Shown: positions 1 through 64,000 of the stretch, in pieces
Position numbering within the stretch: position 1 is the first letter of the stretch
Layout: the number at the start of each line of letters is the position of its first letter
Assembly: GCA_021018995.1 (NCBI GenBank)
Contig: CM037587.1
Location: 91,261,251 to 91,325,250 of the forward strand
Source: Chloranthus sessilifolius
Taxonomy: Eukaryota; Streptophyta; Magnoliopsida; Chloranthales; Chloranthaceae
Direction of reading: 5' to 3'
Length of the DNA: 64,000 bases
The notes under the pieces: model-generated
What the model was told of the DNA's origin: nothing
Database searches by the model: none
What the model saw: only the letters and a program-made list of their open reading frames with translations
Position numbers and translations under genes: made by a program

Positions 1-1
1 T

Positions 2-676
2 CCCACAATCGGCTATGGAATAGAAGCAGCGGTGACCATGCTCCAGAAATGGGGCTATCAGAAAGGTAGAGAGCTCTGGCCTAGATTGCAAGGTAGAAGA
101 GAGCCAGTTGTTGCCAAGGGGCAGAAAGTCTAATTCGGGTTAGGTTACAAGCCCACGGAGGAAGAGGTTCGAGAGGCTAAAGAGAAAGCCAGGGTCGCTG
201 CAGCTGCAAGAGCTCGAGGAATCAACATAGCAGAGAAACCTCGCCCTAGGTCGCACATCAGGGAATCCTTTGTCAGCGCTGGGGTTGTAAAGATCGATCG
301 AAATGGGGTAACCCATTTGACCCCACACAAACCCACCACCCCAATACATCCCACCAATCCCCAGATCTCCCTTCTCAGCCTGGAAATACATTTGGATACA
401 TTGTCCCTCTTCAAGGAACGACGGCCAGTACCTGAACAAACACCACCTGTGGTAAATCACCACAAAATGGTATTAACATTTGAGGATATCATCTCAGATG
501 AAATGGGGGTTAAGATGATGGAGGCTGACTCAAAATGAGCCATATCAGTCAACACCCTCCATCCAAACAGATAAAAGAGCGGTCCCTCAGGTACGCAACT
601 GGGCATCTTTGCCCCAAACTCTAAAAGCAGGGAGTAGCCTAAAGTTTGGCACCTGTTTTCCAAAAACAATAACCTA
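2..676 (+). pseudogene. End of gag-pro frame of F, with G-patch-like segment
   Basis: Frame 2 encodes the region that lies between protease and reverse transcriptase in Tat elements. It includes a glycine-rich G-patch-like stretch (LQKWGYQKGRELWPRLQGRR at the start, then GLGYKPTEEEV) and a linker with VKIDRNGVTHLTPHKP. The protease itself is left of the window. In-frame stops lie near 131 and at 536-538. A final TAA after NNL, near 674, is matched by a TAA at the same place in element C (37693-37695), so it is probably the true end of this frame and not decay. The equivalent of this region in C is 37024-37695. Confidence 0.8.
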
Positions 677-862
677 TAAAAAGTGAGATAAGCCCTTGGC
701 AGGCAATACCTTGTATATACACAGACTCATGCTGCCAAGGGGTCCGTCTCCGAAGAAATACAAAACCTCAAAAATATTAAAAAAATATAAAATCTCAAAA
801 ATATAGAAAAAATACAAAATCCAAAAATATTGTCTTTTAAGATTCCGGATAAAATCACACAA
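677..862 (+). other. A-rich spacer between pro and RT frames of F, possible Ogre-type intron
   Basis: No gene is seen. The stretch is A-rich with repeated AAATATT/AAAAATATA words. Element C has an A-rich spacer at the same place (37696-37886), and both show the same two stops just before it. Ogre elements are known to carry an intron between protease and reverse transcriptase. A donor-like GGTAATACC is present in C near 37720, while F has GGCAATACC, a mutated form. The intron reading is inference. Confidence 0.4.
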
Positions 863-2000
863 AAAGATGCCTTAATCGAAATACCCGTTCCACGTAAAAT
901 CGACCCCTTCCCTGTAGAAATATAAGAAGAGGTAGGTGTTACAAGTCTGGACGAGGATAGTCCTTTGGAGGATCTCCCCAATGAGCTCCTTGATCAGTTC
1001 GCCGACTTTGAGCATGGCCCTACCCCCATTATCAAGGAAACTGAAGATGTCAATTTAGGAACTGGGGAGATTCCCATAATAACCAAAATCAGAACATCGT
1101 TGTCTCCTGAAGAAAGGAAAAGTATGATCGACTTCCTTCGATCATACCAAGACATTTTTACCTGGTAGTAGGAGGACATGCCTGGTCTAGACACTGATTT
1201 AGTCGAGCATGAGTGGCCTCTCTACCCTGATATGAAGTCGGTTAATAAGAAGCTGAGACGTCTCCGACCCGAGTGGATGTTGAAAGTCAAAGATAAGGTC
1301 ATCAAGCAGTATGATGTGGGGTTTCTCATGGTATCTAAGTACCCACAGTGGCTAGCCAATATCGTGCCTGTATCGAAGAAAGATGGAAAGGTTCACAAGT
1401 GTATTGATTTTCAAAATTTGAACAAGGCAAGCCCGAAGGATGATTTCCCATTGCCGCACATCGACATCTTGGTCGATAACACTGCTAAGCACGGGATGCT
1501 TTCATTTATGGATGGATTCTCAGGATACAATCAAATAAAGATGGCAGAGGCCGATTGGGAGAAGACTACATTCATTACTCCAACGGGAACCTTTTGCTAT
1601 CGAGTCATGCTGTTTCGCCTAAAGAATGCCGGTGCAACATACCAAAGAGCTATGACCACACTGTTTCACGACATGATGCACTGAGAGATTGAAGTGTATG
1701 TTGATGATATGATAGTCAAGTCACCAGAGTGAGGTGACCATCTGGTAAACCTCCAGAAACAATTTGAGAGGTTGAGAAAATACAGGTTACGTTTGAACCC
1801 ACAGAAGTGCGCATTTGGTGCTATGTCCGGAAAGCTATTGGGGTTCATCGTCAGTAGGAGAGGGATCGAGGTCGACCCAGTCAAAGTCAAAGCTATCACA
1901 AAAATGCCACCGCCATCTACTGAGAAAGAGGTCAGAGGGTTCTTAGGAAGAATACAATATATCAGTCGGTTCATTACGCAACTAACTCTGATTTGCACGC
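863..2000 (+). pseudogene. Reverse transcriptase of F
   Basis: Tat-type reverse transcriptase, which copies element RNA into DNA in the virus-like particle. Visible blocks are LRRLRPEWMLKVKDKVIKQ and DVGFLMVSKYPQWLANIVPV with KKDGKVHKCIDFQNLNKASP (fingers), DDFPLPHIDILVDN and MLSFMDGFSGYNQIKMA (palm), and the catalytic YVDD box at 1697-1708. Stops interrupt the frame: TAA in the leader near 929, TAG-TAG at 1166-1171, TGA at 1682-1684 just before the YVDD box, and TGA near 1730. No frameshift is seen. The TGA at 1682 coincides with a TAA in element C at 38696. Confidence 0.93.
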
Positions 2001-2530
2001 TGATCTTCAAGCTACTAAGGAAGAACTCACCCGTTGAATGGAACGATGATTTTCAGGCAGCATTTGATAAAATCAAAAGCTACCTCCTTTACCCACCTAT
2101 GTTGGTACCACCCGAGTCAGGAAGACCACTCTTGATGTATCTCTCCACGATGAAAGTCTCGATAGGATGTGTCTTAGGGCAGCATTACGAGACAGGAAGA
2201 AGAGAATAGGCCATTTACTATCTAAGCAAGAAGTTTACTGATTATGAAATGAGCTATTCTCATCTGGAGAAAGCATGTCTGGCTCTTGTATGGGCTACTC
2301 AGAGGCTCTGCCATTACTTGTTATCCCAAGCCGTTCTACTTTTGGCCCGAATGGACCCATTGAAATACCTGCTTGAGAAGCCCGCTCTCATTGGGCAGAC
2401 TGCACGCTGGCAGTTCTTATTATCTGAGTTCGACAGCATTTACGTCACTCAGAAGTTGATTAAGGGGCAGGCACTCGCCAATTATTTTGCCGATAATCCT
2501 TTACCAAATTATGAGCCTTTGAGAACTGAG
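2001..2530 (+). pseudogene. RNase H of F (gypsy type)
   Basis: Follows the reverse transcriptase in the same frame. Recognisable are the connection segment (LLRKNSPVEWNDDFQAAFDKIK, YLLYPPMLVPPESGRPLLMY) and the RNase H core (GCVLGQHYETGRRE, YYLSKKFTDYEMSYSHLEKACLALVWATQRL). RNase H degrades the RNA strand of the hybrid. A TAG stop lies at 2207-2209 where element C keeps a CAG glutamine codon, a C-to-T change typical of methylated plant repeats. Confidence 0.85.
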
Positions 2531-3205
2531 TTCCCAGATGAAGATATCTTGTTCATGACGGAAGACGATACTGAGGAAGCAAAAAAATCTTGGGTAATGC
2601 ACTTTGACGGGGCGACAAACGCCGAGGGTCAGGGAGTTGGTGCCATTCTAGTTTCACCGAAGTGATCCCACGTACCCGTCTCTATCAAGCTGAACTTCCC
2701 TTGCACTAATAACATGGCTAAATACGAAGCATGTGCCGCTGGCCTGCAAGTGGCTCTCGATCTAAATATTACTCACCTTCGAGTGTTTGGTGATTCACAG
2801 TTAATCATATGTCAGACGAATGGTGACTGGAAGATGAAAGACGAGAAACTGATCCCCTATCATGAACACCTCGAGGATCTGATAGCTTGCTTCCAAGATG
2901 TGACATTCTTATATGTCTCCCGGATAAGGAACCATTTTGTCGATGCACTAGCAACTTTGGTATCAATGATAGAAATCCTGCATGATGCTGAGATGAAGCC
3001 GATCATGATCGAGCAGAGAAGTGAACCAGCCTTCTGCCTACAGATTGAGGAACCTACAAAGCTTGATGATGAGCCACCTTGGTTCTCATATATCAAGAAT
3101 TTCCTTGAGACCCTAACTTTCCCTGAGGGTACGTCCAAGATGGACCAACAAACCATTCAACGTCTAGCGGCAAGCTACGTCATTTGTGGGGAATGCCTTT
3201 ACTAG
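2531..3205 (+). pseudogene. Second, archaeal-like RNase H of F
   Basis: A second RNase H domain between RNase H and integrase is the hallmark of Tat/Ogre elements. The first acidic site is in MHFDGATNAEGQGVGAILVSP (about 2598-2660). The second is in the block at 2714-2760, where KYEACAAGLQVALDL keeps the E but has lost the usual preceding threonine. The third, VFGDSQLIICQTNGDW (2785-2830), keeps the D. The last, NHFVDALATL, is present. Stops are TGA at 2663-2665 and TAG at 3203-3205. The copy in C has lost the D of the GDS motif; this copy has not. Confidence 0.88.
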
Positions 3206-4330
3206 CGATCCTACAATAATATTTTATTCAAGTGCCTTACTGAAAGTGAAGCAATTAATATCATGAAGGAGATCCACGAGGGAGTATGCGGAGCCCACGT
3301 CAGCGATCACATGCTTGCTAAGAAAATTATGCGGCAGGAATACTTTTGGACCACTCTGGAATCAGATTGCTACAAACATGTTCAAAAATGCTACAAGGGT
3401 CAGGAACACTCTAGTCTGATACACGCTCATGCCATTGATCTACACTGCATGACCACTCCTTGGCCATTTACCATGTGGGGCCTTGACATCGTCTGAATGA
3501 TTCATCTGAAAGCATCGAACAGGCATCGATTCATCCTTGTCGCCATTGAATACTTCACCAAGTGGGTGGAAGCAGCATCATACGCCAACATCATGGTCAG
3601 TCACATCGAGAAGTTTCTCAAGAATAATATTGTGTGCCGATTTGGAGTACCCAAAGATATCATCACGGACAATGGTACAAATTTTACAAATAAGCGCATT
3701 CGAGCCTTATGTGAGCAATACAAAATCAAGCACCATCGCTCGTCACCTTATCGGCCTCAAACTAATGGAGCCGTGGAACTTGTGAACAAGACGGTCATCC
3801 GCATCCTAGAGAAAATGGTCATCACCTATCGAGATTGGAGTGAAATCCTATCATTTGGTTTGTGGGCCTACAGAACATCGATCCGTACCGCTATAGGGGC
3901 AACACCGTTCTCCCTTGTATATGGGACCGAGGTCGTCCTACCAATTGAGGTTGAAGTACCATCGCTCAGAATTCTCATGGAATCAAGCTTACCCGTAGCA
4001 GAGAGAGAGAGATCTCACTTCGAACAATTAAACTTATTGGACGAGAAGAGACTCATTGCCTTATGTCACACTCAAGTTTACCAGGGGTGAATCACACGCG
4101 CTTACAATAAACGTGTCCGCGGTCGAGATATAAAGGTAGGAGACACTGTACTGAAGAAGATCTTCCCATCCCTCCACGTCGATCCGAGAGGAAAGTTCAA
4201 GCCAAACTGAGAAGGACCTTACATCATCCGAGAAGTGCTACCAGGAAACGCCATCTGCCTCGCCACCATGGATGGAGATCATCTTCCTGAGCCCATCAGC
4301 GTTGGATATGTCCGACGGTTCTACTCTTAG
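3206..4330 (+). pseudogene. Integrase of F
   Basis: Integrase inserts the element cDNA into the genome. The zinc-binding region (KEIHEGVCGAHVSDHMLAKK, then CYKGQEHSS, where a cysteine of the usual CxxC is lost to glycine) is followed by the catalytic core: MWGLDIV, FGVPKDIITDNGTNFTNKRI and the E in QTNGAVELVNK. These give a complete D, D, E triad by eye. The C-terminal part (WAYRTSIRTAIGATPFSLVYG to the last recognisable residues VRRFYS) ends at TAG 4327-4329. In-frame stops are TGA 3494-3496, TGA 4088-4090 and TGA near 4208. The same protein in C is cut in two by element E. Confidence 0.93.
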
Positions 4331-4970
4331 TCTATCGTGATAAGATAAGTATTGGTGAAACAGATACGTGACTACTTAAGAACCACCCAAAAGAGGCCAT
4401 CATCTCAAACACAGTAGCCAAAAAGCATCCCTAAAAATGATGATATTCTTTGCTACCCCATTTGAGCCTGGGCCTTTCTTTCAATAACCCCCTTCCCCCA
4501 AAAAAATGTGTGTGTGTACATATATAAAAAAGGAAAGTAAAGTTACTATCAAAATCTAAAAAAATCAAAAAAGCAAAACCTCAAAAAGAGATTGCCTGAA
4601 ATCGAGTAAAAAGAACAAAAAAAATATAGAAAAATCATGGGGCATGTACAGTGAAAACCCCCAAGGAAGAAAGTATATTGAGAAAATTGAACCCACATCA
4701 AGGAAACCCTTTTTGCCTAACATACCTTTAAATCCTAACCTAACCCATAGCCAAGCTACACCCTGAAGAAAGCCCTCTTTTAGGTTTACAAGCAGTCATA
4801 ATATCTGTTAAGTCAATACAAGCCAAGTTGTGGGACGACACCAGAACCCCATCTGGCCGGCTATAACGGAATCGACGTCTATGTCATGGCTTTTAAAAAA
4901 AAAATAAAGAAAAAATATAAAAATATATAAAAAATAAAATAAAAATATAAGCTCAAAGTAAGATGGACGT

Positions 4971-5106
4971 GGTGAAAACCCAAAAGGGCACTACAGGTAA
5001 AAATAGTGAGCGTGTGCGGACTAGGTGAAAACCCGAAAGGGCGCTTGGGGTAAGAGAGCTAAACCCATGAACGTGGTGAAAACCTGAAAGGGCGCCACGG
5101 GTAAAA
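4971..5106 (+). repeat. Three GGTGAAAACC...GGGC hairpin repeats in F tail
   Basis: Three copies of a motif of the form GGTGAAAACCCGAAAGGGCG start at 4971, 5024 and 5074 (pitch 53 and 50 bp). Each core can fold as a CCC/GGG stem closed by a four-base loop (AAAA, GAAA, GAAA; the third stem has a U-G pair). Element C has four copies at the corresponding place (51621-51805) with almost the same pitch. Confidence 0.8.
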
Positions 5107-7091
5107 AAGGAGATATACAAAAAAAAGAAAAGAGAAAAAAAGTGAAAAGGAAGGGTTTGCACTGATTGAGAGGATTGATGCTTGAGGAGCCCTCTTGGTT
5201 ACTCTCTTTGATACCCTTTTGTCCGACTGGGCCGCTCATGCTAGTTCGAATTGGGTCCCGACCAGAATTGTCTTTGTAAAACCGTACCGTCAAACGTATG
5301 ACCCAAGGCAAGGAGAAAGGTTTAACTCAATCCAAAGCGATCAACGTTCCAACCTTGGTAAAATCTAAAAACTCACTCAGGTCCGACTGCATTAAAGAGT
5401 TCGACTATGCTCAAAATCTGACCCATTACTCCGTCTCACTGTCAAGGCATAAAAAAAAAGAAAAGAAAGAGAAAGCCAAAAACAAAAAAATCAAGAAAAA
5501 TCCAAATACCAAACAATGTGCATATATTTCTACTCATATTTCTAGCATCATATTTCAATCTCAAAAATGAAGAAAAATAATAAAAAATCTCCAAAAACTA
5601 AAATCCAAAAAAAATATCTTGAAAATAAAAAAAATGTAGGTAGAAATCTACTTTTCCTTCTATTGTTTAGGATGCATTTTCTTTATATGTATAAACAAAA
5701 AAGGGACTGACCTTTTCTCGAGAATATGCAGGAACATCACACTGTCCAAAGCCTCGAAGAGGGCAACTTCTCAGCGATGGATAAATCAGATGAAGCATCC
5801 CACCACTAACGTTAGGTCTATTCAAAAAAAAAGAGAGAAAATCATTTTGAAAAAGAAAGAATAAATTTGTGCTTCCCCACACGCTTCATGTCGATATTTT
5901 ATCAGCAACACCACTGTGCTATAGTAACGTCCTAAGTCTAAGGCATGCCTTGGATTCTAGATCATACTTCAAGGAAGGAGCAACGGTGTCAGTCCCGATC
6001 AAACAGTCAATGTTTCGATCGAGTCGACTCCACTGCTAAATCTTTGCGATGAGTTCTCTGTTTTAGATTCATATGAACTTAAGTGTCTTAACCTTCAAAT
6101 TCTTCGTTGGAAAAGGTCAATCGTTGGTTGAGACCAACCTATTGAGAATGAGATTACGGATCAACCAAACTATGTGCAACCATGCATTCAGAAGGGTTCA
6201 TTTCCCTTTTATTTTCTACAGGCTTAAAACCTGTATGGGCAGCGGTATTCTTGTAAAGTTCATGCCATGCATCTGGGTATCCGTATGATGGTTGTTTGTT
6301 CCCATAAATTATACCTGGGCAGTCCGGGTCGGGGCTTCCATCGCCTTTGTTGTTGCTTATCGCCCCTGATGGGTGCATGTTTATGCATAGTTAATTGATG
6401 TTTATGATCATTGTCGGTGGAAGCCAGGATTGGATGCCCCTGTTTTGGGAGACACTCAATGATTGGTTTGATCTGTTTAGCGGTACTTGAAGCTGGATGC
6501 TCTAGGTCATGTTGATCTAGGGCACGTTTTCGAAAATGGCATGTCCTCCCGAAAAGCATTGCGACTTCTATTTTCTCCGCTCGGGTAGTCATGCTAAATA
6601 AACGTCGAGATCGTTGGGTTCACCCAAAGATTTTGAATCCTGCTTCAAGCAGGGGCACCCGCGACTAGTCAAATGAGGTAATCAAATGCCTTATAGGATT
6701 GGATGCAAACTGTAGAGCGTTGCGTAGTTTTGCTTAGTGCCTATCTTTGAATGTGGGTCGATCACCCCTCCTACTTACGAAGCTGTTGCATTCAGAATGA
6801 ATCTTAAACATCAAATACCTTCAAATCATCTCAAGAAGCGAATGTTTGGCCTGGTATACAGGGCTTTCGCAACTCGTTCCACCTCGATTATGCCCAGTAA
6901 TGTCGCTAAGCGCTTGGGGACTAATTACCTTGAGAAATGAATGTTTAGCCTGGCATCCAGGGCTTTCATTTTCTCACCATGTCACTCATCTGATGTTTAA
7001 AGTTCGTTCTGAATGTAGTGGATCATTAGTAATGCCTTGGGCCTCTTCGAATGTCTCTTTTCTTTGACATTCAATCATTGATGATCGGACA

Positions 7092-7106
7092 CCAGAGAGG
7101 GGCATC
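7092..7106 (+). promoter_or_regulatory. Polypurine tract of F
   Basis: The purine-rich AGAGAGGGGC lies directly before the 3' LTR start TGTAGACACCC at 7107. This is the expected plus-strand primer. Element C has AAAGAGGGG in the same place (58900-58909). Confidence 0.75.
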
Positions 7107-7477
7107 TGTAGACACCCAAATTCGACCCAAGGACCGATCGAAATATATTTCGAGAGAGGTACACTTTTGAGCTTTTGATGGCATGTATGAAATCCTCAGG
7201 AACCTTTCTAAACCCTTAGGAACCTTTCCAAACCCTTAGGAATCAACCCTAACCTTCCCAAACCCATTAGAACCCTTTTCTGGACCAGTGTCAAATCCTC
7301 CCTAGCAGTGGTTGGAAAGAGTACCAAAATTTACACAGACCTCTTCATGAGTGGAGTTATATACCATTGGAAAGAGGACTTCTCCATCTTTCCAACAAGC
7401 TAAAAATTACCTCAATCGGAGTTATATATCAAAAGTTATGATCATTTACAAAATCAAGTCATTTTGAAGGAATTTTT

Positions 7478-7701
7478 GCCTGGCGCAACTAATAGTTGCG
7501 CCAAGCCATTTTCCCCTAGAATTTGCCTAGCGCCACTAATAGTTGCGCCAAGCTTTTTTCCCCTAGAAATGGCCTGGCGCAACTAATAGTTGCGCCAGGT
7601 ATAAATGGGTCCCCCCACCTCTCGTGGAGCCAACTTTCAGGCTACTGTACAAAACTGTTTTACTGTACATTTGCTTGGCACAACTAATAGTTGTGCCAGG
7701 C
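7478..7701 (+). repeat. Four-palindrome array in F LTR (GCGCAACTA type)
   Basis: Four near-perfect palindromes start at 7478, 7525, 7572 and 7673 (spacing 47, 47, 101). The best copy has 13-nt arms CCTGGCGCAACTA and TAGTTGCGCCAGG around a single A. Copies 1 and 2 end AAGC instead of AGGC, and copy 4 is CTTGGCACAACTA with the matching TAGTTGTGCCAGG, which again pairs. They lie about 280-500 bp upstream of the LTR TATA box, in U3. Confidence 0.93.
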
Positions 7702-7981
7702 ATATGAACAGTGACCTCTAGTTTTTGCCTCGAATTTTGAAGCTAGGATTTGACTTGTTGACCACCTCAGTCCTTAAAGTGTATTTTGATAACTCTGTTG
7801 CACCATTTTAATGACTATTGGCAACCCCTTAAGTGGCTTAAAGCCTCACCCCATCATCCACCATTGGAGGACCTTCTCACACATCTCAATGCTCTTAAAA
7901 TCCTAGGAAACCTTATATTAGAGATTACCTAATTGTTAACCCTAATTAGCATCTAAGTAGCCTCCTAACCTACCCTTTTCC

Positions 7982-7989
7982 TATAAAAA
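7982..7989 (+). promoter_or_regulatory. TATA box of F 3' LTR
   Basis: CCTATAAAAAGAGCCCCCC matches the position of CCTATAAATATAGAGGCACC in C's LTR (18465). Transcription would start about 30 bp downstream and define the U3/R border. Confidence 0.65.
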
Positions 7990-8709
7990 GAGCCCCCCAC
8001 CCCTTGGTTTAAGGGTTGAGAATTTTTGCCTAAGAGAGAAAGAGCTTAAAGTGAGAAGATCTTTCTCCCTTTGGTGCACCATTGCTCATACAAATTCCAG
8101 AATTTCAAAACCTCATTCCATGCCATACCTTTCCTAAAAAGCCTCTAGGTTAGGTGTGTGCTATCCATTTGCCTCCCTTCTTTACCTCTTAGCTAGTAAG
8201 CCTTAGTGGTTAGAACCCCTCTTTCCACCATTCAAGCCTTCAAAATCTCATCAAAAGTAAGCCACACAAGGCTCTCCTATGGTACTACAAGGGCCCGAGG
8301 GCTCCGGCTCTCCCCTTCTCCTATCTCTTCCTTAGCTTTTCCTATCCTTCCATTTGTGCCGTTACACCACCAAATTTTTAGTAGGAACAGAGGAGCACAA
8401 ATAAGATTTGAGGCCTATTTGGGCAAGAGGAAGCCATTTTCTTTTCTTTTACTTTATTTTTATGTTGGCCATTAGTAGAGACCGCGTTAAGCAGGTTGAT
8501 CGAGTGCCTAACACCTTCCCGATCGATAATCGAAACCCTACCCGAGAGCCTTTGGTGTGGACCGGATTCAGAGTCATATTTGTGTACTTCGGTGCTTATT
8601 AAAATGATATATGTATCCCGAGACACCAAAAGCTCTGGGTGGTGACTCTATATTTTTGTAAGTGAGTGCATCGTTGTGACGGGATCGTCACAAATCCCAC
8701 GGTTGCACA

Positions 8710-9705
8710 GGATGGCTTCTGAACGGTATTCTGAAGGGCTTTTCGAGAGGACTTGAGAAGATGGACTACTTTCTGAAGCATTTTCGAGAGGATGGAATGT
8801 GCAGCTTTGAACAGCTCGACAATTGCTCAAGTGGATGGTTCTGAAGCTTCTAATTTGCTTGAAAACATGCTTCTGAAGGTTTTTTACTCGAAGCTACTCG
8901 AGAGGATTAACTGTTGCAGCATTGATGTGCTCGATAGCTGCTCAAGAGGAGACTTCTAAAGGTCTGTCAGCTCAAGAGCTGCTCGAAATGATATTTTCTA
9001 CCTCTCAACTGGTTTGTCTAGTCTATTGTAGCACTCTTGTAGGTATGGGTCTAACTTTTCTCTCATTGCAGAGGTTCTAGGGGTCCAAGGCATGCTGAAT
9101 AACCCATATGGTGGGGACCACCATGGGGACCACCATGGTTCAATCTCTGTATTTCCATCAGCTCCAATGCTTGACTCTAATTCCTCTCTTCTTGGAATTT
9201 GTTAAGTGGATGTTTACACCATTCTGCAGATTATTACTAACTATAAATCATACTTAAAATTCAATTATTAACAGCTCTCAGGCCTAGTAAAGGCTAGGTT
9301 AGGAGGTGGAAAGTGGTAATTCAGTGATTAACACTAGGGTGCACCTAATCGCCCTTGATCACGTGCATGCCCTCCTTCTCATTCTAAATTACTCATCAAT
9401 AATAACTAAGTAGGCCTAATGTTATAATTATAGTTCTTGAAAAGGTGGGCTCAGACTTGGTCTGATCCCGGGGTTTGAACCGTGTGCAACAAACACACAT
9501 CACAAGAGGGTTCGAGTTTTAAGGATCAGTTTGCGTCAGGAATTGGTTCCAGGTTTGAGTTTGGGTGTACTTACCTAATTGAGATAAGTGAGTCAAAGGT
9601 CACATCACAGGCGTGAAAAGTTTACCAAGGTCAAATTGATCAAATCAAATCGCATCATCATCGAAAGTCAATGATTCAACATTAACAAAAATTCAGAGTA
9701 TTACA
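8710..9705 (-). repeat. Element G: LTR-like fragment of a further retrotransposon
   Basis: Read on the minus strand it begins TGTAATACTCTGAATTTTTG at 9705, a typical plant gypsy LTR start, at the exact point where the Athila pol of element A breaks off. It ends where F begins. No coding sequence is seen. On the plus strand 8720-8910 contains three or four copies of a TTCTGAAG...TTCGAGAGGA motif, and 9110-9142 a short GGGGACCACCATG duplication. The likely reading is an LTR inserted in A and later hit by F. The far end and any internal part are not visible. Confidence 0.45.
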
Positions 9706-10975
9706 CACACCGTCGAATAATTTGGTCTAGATAAACTTTGAAGAGTTCCGGATCCTCCCAGATGTATGCTGAAATCCTAGAAAAGAAAAGGTGTTTAGCA
9801 TGTTTATCCCAATGGAGGGGAATCTAACTGGTAACCAAGTAATTTACAATATACGCATACCACAGGGCAAATTTTGTGTCGATGGCAAAAAGTTGCTCAT
9901 CGGGGAATGAATCTTGAATCGAAAGGTTATCACTTACTCCTTCAACCACATTCCTTGATAGATAGTCAGCGACAACATTCTCCACCCCCTTTTTATCCTG
10001 AATTTCAAAGTTAAACTCTTGAAGGAGGAGAATCCATCAAATGAGCTGAGGTTTAGTGTCTTTCTTGGAGAGGAGGTACTTTAACACTGAGTGGTTGGAA
10101 AAAATGATGATTTTGGAACCTAGAAGGTAAGATCAAAATTTAGCCAATGCATATACCACAGCCAGCAATTCCTTCTCCATAGTAGTGTAATTCACCTGTG
10201 CATCGGAGAGGGTTTTACTTGCGTAATAAATAACATAAGGCTCACACTCAGATCGTTGTCCCAACATAGCACCAATTGCACAATCTGACACATCACACAT
10301 GATTTCAAATGGAAGTGAATAGCTAGGGGACGTAATAATTGGTGTCGTGGATAAGAGTTCTTTTAGTTTAAGGAAGGCATCAAGACATGATTGATCAAAA
10401 ACAAAAGGAACATCTTGTGCCAAGAGGTGACACAAAGGTCTGGCTATCTTGCTGAAATCTTTAATGAACCTTATATAAAACCTTGCATGGTCCAAAAATG
10501 ATCGGATTGTCGCACCAAAGAGGGTGGAGGTAAATTTGCTATCAATCGACTTTAGCCTTATCCACAGCAATCCCCTGACTAGAGACCACATGTCCCAATA
10601 CAATACTTTCACGGACCATGAAGTGACTTTCTCCCAGCTTAAAACTAAGTGTCTTTGCACCGTTTAAGGACAAGCTCCAAGTTCTGTAAACAAGAATCAA
10701 AAGAGTTTCCAAAGACAGAGAAATCATCCATGAAGATTTCTAGAAACTTGTCCCCATATCAAAGGAAATCGACATTATACACCATTGAAATATCGCAGGC
10801 GCATTGCATAGCCCAAAGGGCATCCTTCTGTAAGCAAAGGTACCAAAAGGACATGTGAAAGTTGTCTTCTCCTGGTCAGGAGGAAACACCGAGATCTAGT
10901 TATACCTCGAGTATCCATCTAGAAAGCAATAATATTCTTCCCACCAATTTTTCAAGGATCTCATTGATGAATGGC
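9706..10975 (-). pseudogene. Element A: Athila-type reverse transcriptase (C-terminal part) and RNase H
   Basis: Minus strand. Directly left of element B the frame resumes with a block of the kind FINEILEKLVG, then a decayed palm region, the catalytic FMDD box (about 10721-10735, IFMDDFSVFGNSFDSCLQNL), and the RNase H region: RSFLDHARFYIRFIKDFSKI, FEIMCDVSDCAIGAMLGQR, YYASKTLSDAQVNYTTMEKE (10133-10500). It goes on with LKYLLSKKDTKPQLI and VADYLSRNVVEGVSD to IIRRCV near 9712, where G interrupts. Several frameshifts and stops are present. The N-terminal half lies at 63573-64000. Confidence 0.9.
10971..10975. other. Left target-site duplication of B (ATGGC)
   Basis: ATGGC precedes B's 5' LTR and recurs exactly after its 3' LTR at 63568-63572. 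This proves that the two LTRs belong to one insertion and that A's pol was the target. Confidence 0.95.
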
Positions 10976-12412
10976 TGATCAGTCACATAATTTACTAATT
11001 TATTAACCTTAACTAAGTGATGCTAGATCCCAGTTTGCTACTAACGAGATGTCTATGTGCAGATATTCAGAACATATAGTAGAATATAGCCAAAGTTCCA
11101 ATCTTTGCCAAAGTGAACTCAAAATGCAGTAAGAAAGACGATCGTATGCAAGTACGACTAATGGTATTGAGAACCAGTCCATAAGCCGAAAGAAAAGACG
11201 ACATATGATCAATTGAATGACCAATCGTAAGCTCGCCAGAACGAAAGAAGCCAATAAAAGAGAACAATTGTACTTACGATTCCTCAAAGAGATGTTGAAG
11301 ATTGGAGGACAAAAAGGAGAAATACGATCGATCGAAAGGAAGAAATCATACTAAAGAAGAGAACAATCCTAAATTACGATTGGTCAAAATTGAAGCTCCG
11401 ACTGCCACTGATCACGTGAGATATACACCGCCATGCACAGAATAGAAGATCACTTGAATTAGAAGTTTGGCAACCCAAGGATCTGAGAAGATTGGTGAAG
11501 ATATAAAAGAAAAATCTAAAAAGTCTCTACTACTGAAAACACAGCTAAAAGTCCTACGCGCATCTATCATCCCAAAGCAAGGAAGATTAAAATTAGAAGT
11601 TAGAGTTATATTAGGAATCTTTTATATTTAGTAGTTTTCTTTTATTAGAATTAGAACACTGTTAACCGACTCCTTATGATCTATAAAAAAGAGGGCTCGA
11701 AAGAGGAGAAGATCATCCAAGGAATTTTTAGCATCAATTGACAACTGAGGTTGGAATTTTGAAAGATCACCGTAGAGTAGTTTTTATCAAGTAAAATTGT
11801 CTACAGTTCTCTGAAAGTCTTGCCTGACAATCAAGACCGAAGAACCTGAAAAATTGACCCTTTAGATGGTTTTACTTTTCATTCTAGTTTATATTTATTT
11901 TATTACACTTTACAACTTCGTAAACATCCAATTCTTCTTGATTTTAATTGACGCCTAAAATTGAGAGTTTGAGGATATTAGTGTAACAGTTTTTAGTTTC
12001 CATCTTCAGTTTTCTTGAGTTTGATTGACGCCCAAATTTTGAGAAGATTGTTGATTAGTATAAATCTGTGTTAAGGAAATTTAGTTTTTGATTGACGCCT
12101 AAATTTTAGAGGACTGGGATACGGTGTAATGGTACTTTACTTTTATAAGCATCCGAGAACTGAAGGATTGTGATTGACGACCATAATCTGGAAGGAGGAG
12201 GATTTAGATTTACTTTTCTTGCAAAATTAGTTTAAATCACCTTTCTTTTATTCTTATTTCTCTAGTAGATTAGATTCTTAAAAGATAAACAAAAACTTTT
12301 ATAACACAAAATACACAAAATTTTAACCTTCCTCGTGGGAACGATCCTATTGCTGCAATTTCCATTGTGCGCTTGCAATAGGTTAAGGCTCAGTACAATT
12401 ATAGTCGTATCA
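10976..12412 (+). repeat. 5' LTR of B
   Basis: Begins TGATCAGTCACATAATTTAC and ends ATAGTCGTATCA. It pairs with 62207-63567. The main length difference is about 63 bp, near 11075-11137, missing from the 3' copy. It contains the TATA box at 11682, ATCGTAA/TTACGAT inverted repeats around 11260-11380, and a series of TTGACG boxes downstream of the TATA box. Confidence 0.93.
11682..11689 (+). promoter_or_regulatory. TATA box of B 5' LTR
   Basis: GATCTATAAAAAAGAGGGCT sits where the other B/E LTRs have CTATAAATAAGAGGGCT (41481, 49630, 62849). The shared GAGGGCT just downstream supports a conserved core promoter. Confidence 0.7.
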
Positions 12413-12418
12413 AGTTTT

Positions 12419-12436
12419 TGGTGTCGTTGCCGGGGA
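12419..12436 (+). promoter_or_regulatory. Primer binding site of B (tRNA-Asp type)
   Basis: TGGTGTCGTTGCCGGGGA lies 6 bp after the LTR end. It differs at two C-to-T positions from the Athila primer site TGGCGCCGTTGCCGGGGA, which is complementary to the 3' end of tRNA-Asp. Confidence 0.85.
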
Positions 12437-12683
12437 AGCGAAAAAAATTTTATTTTGTTTCAAAAGCGAATATTTGTCTTTCTCTTTTTATTTTTCTTTA
12501 TATTTTTATTTTCTTTGATCACTACTTAATCTTTTGCAGGTTTATTCAGAGCAATGAATCAAAGGTATCGACACTTCTTCTGATAATAGAAGCTAGAGGC
12601 TCAGATTTGTTTTCTCTCCCCGCTTTCTAAAATAAAAATCAGAAAAAAAATTAAAAACACAAAAATATATATGTTTTTGGTGT

Positions 12684-14165
12684 ATGGATCACACTTGATC
12701 TCGAAGTTTAGATTTCTTCGAGCATGACCCAGAAATTGAAAGGACTCTCTTGCGCAATCTAGCATCTAACCGATCTTGCGAAAGAGAATCTCAAACCATG
12801 GCTAACGACCACCCTATTCAGGCACACTTCAGCCCAGTTACTCTGACTGTGTCCTCTTGTATAGTTATACCAGAGCTCACAACTGGTCAAAATTACGAGA
12901 TTAAGTTTAATACGCTTCAAGCTTTACCCATTTTTCATGGGCTTGATCGAGAGGATCCCTATCAACACTTAAGGGACTTTATAGAACTTTATACGATGTT
13001 ACAGTTGACAGCAGCTAATGATGAGGCCATTAAATTATGATCTTTTCCCTTTTCTCTCAAGTATAGAGTAAAAGCATGGCTAATCTTGTTGCCCGCTAGA
13101 AGTACTATCACTTGGGATGAACTGCAGTCTAAGTTTTTGAACGAGTATTTTCCGATTGGTAAAACTAATCAGATTCGCTAGGCAATTCAGGACTTTCGGC
13201 AATTGCTTGGAGAATTATTTCATGAGAGCTGAGAATGGATGAAGGAATTGTTGAGAAAATATCCTCATCATGTCGTGTCAAACTGGTTTATTATGCAAAG
13301 TTTCTATCAAGGATTAACTGAAACCAACCAATCTACAGCTGACGTCGTAAGTGGAAGAGCCTTCATGGCTCAGAATGACCAGCAATCTTGGAACTTATTT
13401 GAGAAATTAGCTAACAATTCAAAGTAAAAATAAGCTTTGCTAACATCTGACCCAGATGTGATTCGCCGCACCTCGCTCACGAGGGGTGGTCTTTATAATG
13501 TCAGCAAAGACAAAGTAAAGAAGGGGGATGACATGAGTGTTAAGGTTGCAGCATTGGAGCAACAGATAGCATCATTAATGGCTTCCAAACCAAGCACCCC
13601 GGAGAGACCTATAGCAGCCTGTTCAAGTTGCCAGAACCTAACTTATGTCATAATCGAGAGCCCAGTTGTGCCATCATACTCAAAAATAGTGGAAAAAGAA
13701 CAAGTAATGGCCTTTCAGAGAGGAGATTATGAGGATACCTATAACCCGTCGTAGAGGAATCACCCAAGATTTAACTATGGTTCCACAAGGGGGGCATAAC
13801 TAGCACCATCTGTTGCGCAACCCCAATTTCCCCATACCCAAGTTTTCCATCGAAGACCTCAAATGTCGGTTGTACAACCACAATTTGGTTCACCGAGCAA
13901 TGCACCTGATGCTACAATTGTTCAAATCCTTCGGGGATTTGCAACAATAGTCACATCAATATTCTAAAGTCTTATCTCATCTAGCTCAATTCTCTCAAGT
14001 ACTTCATTCACATACCCAATCTATCATGAAGCTAGAGAGCCAGATAGCTAGCTAGATTCACAAGTGGCAAAGAGAGAAAGTGGCCAATTGCCAACACAGC
14101 CAATTAGTAATCTAAGAGGACAAGTGTTCCTAGGGGAGACATCTGCTCCCACTAATCTGAATTGA
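12684..14165 (+). pseudogene. Athila-type gag of B
   Basis: Capsid protein that packages the element RNA. The frame is best started at ATG 12684, because the Athila signature DPEIERTLLRNL follows at about 12724. An in-frame TGA at 12696 is decay. The capsid part shows YEIKFNTLQALPIFHGLDREDPYQHLRDFIELY (12889-12990), LQSKFLNEYFPIGKTNQIR and ELFHES...MKELLRKYPHH. Stops lie near 13037, 13181, 13231, 13425 and 13753. A glutamine-rich tail (about 13800-13960) follows. No zinc knuckle or protease is seen behind it. The protein is closely similar to the gag of E (42575-43670). Confidence 0.9.
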
Positions 14166-14836
14166 AATCCTAATAGATTGTCGAGCTACCGACTCATCTG
14201 TAGCACCCTTTATAAAACATGTAAACTATTTTTGTTCTGATGTTTTAGGAATTACATTACGAACCGAATCGTAGCTAAATACGACAGATCGTAATGCATT
14301 TTCTTATGTTTACTAGTTACGAATAGTTGTATGGAGTTACGATTACTCGAGCGTTCTTTTCTCTCTTATACAATATGGGCAGCCCAAGCGTAGAGATTAC
14401 GACTTCAGCTATTCGAGAGTTTGTAAATTCAATTGCTGAAAAGCTAGAGTCGACCTATCGACTCTAGGTTACAAATACAAGGGATGACCGGTTCAGTAGG
14501 TCATCACCAACATTAGGGCCTACATAGCCGAGAGTGACTACATTTACCCAAATCATGAACTCTCCATACACCCTTCATCTTTCCCTGCAATTATTAAAAT
14601 CCCTTACACCTCATCCAACAGTTTTTCATTTATACCTACCCGGTGTTTTCGCCTCTTCTTCGAAAACTCTATCTGTATCCCATTTTCCATTTCTAAATTA
14701 GGGTTTAATTAGGAAGCCATGTATTATTTTTCGAAAAATGATTGGATTCTCGTTGAGTTTTAATTCATAATTGTTTCAGTTGGTTTACTAATTGATGATC
14801 TTTTATTCTCATGAAAGAAAAGAAATAGAGGAAAGT
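14166..14836 (+). promoter_or_regulatory. Leader between gag and second gene of B, with TTACGA boxes
   Basis: No coding frame. Between about 14250 and 14405 there are four TTACGA boxes plus one TCGTAA on the opposite strand, far more than chance in so short a stretch. One pair forms TCGTA-6 nt-TACGA. The same word forms the inverted repeats of B's LTR. A conserved block 'atgaccgg...gtcatcac...gggcctacat' (about 14484-14530) recurs in E (43992-44031). An AAATTAGGGTTT typical of plant leaders lies near 14697. This looks like a separate promoter and 5' leader for the second gene. Confidence 0.55.
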
Positions 14837-16312
14837 ATGCCGAGAACCAAGGCAGTAAGAGAGAGAGAGGAAGACGACGAAGATAATTTCTCTGACGACA
14901 ATATTCCCATTAGAACCTATATAACACAGGTTGTTGCAGCAGCCCCACTGAAAAAGATATCAAAGTCTTATGGGGTGGTTATTAGAGAATTACCAGAAGG
15001 AAGGGAGAATGGAAACAGTAATTGCCCCTAAAAAGGGCAAACAAATAGATAAAGGCAAACGGCCAGCATCCTCTGAAAGGACGTTGGATTGGCCCCCAAC
15101 CTCAACAAAACAACATATTGTGGAGGCTAAGGTTGCAGTGGATGTCGCTCTTTGGGAAAAGTTGAAATTCAGCTATGCAGCCATCAAATACTTCAAAGAT
15201 GCAAGACTTCACTATTTCCTAGAGCCTGAAACAACACCAGTCTACCCTAGAATGGTGAAGTTATTTTGTAAGAAAATAATCAATAATAGTACGGGACAAG
15301 GCCTAATTCTCTCGACAATCGTAGGTGGGTTTCCAATCTAATTAACACGAACTATGATTGTTGGTGTTATGCATGCACCATTAGAGAGACCTGAGCTATC
15401 TACCGACAATTCGGAACCCAATCTATTGAAAATGCCACCTCCATTCCTCTCGGACTTTATACAAATGGCAACGGAATTATTTGGTGAACCCCCAAGGACA
15501 GGCTACATTTTATGAGAAAAGATCTAGAAGAAAGAAACCTATCACTCCATTTTACAGATGTCTTGATTTACAAAATTATCCATCCTACTTGCCATGGAAC
15601 AAAGAGAAGGGCTCTATTTGTGAAGGCCCTATACCTGATTGCCAATCAATTCTAGTTTGATATTCCTTCCTACCTCTTAGAGGTGATGAATATAGTGAGA
15701 GAGAAGCTGAACAAACGAAAGTATGAGAAATATAAGCAAGACCTACCCTTTCGAGGTCTGATCACAAACATACTGATGAACCTGGGTTATAAAATAGAGC
15801 CTAGGGAGAAGGTTCTTAAAACAAGGGGTGAGGCACTAAATGCTATAGTCTACAAAAGGACCTTAAACCCAACAAACAAAAAGAGGTTACCTTCGAGCAG
15901 TGCACCTTCTGAACCTTGCCCGAATGCACAAGTTGATATTGAAGCCCCTGAAGTTGTTACTGAAAACCAGGAGACTCCTGGTGTTGAGAATATTGATGGC
16001 ACCATTGTGCCTCTTGCGCCAGCAGAGATTGAGGGAGGGAGTACTTATACTCCCCAAGAAAGAACAGATCATAATGATATTGAGCCTGAACTCTTGACTG
16101 AGATGGTGCCTCCACTAGAACCCTCCATTTTACATGATCTAGCTTTGGATTTCCCAACAAGGCCAGCTTTACCACATTCTCCTGAGGCAACCACATTGCC
16201 TTCTATTAGCGGAGAGGCCCCTGTGGACCCTATTATACCCACGACAGAGGAAATTTCCCCTCTGCCTACAGTCCAGCAAGCTCCTGAGGTAGCTACTTTG
16301 AGCCCCATGTAG
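14837..16312 (+). pseudogene. Second gene of B: 'putative plant transposon protein'-like
   Basis: Starts at ATG 14837 with an acidic, basic-flanked N-terminus (TKAVREREEDDEDNF). The core domain includes VAVDVALWEKLKF, AIKYFKDARLHYFLEPET and TPVYPRMVKLFCKKII (15140-15280), then KIIHPTCHGTKRR near 15570-15610, and a segment ending YPFRGL-type LPFRGLITNILMNLGY (15735-15790). The arrangement recalls the Pfam family named putative plant transposon protein (PF20167, from memory, not searched). The C-terminal 170 residues are low-complexity, rich in P, E and T. At least three frameshifts or stops (near 15003, 15340, 15515) break it. The E copy (44347-45683) is the best comparison. Function unknown. 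Confidence 0.75.
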
Positions 16313-16341
16313 TATTTATCTAGTCCACTCCACCACCCAAG

Positions 16342-17396
16342 GTGACAGCAATTACAAAAGTAGAACCTAGTGTTGAAATTCCAAGAAGAAACTTCACAGA
16401 GTTGCTAAATGAAGAAACATCTCCGCGCGTCACCACCACAACAGTCCCCACATCGTTGGACACACAGAATGAATGGGAAAGGCGATTGTTAGAAGTAGAA
16501 AAATGGCAGAGTGCACATCCCCTGCAGCTAATGACAGTACTAGGGATTGTGAGGGGGATGATTGAAGAAATTAAAAGAGTGAAAAACAGAGTCTCCGATG
16601 TCCTACCGACAGCCAGGGAACAGGTAAAAATAGTAGAAAATCTTAAGCAAAGGGTTGTGAGGGAACATCATGCACATTGGATAGCAGAGACCGCAAAGAA
16701 ATTCTAAGCAGCAATTGCCACACTTCAAGAAAAAAATAGAGTGCTAGAGGAAACACAACAATCATGGGCATAGGAAAAGAAAAAGTATGAAGAGGTAACA
16801 ACTCATCTAAGAGATAGGATCAAATCCTTAATTGTTGATCCTAATGAAAGAAAAATGGCTCATCTGGAGACCAGCATACCCTCAATGTCCAGCTGGACGA
16901 GAAGACTCATCAGCTTACAGCAACAGAAGGGAAGATACTAAAGCTTCAAAAAGATAAAGACTCCCTAGTCTGAATGTGTGAAGACCAAAAGCAACAGATA
17001 TAAACAATCATCAACAATAGCATTATCACAGTGGAAAGATTAAAAGCAGAAGCAGATAAGCTGAGAAATTAGGGCAAAGAAAAGTTTAATGTGATTTATA
17101 AACTGCAAGATGACTTGAAAGCGAAAGAAAAAGTTGAGGAGGAGTTGCAGGCCTTAATTGAAAAGTATAACACGTTGATAGCAAAGAAAGAGAGTATTGA
17201 TGCTCTCTACAAGGAGGTTAGGCCTGAATTGTATGATGAACCTGCTCATGAAGAAGAAGAAAGAATCGAGACAAGCTATACCAATGTGGTGTCCGAGTCT
17301 GAGGAGGAATTTTCAAGCAGCCCTTCTCCACTACTAGCCCTACCAGCACCCTCATCATTGGCAATTATACCATACCCGTCATCCCCTAGTGAGTAA
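16342..17396 (+). pseudogene. Coiled-coil region of B's second gene
   Basis: Continues the preceding gene after a frame break. It has a helical, charged sequence: NEWERRLLEVEKWQSAHPLQ, GIVRGMIEEIKRVKNRVSDV, EQVKIVENLKQRVVREHHA (16470-16680), then KLQDDLKAKEKVEEELQALI (17100-17160). The C-terminus PYPSSPSE followed by TAA (17394-17396) matches PYPASPSE in E (ends 46960), so this is the genuine end. A long coiled coil suggests oligomerisation. Stops near 16705 and 16771 and frame changes show decay. Confidence 0.7.
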
Positions 17397-17608
17397 AAAT
17401 TAATTTCTCTATATTGAAGCCTCACAGGTATGTAATAATTTTTTGAGTATCCCCTATTTTTGTGAACAATGAGTACATTGTCCTATTTAAGTTTGGGGGG
17501 TACACACTCTCTATGTATACTATTTTCGCTATAATTTTTTCTTTTTGTAAAAAAAAAAAGAAATTAGATCTTAATTCTTTTTTTAGAATTTCTTTTTAAG
17601 TTAATTTT
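17397..17608 (+). other. Start of B's 3' noncoding tail, with PPT-like tract
   Basis: AT-rich and noncoding. CTATTTAAGTTTGGGGGGTA at 17483-17502 closely copies the terminal polypurine tract of B (AAGTTTGGGGGTG, 62193-62205). The last five bases, ATTTT (17604-17608), are the left target duplication of C. The tail resumes at 60472. Confidence 0.8.
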
Positions 17609-17973
17609 TGTAGACACCCAAATTTGGCCCAAGGCCCGATCAAAACATACTTCGAGAAAGGCGCACCCCCGAGCTTCCGATAGCACTTCCTGAACCCTTA
17701 GAACTTAACCCAAACCCTTAAAAGTTGATCCCCGACCCTTAGGAATCAACCCTAACCAACCTATAGAACCCCTCCCAAACCATTTTAAACCCTCCCAGGT
17801 AGTGGTTAAAATGAGGCATGCCAAGGCTCTCTGAGACCTCTACTGGAACTAGATCCTATACCATTGGAAAGTAGAGGTTCGTAAGTTTCCAACAAGCCAA
17901 AAATTGCCCCGATCCGAGTCATACATCGAAACTTATGGCAATCAAAAGTTTCGAACAGAAATAAGGACATTTT

Positions 17974-18197
17974 GCCTAGCATGTATAATATACACGCTAA
18001 GCCATTTCTGGAAAAATGTTACCTAGCGTGTATAATATACACACTAGGACACTTTTGCAGGAAATTAGTCTAGCGTGTATAATACACACGCTAGGCAAAA
18101 TCTACCTTCTTCTCCAGAGGTGTGGGTCCCACGGCGGGCTCTGAACTTCTCAAAGGTACTGTACATATGCCTAGTGTGTGTAATATACACGCTAAGC
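17974..18197 (+). repeat. Four-palindrome array in C 5' LTR (GCGTGTATA type)
   Basis: Copies start at 17974, 18021, 18068 and 18169: spacing 47, 47, 101, identical to F. The consensus has 13-nt arms CCTAGCGTGTATA and TATACACGCTAGG around one A. Individual copies carry one to three mismatches. Confidence 0.95.
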
Positions 18198-18464
18198 GTA
18201 GCTACAGTAACTTTGAGATTTTGCTCGAAAATGACTTTTGGGGTTTGACTTGTTGACCATCCAGAGTGGGTTTCTTTAGGACTGTTGCACCCCCATTTAA
18301 CCTATTTACAACCCCCTAGTCATTTGAAACCCCACCCTATCATCTAGCATTAAAACCCCATTTCCACCTATCCATAGCCTTGAAAACTCAAAATCCTTAG
18401 ATGTAGGATTACCTAATTGCAAATCCTATTAGCTTTTAAGTACCCTCCTAACCCTCTCCTTTCC

Positions 18465-18472
18465 TATAAATA
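18465..18472 (+). promoter_or_regulatory. TATA box of C 5' LTR
   Basis: TTCCTATAAATATAGAGGCA is a strong plant TATA box about 270 bp downstream of the last LTR palindrome. The 3' LTR has TTCTTATAAATAGAGAGGCA at 59751-59770. Confidence 0.75.
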
Positions 18473-19191
18473 TAGAGGCACCCCCCTTTACAAATGGCTA
18501 GAAAATTTTTCCAAAGAGAGAAAGATTAGAGATTTCCTTCTCCCCTTTGGTGCACCAAACCCATACAAATTTCAGAATTCAAAACCCTCCCTTAGACCCC
18601 ATCTTCCATTAAAAATCCCTTAGCCTAGTTGAGAACTATCCCCTAGTCTTCTTCTCCTACCTCTTAGCTATCAAGCCTTAGAGGTTAGAACCCATCTTTC
18701 AACCCTCAAGCTATTGGAAGTTCATCAAGTGCACCCACGCGAAGGTCCACAGTTGTGCTACAAGGGCCCGAGAGCTCCGACTCTCCCTTTTACTCATCTA
18801 CCTTATTTTCTTTTTCGTTATCCAAGGATTCAAGTCGTTACAACATCGAATTTTTGGTGTTTGCGGAGAGCTTGATAGGATCATAGTGCCTTCGGGCAAG
18901 CGGAAGTGCTCCCTTTTTATTTTTATTTTTCCTTTCATTTGGCCATAAGTAGAGACCACTTTCGAGCGGGTTGATCGGGTGCCTAAGACCTTCCCAATCG
19001 ATAACCGAAGCCCCTACCCAAGAGCCTTTGGTGTTAGATTGGTGAATCAGAGTCATATTTTTACACTTCGGTGCTTTTAATATTGATTTAGATTTTCCAA
19101 GACACCAAAAGCTCTGAGTAGCGACTCTATATTTTTCCTTACGAGTGCATCGTCACGACGGGACTCGCGAGAGCTCTCACGGTTGCCCAAA

Positions 19192-19209
19192 TGGCGACTC
19201 TTCTAGGGA
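19192..19209 (+). promoter_or_regulatory. Primer binding site of C
   Basis: TGGCGACTCTTCTAGGGA starts 2 bp after the LTR. TGGCGACTC at this place is usual in Tat/Ogre elements and fits a tRNA-Arg-type primer. The exact tRNA is not certain. Confidence 0.7.
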
Positions 19210-20570
19210 TAGCTTGTAGAGATTCTCCTTGAAGTTTTGGCCTCTTACTTACAGGTATTTTTTATTTTTCTTTTAGCTAACTTTTCTCTCTTTTTTGGCA
19301 TACTTACCCCTACGATTCTATTTGTTTTATACTTTCCCCTACTTTTCTGTCATTTTTACACTAACCCCTACGATTCAGTCATTTACACGCGTTAGCCATT
19401 TGGTGAGCTTACATGAGCATTTACATTTTTGTCATTTACACGCCTTAGTCGATTGACGGACCTACTTGAGCATTTTCATTTATGTCATTTACACCCCTTA
19501 GCCATTTGGCGAGGTACTTGTTAAATCAGCTTCATATACCATCAATGGGCGTTGGCCCCTGGGGGGGCACGGATTTCTCACCACCCATTTTTGAACCTAA
19601 GCAAACTCCCTTTTTAAATTGAATTTAAAATTGAACTTTAAAAGTGAACTAAGGGACTTAATTCATTTTTTTTGTGGGTAGATTTTAAAGGGTGGGAATG
19701 TAGGCAACGGTACAAATGTCTCGGTTCTTAGTACGACGGCAGCCCCTAGTGGTGATGATTCGGAAAAGTACCACCCCATCCAATATCTGAGAAGGTGCTT
19801 GCGCCAGAGGTATATAGGGAGGGTGACCGATCCAATTACAAAGCTTAAAACCCTTTGAGAGAGCATTAGTCATCCCGAAATGACCTTGTATCCCAAGGTT
19901 CGGAGAGGAGGGACCCATTATAACAAAGAAAATCAGTCCCCGGAAGCACCGCTTCCCGAAAACCAAAGAAACAGACCAAATTCGGGCCTGCTGTTTGCTG
20001 TAAAAAATGTTTATATAATCTGTTTTTGCCTAGCGTGTATAATATACACGCTAAGCCAAAATCTCTATATTTTTTGCCTAGCGTACATAATACACACACT
20101 AAGCCTATTTCTGGCTGGGCAGCCCGAAACTAAGGCCTTTTTTCACTTCTCCCGAGTCCCCCGCTTAGCGGTTTAGTGCCTCCAATAGATCCCACACGTT
20201 CCGACACCCAATACGCCATCGCAAGTCAAAAGAGGTCACCCTCTTATTGACTTTTTTCGAGGGATCGGGTTGCCGCGTGGATTTTCATACCTTCACATAA
20301 AACAAAGGTTTTCCTTTGTTTCTTTCGAAGCACTCGGGGTCCCGCCATGAGAAATATTTGGGGTATAAATGCCGCCCGAAACAGGAATTCCAAGGCCCCG
20401 AAACTCATCGTAGAAAGGTTCATTTTCTTTATCCAAAAATCAAAATAAACAAAAAAATTGAAAAAAATTAAAATCCAAAAAGAAAGATAGCTAGTGGTGC
20501 CGGCACAACAGCATCGCCTTACCCTCCGTCATCCCATAGGGGAAGGAGAAGATGGGTTTTTAGTCCTCAC
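19210..20570 (+). other. Leader of C
   Basis: No convincing gene. The stretch contains T-rich repeats with 'catttacac' words (19340-19500), the two palindromes at 20028-20105, and an A-rich run at 20425-20490. Short frames on both strands have no recognisable domain. Tat/Ogre elements often carry a long leader or an extra upstream frame here; none is evident. Confidence 0.6.
20028..20105 (+). repeat. Two palindromes in C leader
   Basis: Copies at 20028-20057 and 20076-20105, pitch 48 bp. The first has a nearly perfect GCGTGTATA/TATACACGC pair. The second is decayed (GCGTACATAATACACACACT). Both are the LTR motif of C outside the LTR. Confidence 0.9.
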
Positions 20571-22170
20571 ATGAGGTACCCGTACCCAACCCACCAACAA
20601 ACCATGTCGTGGGCAGTTGATCCGGCTTATGCCAATCCTGATTCATCACCGCCACGCTCTCCAACACATTCCCATTCTGAGGAGATTCCTACCTTCGTCC
20701 CACTCATCCCCATTTTTCGTTGCCGAGCCCTTCGGTGCACCCATATTTCCATCCACCTCCGCCACAATCTCTCAAAGTCCATCCCATTCTTCCCCCATAG
20801 CCACTCTGAATCCCCCCTCCACAGCTAACATACCCAACTTTCCCTCATTTTCCCAAAATCTAACAGCTCATTCCCCACTATCTTTTCAAACCATATCCCA
20901 TTCACCCATATGTTCCCAAAATCCAAATTTCACCCAAGAAATACCCAATTTTCCTACACTTACACATACTATCCCCATTTTTTCAAATCCACCACATATC
21001 CCCCCATCTACCCAGGCCATGCACAATTTCACCTCGGCCATGCCCAATTTTTCCCATACACCCATCTCATCCATTCCCCACATTCCCCCTCCATTGGATG
21101 CTCCATTTACTTCCACCCCTCCACCCAATCCAATGGCCATGATGGACGAAATGGTCAGGGCTTATACAATTTGAAAGGCCTCTCAAAGCAGCATCCCTCA
21201 TCCACACCACACATCTCCCAACCCATCCTATACACTCCCAAGTCTCCATGCCTCTTTTCCCCAAGACTCCAATCAATCCCCCATTATTCATACTGCCCAA
21301 GACCCCCATTAACCATGGGGTCATTTGAGTGGGCCTCAAGGCCCCATAACCTATGTCCATCAGGGCCCCATACCCCAAGCCCACCAGGGCCCCATACCCA
21401 ATCCCATCAAGGCCCAATGGCCCAACCCCAAGCCCATCAGGGCCCCATACCCCAAGCCCACCAGGGCCCCATACCCCAAACCCATCAAGGCCTAATGGCC
21501 CAACCCCAAGCTCATCAGGGCCCCATACCCCAATCCCATCAAAGTCCAATGGCCCAACCCCAAGCCCATTAGGGCCCCATGCCCCAGCCCATCAAGGCCT
21601 AATACCCCAAGCCTACCAAGGCCCTATGACCCATACCCAAGCCCATCAAGGCCCACACCCGAGAACCCCACTCACCCATCCTCCCTCATTCTCCCGATAT
21701 CCCACCTACACCCAACAGGCCCCAATTCCACCCCAAATAGTGCACCCATCTAGTCAATCTCCCAACCCGGCATGGGCCCTATTCATCCACAACCTCATAC
21801 CCAATCTAATATGGAAATCCATCCCATATCATCAACCACCCTCAATTCACCCACCTCCATACCTCTCAGACCCCTCCCCAAGGATTCCCCCATATATAGT
21901 GGTCCCACCAAACACCCATTCAGCCTACTTAGAACCAGTAGGATAATCTCACCCTCCCTCCACCATATATAGACCCACAGTATGAGGAGGATGAGATCAA
22001 GAATAGTGGAGCCTATGTAGGGGCATTTACTAGCTTCAATCCCCCACCACCCATATTCACTAACCCACCGGTAGTCCAAAGTGAATGGAGGCCACCTGTT
22101 GAGGGACCGACCCCACCATCCAAAGAATTAGAGCTGTTGAAAGAACAAATGGACAAGATCCAGAAATAGC
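20571..22170 (+). pseudogene. Proline-rich N-terminal part of C gag
   Basis: The frame opens at ATG 20571 and continues, with frame changes, as an extremely proline-, serine- and histidine-rich sequence. The central part is the HQGPIPQ minisatellite (21353-21660). The end reads ELLKEQMDKIQK at about 22130-22167, a short helical segment directly before the capsid domain. Tat gag proteins often have long low-complexity N-termini. Overlapping open frames on the minus strand (20886-21549) are mirror images of the C-rich repeat. Confidence 0.6.
21353..21660 (+). repeat. Minisatellite coding HQGPIPQ in C gag
   Basis: About a dozen imperfect units, mostly of 24 or 27 bp, of the type CATCAGGGCCCCATACCCCA encode HQGP(I/M)(P/A)Q with a short spacer. 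An alternation of GPIPQ and GPMAQPQ units suggests a higher-order repeat. Confidence 0.9.
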
Positions 22171-23508
22171 CAATGAAGATGGGTGGAGCTGAAATCCATG
22201 CTATGAACTTTTCTGACTTGTGCTCATTCACAAAAGTCCCCTTGCCCCTAAAATTCAAAGTGTCAATCTTCGACAAATACAATAGCATGGGCAACCCCAT
22301 TGCACACCTCAAGTCCTACTGCAGGGACATGTGCCAATATGGAGGAGATGAGTGTCTACTCATAAAAGTCTTTAGAAGAGTCTCACTAGCCCGGTTTTAA
22401 GGTGGTTCACTTCGTTAGAACCTTCCATGATCAAAACATGGAAAGATCTGACCCACCTGTTCTAAGAACAGTATGTCTACAACATAGACATTAAACCCTA
22501 CAAGTCAGATCTAGCCCGGCTAAAGCAGAAGCCCGACAAAGCATTCAGCGACTACCTGGGGTGATGGAGGGCATTGGCAGCTCAGGTCAGGAATCGAATA
22601 CCTGATGATGAGCAAATCGAGATGATCTCAAAAAATATTCTATCAATCATCTTGGATTTCCTAGTTTACCAACAGCAGTCGAGTTTCACTGACTTGGTAA
22701 GAAATGCCAATCGATGTGAAGATGTCATAAGAGAAGGACGGTTAAATAAAGTCGTAAACAGCAGTGTTCAAAGGTTCACTGAACAGAGGAATGATAAAAG
22801 AACCGGGGCAGATGTACAAATGGTCATAAATATACGACCCAATACCAGCATAACTCTATTTCATCTTAAGGCAACACAGTAGCCCTAACCAGAAGTGAGT
22901 CGATGCAAAGAATCAGAAATGGACAAGGGGCACAGATAACCCCAAAACAGAGAAGGGCCCGTTTCGATCGAGTCTTTACACCTTTGGGCCAATCTTTGAA
23001 TATCTTGTTGCCCTTATTAATCGAGAAAGGTTTAGTTACTACACTTCAGTCGTGACCTCCGCTAAATCCGATCCCCAAAAATTACGACCCCAATACCCAT
23101 TGTAATTTCTATCAAGGATTGGGCCACCCAACTGATCGCTACTTTCCCTTGAAGCATGCGATACAAGACTTAATAGAGGCCGGCAAGATCATTCCTCCAG
23201 CACTTCCCCTAGCCAACCAGCATGCCAATATACATCAGGTGTCGTTACCATAACATCCACCAGGTAAAGCAGGCCCAAGGCCAACCATCAGCTAATAGAG
23301 GAGGATGATGAAGAATTTGACCCTTCAGAGTATATCCACACCCAAGAAGACTTTATAACACCAAGGCAGAGAGATCAAGAGGATAAAAGTATTGGAGTAA
23401 TTGAGCCCTTAAATTTTAAAAGTATTGGAGTAATTGAGCCCTTAAATTTGGCTGATTACTTTCTTAATCTCGCACCACCGACAGAACCCTTAGATTTAAG
23501 GGCATATT
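22171..23508 (+). pseudogene. Capsid and spacer part of C gag, up to D
   Basis: Tat-type capsid domain: LPLKFKVSIFDKYNSMGNPI with AHLKSYCRDMCQYGGDECLL (22245-22365), then a decayed middle and AAQVRNRIPDDEQIEMISKN, LVRNANRCEDVIREGRLN (22574-22750). The following NTHCNFYQGLGHPTDRYFPL with KHAIQDLIEAGKI (23090-23195) is the metal-binding-like C-x-F-x-G-x-G-H-x-T-D block of Tat gag. Stops near 22165, 22399 and 22560 interrupt it. A 33-bp direct duplication lies at 23385-23450. The frame is cut by element D at 23508. Confidence 0.88.
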
Positions 23509-25862
23509 TATAACATCCCCAAAATATAGGCGTTGAACAGTGACCTCGGGATGCATGCCCGATTGATCATAGGTTTAACCAAGTGATAGTCAACATGATG
23601 ACTATGGTTAAAGTAATCTTGATGTGAATGAACACGTATTTGTAGCACTAGAGCTAGTTTAGAGATCACATACACCTCTCTTGGGTGTATGTGCTTTACA
23701 CCAAAGCAAGAGGGGATAAAGAGTTAAACAGCTTACGAGAATTTATTTCTCTTTGTTTTGGGTTGGTGTAAAGAGTTAAGAAGAGAGAGAGAGAGAGTGT
23801 GTGTATAATAGAGTAAATGCTAGAGAGGTTGTGGGGATTTCACATTAAAGAAGGGCTTGAGCAATTACTCCGAATTCGACGCATAGAAGTTCATTGGAGT
23901 CGGAGCTAGGAACCCTAGCCTTTGAGCCAAACCATTCAATCAACCAAGGGTTGATTTGAGATGAGTTTTTACTGGATTTTAAATGAATGTGTTGTCGTGC
24001 ATTAGCTCTAGGATAGATTGGTTAAATGTTAAATTAGAAATATAGAAAAAGAATGGAAAATAGTAAGGAAGAAAGCTGGAAGAAATGCTCGCAAAGGGTT
24101 GGGTTTCTGACTAAATTGATTGATCGATTTGGAAAATCGATCAATCAATTTTGGCCTGGAAGTTAGCTGAACAAAAATGCCCGAAACCGATTGATCGACT
24201 TTAAATTGATCAATCGATTTTCAAAATTTTGATTAATCGTCTGAGCACTCCCAGTGGCTAGAAAATCATAGCTTAGGAAAACTGATTGATCAATTTGAGA
24301 AATCGATCAATTGATTTTAGAATTTTGATTAATCGATATAAGATCAATTAATCGATTTTGGAGATCGATCAATCGATTTTGACAGTTTCTATTGGCATTT
24401 GTTTTAAACTTTGAGGTTCTAGGAGGGTCTTGTACCTTCTTTTATGCATATTTCTTAATGTTTTGCTTATGCTATGGCGTACTGTAGGTTAAGCAAGTGA
24501 GTGCAAGCATGGGGAACCACGTTGGGCCTTAATGCTTGGAGATTCAAACAGCTGACGTAAGGAACGCCTTGAACATGTAATTTAAGAGCAAGAGCATGTA
24601 TACAGTGATATAAAAATGAGTACTTGTGCATATAAATGTGAATCTTAAGTGTGTATGTGTGTGAACACAAAGTAAAGTAAATAAGTATGTGACGTCCCCA
24701 GGGGATGTGAATATGATAAAGGCATCTGGCTGATGCATTGAGTTGGACATCCCAGGGATGTATGTGAACCTGTAAAGTAAAGTGAATGAGATTGATAAGG
24801 CGTAATCTACTAAAATTAGCACAATCACACAGTGAATAACTATATGTAGTGCACTATGATATTTAAGGTTTGGAGAATACCCCATCGACGTGGCGAGATA
24901 CCGACGACGACTCGGCAGGATATCCGTGACTGGTACAGCGGCCAATCCGTACACCAGTTGAACATCCCAGGGATGTAAGTATGAGATTATGAGACTTAAA
25001 TCTCGTCGCCTATGAGAAAGGGACCTGTGTAGTATTGAATGAATGAAAAAGGATATGAAAATGGTCTGATTAGATGACGATGGAGGGTATTCCATCAGGT
25101 GCGCGCCCGACTCTATAGTAAGTTGGAGAATATTTAAGTTATAATTTAAATCTTTAGGCTGAATCATTGTCTTCTATAAGAAAAGTTGAGAACAAATAAA
25201 ACAAGTAAAGAAACAGTAATATTTAGTGCATCTTTTCAGTCATTTAAACTGCTTTTCCAGTTAATTCATTGATACATCATGCTATTAAATATCATGGAAT
25301 ATATGTGAGGAATTAACTTATATGTTCATTCAGTTGTTTCCCTATTGAGCTAGGATGTAGCTCACCCTTTAGACTATATGTCACAGGTCCCGTGCTTGTG
25401 GCTGCTACTGCTTCTGGAGGCGTAGATCTGAAGGATTCAAATTACGTACCCGAGGAGGATTTGGAGCCCCCTCCTAAGGACTTCTTCTAGAGGACCCCTG
25501 CGTACTTTGATTGTTTTATTTTGAGAGAGTACTGTACGACTTGGTATGTCAAGCCATTTTTGAGAAAATGTAATTATACACTGACATATTCTTTTGGCGA
25601 ACCATCTGGGGTGACTTTATTTTATAATCGATGGTTTGGGCAGGTTCTTCTGCTCATATAGTGGCATGAGATTAGAACTATCTTTTGAGCTTTTACTATA
25701 ATATATCATTAATGCATGGAGATTTAGTTCGATTCAGTTCTTATGCTTTATTTTGCTTCGTGTTGCTTATTATACCAATATTTTATGCAAGATTATGAGG
25801 CACGGCCTTGAGGGTCGTGCTGATGGCACGGGTTTTGGGGTGCCAAAATATGGGCTATCACA
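23509..25862 (+). repeat. 5' LTR of D
   Basis: Begins TATAACATCCCCAAAATATA (the 3' copy has the canonical TGTAACATCC) and ends GGGCTATCACA. It contains the AATCGATT palindrome array at 24112-24385. Confidence 0.93.
24112..24385 (+). repeat. AATCGATT palindrome array in D 5' LTR
   Basis: The clearest unit has perfect 17-nt arms AATTGATTGATCGATTT (24114-24130) and AAATCGATCAATCAATT (24134-24150) around GGA. Further GATCAATCGATTTT and GATTAATCGA units follow up to 24385, several of them paired. Confidence 0.92.
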
Positions 25863-25863
25863 G

Positions 25864-25876
25864 TTGGTATCAAAGC
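25864..25876 (+). promoter_or_regulatory. Primer binding site of D (tRNA-iMet type)
   Basis: TTGGTATCAAAGC right after the LTR resembles the common plant primer site TGGTATCAGAGC, complementary to initiator tRNA-Met, with one change. Confidence 0.8.
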
Positions 25877-25965
25877 AATTTCTTTTAGAAATTTTGACAA
25901 TTCTTATTTTTGTCAGAGCATAGGGACTTCTGCTAATGAAACTTTGGTTTCATGTGCAGACGGTT

Positions 25966-27360
25966 ATGTCTTCTAGAGGAAGAGGCCAACCCAGGGGCGA
26001 TCACGATAGAAACTTAAGTAGTAGAAATGATTACATCTCGGCTACGAATAAAGTGCCAATGGAAAGCAGAGGGGCTTCAAGAAGTAGTGGCTAAGAGAGC
26101 CAAGATCAGGAAGAGAGCCGAGAAAGAGACCGTCAGGATAGAGATCAAAGGGAACAGGAAAGAACAACAGAGAGAAATGAGGAGAGAGAAGAGCATTAGC
26201 GGATCATGCATACCATGAAAACCATGGTAGCCGCCATGACTCAACAAGCAGCATCCTTGGCAACTCACAATACCACAGAGTAGCATCAGCCACCTACACC
26301 TCCAGTAGGTCCTATGCAGCCTGTGCCCTCAGCATTTATGGAGTTTAGGAGGATGCATCCTCCTAACTTTTCAGGACAAGCTGAGTCAATAGCTGCGGAG
26401 AATTGGCTAAGTGAAATAGAGAAAGTGTTTAGCGTGCTCACATGCACAGAGGATGAGGGCGTCAGCTGGGCAAGTTAAATGCTTGATGGGGAGGCAGGCC
26501 CTTGGTGGAAGTCCGTTTCTAAGACTAGGGCCCAAGAGACGCCAGGATTTCCCTGGACGTGGGAGGAATGTGTGGAAGAATTTAACAAACAATACTTCCC
26601 TGAAGTTGTGCGAAATCATATGGAAGTAAAAATTTTACAGCTTGAACAGGGGAGAATGTCAGTTAGAGAATATGGGGTTGAGTTTTTGCGGCTTGCTCGC
26701 TTTGCTCCTGATTTTATAGTCACGGATCTGATGAAAGAAAAATGATTACAACATGGCTTGAGGCCGGACATCAGGGGAAAGGTAGCAGCATTTGAGTTGA
26801 AGACCTATGGAGAGGTCATGAGCAAAGCCTTAGTGATTGAGGAGGATAATGAAGATAGGTATCAGAGAAGGGATCAGTCAAGCAGGGGAAGAATGGATCA
26901 GAATAGAGCTGGGAACTACGAGCCAATAAATAAAAAACTAAGATTTGTAGCGCCTATTTAGAGGCAATCATTCCAAACAGGGTATGTGAGACCGACGCAG
27001 CAGACAAACTATCAAAGATTATCAGTGCTTGCGTCGGGGAGGCCGATAAGATATGAGAGCCCTGCTACCACCACAGGAGCAGCAGTCACACAGGGTTTCT
27101 CTTGAGCAGCATCCACTACAGTGGAGACTTATACCAAGTGTGGCAAGTCCCACAAAATGGCAAATTGCAGAAGGGGTACTCGGGGTTGCTATAAATGTGG
27201 AAAGGTGGGCGACATCATCTGAGATTGCCCTGAGACAGCTAAGGAGAGGATGGCTTCTGTTTCAATGCCACGACCTATACAAGCGAGGAAGCCGATCGTA
27301 AAGGGAAGAGCCTACACAGCTACGGCTTAGGAACCACACAATACCACCGACGTGATCCAA
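25966..27360 (+). pseudogene. gag of D
   Basis: Begins at ATG 25966 with MSSRGRGQPRGDHDRN. The capsid domain is FMEFRRMHPPNFSGQAE, WLSEIEKVF, MLDGEAGPWWKSVS, FPWTWEECVEEFNKQYFPE, EVKILQLEQGRMSVREYGVE (26335-26700). Behind it is a C-terminal basic linker and two zinc-knuckle-like segments, CGKSHKMANC and CYKCGKVGDIIxDCPE (27150-27235). In the second the usual histidine is an aspartate and an arginine codon is TGA. Stops lie near 26097, 26281, 26476, 26743, 26959 and 27104. The protein packages the element RNA. Confidence 0.9.
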
Positions 27361-27499
27361 GGTGAGATTTCTTTTAAATAAAGAATTTTTGTTCCTAAAA
27401 GTTTTAGATAGAAAAGGTGCATTCATGTAAGAAGTAGAATAGATTGATTCTCTTTCATAAATTTTGATATATATAGGGTGTTATGTATATGTAAATATA

Positions 27500-27905
27500 T
27501 GATATAGGTACCTTACAATTATACGAAAGGGGAAGTGATGTAGCTTATGAGACTAGAGTGTTGGTGGACCTGAGGTCTACCCACTCATTTACTATTCCCC
27601 GTTTCGCAAAGAAGATGAAGGTCAACCCAGAGATGTTGGATTTCATCTTAGCGGTATCGATTCCGACGGGGAAATCGATCGATACAGAAAGGGTTTGTAA
27701 ATCAACGATAGTGACCATCAGGGATGGAGATGGCATTGAACTACCGAAGAATTTGATTTTGTTAGACATGCAAGGATTCAACATGATCCTTGGCATGGAT
27801 TGGTTGTCACAGCACTGCGTGATGGTAGATTATAAGAACAAGGTTGTCGTCTTCCGACCAAATACGAGGAGATCATTCTGATTCCGAGGAGAGAGATCAA
27901 TGTTT
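27500..27905 (+). pseudogene. Aspartic protease of D
   Basis: Retropepsin-like domain that should cut the polyprotein. The active-site loop reads VLVDLRSTHSFTIPRFAKK (about 27555-27615): the usual D-S/T-G has become D-L-R, so the site is destroyed. Downstream FNMILGMDWLSQHCVMVDYKNKVVVF (27775-27855) is the conserved flap-side block of Tekay proteases. A TGA at 27879-27881 ends this open stretch. Confidence 0.88.
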
Positions 27906-28700
27906 ATGCCACTTATCTCTGCAGTCAGGGCCGAGCATTTAATCAGAAAAGGGTGCAGTGGTTATTTAGCATTCTTAAAGGAAGATAAGGAAGGGAAGAA
28001 CATCACCTCAGAGATAGCAGTTGTACGAGAATTTGAATATGTATTTCCGAAGGAATTACCAGGATTACCTCCAGATAGAGAGGGGGAGTTTGCTATTGAC
28101 TTGGCACCTGAAATGGAGCTTGTTTTAAAAGCACTATATATGATGGCTCCCGCTGAGTTGAAGGAATTGAAGGTGCAGTTACAAGAACTGATGGATAAGG
28201 GGTTTGTGAGATCGAGCGTGTCTCCATGGGGAGCACCGATCTTGTTCATAAAGAAGAAGGATGGGTCAATGCGATTGTGCATAGACTATCACCAATTAAA
28301 CAAACTAACCATCAAGAATCGATATTTGTTGCCTAGAATTGATGACTTATTTGATCAGCTACAAGGAGTAAGGTACTTTTCTAAGATCGATCTGAGATCT
28401 GGATACCACCAGCTGAGAGTCAAGGCAGAGGACATCCAGAAGACAGCATTCAGGACACGGTACGGACACTATGAGTTTTTAGTGATGCCGTTTGGCTTGA
28501 CAAATGCACCGCATCATTTATGGATTTGATGAATAGGGTGTTTAAACCACACCTGGACTCTTGCGTCGTAGTATTTATTAACGACATCCTAATATATTCT
28601 AAATCAAAGGAGCATGAAGAACACTTGAGAGTTGCTCTCTACGTGAACACCAATTATATGCCAAACTCAGTAAGTGTGAGTTTTGGTTAGAAGAAGTTAG
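27906..28700 (+). pseudogene. Reverse transcriptase of D
   Basis: Chromovirus-type [95 protein letters not shown] one-base deletion after 28510 shifts the frame. The catalytic box then reads FIND (28574-28585) where FIDD is expected, so a metal-binding aspartate is lost. A second shift lies near 28640. Confidence 0.93.
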
Positions 28701-29505
28701 CTTTTTGGGATATGTGGTCTCAAAGAAAGGTGTTACAGTAGACCTGGCAAAGATTGAAGCAATGGTAAATTGGGAACAACCAAAGACGGTTTCCGACGTT
28801 CGTAGTTTCCTTGGTCTAGCTAGCTACTATCGACGTTTTGTAGAGAGATTTTCTAAAATATCGGAACCTCTTACTAGACTTGTAAGGAAGGATGCAAGAT
28901 TTGAGTGGAGTGAAGCGAGTGAAAAGAGTTTTCAAGAACTTAAGACGAGACTCACTTCAGCTCTAGTGTTAGCAATTCCTTCAGGCAGTGAAGGATTCAC
29001 AATATACAGTGATGCTTCGCATAATAGTTTGGGCTGCGTGATCAACTAACAGAAGAAGGTGATAGCTTACAGGTCAAGACAGTTGAAAGAGCATGGGAAG
29101 AACTAACCGACACATGACCTAGAATTAGCAGCGGTCATATTTGCGTTGAAGATTTAGAGACACTATTTGTACAGTGAGACCTTTGCAATCTTCACCGACC
29201 ATAAGAGCCTCAGGTACCTGTTTACATAAAAATAGTTGAATATGAGGCAGTGCAGATGGATGGAGTTTCTCAAGGACTATGATTGCTCCATACAATATCA
29301 TCCAGGCAAGGCTAATGTGGTAGTCGATGCCTTGAGTCAGAAGGGATCAGCTCAGTTAGCTAATCTGATTATGGGGATGCACAGATGGAAACTATTTGAA
29401 GATTTGTCATTATATAATGCAAATATTGAGGTGTTAGCTACAGGAGCCTTTTTAGCTAACATATCAGTGAGACCTATAATCTTTGAGCATATCCACGAGC
29501 TATAG
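28701..29505 (+). pseudogene. RNase H of D
   Basis: [57 protein letters not shown], then DLELAAVIFALKI, FAIFTDHKSLRYLFT and [20 protein letters not shown]. The acidic residues D (YSDAS), E (LELAA) and D (FTDHKS) are visible. Stops interrupt at 29047-29049, near 29103, 29157 and 29227. Confidence 0.9.
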
Positions 29506-30660
29506 ATGAGAGACCCAGAGTTAACCAGGATTCGTCAAGATGTGATGAAAGGCATCAAACCAGAGTTTTCAGTAAAAGAAGATAGTTCCTTAGTATTCAA
29601 GGATTGTCTTTGTATTCCAGATGCTGTCGATCTGCAACAAACTATCCTTGATGAAGCTCACAAGTCAAAATTTGCTATCCACCCCGGTAGCACTAAAATG
29701 TATCAAGACTTGAGGAAGAATTACTGGTGGAGAGGTTTGAAGCAAGACGTGGCCAAGTACGTGTCACGGTGTTTGAGGTGTCAGCAGGTGAAGGTCAAAC
29801 ATAGACATCCTGTTGGGTTATTATAGCCTCTACCCATACCAGAGTGAAAATGGGAGTCAATCTCCATGGACTTTATTATTGGACTATCGCGTACAGCAAA
29901 GAGATATAATGTCATTTGGGTAGTAGTGGACCGCCTAACCAAGTCAGCACACTTTTTGCCTTATAACATGATGTACACAACAGGAAGACTCGCAGAGTTG
30001 TATATGATGGAGATCATACGTCTGCATGGGATTCCTAGTAGCATTGTCTTTGATCGTGACCAATTATACACTTCAAAGTTTTTGAAAGAAGTTTCAAGAA
30101 GGCATGGGTACGCGATTGGATTTCACTTCGGCTTTTCATTCGCAAACCGATGGGCAAACAGAGCGGGTAAATCAAGTGATAGAAGACATGTTCAGAGTGT
30201 GTATGCTTGAACTACAAGAATCATGGGATCAACACGTACCATTGATCGAATTTGCATATAACAATAGCTTCCAAATGAGCATTGGGATGACACCTTTTGA
30301 ACTTCTTTATGGAAGGTGACGTAGATCGCCTATCAATTGGAAAGAAATCGGTGAAAAGTTTATATTAAAACCAGAGTTGCTTGAAGATAACACCATGGTC
30401 ATTCGTATGATCAGAGAGAGACTTAAGTCGGCTCAGAGCAGACAGAAAAGCTACGCCGATATCAAGAGAACGAGTGTAGACTATACCGTTAGTGAGCATG
30501 TGTTTTTGAAAGTATCGCCTATGAAAGGCGTTATGAGATTTGGAAAGAGAGGCATGTTGAGTCCCCGTTACCTTGGACCCTTTGAGGTTTTGGGTCGTGT
30601 AGGCAAGGTGGCATCTCGCATTGGATTACCACCATGATTCGATCGGGTACACAACATTTT
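29506..30660 (+). pseudogene. Integrase of D
   Basis: Zinc-binding part HPGSTKMYQDLRKNYWWRGL with RCLRCQQVK (29680-29800), then the catalytic core: MDFIIGLSRTAKRYNVIWVV, VVDRLTKSAHFLPY, FDRDQLYTSKFLKEV (the motif normally reads S-D-R-D), and HSQTDGQTERVNQVIEDM after a frameshift near 30100. The C-terminal part contains NNSFQMSIGMTPFELLYGR and SPRYLGPFEVLGRVGKVASRI. Stops are at 29824-29826, near 29846 and at 30318. Confidence 0.92.
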
Positions 30661-30911
30661 CCACATATCTATGCTCAGAAAATATGTGAATGACCCATCC
30701 CATGTCTTGGGAGGTCAACCTTTGGAAATGCATGAAGATATGAGTATGATAAAGGAACCGGCGGAGATCTTGGATAGAAAGGAGCAAGTGTTGTGCATGA
30801 AAGTGATTCCTTTAGTGCTTGTTCGATAGAAGAATCATCCGGCCGAGGAAGCTATGTGGGAACAAGAGGCGGATGTGAGAGAGCAATACCCAGATTTGCA
30901 AACCGAGAATT
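30661..30911 (+). pseudogene. Chromodomain at the end of D pol
   Basis: After FHISMLRKYVNDPSHVLG comes EPAEILDRKEQVLCMKVIPL then NHPAEEAMWEQEADVREQYP. This is the chromodomain of Tekay/Del chromoviruses, thought to steer integration to particular chromatin. A TAG replaces the usual tryptophan in the strand before NHPAEEA (about 30829). The frame ends at TGA near 30911. Confidence 0.88.
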
Positions 30912-31189
30912 GAGAGGCAAATTATATCTTCACATGTATGTTTTTGAATTTGAACCGTTAATGTAATCAAGAGTTGAACGAATGTGTCAACCTATGTAAC
31001 GAATAAATGGAACAAATGTGAGTTCTAAATGCACTATAGTGTGAACCAAATGTATGGCTTAATGATGATCGTATCATAGAAATAATGATCAATGTATGCT
31101 CCACAAGGCCAAAAGCACACTGACAAGAAAACATAAGAAAGAAAAGGGAAATGGCAAGTAGAAAATTTTTTGAATTTGCTGTCAAAACC
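30912..31189 (+). other. Spacer between chromodomain and internal promoter block of D
   Basis: AT-rich noncoding spacer; no gene or repeat recognised. Confidence 0.6.
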
Positions 31190-31372
31190 AATTAATCGAT
31201 TAATCGATTTTGGAAATCGATCAATCGATTTCGTTCGATTGAACGACTGGCACACGCCAGTGAGATGACAAACCTGGAAAATTAATAGCCATGAATTTCG
31301 ATTAATCGAGTTAAATTCAATTAATTGATTTTGGGAAATCGATCAATCGATTTTTGCCTATATATAACAGTT
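31190..31372 (+). promoter_or_regulatory. Internal promoter-like block of D: AATCGATT palindromes and TATA box
   Basis: Arms AATCGATTAATCGATTT (31194-31210) and AAATCGATCAATCGATT (31214-31230) around TGG pair at 16 of 17 positions, the same geometry as in the LTR (17-nt arms, 3-nt loop). Another set lies at 31300-31353. Directly after it, GCCTATATATAACAG (31358-31372) is a TATA box about 250 bp before the ATG of the extra gene. The leader contains AACCCTAG words usual in plant 5' leaders. Confidence 0.75.
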
Positions 31373-31613
31373 TTGGGATTTTTTCTTCCCATTCGAATTT
31401 TAGTTTGCATTTTCTTTTGGGCGCCATTTATTCTTCCTCATTTAGCTCTCATACCAGCTAGGATATGAAGCTTTTGCGAATTGATTTTGGATCAAAACCC
31501 TAGCCTTTCGGATCGAACGCTCACGATAAACCCTAGTTCTTCATTTTTCCTTTTTCCTTTCAATTGAGTTATCACAACCCTAGATTTTTTAGCTTTCTTA
31601 CTTTTAGGCCATA

Positions 31614-33060
31614 ATGCCACCTAAAACTAGGTTAGCTTCTAAGCAATCTACCTCCAAACTACCGATTCGGCATAAGAACGTCGCGCCACCACCTCCTAGA
31701 CCTTCACCATCATCATCACCATCCGGATTAGATTCTTCTTATTTGACGGACGCATCATCACGCAAAGCGTTGCCACCACCCCCACCACCTAGAAATTTGC
31801 TCCAACCAAATGAATAGTGGGCAGCAAAAAGAATTTGAAAATGAGTATATTATCGACCAGGCATTATTTATCGATACCGATGTCGAGGGTGAAACCCAAT
31901 GGGCTCGACAATACCTTCTTAAAGCGGGTCTCCGTAATCTTTTGAAACCTTTGCACTAGTATTTTTATCCTCGACTCGTGAGGTTATTTTATCAAAACCT
32001 AAAGACGGGTCGAGTGGACAACACCGTCACGATCGAGATTGATGGTCGTCACTACCTGTTCACCTGATGCCATGTCCATGAATCCTTAGAGTGTTATCTC
32101 AACCATGTACCCGAGACTACCCTTTTCCCACCATTCAATGAGGACATTGCTTTTGAAGAAATTATGACTGAACTAACGAGGGGAAACAAGTGATCCGACA
32201 AATCCATACGAAGGGTAGACTTACCTCCTTACATGTGGATGTTAAATTCAATAATCAAGTGTAATCTATACCCCTTGCGTCACGACACAAAGTGGGTAGA
32301 GTTGGTCCAACAGGTCCTATACGCGACATACTGCGGTCGTTGGTTCGACGCTACCAAATTGGTCATTGAGGGGATGATTTATATAAAGGGAAAGATGATG
32401 AAGGGGCCTTTGAGACCCAAGGAGCGTATGCCTTAAGCTTGACTTATGTCTAGTATGTTGGAATGCTACTCTAACACCCCAGAGTATGCTATTTCACCTG
32501 TCGAGAGGAAGGCCACCGACCACGTGAAGCATTACTCCATCGCTTCGTGGGGTTGTAGCTATCGGATGTTGAAGAAAGCTCTACCAGTTGAGGGGCCAGC
32601 ACCTGCCCAGGCTAGCGTTGTACCACCACCACAGCAGGACTCACCAGCAGAGGGGGAGCAACCTGTCTTGCCTCCACAGGACCACGCCGAGGGAGAGCAG
32701 CCTCATGACCCAGTACTACCCGAGGAGCATCAGTTAGTGTCATCTACTGGTCCTTCACAGTCCACACCTACAGCTCCAATCCGCTCACATCGCAGGCGGG
32801 CATCCTAGGCCCCCGTGATGAGTACCATTGACGACATTTTCGCCCTCATGGCGGAGAACAATCGTCAGATGCTGGAGCACCAGCAGCGTATGGAGGCGAC
32901 CAGCACTGGCATGGACCATAGACTGGACTTCCACGAGGCGTTGCTCTACCAAATGATGCAGTTCATGTATCCCACTGATTACTAGCAACGCATCGCAGCA
33001 GCGCAGACATGGACTCCTGGTGCATTGGGTTTCGGTACCCACGAGTAGGACGCCGCGGAC
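31614..33060 (+). pseudogene. Extra gene of D: 'putative plant transposon protein'-like
   Basis: Opens at ATG 31614 with a basic, P/S-rich start (KTRLASKQSTSKLPIRHKNV). After a frame change comes the core: FENEYIIDQALFIDTDVEGE, GLRNLLKPLH, YPRLVRLFYQNLKTGRVDN, TVTIEIDGRHYLFT (31830-32065), then LPPYMWMLNSIIKCNLYPLR, VQQVLYATYCGRWFDATKLV (32221-32360). The tail is a P/Q/E-rich linker and a helical end (DDIFALMAENNRQMLEHQQR, 32830-32890). YPRLVRLFYQN plus the IDG block parallels YPGLVRLFYKN and VDG in E's second gene (44790-44880). Function unknown; family assignment from memory. Stops at 31817, 31957, 32065, 32191 and 32434 show decay. Confidence 0.72.
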
Positions 33061-33425
33061 CAGCCTGGGGATGGGACTGTTTGATCATTGCTTGTGACAT
33101 TTCTTTTTGGATTGAAGTTACTTTTGGGGTTGTATTTATTTCCAAATATCATGTATGGAACTATCTGGCATGGATGCCAATGCCTTTGGAATTGTAATTA
33201 TTTTGGGGTGGGAAACTGCTATATGGAATGCAGGTCTGTTCTCAATTAGTACATTGTTTTGACTTGTGCGTGATTACTCCAACTTGTTTTAAATGTGATT
33301 CGTCTTCATGCAGGATGTGTGGTATTTGCTTTTAAATGAAACCACGTCTGTCAATGTGTGCGGGTATTCCGCAGGGAAGCCTTTGGGTACATTTTCAAGG
33401 ACGAAAATTCCCAAGGTAGGGAGAA
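33061..33425 (+). other. 3' noncoding end of D with polypurine tract
   Basis: No gene. The last bases before the LTR, AAGGTAGGGAGAA (33413-33425), form the polypurine tract. Confidence 0.7.
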
Positions 33426-35755
33426 TGTAACATCCCCAAAATATAGGCGTTGAACAGTAACCTCGAGATGCATGCCCGACTGGTCATAGGTTTGACCAAG
33501 TGATAGTCAACACGATGACTATGGTTAAAGTAATCTTGATGTGAATGAACATGTATGTGTAGCGCTAGAGCTAGTTTAGAGATCACATACACTTGTTTTG
33601 GGTGTATATGCTTTACACCAAAGCAAGAGGGTTAAAAGGTTAAACAGCTTAAGAGAATTTCTTTCTCTTTGTTTAGGGTTGGTGTAAAGAGTTAAGAAGA
33701 GAGAGAGAGAAAGAGTGTGTGTGTGTGTATGATAGAGTAAATGCTAGAGAGGTTGTGGGGATTTCACATTAAAGAAGGGCTTGAGCAATTACTCCGAATT
33801 CGACGCATAGAAGTTAATTGGAGTCGGAGCTAGGAGCCCTAGCCTTTGAGCCAAACCATTCAATCAACCAAGGGTTGATTTGAGGTGAGTTTTTATTAGA
33901 TTTTAAATGAATAGATTGGTTAAATGTCAAATTAAAAATGTAGAAAATTAATAAAAAATGGTAAGGAAGAAAGCTGGAAGAAATGCCCGCAAAGGGTTGG
34001 GTTTCTGACCAAATCGATCAATCGATTTTGGCTTGAAAGTTAGTTAAACAAAAATGCTCGAAACCGATTGATAGATTTTTGAAATTTCGATTAATCAATT
34101 GAAAATCGATTAATCGTCTGAGCACTCCTAGGGGCAGAAAAATCAGAGCTTAGGAAAATCGATTGATCGATTTGAGAAATTGATCAATTGATTTTAGAAT
34201 TTTGATTAATCGATATAGGATCGATTAATCAACTTTGGGAGTTCGATTGATCGATTTTGGAGATCAATCAATCGATTTTGACAGTTTCTGTTGGCATTTG
34301 TTTTAAACTTTGAGGTTCTAGGACGGTCTTGTACCTTCTTTTATACATCTTTCTTGATGCTTTGCTTATGCTATGACATACCGTAGGTTAAGCAAGTGAG
34401 TGCAAGCATGGGGAACCACGTTGAACCTTGGTGCTTGGAGATTCAAACACTTGAGGTAGGGAACTCCTTGAATATGTAATTTAAGAGTAAGAGCATATAT
34501 ATAGTGATATAAAAATGAGTACTTGTACATATAAATGTGAATCATAAGTGTGTGTTTGTGAACGCAAAGTAAAGTAAATAAGTATGTGACGTCCCCAGGG
34601 GATGTGAATGTGATAAAGGCATCTGGGTGATGCATTGAGTTGGACATCCCAGGGATGTATGTGAACCTGTAAAGCAAAGTGAATGAGATTGATAAGGCCT
34701 AATCTACTAAAATTAGCACAATTACATGATGAATAACTATATGTAGTGTACTATGATATTTAAGGTTTTGAGAATACCCCACCGACGTGGCGGGATACCC
34801 ACGACTGACTCGACAGGATATCCGTGACCGATACGACGGCCAATCCGTACACCAGTTGATCATCCCAGGGATGTAAGTATGAGATTATGAGACTTAAACC
34901 CCGTCGCCTATGAGAGAGGGACCTGGGTAGTATTGAATGAATGAAAAAGGATATGAAAATGGTCTGATTAGATGATGATGGAGGGTATTCCATCGGGCGC
35001 CCGACTCTATAGTAAGTTGGGAAATATTTAAGTTATGATTTAAGTCTTTAGGCCGAATCATTGTCTTCTATAAGAAAAGTTGAGAACAAATGAAACAAGT
35101 AAAGAAATAGTAACATTTAGTGTATATTTTCAATCATTTAAACTGCTTTTCCAGTTAATTCATTGATATATCATGTTGTTAAATATCATAGAATATATGT
35201 GAGGAATTAAATTATATGTTCATTCAGTTATTTCCCTATTGAGCTAGGATGTAGCTCACCCTTTAGACTATACGTCACAGGTCCCGTGCTTGTGGCTGCT
35301 ACTGCTTCTAGAGGCATAGATCCGGAGGATTCGAATTACGTACCCGGAGAGGATTTGGAGCCCCTCCTGAGGACTTCTTTTAGAGGACCCCTACGTACTT
35401 TGATTGTTTTATTTTGAGAGAGTATTGTACGGCTTAATATGTCAAGCCCTTTTTGAGAAAATGTAATTATACACTGATATATTCTTTTGGCGAACCATCT
35501 GGGGTGATCTTGTTTTATAACCAATGGTTTGGGCCGGTTCTTCTGCTCATGCAGTGGCATGGGATTAGAACTGTCTTTTGAGCTTTTACTATAATATATC
35601 ATTAATACATGGAGATTTAGTTCGATTCAGTTCTTATGCTTTATTTTGCTTCGTGTTGCTTGTTATACCAATGTTCCGTGCAGGATTATGGGGCACGGCC
35701 TTGAGGGTCGTGCTGATGGCACGGGTTTTGGAGTGTCGAAATCCGGGCTGTCACA
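33426..35755 (+). repeat. 3' LTR of D
   Basis: Begins TGTAACATCCCCAAAATATA and ends GGGCTGTCACA. It aligns with 23509-25862 throughout. The palindrome array (about 34010-34280) is present but has lost some units: the perfect 17-nt stem of the 5' copy is reduced to one arm here. Confidence 0.93.
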
Positions 35756-37695
35756 ATATGTTTCATCACCAGCTCCCGTCAGTTATGGACAAACCAACCA
35801 GTATCAACCATACACAGCAGCAGCCCCAACTAATTACCTGATGGCTGATTTTGTCCCAAATCCCCCTCCAGCACTGATTAATTATCAATGGCCTACCCCT
35901 ATCACACCACCCCCAATACAGCCATTCACAATCCCCACTAACCCCACGTGGCCCATTTTCGTCACTCCCCTGATCTATCCAATAGAGGTTAACCATGTGT
36001 TATCCACCCATTCCAATCCATTAGTCCAAGTACCTTTGAGGCCTATATCCACTCCAATCCAAATCCGGGACTAAGCTACGATCCCCATCAAGTCCCGCTT
36101 AGTTATAGTAAGACAGATATCAATGCGGGCAGCAGTAGAGAGAGGGCAGTAGATTTTGCCACTCGATCATGAAGAATCTCAAGGCAACCAGAGTTACTAG
36201 CACCGGCTTGGCCAGAAGAGAAGAAAGAACTTGCAGCTGTAAACCCCTTCCAAAAAATGAGCCGAGAGCATATACCTCAAACACAGTTAAAAAGAATGAC
36301 ATCACACATCATGGTTTGGGACTTGTTAATGACCTCCCTGCTTTATTTTCAAGCTTTGATGGGAGCATTAAAGGATGCACATGTATCTATCCCTAGTAAC
36401 CTCAAACTAAGTGGGACAGATCATTGGGCAGGTGTTGGCTCCTAATGTCATTTCCATTTCAGATGCTGACTTACCGGATGAGAGAAATAATCACTCCAAA
36501 CCCCTCAACATCACTGTAGAAACTGGGAACTTGGTGATTCCATTAGTGTTAATAGACAACGGATCTCCTTTGAATGTGTGACCTCTCAGAACCGCAACCA
36601 AGATAGGGATGGATCCCTCTGCATTCAGGCCAGCGAGAATAAGTTCCAGAGGATTTGATAACACGAGAAGAGAGATAATTAAAGAAGCTGACCTTGAGCT
36701 CGTCATCGGGCCAATGACCTTTTCCATACCCTTCCAAGTAATGGACATCAAATCTATATTTAATCTGCTATTAGGGTGCCCCTGGTTACACGAGGTCGGG
36801 GTAATACCTTCAACCCTGCATCAAAAGCTTAGATTTGTGTTGGAGCAAAAGATTGCCACCATTCTAGGTGAAGGGCAGGAGGAAAGAGAAAAAGCTACCC
36901 ACAGCATCGAGATTCCCAAAGTATTGGATGTGCCACACAACAAAAAACACAGACCTCCATAGGTTTGAGTACGATGTATCAACGATAATCCCTGAGCCCC
37001 TCGAAAGGATCACGTTGAAAACTGGCGTTGGAATGGTTGCAGTCGTACCCATGCTCCAGAAATTGGGCAATAGAAAAGGTAAAGGGTTGGGACCTCATTT
37101 ACAAGGACGGAGGGATCCAGTCAAAGCCAAAAGCAGACAGCAAGTTAGATTCAACCTAGGCTACAGGCCTACTGAAGAAGAAGTCTGAGAGGCCAAGGAA
37201 AAGGCTCAAACCCTTGCTACTGTAAAAGCTTGTGGAATAGACTTAGAAGAAGAGCCCCGCCCTAGACCTCACATCAAGAGTACCTTCGTGAGTGTAGGGA
37301 TTGTAAAGGTTGATCAGAATGGGGCAACACAACTAACCCCACATAAACCAGTAGTCGTTATTCACCCAACCAATCTCCAGATCATCCCTCCCAATTTTGA
37401 AATAGATCTAGCCTCCCTGTCCATTTTTGAGGAGGAATTTCCCATGCTTGTACAATCCCCTCCTATGGTAAACCATCATAAAACCATGCTAACATTTGAG
37501 GACAGGGTTCTAGACGGGCCTAGGATCAACATGAAGGAGGTTGATTCCCAAAAGCCATATCAATCAGCCTCCTCCATCCGAGCAAGTAAAGTGGCAGCAC
37601 CGTGGTTAAGAAATTGGGTGGCTGCGCCCTTAACTCTGGAAGCAGTGAATTGCCTGAAATTTGGCACCTGCTTCCTAAAAAAAAATAACCTGTAA
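35756..37695 (+). pseudogene. Protease and G-patch-like part of C
   Basis: The C frame resumes with a P/T-rich stretch (TNYLMADFVPNPPPALINYQ). It goes through FQKMSREHIPQTQLKRMTSH and LLMTSLLYFQALMGALKDAH (36255-36380) to the protease: VETGNLVIPLVLIDNGSPLN (active site D-N-G at about 36555, the Tat form). It continues PFQVMDIKSIFNLLLGCPWL (36735-36790). The G-patch-like piece GVGMVAVVPMLQKLGNRKGK with GLGPHLQGRR is at 37027-37120. A TGA at about 36579 and a TAG near 36961 interrupt. The last codon NNL is followed by TAA 37693-37695, as in F. Confidence 0.88.
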
Positions 37696-37886
37696 AAAGC
37701 GAGATAAACCCTTGGTAGGTAATACCATGTGTAGATAGGGACCCGACTTGCCAAGGGCCCATTTTTAAAGAAAAAGAAAAAATGAAAAAAATAGAAAAAG
37801 AAAAAATCAAAAACATCGAAAAGCACAAAATAATCTTAAAAATTTTCTTTGAAAATTCTTGAGAAAATCAAAGAAAATGATGTCTA
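37696..37886 (+). other. A-rich spacer between pro and RT of C, possible Ogre-type intron
   Basis: Counterpart of 677-862 in F. A donor-like TAGGTAATACC lies near 37715-37726 and the rest is A-rich. No gene. Reading it as the Ogre intron is inference. Confidence 0.4.
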
Positions 37887-39600
37887 ATGGAAAAACCTGT
37901 CCCACGTGAAATCAACCCCATTCCTGTAGAAATACAAGAAGAGGTAGGAGTCATGAGTCTGGACGAGGAGATCCCTACCAAGGAGCTTCCCAATGAACTC
38001 CTTGAATGGTACACCGATTTTGAGCATGGCCCTACACCAATTGTTGAAGAGACAGAGGACATCCATTTAGGAACCGAGAAGATTCCTAAAATCACTAAGA
38101 TCGAAATGTCACTGTCTCCCGAGGAAAGAAAAAGCATGATTGATTTCCTTTGGTCATACCAAGACATCTTCGCATGGTCATACGAGAACATACCTGGTTT
38201 GGATATCAATTTGGTCGAGTATGAGCTGGCACTTTATCCTGATATTAAGCTAGTCAAGCAGAAGTTAAGACGTCTCCGACTAGAGTGGATGTTGAAAGTG
38301 AAGGACGAGGTCATCAAACAGTACGATGCAGGGTTTCTCATAGTCTCTAAATACCCACAGTGGGTAGCCAACATCGTCCCAGTACTAAAGAAAGATGGAA
38401 AGGTTCGCATGTGCATCGACTTCAAAAACCTGAAGAAGGCGAGCCCAAAGGATGAGATTTCCCATTGTCGCGCATCGATATCTTGGTCGATAACACTGTT
38501 GGGCAAGGGATTCTCTCATTTATGGATGGATTCTCCTAGTACAATCAAATAAAGATGGCAGAAGCAGACCCCGAGAAGACAACGTTCATCACTCCACGGG
38601 AAAAATTTTGCTATCGAGTCATGCCATTTGGATTGAAGAATGCCGGTGCAACATACCAAAGAGCGATGACGACACTGTTCCATGGCATGATGCACTAAGA
38701 AATTGAGGTGGTTGATGACATGATTTTCAAGTCACCAGAGAGAAGTGACCATCTGATAAATCTTCAAAAGCTATTTGAGAGGTTGAGAAAGTATAGGTTG
38801 CACCTGAACCCTCAAAAATGCGCATTCGGCGCCATGTCAGGAAAGCTGTTAGGTTTCATCGTCAGCCGAAGAGGCATTGAGGTTAACCCAATCAAGGTAA
38901 AGGTCATCTTCGAAATTCCACCACCATCTATCGAGAAAGAGGTCAGGGGTTTCTTAGGCTGGATACAGTACATCAGTCGGTTCATTGCACAACTCACTCT
39001 CATCTGCACGTCGATCTTCAAATTACTGAGAAAAGATTCGTCGGTTGAATGGAACGACGACTGTCAAGCAGCATTTGATAAAATCAAGGACTACCTTCTC
39101 AACCCGCCAGTTTTGGTACCACCTATATCCGGAAGACCACTCATAATGTATCTCTCTATAATGGAGGTTTTGATGGGATGTGTCCTGGGGCAGCATGATG
39201 AAACAGGAAGAAGAGAGCAGGCCATCTACTATCTCAGCTAGAAATTTACTTGTTATGAGGTATGCTATTCTCATCTGGAGAAAGCATGCCTAGGCTCGTT
39301 TGGGCTACACAAAGGCTCCGCCACTACTTACTATCCCAAGTTGTTCTCCTACTAACACGGATGGATCCATTGAAGTACCTGTTCGAAAAGCCGGCTCTCA
39401 CTGGTCGAACTGCACGCTAATAGCTTCTCTTATCATAATTTGACATCATGCCTCTCAGAAGTCGATCAAAGGACAAGCACTTGTTGATTATCTTGTAGAG
39501 AATCTTTTTCCTGACTACGAGCCTTTAAGGACCAAATTTCCCAACGAAGACACCTTGTTTATGACAGAGGATGATACAGTAAAGACGGAAGAGTCCTAGG
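37887..39600 (+). pseudogene. Reverse transcriptase and RNase H of C
   Basis: Open from 37887 with the RT N-terminus (EIQEEVGVMSLDEEIPTKEL, LRRLRLEWMLKVKDEVIKQY, KKDGKVRMCIDFKNLKKASP). Two extra bases near 38455 shift the frame. The palm continues to KNAGATYQRAMTTLFHGMMH, a TAA at 38696-38698 and then EVVDDMIFKSPERSDH. The tyrosine codon of YVDD, present in F, is missing by a clean 3-base deletion. RNase H follows: FLGWIQYISRFIAQLTLICT, GRPLIMYLSIMEVLMGCVLG, then decay after TAG 39239-39241. Confidence 0.93.
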
Positions 39601-40259
39601 TAATGCACTTCGATGGGGCAGCCAATGTCGAAGGTGAAGGAGTTGGTGCTATTTTAATCTTGCCAAAAGGATCTCAGATACCAGTTTCCATCAAACTCAA
39701 TTTTCCCTGCACTAACAATAGGACAGAATATGAAGCTTGCACAGCAGGCCTACAAGCAACACTTGACCTGAATGTGACTCATCTCAAGGTTGGTGGCTCA
39801 CAACTGATCGTATGCCAAACCAACAGAGATTGGAAGATGAAGGATGAAAATTTGATCCCATGCCATGAGCACCTCGAGGATCTGATTGCTTGTTTTGATG
39901 ATATTACGTTCTCTTATGTCCCGCGAGCGAGAAATCGATTTGGTGATGCACTAGCAACCCTGGCATCAATGGTCAAAATCCCCTATGGTGTCAAGATGAA
40001 GCAAATCATGATTGAGCAAAGGAATGGGCCGGCCTTCTGCCTCCATATTGAGAGAGCCAGAAGGTTAAATGATGAGCCACCATGGTTCTCAGATATCAAG
40101 AATTTCCTCAAAACACGAGCTTTCCCTAATGAGACGTCCAGGATGGACAGACGAACCATCCAACATTTAGTTACGAACTACATCATCATGTGCCTAATGC
40201 CTCTACAAGCGGTGTTATAACAATATCCTGCTCAAATGTCTAACTGAGGGCAAGGTAGC
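39601..40259 (+). pseudogene. Second, archaeal-like RNase H of C
   Basis: MHFDGAANVEGEGVGAILIL, then NNRTEYEACTAGLQATLDLN, which keeps the T-E-Y-E-A motif. The next motif reads THLKVGGSQLIVCQTN where F has RVFGDSQLI: three bases are lost and the catalytic aspartate with them. The end, ARNRFGDALATLASM, is present. The open frame runs to TAA 40218-40220. This domain is specific to Tat/Ogre elements. Confidence 0.9.
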
Positions 40260-40798
40260 CAACATCATGAAGGAGATCCACGAGAGAGTATACAGGGCAC
40301 ACGTCATTGGACACATGCTCGCTAAAAAGATTCTACGGCAAGGGTATTTCTAGACTACAATGGAAGCTGACTGTTGCAAGCACATGCAAAAGTGCTATAA
40401 ATGCCAAGAACACTCCAGTCTGATACATTCTCCAGCCAAAGAGTTACACAACATGACCACTCCTTGGCCATTTTCTACATGGGGCCTCGACGTCATCAGA
40501 AAGGTCAACCCAAAAGCGTCTAATAGGCATCAGTTCATCCTCGTCACCATTGAATACTTCACCAAATGGCTAGAGGTAGCATCATATACGAACATCACGG
40601 ACAGTCATGTCGAGAAGTTCATCAAGCATAATATCATTTATCGATTCGGTGTACCCAAGGATATCATCACGGACTACAGTACTAACGTTGCGAATAAGCG
40701 CATTAGAGTCTTCTGCAAGCAATATAAAATCAAACATTATCACTCATTACCATATAGGCCGCAAACCAATGGGGCCGTAGAAGCAGCCAATAAGACAA
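40260..40798 (+). pseudogene. Integrase of C, N-terminal part
   Basis: Zinc-binding segment with CCKHMQKCYKCQEHSSLIHS, then the catalytic core: FSTWGLDVI (first D), RFGVPKDIITDYSTNVANKR (second D; F has the usual TDNGTNF) and QTNGAVEAANKT (E). A TAG stop lies near 40351. The coding sequence is cut at 40798 by element E and continues at 50424. GACAA at 40794-40798 is the left copy of E's target duplication. Confidence 0.93.
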
Positions 40799-42283
40799 TG
40801 ATCAGTCATATAATTTACCATTTTATCACTCTTAACTTAGTGATGCTAGGATTTAGTTTGCTACTAACAAGTTACTGATGTGCAAATATTAGAGATAAGT
40901 AGTAAATTAGAGCCTAAGTGTTAATATTTGTCAAAATGAACTCAAAAGGCAATAAGAAAGACAACCAAACAAAAAAGACGATTTGCCGCTACTGAAAGTC
41001 AGAAAATCGTAATTTATGATTTTTCAAAAGAGAGAAAAAGATAAAAGAGATAAAGCGTAATCCATAAAATCGTCAACTATGAGGAAGCTGTAAGAAATAG
41101 AAAGTCGTAATTAACGATTCTCTAGAAAGAAGCTATGAAAGACAGAAAATCGTGATTAATGAGTTTCTAGAAAAAGAACGATTATCTAAAGCTCCCCTTG
41201 TTGTTCTTGCTGATCACGTGAGTGAAAATTGTTACTGACATATCCAGAATTAGAAGATCTATACAATTCGAAGTCTGATGGATCACAGATCTAAGAAGAT
41301 GGATGAAGATTGATATTCCAAAGAACTCTACTGCTGCTCGATAAAGAACACTCTAGAAGCGCATCAACTAAAGGAAGCAAGGAAAGTTAAAATTAGGAAT
41401 TAGAGTTATATTAGGATACTTTTGTTCTTAGTAGTTTCTTTTATTAGAATTAGATCTCTGTAAACTTACCCCTTATGATCTATAAATAAGAGGGCTTGAC
41501 ATAGGAATAAGCATTGAAGAATTTCAGCATCAATTGACGCCTGAGGTTGGATTTTCTTCCTATCAAGTAGTGTATACTAGTTAGAGTAGTTTAGATATCA
41601 GAGGTTTCTCAAGAGCAATTGACGACTGCAATTGAGTGCTGAAGATTAGTGTAGATATTTATAGTTTCTCAGGAGCAATTGATGACTGCAGCTGACGGGT
41701 GAAAGATATATTTATTTACTTTCTAGTTTAGATTTATTTGCTTTGTAAATATCTCCAAGTTTTAATTTGAATTGACGACTCAGGTTAGAATTTACAAATT
41801 AGCGTAACGGTTTTTACTTTTTCATCTTCAGTTTGCTAGAGTTTGATTGACGCTCAAATTTCTAGTTAATTGTTTATTAGATTAAATCTGTATTGATAGG
41901 ATCTTAGACTTGATTGACGACCAATGCTAGAAAACTTGATATATGGAGTAACGGTATTGTTTATTTTCTTAAATATCCGATAGTTAAAGATTGAGATTGA
42001 CGACCTTAATCTGAAGAAGGAGGATTAGGATTTATTTTTATGCACTTTAGTTTAAATAAACATTCTTTTATTCATATTTCTCCAGTAGATTAGAAAATCT
42101 TAAAGATAAATAGATGTTTTTAAAATAAAGATTTGAATAGAAGATAGAAATAGAGAAAACTTAGATAATCACTTCCTCGTGTTAACGATCCTAATGCTAG
42201 TACTATAATTTCTATCATGTGCTTGCAATAGGTTAAGACTTGAGTTAAATATAAATATAATATACAGTAATCAAGATCGACCA
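40799..42283 (+). repeat. 5' LTR of E
   Basis: Begins TGATCAGTCATATAATTTAC and ends AAGATCGACCA. Contains three decayed inverted repeats of the AAATCGTAA/TTACGATTT kind (41010-41180), the TATA box at 41481 and seven TTGACG-like boxes between 41533 and 42002. Confidence 0.94.
41481..41488 (+). promoter_or_regulatory. TATA box of E 5' LTR
   Basis: GATCTATAAATAAGAGGGCT, conserved in all four B/E LTRs. Confidence 0.75.
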
Positions 42284-42289
42284 AGTTTT

Positions 42290-42307
42290 TGGTGCTGCTG
42301 CCAGGGA
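42290..42307 (+). promoter_or_regulatory. Primer binding site of E (tRNA-Asp type)
   Basis: TGGTGCTGCTGCCAGGGA, four changes from the Athila consensus TGGCGCCGTTGCCGGGGA; same distance (6 bp) from the LTR as in B. Confidence 0.78.
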
Positions 42308-42574
42308 AGTGGATTTATCTAATTTTTTCAAGTTTTTATCTAATATTTTTATCCTTTTAGAAACCAATATTTATCTTTCTCTTTTATATATTTTTATATT
42401 TTTATTTTCTTTGTTCACTTCTTAAATCTTTTGCAAGTTTGTTCAGAGCAGTGAATTACGAGTCTCCAACTTCTCTTAATCACAAAAGCCAAACTTAGAT
42501 TTGTCTTCTCTCGCTGCTCTTCTAAAATAAAAATTATATAAATATTAAATACAAAAAGATTTACTTTCTAGTGT

Positions 42575-43670
42575 ATGCATTATACCCGGTCTAGAAGACT
42601 AGACTCTTTCGAATACAACCCAGAAATTGAGTGAACTTTCTTGCGCAGACTCGTATGAAATAGGTCCTCTATAAGAAATTCACAACCCATGGCTGACGAA
42701 CTTTCAATCGAAGCACATGTCAGCCCAATAGCTTTGACTCAGCCGTCCTGTATAGTTATACCAGAGGCAGCTGAAGGTCAAAACTACGACATCGCCCCAC
42801 ACACTTCAAACTTTACCAACCTTTCATGGGCTTGATAGAGAAGATCCCTACCAACACTTGAGGGACTTCATATAAATCTGCACAATGCTACAGACTACGA
42901 CCAGTAAAGAAGCTATAAGATTGCGTCTATTTCCTTTCTCTCTTAAAGATAGGGCGGAGGCATGGTTAGTCTCACTACCTGCCAGTAGTGTTACCACTTG
43001 GGAGGACTTACAATCCAAATTTTTGGCTGAATACTTTCCAATTGGTAGCACAAACCAAATTCGCCAAGCGATTCAAGGCTTCAGGCAAAGGCCTAGAGAA
43101 TTATTTCATGAGAGTTGGCAACGAATGAAGGATTTGCTACGAAAATGCCCTCATCATGAGGTGCTGAACTAGTTTATAACACAGAGTTTCTATTAGGGAT
43201 TGACTAAGACTAACCAGTCCACAGTCGATGTTGTAAGCGGAGGAGCCTTCATGGCTCAGAATGGCTAGCAGACCTGGAATTTATTTGAAAAACTTGCCAA
43301 TACTTCAAAGCACAAACAAGCTTTGCTACAGGCTGATCCAGAGATTGCTCGTTATACTCCCCTCGCAAGAGGAGGGGTCTACGAGATTAATAAAGAAAAA
43401 GTGAAAACTATGGACGACATGAGTGTCAAGGTTCTAGCTCTTGAGCAAAAAATAGCTGCACTCATGAACTCCAATCCTAACACTCTGGAGAGATCTGCGA
43501 CAAACTAGTCTAACTGCCAGGCCTACACATATACTGAGACCCCTGCTACGCCACAATATCCAAAAATGATGGAAACAGAACAAGTCATGGCCTTTCAGAA
43601 AACCAGATTGATCAACTAGCTTCACAGGTGGCAAAGAGAGAAAGTGGCCAATTACCTATGTAGCCTGTAA
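42575..43670 (+). pseudogene. Athila-type gag of E
   Basis: Starts at ATG 42575, followed by RSRRLDSFEYNPEIE, the Athila gag start. The capsid region reads RLFPFSLKDRAEAWLVSLPA, TTWEDLQSKFLAEYFPIGST and FRQRPRELFHESWQRMKDLL (42910-43140). A further block is YTPLARGGVYEINKEKVKTM (43350-43410). Stops at 42632 and several later positions, plus a frameshift near 42800, break it. The glutamine-rich tail present in B is shortened. No pol follows. Confidence 0.9.
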
Positions 43671-44346
43671 ACAATCCTAGAGGCTAAGCTTTCTTGGGGA
43701 GACAGCTGCTCCCCAATTTAAAAACCCTCATGGATCTTCACGCTACTGACTCATCCGTAGCATCATGTGTAAATTATGTAAACTATTTCATTTCTTTTAT
43801 TTTCTTAAATTTCTTTTGGGTATTATATTACGACCTGTCTCACTTAACGATAAATCATAATTTGTACCTACTGTAGAATATAAGTGGTCAATTGTGTGGA
43901 TTTACGATTGTTCATAGTTTAAAAAGCAGTGATTGTAATTTTTTTTTAATAACTAAGAATCAACTTACGACTCTAGGTTATAATTTGGTAATGACCGGCT
44001 TAGCGAGTCATCACTAAGACGGGGCCTACATATTCGTGAAAAGGGTATGTCGACCCCATTTTCAAAAGCCCTCCAAATTCTCCTCCTACCTTCCCTCTCT
44101 TTTTCAAATCACTCGTAATTGTAACCATTCTTCCACCTAATCTAATTGTTTATCTTCTTACAACCCCTTATTCCCGTAATTTAAATCTGAAGATCCTTAC
44201 ACAAGATCTATTTTACCATTGCAAATTAGGGTTTCAATCTTTAAAAAGGTAAGGGATGATTTCAATCGTTAAATGGAAGAATTTCAGGATGAGATTTATG
44301 GACTTTAAACTTGATTAATAATATCGACTTTAATCTTTGCAGAAAA
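43671..44346 (+). promoter_or_regulatory. Leader between gag and second gene of E, with TTACGA boxes
   Basis: Noncoding. Three TTACGA boxes lie at about 43828, 43903 and 43975, and TAACGATAAATCATAA is a decayed pair. The conserved 'atgaccgg...gtcatcac...gggcctacat' block (43992-44031) is shared with B. AAATTAGGGTTT near 44225 and an acceptor-like CTTTGCAG just before the ATG suggest an independent spliced leader. Confidence 0.55.
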
Positions 44347-45690
44347 ATGAGTGGAGGAATGATGAACAAAATGGGTAAAAGACAGAGAGAAGAAGAGGAA
44401 GAAGATGAAGGTAATACCTTCGATAATATCCCAATTATTCAATGTATTATACAGATTGCTGCCATAAAGGCTAAATCAAAAGCAATAGATCATTCTCAAA
44501 GGACGACTAAGTCTTTAGGGGTGGTTATCCGAGAAGGTCCCACAGACAGAATCGAAAAAAATCTTGTGTCTGCCCCTGAAAAGTGCTTGAAAGTAGATAA
44601 AGGAAAAAGGCCAACACCCTCTGTTATGATAGCAGATGAGGTTCCTCCTTCAATAAAAAATCATATTGTGGGTATTGAAGTTGCAGTGGATGTCCTAGCC
44701 TTAGAAAAATTAGAAATGGGTGGAGAAGCTATAAAGTACTTCAAGGATGTCGAATTAACCTATTTCCTGGAATCCGGAGTCACACCAGTCTATCCCGGAT
44801 TGGTGAGGCTATTTTACAAAAATACGACTAAAAGCAGCCAAGGATTGCCTCATACCCTCTCCACCAGTGTTGATGGGCTTCCGATTGAAATTTTGAAAGA
44901 AATGATTGCCAGGGTTATGAATGCACCTTTAGATATACCACAATTATCCCAAGATAACCCTAAGGCAAATTTGTTGAGAATGCCACCCGAGACCCTCCCT
45001 TGTTTCACTGATATGCAAAAGAATTACTAGGAAAACCCCCGCAGGATAGATCCTTTTTCCTTAGAAAAAATTTGGAAGCGAGGAGTTTGCCCCTTTACTT
45101 CTTTGATGTGTTGATACATAAGACCATTCACCCCACTGGACATGGAACTCAGAGAAGAACACTCTTTGTCAAGGCATTGTACCTTATGCCAAATCGCTAT
45201 TGGTTCAATGTACCCTCATATCTTCTTGGAATCATCATGACCGTAAGGGACAAATTTGGTCAAGAAAAATTCCAGACGAAGAAGCTGACCTTGCCATTTG
45301 GAATTCTTATAATCAATCTACTAATGAACGTGGGTTACAGTATAAATCTCACTGAGAAAGCCTTACCAAGACCAGAGGAAGGCTTAACAGTCCAGTCTTA
45401 TAGGAGAAGTTTAAATGTAGTGAATAAAAAGAAAATACCACTAGCCCCTCGAACCAAACAAACACCCTCTATCCCAATTGACATACCAATTTCCAAAGAA
45501 AGAAAAGAAAATGTCATGGAGCAGACAATTGGAAGAGTGGTAATGGAAGAAGGTGAGAGTACTTCTACTCCACCCCGTGAAAAGGAAAAGAGTAGTTCTC
45601 CAATTCAAGAGAGTGTGTCCATGGAGAGAATACCAATCACAGACCAAGCTAGTCGGTTGACCCCACTCTGGACTCTCCAATAGGGCCTGT
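44347..45690 (+). pseudogene. Second gene of E: 'putative plant transposon protein'-like
   Basis: Best preserved copy of the family. ATG 44347 begins MSGGMMNKMGKRQREEEEED, a basic-acidic start that may include a nuclear signal. The domain follows: GIEVAVDVLALEKLEMGGEA, IKYFKDVELTYFLESGVTPV, YPGLVRLFYKNTTKS, LSTSVDGLPIEILKEMIARV (44670-44920). After a frame break at 45030 come LPLYFFDVLIHKTIHPTGHG, TLFVKALYLMPNRYWFNVPS, LPFGILIINLLMNVGYSINL (45080-45350). A P/S/E-rich linker follows. It resembles PF20167 as I remember it. It is a sister of B's gene (14837-16312), and its core recalls D's extra gene (31614). Confidence 0.78.
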
Positions 45691-46960
45691 TTTGCCCACT
45701 TTAACTGAGGCAATTACATTGCCTGGTACTTCTGAAGCAGAGCATCAGAGAGAGGAACAACTAATTGAGGTGATTACTTCTAGCCAAGACACAGAACAGG
45801 TGGAATTAGTTATCCCATCGACAGTCTCAAATGATGCAGGAATCAAGCCAGTAAAACCTAATACTATACAGGAACAACCAATTTTGGCACCAGAAGAAAT
45901 ACATACAATGCCAACCCCTATGTTGGAACCTATAGGAGCAAGCCAAGAAATCACAGTTCCATCGCTGGTAGATTCTATGGTCACCACCACCACAATAACA
46001 GTATCCCAAATGGCAGAGCCAAGACTACACACAGAAGCCCCAAGAGAGAGCTTCAGTGCACTCTTACATCAGGCTATGACAGTTCCAAATCCTACTTCAA
46101 TAGTCCTAATAACTAAACAAAATGATCTAGAAAGGAGACTAAAAGAAGTAGAACAATGGCAAATTTCAATGCCCAACTGCCAGATGTCGTAAAAAGAATG
46201 ATGGATGAAATTCAAATGGATGAAATCCAAACATTGAGAAATAGAATACGAGAAAATATGCCTACTGCGCATGAAAAGCAAGAGATGATCGCAAACATTA
46301 AATAGAAGGCAATAAAAGAATATCAGGTGCATTAGATAACTGAAACAAACAAGATGATACAAGAAGAAACTGCAGTCCTCAGAAACCAAGTTGCACAGGC
46401 ACAGGACGAAAATAGGTTACTGAAGGAAAATCATCAAGAGTGGGAAAGAAAAGGAAGAGCATACCAGGATAAAATTCCTCAGCTAACCAATCAAGTGGCC
46501 GAATTCATGAACTCACAATAGCTCAAGGGAAATTACTTAAACTACAAGAAGAAAAGGAGTCCCTGATGCTAATGTGTGCTGAGCGAAAGGAAAAAATTGA
46601 GTCCCGCATTAAAAATTACTAGGCCATTGTAACAAAAGAAAAGGCTATTTCTGATAAGCTAAGGGTGGAAAATGATGCTAAGTATGCTGTAATTCGCCAA
46701 CTTCAGCACAAACAGGCCATGCTAGAAGCAGAATTGAAGGCCTTGAAAGTGACATATGAGCAAGAGGAAATAGAAAAGGGGAAACCATAAGCACCATCTA
46801 AGGAGGAAGTGGAACGTGAACAAGAAAACGATTCTGACTGCGGTACTGCAGAAATATCTCACTCTGATGAAGACTGCATGAACAGCCTGGTTGGTCTAAC
46901 AACTTCACCACATGTACACTCAAAATCAATTGTCCCATATCCTGCATCCCCTAGTGAGTA
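45691..46960 (+). pseudogene. Linker and coiled-coil part of E's second gene
   Basis: Acidic T/P/E-rich linker (LTEAITLPGTSEAEHQREEQ, QEITVPSLVDSMVTTTTITV), then NDLERRLKEVEQWQISMPNC parallel to NEWERRLLEVEKWQ in B. A long helical stretch follows: MIQEETAVLRNQVAQAQDEN, RLLKENHQEWERKGRAYQDK, QHKQAMLEAELKALKVTYEQ. It ends PYPASPSE plus TAA 46958-46960. Stops and frame changes are frequent after 46190. Probably one protein with the preceding domain. Confidence 0.7.
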
Positions 46961-48948
46961 AACCTTTAAACAGATCACGAACCTCACAGGTAGAAAAAAA
47001 AAAAATTTGACAATTGTTGTATATATATCTCTTTTGACTTTTTTTTTTTGTTACTAACATCACTAACATTTTTTTTATTACTAACATTTTTGTTATTGAA
47101 GCACCGAGCATTAGCCGTGAATATTTTCTCTCAAGTTTGGGGGAGAATATATATCTGGTATCAGATTTTTTTTTCGATTCATAATCAGCTGATCAATAAT
47201 TTACGATTAAAAAAAAATTTGTATGTCCCATGTTTTGCACAATGAGGACATTGTCCTATTTAAGTCTTGGGGGATACATCATATTAGTTTAGTTTTCTTT
47301 TTCGATTAGTTGAGTTTTCTTTTTTATAGAAATTTTAAATTTTTAAAATTTTAATTTTTTTTTAGTGAATCATTATATGTGATTTATTAAAAAGAAAACA
47401 TATAAAAGATCCATCAAAGTAGTAGTTCAAAAATTAAAATTAAAATAGTTGCAATTCAAAGTAAAGCATCTCTAGAGCACTATATCAGAGAATGTTTGAA
47501 ATTATATGATTGATCTGAACTACATATATTTTAGATTATAGTTTTAAAATTATATAACCAGTGAGTTATAGAGCCTATTTCCTCTTTTATTCTAAAAAAG
47601 AGAGACTATTTTTATTCATGCTTAAACTTCTTTGAAATTCTCTGCTATGTGACATCTCATACTGGTGAACTTAGAATCAATATAGTCTGTGATGATGATG
47701 ACTTATTTGTTTAGAACTGTCTATTAAGTATATTAAAAGAATAAGACATCCATATTAGTAAATCGTGAGAATAACCAAAGGCCATCTTTTGTTAAACTAG
47801 AGCCAAAAGCCTAAAGCCTAAAGCCTACATTTCTTTGTACCAAAATTTATAAACCTTAACCATATATACTGCCCAAAGCTTTCTATCCTTAACCCTTGCA
47901 ATTTCTGAGAAGTTTAGAATATAAAAGAAGGGAAGAAAAAGGGAGTGAAAGGAATATGAATTAACAGATAAAGGATCTGCTGAAAATGGTACAAGCAAAA
48001 AGATATACAATTGTAGAAAAATATGAAAAAAAAAAAAAAGAAATAGAAAAATCGTAAAAGATGATTCTTTGAAAAAAGAGAAGCAAAAAACTTCAAACTG
48101 AAGAAAAATGGGATTTACAAAAAGAAAAGAAATGGGAAGAAGATATCCGATTTATGGATACTTACTGAAGCTGAAAAATAGTAGAAGAAGATAGGAAAAA
48201 GAAGAGCTGAAATTCTCATAAATAATTTTGAATCCTCTTTACCTTTTCTTTGAAACCTTCTAAAAATCCAAAACCCCATTACAAGCTGAAGGAAAGGCCT
48301 TTGAGATTTACGATTTATAAAAATATGAGTCTAGTAGAGATATATCAAGTAGATAGTAGGAATAAATAAGGGAATCATAAGAACAGAATTGATTATCTTT
48401 TCATGAGATTTACCTTTCTAATTGATTGTCCTCTGAAATTTATCATATATATCGAGAGAACCCAAAAATTTCGATTATTTTTTAGAGTATGCCAATAAGT
48501 GAGAGTTTGGATGAAAATATTTTCTAAAAACTACAGTTTAGAAAAATCTATGATGAATAAACTCTTCATTGATATGCACACACTCTGCTCTATACTGAAT
48601 TGAAATTGTTGAGTTCTGGTAAAGGATGATTATGATGATGGAAAGCTAGTGATAAAAGATTTGAAATATTTTAAAATAGTGAACATATAATGACTAACTG
48701 ACTAATTAGTTTATATTTTGAATTTTTAGTTTTGAAATTTCTAAAAATATTTAAAGTTTGCAGGAAACTTCACTAAAAACCTTCATGAGATGACAACTCC
48801 TCCACTAGAGATCACCTAGGGTTTTAAAGGCTTGTTGTATCTGCTAAATGCAATCATGCTCCCTATAAAAGTAGCATTTAAATTTAAGTTTTAAATATTT
48901 TATGTTTCCTTGTTTACTAGGAACTAACAAAACTTAAGTTTGGGGGTG
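46961..48948 (+). other. 3' noncoding tail of E with three PPT-like tracts
   Basis: No gene is seen in these 2 kb; the stretch is AT-rich with T-runs. CTCAAGTTTGGGGGAGAATA (47130-47149) and TTTAAGTCTTGGGGGATACA (about 47258-47277) both resemble the terminal tract CTTAAGTTTGGGGGTG (48933-48948), which primes plus-strand synthesis at the 3' LTR. The stretch aligns with B's tail at 60472-62206. Confidence 0.75.
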
Positions 48949-50423
48949 TGATCAGTCACATAATTTACCATTTTATCACCCTTAACTTAGTGACGCTAGG
49001 ACTTAGTTTGCTACTAGCGAGTTACTGATGTGCAGATATTAGAGATAAGAAGTAAATTAGAGCCTAAGTGCTAATCTTTGTCAAAATAAACTCAAAAGGC
49101 AATAAGAATGACGACCAAACAAAAAAGACGATTTGCCACTACTGAAAGTCAGAAAATCGTAATTTACAATTCTTTAAAAGAGACAAAAAGAGAAAAGCGA
49201 TAAAGCGTAATCCAAAAACTCGTCAATTATGAGGAAGCTATAAGAAATAGAAAGTCATAATTAACGATTCTCTAGAAAGAAGCTATGAAAAACAGAAAAT
49301 CATGATTAACGATTTTCTAGAAAAAAAATGATTATCTAAAGTTCTCCTTGTTACTGTTGCTAATCACGTGAGTGAAAATTGTCACTGACATATCCAAAAT
49401 TAGAAGATCTATATAATTAGAAGTCTGATGGATCACGGATTTGAGAAGATTGATGAAGATTGATATTTCGAAGAACTCTGCTATTGCTCGATAAAGAACA
49501 CTCTAGAAGCGCATCAACTAAAGGAAGCAAGGAAAGATGAAATTAGAAATTATAGTTATATTAGGATACTTTTATTTTTAGTAGTTCTTTAATTAGAATT
49601 AGATCTCTGTAAATCGACCCCTTATAATTTATAAATAAGAGGGCTCGGTATAGGAATAAGCATCGAGGAATTTCAGTATCAATTGACGCCTGAGGTTGGA
49701 TTTTCTTCCGATCAAGTAGTGTATACTAGTTAGAGTAGTTTAGATATCAGAGATTTCCAAGAGCAATTGACGACTATAATTGAGTGTTGAAGATTTGTGT
49801 TTAGTTTCTCAGGAGCACTTGACGACTGCAGCTGAGGGGTGAAAGATATATTTATTTGCTTTCTAGTTTAGATTTATTTGCTTTGTAAACATCTCTAAGT
49901 TTTGATTTGAATTGATGACTCTGGTTAAAATTTGCATATTAGTGTAACCGTTTTTACTTTTCCATCTTCAGTTTGCTAGAGTTTAATTGACGCCCAAATT
50001 TTTGGTTAATTATTCACTAGATTAAATATGTATTGATAGGATCTTAGACTTTATTGACGACCAATGCTAAGAAACTTGATATATGGTGTAATGATACTAT
50101 TTATTTTTATAAATATCTAATAGCTGAAGATTGAGATTGAAGACCTTAATATGAAGAAGGAGGATTAGGATTTATTTTTATGCACTTTAGCTTAAATAAA
50201 TATTCTTTTATTCATATTTCTCCAATAGATTAGGAAAGCTTAAAGATAAATAGATATTTTTAAAATAAGGATTTGAATGAAAGATAGCAATAGAGAAAAC
50301 TTAGATAATCACTTCCTCGTGAGAACGATCCTAATGCTAGAGCTATAATTTTCATTATGCGCTTTCAATAGGTTAAGACTTGAGTTAAATATAAATATAA
50401 GATACAGTAATCAAGACCGACCA
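48949..50423 (+). repeat. 3' LTR of E
   Basis: Begins TGATCAGTCACATAATTTAC and ends AAGACCGACCA. TATA box at 49630-49637. The inverted repeat AGAAAATCATGATTAACGAT followed by TTTCT (about 49295-49319) is close to perfect. Confidence 0.94.
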
Positions 50424-50990
50424 GACAGTCATCCACATCCTTGAGAAAAGGGTCGTCACATACCGAGATTGGAGCGAGATGCTACCTTTCACATTATGGG
50501 CCTATCAAACATCGATTCGTATCGCTACAGGAGCAACACCATTCTCCCTTATGTATGGAATCAAGGCAGTGCTGCCAGTTGAGGTTGAAGTACCTTCACT
50601 TCGCATTCTCATCGAATCTGATCTACCGAAAGCCGAACGAGAGAGGTCTCGCTTTGAGCAATTAAACCTGCTAGATGAGAAAAGGCTCCTAGCCTTGTGG
50701 CACACTCATGCCTATCAGAGAAGGATCGCACGTGCTTACAACAAGCGTGTTCGCATCAGAGATTTAAAGGTGGGTGACACAGTACTCAATAAAATCTTCC
50801 CTTCTCTCCACGCTGATCCAAGAGAGAAATTCAAGCCCAACTTGGAAGGGCCCTTCATCATCCGAGATGTGCTCCCTGGATACGCGCTCCGCCTTGCCCC
50901 CATGGATGAGATCACTTTCCTGAGCCCATCAACGCAAGATATGTCTGACGTTTCTATTCCTAGGTCTCCTACGGTAAGGTAAGTATTCAT
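50424..50990 (+). pseudogene. Integrase of C, C-terminal part
   Basis: Continues the integrase after E: VIHILEKRVVTYRDWSEMLP, FTLWAYQTSIRIATGATPFS, LRILIESDLPKAERERSRFE, RAYNKRVRIRDLKVGDTVLN, KPNLEGPFIIRDVLPGYALR. The open stretch runs to TAA near 50982, with a frame change near 50930 before the usual end. It aligns residue by residue with 3796-4330 of F. Confidence 0.93.
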
Positions 50991-52130
50991 AAGATAGATA
51001 CGTGACTGCTTAAAGACCCCATAAAAGAGGCCATCATTCCAAAACCAAGTAGCCAAAAAATGTCCCTGAACACTTATACCCTTGCTACACCCGTTGATCC
51101 ATCAGCCTTTCTTTCAATAATCCCCTCCCAGGAAAAGAAAATATGTATATATACCAACCAAAAAAAAGAGAAGGAAGAAGAAAAAGAGTTACCATCAAAA
51201 TCAAAAAAAAAATCGAAAAAGAAAAACCCTAAAAAGAAATTTTCTGAAAAGAAAAAAACAAAAATATATATATATAGAAAAGAAAAGGTGGGGCATGTAC
51301 AATTAAAATACCTCAAGGAAGAAGTGTATTACGGCAGCTGGAACCCAATAAAGGAAACCTTTTAAACCTAGGATGGATACCTTCAAAATTCCTAACCTAT
51401 CCCTTTCAAGGCCATGATACATCTCTGACAAAAACCCTCTTTAAAGTCTAAGAGCAGTCACGGTATCCGTTGAGTCAGCACGAGCTAAGCTGTGAGACAA
51501 CAAAAGAATCTCCATCCAGCCGGCTATGATGGTGTCAACGTCCATGTCGTGGCCTTTGAGAAAATAAAGAAGAAAAGAAAAAGAAAAATAAAATATACAA
51601 GCTCAAAACAAAATGAACATGGTGAAAACTCGAAAGGACGCTACAAGTAAAAATAGCGAGCTTGTGCGAACCAGGTAAAAACCTGAAAAGGCACCTGAGG
51701 TAAAAATACATACCCATGGACGTATTGAAAACTCGAAAAGGTGCTACAGATAAAAAGAGGGCAACAATGGACACGGTGAGGACCCGTCTTGGGCGCTATG
51801 AGTAGAAAAAAAAGAGGAGGGGAGGTTGAAAAAGATTAAGAAAATGTGTGGTTACTTCCTTGGTTACAATTCCGATTGATCTGGCTACCGACTAGGCTGC
51901 TCATGTTAGCTCAAGTCAAGTCCTGATCAGGAATATCTTCATAAACCGCACCATCAAACTTATGACTCAGGGTAAGGATAAAAGGTTAATTCAATCCAAG
52001 GGGATGAACGTTTCGACCTCAAAAATATCATGTACCTCACATGGATCCTATCATGAATGGGTTCGACCATGCTCAAAAGAGGACCCGTCACCCAGACCCA
52101 CGGTGAGGGCATCAAACAAAAAGAGAAAAT
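50991..52130 (+). other. 3' tail of C, first part
   Basis: Noncoding and A-rich, with long K-rich frames that are only poly-A effects. Contains the hairpin repeats (51621-51805). It corresponds to 4331-5420 of F. Confidence 0.7.
51621..51805 (+). repeat. Four GGTGAAAACC...GGGC hairpin repeats in C tail
   Basis: Copies start at 51621, 51674, 51724 and 51775 (pitch 53, 50, 51). Decayed relative to F. The fourth has CCCGTCTTGGG, which still forms a CCC/GGG stem with a different loop. Confidence 0.75.
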
Positions 52131-52370
52131 AAAGGGACGGCTCTTGTAAAAGATAATAAATTTCCCTTTCCCATTTTCATGCGCACTATGTACACGACCA
52201 CATCTCGAAAGGGACGACTCTTGTAAAAGACAATAAATTTCTCTTTCCCATTTTCATGCCCACACTATGTGCACGACCACATCTTGAAAGGGACGACTCT
52301 TATAAAAGTTAATAAATTTTCCTTTGCCATTTTCATGTCGGCACTATGTGTACACCACATCTCAAAAGGG
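52131..52370 (+). repeat. Tandem repeat of 77-79 bp in C tail
   Basis: Three units starting at 52134, 52211 and 52290, each GGGACGACTCTTGTAAAAG ... CCATTTTCATGCC ... ACACGACCACATCT. A decayed fourth follows at about 52435-52500. A shorter CTATGCAAAAAGTATGTGCA repeat lies at 52584-52695. Confidence 0.9.
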
Positions 52371-52702
52371 TAATCGACGCAACACCCAGTTTCTTCCTTG
52401 TTAAGGCAACAGAAGATAAAATTTATAAAATAATAGATTTCCCTTTTCCATTTACATATATCTGTACTGATCTCACACATCTCAAAAAAATAATCAGTGT
52501 GATGCCTTGCTTCCTTTTATAAATTTGAAAAAAGCAACAAAAAATACTAAGAAAATATATATACCAAAAAATATCTAATAGGTCTATGCAAAAAGTATGT
52601 GCATAGAGTGGTGATTTGATCTATGCAAAAAGTATGTGCAAAAAGTATTATGCTCCTTCTTGTGGTGATTTGATCTATGTAAAAAGTATGTGCAGGTCTA
52701 AA

Positions 52703-54316
52703 TCAACGACCCAACTCGTGCTTCAAGGAACGGATCTCTGCATGTAAAGCATCCTCCCGAGCATTTCGATATGCCATCCAACGGCCATGAAGGCTCGTAT
52801 ATCGCTTTCGGGAAGCATCAGTAGCACCAAGAGCATCACCTAGGGCTCCTTCCAGACGAAGGACCTGACACTCTGCAAAACCAGCTCTTGCTTCTGTAAC
52901 ATCTACTCTAACATTGTGTTTCTCCAAACATTCATGTAGGACTTGTTTCTCATCTACCAAAAGCTCAATCCAGGCTCGAAGAGCCGACTCCTTCCTCGGC
53001 CAAGGCCCCTCTACACCACTGCTCTCCACCTGATCCAGGCAATGGACAAAAGGCCTCTTAGATAGCAGCCAAGTCTCATACCCCGGAGAAGTCACCAAGC
53101 CGCACATATGCGTCGACTGACGTGTCTCTGAAAGAGCATCTATCCCGTCCAAGTCCCCAGAGGACTCCTAGAAAATATCAGTCCGCACAGGGGAGGTCTC
53201 TCCAAATAGGGCACCTGCTGAGTATAATCAAACTGACGCAGCACCCAAGAGGGAAAATAATAGGTACTATCAGTCAAGCCAAGAAGGGTGATGCCCTCAT
53301 GATCTCTAAATCGAACTACTGGAAAGGTCATGTCCAACCATGGAAGCCTCCACACCAGTTCAGCCTCAGCTAGTCAAAGTTTCAGCTCGCATATATTCCC
53401 TTGTGGCAACCTATGGCATCGACCCAAAAAGAAGCAAGCTGCCTCCCCATGAATCACATAAAAGCGATGCACAGGCCCCAAAATGGCAAGATGCTCCCCA
53501 AGCCAAACCTAGAGCAGAACAAGGCATCCACGGAGGCACTCCACCTTTCCCAAAGAAAAAGCGTCGAGACAGCAGTAACGCTCCGCCAGTACCATATGCA
53601 TCACAGAGCGGCCCCCCTCAACCTCCGCCAGCATATCGCAAAGTGAAAGAGAGAAGCTCCCCCCAGTGTAGAAAAGGACCGCTGAGAGAAGGCAGAGAGC
53701 GAAAGCTTTTACATTATCGTGTTTCTAATTGGCAACTTTTGCAAGCTTTCGCCGCCAAAAAGTTCTCTTAGAAATTTCATCAAACACCTGGTGGGCCCAC
53801 CGACAAGGATTTTCTCATAATCAGCTTTCTTCAAACCTAAAGTCATGTGGACGGCTTTAGCATAACCCAATTTTGGTACTACCCTAGCAAGGCCTCTAGG
53901 CAGCTTCAGGCCTGATAGGTTGGAGAGCTCTTTAAGAGTGGGAGTTAGCTCACAGTTCCCAAAGCAAAAGATATGGCTATTCACGTCCCAATTCGAAGCC
54001 GCCGCGTAAAGGAGATCCCAAAGCAAAGGAATATCAAGGAAAGATGGGAGACGGGTTAGCCCAAATTGATCCAAACTCACAAGCACGCCCTCGTTCAAAC
54101 TATCGAGCCATTTCTTCAAAAAACTGAGTCCCCCTCCCAAAGAGGGAGGTATAAAGGTCCCGGCCCCCCAAGAGAAGCAGGGTCAGAGTACGGGTCCATG
54201 GTCATACAAAGATGTTTAATGGAATCACAATTCAATGTAGGACAATGGACCCACCCTTGGAAAAGAGAAAAGAAGAAAATGGGAGCAAAAATCCAAAACC
54301 CAACTAAAGATAACAA
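52703..54316 (-). pseudogene. Antisense gene 1 of C: DUF7745 / plant-mobile-domain-like
   Basis: Minus strand, opposite to C's own genes. It probably starts at ATG 54205 (MTMDPYSDPASLGGPGPLYL). After a frameshift near 54130 it continues LLYAAASNWDVNSHIFCFGN, CELTPTLKELSNLSGLKLPR and LKKADYEKILVGGPTRCLMK (53709-54010). Then, with stops, come MLAEVEGGRSVMHMVLAERY and the block LLGLTDSTYYFPSWVLRQFD (53215-53300), and a helical C-terminus LGATDASRKRYTSLHGRWMA, EDALHAEIRSLKHELGR ending at 52703. The FxFGxxEL-xPTLxEL and VLRQF blocks are typical of plant mobile domain / DUF7745 proteins. Function in the element unknown. Plus-strand open frames here are shadows. F has no equivalent. Confidence 0.72.
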
Positions 54317-54364
54317 AAAGGAGGTGCATTCTCGAACCTCAAAGGCCCCACACTGCCCAGAAAG

Positions 54365-54538
54365 TACCTAGTGTATGTAATGCGCACGCTAGTTCAAAAT
54401 CTCCCAGATTTTTCCTAACATATATATTACACACACTAAGCCAAAGAACCCCCAAAAAATGCCTAGCGTGTATAATATACACGCTAGGCCAAAAAAATGC
54501 TCAGATTTGCCTAGCGTGTATATTACACACGCTAGGCC
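54365..54538 (+). repeat. Four palindromes upstream of antisense gene 1
   Basis: Copies start at about 54365, 54412, 54461 and 54509, pitch 47-49 bp. The third is a perfect CCTAGCGTGTATA-A-TATACACGCTAGG palindrome; the others carry changes. They lie 50-220 bp upstream of the antisense gene's first possible start. Confidence 0.93.
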
Positions 54539-54976
54539 AGAAATCCAAACAAATAAGAAAGATAGGGGAGATAGGGAGATTTTTCACTGCCAGTCCCTTG
54601 ACCAACCAACCTGCGCCTAGGCTTTGTTCATTCAAACCCCTAGATCATGAGCTAGGGTACCAAAGTTCATCAGTTAACTTATTTATGTATTTTTCTTTTA
54701 GGTACGATCCGCATAACAAATATGCAAGGTTTGGCTATTCTAACCAAGTACACAACCCGAAGGGCTATTTTTCAAAGTCAGGGCCTATCCTACAAATGAT
54801 CGAACATGTCACATCTTGAAGAGAGATAAAAAAAAAAGGGGGAAAGCAATAACAATCATTCCAAAAACAAATCATCCAAAATGTGTTCAATCATCCATTA
54901 GAATTACTTCCCAAAACAAAAAGATAATGTTCAAAAGTCTCCAGTGTCTGTCAAAAGCAAAAACTGAGAGCTACTC
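54539..54976 (+). other. Spacer between the two antisense genes
   Basis: No gene recognised. It would contain the 3' end of antisense gene 2 transcripts and the distal promoter of gene 1. Confidence 0.5.
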
Positions 54977-57870
54977 CTAATTAGTTCCCTTGGTCCTCTT
55001 TTGCCGGCGTGAGATACTCTGATATGTCCGTACATCCCCCACCCATGACCATGCCTGGGACAATCTACTGAGCAATGAATGCAACTCCTTCTCACGAGCA
55101 CGCTACAAGCATCACGCCCAGAGGTCAGTTAAGGACAGTCAAAAGTCATAACAGTAAAGTGACAAGCAGAACCAAGTAGTGTCATACTTACCACTTTCAC
55201 ATCCCGAAGGCCAGCAATATCACGGTAATATTTCGCCTGGTTGATAGTCGACTCATAATCTTGCAATGAGAAGAGAGAAAGAGAGGTCAGTTGCATGGGA
55301 AATGATACAAGAGCAAGCATGTCCTCAAAATAATAGACAGAAAAAAAATCTCACCCCTGGAACCAACTCAGGAGGAGTGACCCTAATTGCCTCAGTCGAT
55401 AGACAAGCTCGCTCTGCCACATCAGCACACAGGCCCGAGAGGAGTGCGTCGTCAAAACACCTAAAGGTCCCTTGAGTCTCTACGATCAAGGTTCCTAAGG
55501 CCCCCGCACCAAAAGGGTCTGAAGGTTCTGCACCTGACACCCCTGCAGGACCCGCTTCTGCTACGTCCTCATCAGAATCCTCCTCTCCCTCAAACTAAAG
55601 AAAGTAGAAATCCAGTCAGTATGGAAAAATCAAGACAGACAGGAATTCACATACAGGAGAAAGAGAAAAGAGGAATACCTGAGATCGTGGGCCTCCGAAT
55701 GCTAAAAAGTTGGCACCTGGTACAAAGTGTGGGAGGATGGACCGATAGGGAAGAGACTCATACCACATATGATACCCCCATGCTTGAAGAGACCATCAAC
55801 AGGAAGCCCATGATGAAGGAGCCCATCTGTAAGCTCCTCAATCGTACCCTCCAGTGACATAACATCCCTGGGAGGACCCTGTGACATCGCAAAATAGTCC
55901 TGGTACTGATGTACCACCCTCTCCCTGAAATAATACGCCCTAACCCAGGAGCCATAGAAGAAGATGATGTGACGATCAATGAACAATTGGGACTGGCCCA
56001 CAGCAACACGGTCCCATAAGGGGGAGCCAACATAAGGATCAAAAGTAATCTGCTCAGAAAATAAGAGTCCTATTAGTCAAGCAACACCATTTAAACCCCA
56101 AGAAAGGATAAAGAGAGAGAGGGGGGGATCATTAAATCAAACTGAGACCTCAGGCCCAGTTCTAGATGCTTCAACCCCAAGTCCCTACGACAACTCTTAT
56201 GCCAACAGCTCATAAGAGGGTACGTGAACTTGTCTGAGAGGAGGAGGGGGCGGCCCGACTGAAAATATAAATACCCCCAAATCTAAAAGGACGAACAAAC
56301 AGGAAAATATGTCAGAAGCAAGCTAAAAGATAAACCATGAGTGATAAAAGAGTTAAAAAAGTCACCTCGATCGCAGGCCAAAAGCCGAGAATGGAGGCCA
56401 CATCCCCAATTGAGGCTGTGGCCAAACTGGCCATCAACACGACGTACCCAGCACCCCCTAGTCAAAATGGTGCACGTTCTCCTAGTTTCGCGTCAGACTA
56501 AGGAGGGATAGCGAGACCCGACCACCACTAACGTTGGCAAGAATAGTCTTACCCGGCAGGAAGAGGAGTGAGATATGGGCTACATCAGTGCACGCTCAGG
56601 ATCAATGACAATGTCCATATCCGGCTCGTTCGGATCCACCAACTCGTCAGTGTCGAACTGGTCTGCCAGCCAAGATAGCTTGACCTCCGAGCCGGTCATA
56701 TCCTGGGAGGTGGGGTAATCCTCGATCAACTCAACCACCTCTGCACGATCTGGTATGCAGGGAGGAACCACTGGTATCCTTCCTATCCTGATCCCAGTAA
56801 TCATAGACCAATCCATAGGAGTGATGGTCATCTCAACTATGGACATGTGGAAGGTCATCATCTCAGGCCAAAATCGCTCCACCAGGGCCTTCACGTAGGC
56901 CTTGTCCCCCCTCATAGATGGGCATGACAAGAAGCCCCCAAAGCCGGTCTGAGCCAGGAGGAACTTCATGACCAAAGGAAGATGAGTGTAGAGGCGCTAG
57001 AGGTCAAACCAATCGCCGCGGAACATAATAGGGGACAGAGACTGCATCAAAAGATTAACGAGTATCAGATTCAAGAGAAAAAAGGGTCCTAACCGAAAGA
57101 AACAACCAAGAGATACTGCTTTTACCTGACCGGCTATGTTGAAGTTGGATATATGGGTGCACTGCTGATGGAGTAACCCGCTGCGGGCCGCGTCGCCCTG
57201 CATCTCATACCAGGCACGGGAAGAGTGCTGCACCTGAATAAGGCGCTCCCCTTTGATGCCATAGATCACATCCGGACCACCCTCATGGCCTTGGTCCTCT
57301 TCGCTTGACATCCTAAAAGGGGAACCTGCAACAGGTATATAAAAATCATCATCATCATCGACCAAAATCATAATCAAATTATCAAGGGCGTTGTTAAAAA
57401 TATCAAATCGAAGGAAGGTGAGTATGCTTCTCTCACACTAGAATTTCTCCAAAAAAGGTGCATCCAATAAACAAAAAAAATCATCAGGTCATAAACCCTT
57501 CAAAAATCTTTACAAAAATCCTCCCAAATTTTTTGGTTAAAAATCCCCACAATGCATGCGCATTGAGATTATGGGTGGAGATAAAAATCACGTTCTTCCA
57601 CCATTTATGGTCCAGAAATCATATTCACATTTGTATGGAGGCAATCAAGAATTTCAAAACAAAGTTCATCCATTTTCTAAAAAGAGTTCAATAAAGATCA
57701 AAATACACTTTTTTTCATGCAAATGGATGCAACTATCATAAAATAAATCACACATCCAAAGAAAATCATTTAGATCCAAGAACCCTAACCACATTGGAGA
57801 TAAAAGAAGATAAATCAAAGGAAAAAGGGTTTTAAATGATTACCTTGAATGAGAAATAAACCCTAGAACC
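54977..57870 (-). pseudogene. Antisense gene 2 of C: plant mobile domain protein with introns
   Basis: Minus strand. The leader ends CTAGGGTTTATTTCTCATTC then AAG|GTAATC (donor at 57843). The intron ends CCTGTTGCAG (57326), and ATG 57311 begins MSSEEDQGHEGGPDVIYG. Exon 2 ends GQ|GTAAAA (57126) and exon 3 starts after GATGCAG at 57041. There follow SLSPIMFRGDWFDL, one TAG, then GDKAYVKALVERFWPEMMTF, HMSIVEMTITPMDWSMITGI (56780-56900). Decayed further exons include GAGYVVLMASLATAS and FIDRHIIFFYGSWVRAYYFR. The exon DYESTINQAKYYRDIAGLRD ends in GTAAGT, and the last exon (55102-54977) ends SISRRQKRTKGTN and TAG. The E-M-T-I-T-P-x-D-x block is the plant-mobile-domain signature. Host PMD proteins (MAIN/MAIL1 in Arabidopsis) act in transposon silencing; the role here is unknown. 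Confidence 0.82.
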
Positions 57871-58912
57871 GGCAAGAGGAAGCGTGATTAATCGGCAATG
57901 ATGAACAACGACGCGATGTTGAGGTTCAAATCAAATCAAAGGAGTACAAGGAGAGCCTTCCGGTTCAGTTTAAGATAGAGGGGGGAGGAAATTTTTAAAA
58001 AACACCCTTTTTTGCTTAAGCCCGGCCGATTTAAGGCACTTTTTGGCCTAGCGTGTATAATATACACGCTAGGCATAAATTTGCCAGATTTGTCCTAGGG
58101 TATAATATACATGCCTGGCATAAATCCTCCCTTGCACACTTGGTTTCGTCTTTCAAGTACACAGTATATATAAAAAATAGAAAAAGAAGAGAAAAATAGT
58201 GGCATAAGTCCTAAGAAGCGCGTCAACTTCCATTCAACCCGCTGGAAGGATTGGGCTAAAATAAAATGTTAGGGACAATGAGCATGCTTAAAGTCCTAAA
58301 AAACAAACATGAAAAAAGAGGAGAAAACAATAAAAAAAAATGTGACTTACCGCCAACGGCACACACTCCCAAAAGGCATTGTGACATCAATATTCGCTCC
58401 GCTTCGGTAGATGTGCTAAATTATCTTCGAGATCGACGATTTCACTCAGAAACCTCGAACCCTACCTCACGTAGGGGCACCCGTAACCAATCGAATGAGG
58501 CAATCAATGCCTCATACGATTGAACACAAACTGTGGATCTTTGCATCTTTGTTTCACGCCAATCTTTAAGTATGGGTCGATCACCCCCCGCTCGCAGGGT
58601 TGTTTTGTTCAAAATGAAACTCAAACATCACACCTCATCAAATCATATCAAGGAGCGGACGTTTTTCCCAGCATATTGGACTTTCACAACTCACACCATC
58701 TTGGTAATGCCCAGTAATGTCGCTAAGTGCTTAGAAACCAATAGCCTTGAGGAATTGACTTTTTCTCGATATACAGGGCTTTCATGTACTCACCATGTTA
58801 CCATTTGATGTTTTAGGTTTTCTTTCGGACCAGTTAGCGTGCCTTGGGCCTCTTCGGATGTCTTTTTCTTTGGCATTCGATCATTAGTGATAGAATACCA
58901 AAGAGGGGTATT
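57871..58912 (+). other. 3' tail of C, last part, with PPT
   Basis: Contains the upstream region of antisense gene 2 (palindromes 58046-58119). From about 58390 it carries noncoding sequence shared with F (6590-7100). AAAGAGGGG at 58900-58908 is the polypurine tract next to the 3' LTR. Confidence 0.7.
58046..58119 (+). repeat. Two palindromes upstream of antisense gene 2
   Basis: The first (58046-58074) is a perfect CCTAGCGTGTATA/TATACACGCTAGG palindrome. The second (58092-58119) is decayed with a deletion (CCTAGGGTATAATATACATG). Pitch 46 bp. They lie about 170-250 bp upstream of the leader's CTAGGGTTT. Confidence 0.93.
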
Positions 58913-60471
58913 CGTAGATACCCAAATTCGATCAAAACATACTTCAAGAAAGGTGCACCCCCGAGCTTCCGATAGCACTTCCCGGACCCTTAGAACTTAA
59001 CCCAAACCTTTAGAAGCCGATCCCCGACCCTTAGGAATCAACCCTAACCTATAGAACCCCTCCTGAACCCGCTTCAATCCCTCTCGGGCAGTGGTTGAAA
59101 GGGGGCATGCCAAGGCTCACTGGGACCTCTACTGGAACTGCATCCTATACCATTGGAAAGTAGAGGTTCCTAGCTTTCCAACAAGCCAAGAATCACCTTG
59201 ATGTCATACACTAAAAGTTATGGCAATCTGAAGTTTCTAGCAGAAATAAGGACATTTTGCCTAGCGTGTATAATATACACGCTAAGCCACTTATGGAAAA
59301 ATTTGTCCTAGCGTGTATAATATACACGCTAGGCCACTTTTGCAGGAAATTGGCCTAGCGTGTATAATACACACGCTAGGCAAAATCTTCCTTCTTCTCC
59401 AGAGGTGTGGGCCCCACGACGGGCTCTGAACTTCTCAAAGGTACTGTACATATGTCTAGCGTGTGTAATATACACACTAGGCTTAGCTATAGTAATTTTG
59501 AGATTTTGCTCGAAAATTACTTTGGGGTTTGACTTGTTGACCAGCCCAATGTTTAGGGTGGGTTTCTTTAGGACTATTGCACCCCCATTTAACCTATTTG
59601 CAACCCCCTAGCCATTTGAAATCCCACCCTATCATCTACCATTAACCCCATTTCCACCTGTCCATAGCCTGGAAAACTCAAAATCCTTAGATGTAGGATT
59701 GCCTAATTGCTAATCTTATTAGCTTTTAAGTACCCTTCTAACCCTCTCCTTTCTTATAAATAGAGAGGCACCCCCCTTTGCAAATGGCTTGAAAATTTTT
59801 CCAAAGAGAGAAAGATTAGATATTTCCTTCTCCCCTTTGGTGCACCAAACCCAAACAAATTTCAGAACCTCCCTTAAACCTTAGCTTCCATCAAAAATCC
59901 CTTAGCCTAGGTGAGAACTACCCCCTAGTCTTCTTCTCCTACCTCTTAGCTATCAAGCCTTAGAGGTTAGAACCCATCTTTCAACCCCTCAAGCTATCAG
60001 AAGCTCATCAGGTGCACTGACACAAAGGTCCATAGTTGTGCTACAAGGGCTCGAAAGCTCCAGCTCTCCCCTCTACTCCTCTACCTTCTTTGCTTTTTCG
60101 TTATCTAAGGATTCAAGCCGTTACGCCACCGAATTTTTGGTATTTGCGGAGAGCTTGATAGGATGATAGTGCCTTCGGGTAAGCGGAAGTGCTCCCTTTT
60201 TATCTTTCTTTTTCCTTTCATTTGGCCATAAGTAGAGACCGCTTTCGAGCGGGTTGATCGAGTGCCTAACACCTTCCCGATCGATAACCGAAGCTCATAT
60301 CTAAGAGCATTTCGTGTTAGACCGATGAATCAAAGTAATATTTTTGTACTTCGGTGCTTTAAATATTTATTTAGATTTTCTGGGACACCAAAAGCTCCAG
60401 ATGCGACTCTATATTTTTTCTTACCAGAGCATCGTGGCGACGGGACTCATGAGAGCTCCCACGGTTGCACA
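58913..60471 (+). repeat. 3' LTR of C
   Basis: Begins CGTAGATACCCAAATTCG (TG changed to CG) and ends GGTTGCACA. Followed by GTTTT, the target duplication of ATTTT with one change. TATA box near 59755. Confidence 0.93.
59259..59482 (+). repeat. Four-palindrome array in C 3' LTR
   Basis: Copies near 59259, 59305, 59352 and 59453, the same spacing as in the 5' LTR. The second is a perfect 13+1+13 palindrome. Confidence 0.95.
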
Positions 60472-62206
60472 GTTTTGTTTTAAAAATTTTCTTTAGTTAA
60501 TCATTGCATGTGAATTATGATAAATGAAGTTAGATTCCATCTACATAACCATCATCATAGAAGAAGTTCAAACATTAATGATATAAAGCGGTTGATATTC
60601 ATATCTAGTTCTCTTGTACACTGTATCATAATTGATTGTTTGAAACTATACATTGCTTTAAATTACAGAATTTAGATAATTGTTTCAAAATTATATACCC
60701 AATAAGCTTTTGAACTAATATCCTTTCTTTGGAGAGAGATTGCTGCTATCCAATTCTAAAATTTCTTTGAACTTCTAGACTCGCATTCTAATGAAAATCT
60801 CAATTATTTTTATTTGAATCAAATTTTTATGATTATGTTGTTAATTTTTCTAGAACTGTGTGCTATATGCATCAAAGAAATATGACATTCTTGCTAGCAA
60901 CCTTGAAAATGATAATTCCATCTTTAATTCGTTTGAGCCATAAAGCCAAAATCCCAAAAATAAATATTTATCCCTTGAACCCATATTAGAAGGCTAAACC
61001 AAATTTTTTTGGTACCAAAACTTTATAAACCCTTAACCATATGTACTACCCAAAGCTTTCAATTTTTACCCTTAATTTTTTCTGATAATTTTATAGCAGA
61101 AGGGAGAAATAGGGAGTGAAAGGACTAAGGAATAATAGATAAGGGATAAGCCAAAAAAGGATACAGCTAAAAGAAATAAATTTTCTGAAAGTATGGGAGA
61201 GAAGAAAGAGAAGAGAAATCGTAAATACGAATCTACAAAAAGAGAAGCAAAAAGCTTCCAAAGGAAATTTCAAGAGGATCCCTGAAATAAAATAAACTAA
61301 AGAAAATGGGATTTACTAGGAAAAAAAAAGAGAAGAAAAGAAAATACACGTAAATGGAAAGAAGTTATCCAGCTTTTGGATACTTACTGAAGTAGAAAAG
61401 AAAGAAAGAGAAGAAGCAGATAGGAAAAAGACGAGTTGAATTCTCAAAACTTTTGAATCCTTTTGTATCCTTCTTTGGAACTTCTTAGCCCATAGCCCCA
61501 TTACAAGCCAAAAAAGACCTTTTTGATCCTTGGTTTGTAACAACATGAGTCTAGTAGAGATGTGCATGACACATACTATGGAAACTCTGATATGCATATG
61601 AACAGAATAGATTATCTTTTTCATGAGATTTATTTATCAGTCATTTGTCCTTAATATTATCACACAAAACATCATATTGAGAGAACCCAAAAATTTTGAT
61701 ATTCTTTTAGAGAGTATGCCTCAGTGAGAGTTCGGATGAAAAGATTTTCTTAATCTACAATGTAGAAAAATATATGATGAATAAACTTATCATTGATACG
61801 CACACACTCCACGCTTTACATGAATTGAAATTGTCAAAGATCTTGATCAAGGATAACTACTAGGATGAGAAGTCATGTATACATGGAATCGTATTTCTGA
61901 AAATGATAATAACCATGTAGTAATTAACTGATAATTAGTTAGTGTAAATAGTAGTATAGAATTTATATTTTTTGTTTTAGAAAAATCTTTGAAAAATCTA
62001 AAAATATTTGAAGTTTGTAGGTAACTTCACTGAAAACCTTCATGAGACTATAACTCCTCCACTATGGATCACCTAGGGATTTAAAGGCTTGTTGCATTTG
62101 CTAAATGTAATCACTCCCTATGAAAGTTGGATTTAAATTTGTAGTTCTAAGATAGTTTATTTTTCTTTATTTACTAGGGACTAACAAAGCTTAAGTTTGG
62201 GGGTGT
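60472..62206 (+). other. B's 3' noncoding tail (right part) with PPT
   Basis: Resumes B after C and aligns with E's tail 47340-48948, for example 'tttagttaatcattgcatgtgaatta' against E's 'tttagtgaatcattatatgtgattta'. No gene. CTTAAGTTTGGGGGTGTT at 62191-62206 is the polypurine tract. Confidence 0.85.
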
Positions 62207-63567
62207 TTATCAGTCACATAATTTACCAATTTATCACCCTTAGCGTAGTGATGCTAGATCCCAGTTGCTACTAAAGAGATGTCTACGTACAGATATTCAG
62301 AAAGACGATCGTATGCAAGTATGACTAATCATATCGAGAACCAATCCATATGCCGAAAGAAAAGACAAGATACGATCGATCAAATGACCAATTGTAAGCT
62401 CGCTAAAACAAAAGAAGCCAAGAAAAGAGAACAATCGTACTTACGATTCCTCAAAGAGACGATGAAGACTGGAGGACAAAAAAGAGAAATACGATCGATC
62501 GAAAGGAAGAAATCATACTGAAGAAGAGAACAATCGTAAATTACGATTGGTCAAAAGTGAAGCTCCCACTGCCACTGATCACGTGAGATATACACCGCCA
62601 TGCACAGAATAGAAGATCACTTGAATTAGACATTTGGCAACCCACGGATCAAAGAAGATTGGCAAAGATATAAAAGAAAAATCTAGAAAATCTCTGCTAC
62701 TGAAAATACGGAGAAAAGTCCTACACTTATCTATCATCCCAAAGCAAGAAAGATTAGAATTAGAAGTTAGAGTTATATTAGGAATTTTTTATTCTTAGTA
62801 GTTTTCTTTTATTAGAATTAGAACACTGTTAACCGACTCCTTATGATCTATAAATAAGAGGGCTCGGAATAGGATATCATCAAAGGAATTTTTAGCATCA
62901 ATTGACAACTGAGGTTGGAATTCTGAAAGATCACCGTAGAGTAGTTTTTATCAAGTAAAATTATTCACAATTCTCTGAAAGTCTTACCTGACAACCAAGT
63001 CCTAAGAAGCTGAAAGATCGACCCTTTGAATGGTTCTACTTTTACTTCTAGTTTAGATTTATTTTATTGCACCTTATAGCTTTGGAAACATCCAATTCTT
63101 TTTTATTTTAATTGACGCCTAAAATTGAGAGTTTGGGGATATTAGTGTAACGATTTTTATTTTCCATCTTCAATTTTCTTGAGTTTGATTAATGCCTAAA
63201 TTTCGAGAAGATTGTTGATTAGTATAAATATGTGTTAATTTTTTATTGACGCCCAAATTCTAGTGGACTGAGATACAATGTGATGATACTTTACTTTTGT
63301 AAACATCAGAGAACTAAAGGATTGTGATTGACAACCATAATCTGAAAGGAGGATTTAGATTTACTTTTCTTGCAAATTAGTTTAAATAATTATTCTTTTA
63401 TTCTTATTTCTCCAGTAGATTAGATTCTTAAAAGACAAATAAATGCTTTCACAACACAAAATACACAAAATTTTAACTTTCCTCGTGAGAACGATCATAT
63501 ACTAGTGCTGCAATTTCCATTGTGCGCTGGCACTAGGTTAAGGCTCAGTACAATTATAGTTGTATCA
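62207..63567 (+). repeat. 3' LTR of B
   Basis: Begins TTATCAGTCACATAATTTAC and ends ATAGTTGTATCA. TATA box at 62849. It has well-kept inverted repeats: AATCGTA-CT-TACGATT (about 62433-62449) and CAATCGTAA-A-TTACGATTG (about 62530-62549). About 63 bp present in the 5' LTR are missing after CAGATATTCAG. Confidence 0.93.
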
Positions 63568-63572
63568 ATGGC
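63568..63572. other. Right target-site duplication of B (ATGGC)
   Basis: Perfect copy of 10971-10975. Confidence 0.95.
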
Positions 63573-64000
63573 AAAGGAAATTGATCGTTGCGAGTCACTG
63601 TGTTAAGTTTACAGTAATCAATACAAACCCTCCATCCCGTTGTCTCTCTTACGGCGGCCATCTCTCCATCAAAACTAGCTTTCACAGTAATGCCAGATTT
63701 CTTAGGCACTACTTGAGTGGGGCTGACCCACTTGCTATTGGAGATAGGGTAGATGATTCTCGCGTCTAGCAGTTTCATGACTTCCTTCATAACCACCTCC
63801 TTCATATTAGGGTTGAGTTTTCATTGCATTTCCCGGGAGGGACAGGCGTCCACCTCTACGTGAATATAATGCATGCACACAAAAGGATCAATACCTTTCA
63901 AATCGGCAATGGACCATCCAATTGCTCGCTTATGCTTTTTCAAGATTAGGATGAGCTTCCCCTCTTGAGCATCAGTGAGGGTGGCAGAAATGATAATTGG
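63573..64000 (-). pseudogene. Element A: Athila-type reverse transcriptase, N-terminal part
   Basis: Minus strand: ATLTDAQEGKLILILKKHKR, AIGWSIADLKGIDPFVCMHY (the Athila pol linker), then MKEVVMKEVMKLLDARIIYP, ISNSKWVSPTQVVPKKSGIT, GWRVCIDYCKLNTVTRNDQF. It is broken exactly at the target site of B, and the next residues of the same block are found on the other side of B at 10975. One TGA lies near 63823. The rest of A (gag, protease) would be right of the window. Confidence 0.93.

Follow-up and report, generated by a model that had tools for sequence, protein, structure and literature searches.

Palindromic boxes in the LTRs of plant retrotransposons are known already from the Sireviruses, members of the Ty1/copia superfamily that carry their RM boxes as dyad-symmetric repeats in U3, upstream of the TATA box (PMC2829016). 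The role of these boxes was inferred in 2010 from their position and symmetry, and the copies in the linker lie mostly before the ENV gene, occur only in elements that have this gene and are absent in four elements without it (PMC2829016). Regulatory repeats in U3 also differ between the otherwise similar Ty1/copia elements Tnt1 and Retrolyc1, for which the parts of the source at hand describe no mirrored changes (as cited in PMC2829016). In Retand, a Tat element with a Ty3/gypsy pol, the long region between pol and the 3' LTR holds tandem repeats and antisense ORFs that are suspected of DNA-binding regulation (PMC11963269). The reference list of that paper names an accessory gene of Grande with its own promoter, and in the portions of its text considered here the string "palindrom" stands only within a cited title and U3 palindromes do not appear (PMC11963269). 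The VANDAL DNA transposons have short TE-specific motifs in tandem clusters within noncoding regions, the letters of which differ among related TEs while the copies diverge together, and for VANC both binding and demethylation have been shown by experiment (PMC5735166).

The locus described here holds two elements, F and C, in a window of 64 kb (the whole stretch of DNA that was analysed, in which all coordinates are given), and the data are two families from this one window. In both elements the Pfam matches follow the order reverse transcriptase (RT), additional RNase H of the RVT_3 type and integrase. The additional RNase H is presumably a mark of the Tat lineage, and both elements are plant retrotransposons of the Ty3/gypsy superfamily, Tat-like and related to each other. 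In both, the integrase comes after RT, whereas in Ty1/copia it comes before. The LTRs and domains are as follows.

7107..8709, plus strand: 3' LTR of F (TGTAGACACCC...GGTTGCACA), TATA box at 7982
17609..19189, plus strand: 5' LTR of C, TATA box at 18465
58913..60471, plus strand: 3' LTR of C, TATA box at 59755
38699-39241: RVT_1 (1.5e-7) and RT_RNaseH_2 (2.8e-11) of C, Pfam
39600-40220: RVT_3 of C, Pfam 7.4e-14
40354-40878: rve of C, Pfam 1e-11
F, order as in C: RVT_1 1.9e-8, RVT_3 5.6e-16 and rve 2.3e-14, Pfam

The sequence TGGCGACTC, which we take to be PBS-like, comes next after the 5' LTR of C. The first base of the C 3' LTR is C, against T in the other LTRs. A second TATAAA lies at 7600 in the 3' LTR of F, immediately 3' of the third palindrome. 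Each of the three LTRs carries an array of palindromes in U3.

7478..7701, no strand: U3 array of F, palindromes at 7479, 7526, 7573 and 7674, arm CCTGGCGCAACTA
17974..18197, no strand: 5' U3 array of C, palindromes at 17975, 18022, 18069 and 18170, arm CCTAGCGTGTATA
59259..59482, no strand: 3' U3 array of C, palindromes at 59260, 59307, 59354 and 59455

The original prediction described four 27-bp palindromes per LTR at spacings of 47, 47 and 101 bp in homologous LTRs of F and C. This description holds for number (12 of 12 copies found), for spacing in all three LTRs and for homology, with the copies in identical alignment columns (376, 423, 470 and 571). The stated length needs a small amendment; 27-bp sites exist, but the symmetry mostly reaches one base further, to 29 bp. 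With at most one mismatch allowed, the two arm strings are matched 6 times versus 0.06 expected and 22 times versus 0.04 expected. Placement is nearly equal across the LTRs of F, C 5' and C 3', the array beginning 372, 366 and 347 bp past the LTR start and lying 282, 269 and 274 bp upstream of the TATA box, respectively. Sirevirus RM boxes likewise start mostly 200-400 bp past the LTR start and number 3-14 per LTR, against four here, and their letters vary between elements while the symmetry stays, as between F and C (PMC2829016). Their CGG-CCG core, present in 12 of 13 cases, is absent in the arms CCTAGCGTGTATA and CCTGGCGCAACTA (PMC2829016). Neither the 47- and 101-bp spacings nor the 48 bp found between some copies within C make a whole number of helical turns. 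RM boxes of Sireviruses form a CpG island; here the observed/expected ratio of CpG is 0.54 in the F array, 0.79 and 0.82 in the C LTR arrays and 0.85 and 1.18 in internal copies of C, with 0.57 for the window.

The consensus arms of F and C differ at positions 4, 8, 9, 10 and 11, just as had been claimed, with four of these five changes forming one block (8-11). The further claim that every change is matched in all four copies went too far. Against the 3' LTR of C, both sides have changed in 20 of the 52 arm pairs, and 17 of these 20 changes are compensated, while 5 of the 52 pairs have changed on one side. Arm mismatches in F site 2 fall at position 4 (A/G), position 9 (C/A) and position 2 (C/T), and sites 3 and 4 of C have an A/G mismatch at position 11 in both LTRs; F site 4 has an additional mirrored change, position 7 being A in both arms. 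It was likewise too strong to call the sequence free to switch, since in the consensus 8 of the 13 positions of the arm stay the same, as does the centre. F and C palindromes gained independently of each other would fit the lack of any common letter at positions 8-11 of the consensus arms, but such a coincidence is barely conceivable when the sites agree in number, alignment columns and spacing and share the outer CCT.GCG, the centre TAATA and a mismatch at position 2 of site 1 that is common to F and both C LTRs. The palindromes are hardly less diverged between F and C (0.42) than their local flank (0.45) and more diverged than the rest of the LTR outside them (0.33).

Drift of a dead repeat, which the original prediction had dismissed, is rejected by simulation as well. 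Independent drift leads to an expectation of 2.8-5.5 compensated changes against the 17 observed, and the highest value in four settings of 20,000 runs each was 15, never 17. The four sites rank as the top four among 858 alignment positions, with 5, 5, 4 and 3 against at most 2 elsewhere, and were they to count as one effective site, at least 5 compensated pairs alone would have a chance frequency of 0.0006-0.012. A control is provided by the two LTRs of C, which have drifted apart since insertion and in which not one of the 7 differences within palindromes is compensated. Because differences after insertion are uncompensated and those between F and C mostly compensated, symmetry was maintained in living lineages and is lost by drift. 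Covariation between the arms was scored in 18 of the 20 palindrome copies, leaving out the decayed copies at 54414 and 58095, and reaches 0.327; shuffled data give 0.176 +/- 0.020, and slid registers never exceed 0.114. Of the five measures of covariation, two give no clear excess over shuffles, namely pairs with two-sided change (7 versus 4.9, with 47 of 500 shuffles equally high) and pair types (15 versus 15.4, 382 of 500). In these two families from one window, there may have been no more than one independent switch. For Sirevirus RM boxes, the portions of PMC2829016 considered here contain no comparable test for matched substitutions at homologous sites. Mirrored changes make up most of the difference between the two homologous arrays but not of that between drifted copies, and this is evolutionary evidence, from another superfamily (Ty3/gypsy), that symmetry itself matters.

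We propose, with a probability of about 0.6, that the palindromes form a cis-regulatory array in which each 27-29-bp site is read by a homodimeric protein, selection having kept the half-site switch between F and C symmetric. Weighing against it are the small sample of two families in one window, the two covariation measures without clear excess, the level of palindrome divergence, the spacings, the likeness of spacers within the F array and the linker clusters, which have no TATA box at U3 distance. The original prediction had left selection and active homogenisation side by side, and selection on a dyad-symmetric site is now the better reading while homogenisation stays a rival. Concerted evolution without selection on symmetry would have a new palindrome arise once and then spread to the remaining sites, whether by slippage, by unequal crossing-over, by gene conversion or through template switching during reverse transcription. 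It draws on the fact that the first three copies make up a 47-bp tandem repeat in all three LTRs. Spacers 1 and 2 resemble each other with z 6.2 in F and z 4.8 in the 3' LTR of C, and weakly in its 5' LTR (z 2.1); the likeness in F means that part of that array may be homogenised as a 47-bp tandem repeat. We consider it unlikely as the full account, as copy 4, which stands 101 bp off with its own flank TACTGTACAT common to F and C, has switched too, and spreading alone does not explain why arm matches arm. A further point against it comes from copies within C outside the LTRs, which were missed in the original prediction: six found by scan (20029, 20077, 54367, 54462, 54510 and 58047) and two decayed ones (54414 and 58095) that were placed by visual inspection together with their spacing, the latter with mismatches at 11 of 13 arm positions in its assigned register. 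Two of these C-type copies precede the first sense ORFs and six lie upstream of two antisense ORFs.

20029..20103, no strand: leader pair of C (20029, 20077), spacing 48
from 20472, plus strand: first long ORFs of C, gag by position alone
53712..54205, minus strand: antisense ORF 2, weak DUF7745/PMD similarity
54367..54536, no strand: linker cluster of four in C (54367, 54414 decayed, 54462, 54510)
55702..57311, minus strand: antisense ORF 1 region, stops interrupting the open stretches, predicted start at 57311
58047..58121, no strand: linker pair of C (58047; 58095 decayed, by eye)
5473..7106, plus strand: linker of F, short

Identical 27-mers join the LTR and internal copies at 59307, 54462 and 58047 and, in a second set, at 59260 and 20029. 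The internal spacers have no similarity to the C LTR spacers (z at most 1.9 in 20 of 20 comparisons), and F spacer 1 compared with them gives z 1.4-4.4. Since the same palindrome sits inside unlike spacers, copying of whole 47-bp units would not give the internal clusters of C. The leader pair is followed 261 bp further on by a TATAAA at 20364 and then by the gag candidate, which has no Pfam match. Antisense ORF 2 has its predicted start roughly 160-330 bp downstream of the linker cluster of four, and antisense ORF 1 about 740 bp downstream of the linker pair. No TATA box stands at U3 distance from the linker clusters; TATA-like strings of the minus strand occur at 57341 or else within palindromes or next to them.

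Antisense ORF 1 contains a Plant mobile domain (PMD; PF10536 at 56580-56996, E 2.9e-9). The DUF7745/PMD similarity of antisense ORF 2 (E 0.012 and 0.036) falls short of the curated cut-offs, and this ORF is broken, its predicted start and its long open stretch being in different frames. The gene models of both antisense ORFs are rough. In its Ty3/gypsy pol and its long region of antisense ORFs before the 3' LTR, C is like Retand, in which antisense TRP28 is found in 97% of clusters in place of the PMD and weak DUF7745 seen here (PMC11963269). Six antisense pieces gave no match to PF04195 (TRP28), a weak test on broken ORFs, DUF1985 is absent among the Pfam matches of the scanned C pieces and a protein search with the two antisense pieces returned no homologues at E 0.001. 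The linker of F has no palindrome copies by scan, its segment 5473-6545 has no match to the C linker at E <0.01 and 10 of its 18 ORFs of at least 50 aa were compared with Pfam and gave no match, so neither by homology to C nor in these ORFs was an antisense PMD gene found. Linker palindromes and an antisense gene come together in C, and neither was found in F (two elements only), as linker boxes and ENV go together in Sireviruses, with the difference that the linker copies here accompany antisense ORFs (PMC2829016). The sites of F and C most likely serve as regulatory DNA elements that a dimeric protein reads, and they closely parallel the Sirevirus RM boxes, with other letters and in Ty3/gypsy.

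Under the proposed homodimer reading, the U3 array, which lies some 270-280 bp upstream of the TATA box in the LTR promoter, would consist of dyad-symmetric DNA sites. C has this site also ahead of its first sense ORFs and ahead of each of the two antisense ORFs, so that one trans-acting protein could control all transcription units of C together. Along the lineage separating F from C, the inner part of the half-site that the protein recognises (block 8-11 together with position 4) would have changed, and selection for dimer binding would have held the two arms matched through the change. A change of specificity in one binding protein, as suggested originally, could be mimicked in a set of two families by another binding protein or by homogenisation within the array.

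A hairpin had also been offered as an explanation. RNA or single-strand structure, such as transcript hairpins or nested duplexes acting as a small-RNA source, would preserve pairing too, and the arrays form long nested stems in silico (241 nt, raw folding energies of -112.7 and -110.0 kcal/mol). Bousios in 2016 reportedly proposed the LTR palindromes of maize Sireviruses as a small-RNA source. Palindrome motifs in Sirevirus LTRs are hotspots of small-RNA mapping (PMC5311732). Yet G-U pairs are not favoured over A-C mismatches on the plus strand of 18 copies (10 versus 19, p 0.14), copies 54414 and 54510 have an inverted centre base, which is hardly relevant to duplex DNA, and in the element, selection would be expected to act against any hairpin that attracts silencing; we find this explanation very unlikely.

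As to the putative reader, a host transcription factor is more likely than the element's own PMD product. One host candidate is a NAC dimer at the C site. The C arm contains TAGCGTGTA, with the NAC core CGTG as an inverted repeat, and palindromic NAC sites follow CGT N7-8 ACG around the core CGT[G/A] in the parts of PMC4081100 consulted. The gap here is 11 instead of 7-8, and since the F arm reads CGC at the place of CGT, F would have to be bound by a different protein; the NAC site was set aside as highly improbable.

The site lies before the LTR promoter and before sense and antisense ORFs, of which one has a Plant mobile domain, and this makes a candidate protein-site pair. It is quite unlikely that the antisense PMD product is itself the dimer reading the palindromes, in a self-encoded operator system that would switch on the LTR promoter together with the sense genes and the two antisense genes. 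If so, F and C would represent two specificity classes, each blind to the other, that came about as protein and site changed in step. They would be the retrotransposon equivalent of VANC with its motifs, and F, without the gene, would depend on a helper. The likeness to VANDAL covers short element-specific motifs, their tandem clusters in noncoding regions and related elements whose letters differ while copies diverge together (PMC5735166). VANDAL, however, is a DNA transposon, the string "palindrom" was not found in the available text of that paper, and VANC was studied by experiment, whereas F and C are described here from their sequence (PMC5735166).

Searches for relatives were made at several levels. 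The exact C palindrome had no match in the genome-contig collection, integrase loci were found neither in that nor in the viral-contig collection, and neither Rfam at gathering score nor ARAGORN gave a match. Two viral-contig records matching a pattern of the shared letters only were judged, on reading the sites, to be chance. The "DOWN" motif CATGCAGTTT of MAIN/MAIL1 targets, as given in the part of PMC9899485 at hand, is unlike the arms by eye, and an arm-string match in the sugar-beet HinfI satellite (PMC2820488, seen in excerpt) has no mirror arm and was taken as chance. Remaining arm-string matches in open-licence paper texts were, by their titles, unrelated, and among titles and abstract openings of the open-licence literature we found no report of U3 palindromes in Tat elements. 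The integrase of F had 1551 protein matches; among the best 120 of these, identity is at most 66%, and the matches named to species are from eudicots (e.g., Theobroma, Cajanus, Trifolium and Mucuna) with a single bacterial exception, Solirubrobacter.

Plant LTR retrotransposons lie nested in one another across the window, and two of them, the related elements F and C, carry arrays of 27-29-bp mirror-symmetric palindromes, each with two 13-base arms.

Elements and palindrome copies in the window (forward-strand coordinates)
7107-8709: 3' LTR of F, of which the 3' part lies in the window
near 10976-12413 and 62140-63568: LTRs of B, the element into which C inserted (repeat pairs)
17609-60471: C, F-related; 5' LTR 17609-19189, 3' LTR 58913-60471, LTR identity 88.5%
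20029, 20077: C-type pair in the C leader, after the 5' LTR (broader scan)
23511-35755: E1, nested in C (repeat pairs)
24113-24373 and 34011-34275: E1 arrays, three palindromes in the 5' LTR and two in the 3' LTR
40799-50423: E2, nested in C (repeat pairs)
54367, 54462, 54510: C-type copies in the C linker, between pol and 3' LTR (broader scan)
58047: C-type copy in the C linker (broader scan)
54414, 58095: decayed copies in the C linker (assigned by eye)

In pol of F and C, the Pfam domain order is RVT_1, RVT_3 (an additional RNase H) and rve, which fits the Tat type of Ty3/gypsy; no gag match to Pfam was found in the scanned sense ORFs, and the gag region is assigned solely from its position. 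The C linker is long and has two broken antisense reading frames, one matching the Plant mobile domain (PMD; PF10536, E 2.9e-9, above the Pfam cut-off) and the other weakly similar to DUF7745/PMD (E 0.012 and 0.036, below cut-off). The F linker showed no homology to this antisense region, no palindrome, and no Pfam match in 10 of 18 ORFs. The LTRs of B (10976-12413) and E2 (40799-42283) are related (70-82%, in patches); no palindrome array was found in either, and the B 3' LTR has a single palindrome, at 62528.

An arm scan allowing one mismatch returned 6 F-type matches (0.06 expected) and 22 C-type matches (0.04 expected). A broader scan, which fixed only the letters common to F and C, allowed at most 5 mismatches and required at least 8 of 13 pairs, gave 18 sites, as against 0-2 in each of 20 Markov sequences (none in 16 of them). 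Twelve of the 18 fall inside LTRs: F, C 5' and C 3' have four apiece, at spacing 47, 47 and 101 and in identical alignment columns, so that the scan and the LTR alignment both bear out the arrangement given in the original prediction. The arrays start 372 (F), 366 (C 5') and 347 bp (C 3') from the LTR start and end 282, 269 and 274 bp, respectively, before the TATA box, which places them in U3. A second TATAAA in F, at 7600, comes immediately 3' of the third palindrome.

Among the 52 arm pairs compared between F and the C 3' LTR (4 sites x 13), 27 show no change, 5 a change in one arm and 20 a change in both arms, and 17 of these 20 are compensated by the mirrored change; the C 5' LTR gives 25, 6 and 21, with 17 compensated. 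The claim that every arm change is compensated thus holds for 17 of 20 two-sided changes in the C 3' LTR and fails for the other 3 and for the 5 one-sided pairs. Drift of a dead repeat was rightly judged inadequate: with arms evolving independently at the observed divergence (20,000 runs, four settings), simulation yielded 25-26 pairs with a one-sided change and 2.8 to 5.5 compensated ones, the latter reaching 15 at most in any run. Taken as one effective site, zero one-sided plus five compensated pairs arose at a frequency of 0 to 3.5e-5, and at least five compensated alone at 0.0006 to 0.012. When the statistic was slid along the F-C LTR alignment, the four palindromes took ranks 1-4 among 858 gap-free positions (5, 5, 4 and 3, versus at most 2 elsewhere). 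Across 18 copies, leaving out the decayed 54414 and 58095, pairing holds in 90.2% of cells. Their covariation score of 0.327 compares with 0.176 +/- 0.020 for 500 shuffles and with no more than 0.114 when the register was slid; two of five measures are not clearly above shuffles (two-sided-change pairs, 7 vs 4.9; pair types, 15 vs 15.4). With one window and two families, the independent switches may number just one.

The two LTRs of an element are identical at insertion, and those of C provide a drift control. They differ at 7 of 108 palindrome bases (0.065, versus 0.104 outside); all seven differences are transitions and none is compensated. Drift therefore breaks pairing in this very sequence, and the mirrored F-C changes should accordingly date to a period of ongoing copying with selection or homogenisation. 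F-C divergence per base is 0.42 in the palindromes, 0.45 in the local flank and 0.33 in the whole LTR outside them; thus, what is conserved is symmetry and place, and the letters are not specially conserved. The consensus arms share an outer CCT.GCG and a centre TAATA, and of the five positions that differ, four form a single block, 8-11. Site 1 (7479-7505, 17975-18001, 59260-59286) has an arm mismatch at position 2 common to F and both C LTRs; that this is an old mark retained while the inner block switched is a weak reading, because copies F2 and 20029 have the mismatch as well.

Judged from sequence, the palindromes are most likely dyad-symmetric DNA sites for a dimeric transcription regulator. 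Such a regulator would need a dyad-symmetric site, repeated in U3 and upstream of other reading frames; if the dimer reads both arms, a change in the recognised block would have to hit both, as is mostly seen. Homogenisation of tandem repeats probably contributes in the F array, where spacers 1 and 2 are alike (z 6.2). Possibly, RNA structure is what is kept, but the plus-strand mismatches (10 G-U, 19 A-C; p 0.14) lend this no support. The regulator of such DNA sites could be a host factor or C's own PMD product; PMD proteins have a role in Arabidopsis gene and transposon control (PMC7156037, PMC9899485), and according to PMC9899485 it is not known if the complex they form interacts with chromatin.

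The internal C copies are likewise spaced at 47-48, and 54462, 58047 and 20029 each match LTR copies letter for letter across 27 bases. The leader pair lies 261 bp 5' of a TATAAA at 20364, near the U3 distance of 269-282 bp, and this TATAAA is possibly an internal promoter. On the minus strand, one linker cluster sits ~160-330 bp upstream of the predicted start of antisense ORF 2 (54205) and a pair ~740 bp upstream of that of ORF 1 (57311); neither has a TATA box at the U3 distance. Internal spacers resemble one another (z 0.8 to 3.8, 10 comparisons) and show no similarity to the C LTR-array spacers (z at most 1.9 in 20 of 20); contrary to the latter, F spacers 1 and 2 have z 1.4 to 4.4 and -0.4 to 2.9, respectively, against the internal spacers.

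E1, which looks chromovirus-like by its RVP_2, RVT_1 and SH3_Tf2-1 matches (no chromodomain match was seen in it), has palindromes of its own, ATTGATCGATTT...AAATCGATCAAT, with 6 matches against 0.15 expected. Those in its LTRs lie 233-236 bp upstream of TATA boxes, and one lies in its linker, within a palindromic stretch (31184-31350) with a TATA string 9 bp beyond, at 31359. This case suggests that palindromes in U3 plus linker are a recurrent layout. Further 3' of the linker copy lies a fragment with weak similarity to Transposase_32 (E 0.058, below cut-off).

Among the known systems compared, the closest is the Sirevirus RM boxes (PMC2829016), which are described there as palindromic, lying upstream of TATA in U3 and mostly beginning 200-400 bp from the LTR start, variable in letters among elements, and present in the linker of the nine ENV-bearing elements and of none of the four without ENV. 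C and F share this layout but belong to another superfamily, with other letters and with antisense ORFs where Sireviruses have ENV; by analogy, their palindromes may work like RM boxes. They are not themselves Sireviruses, because the CGG-CCG core and Ty1/copia type are absent. Concerted divergence of clustered noncoding motifs is common to these palindromes and VANC motifs (PMC5735166), as are antisense genes suspected of regulation to C and Retand elements (PMC11963269), whose linkers are described as having tandem arrays. Downstream of C pol lies a 79-bp tandem repeat (3.1 copies, 52131-52370), and the 5' sense ORF region of C has another (21336-21655, units of 23-77 bp) with a proline-rich translation.
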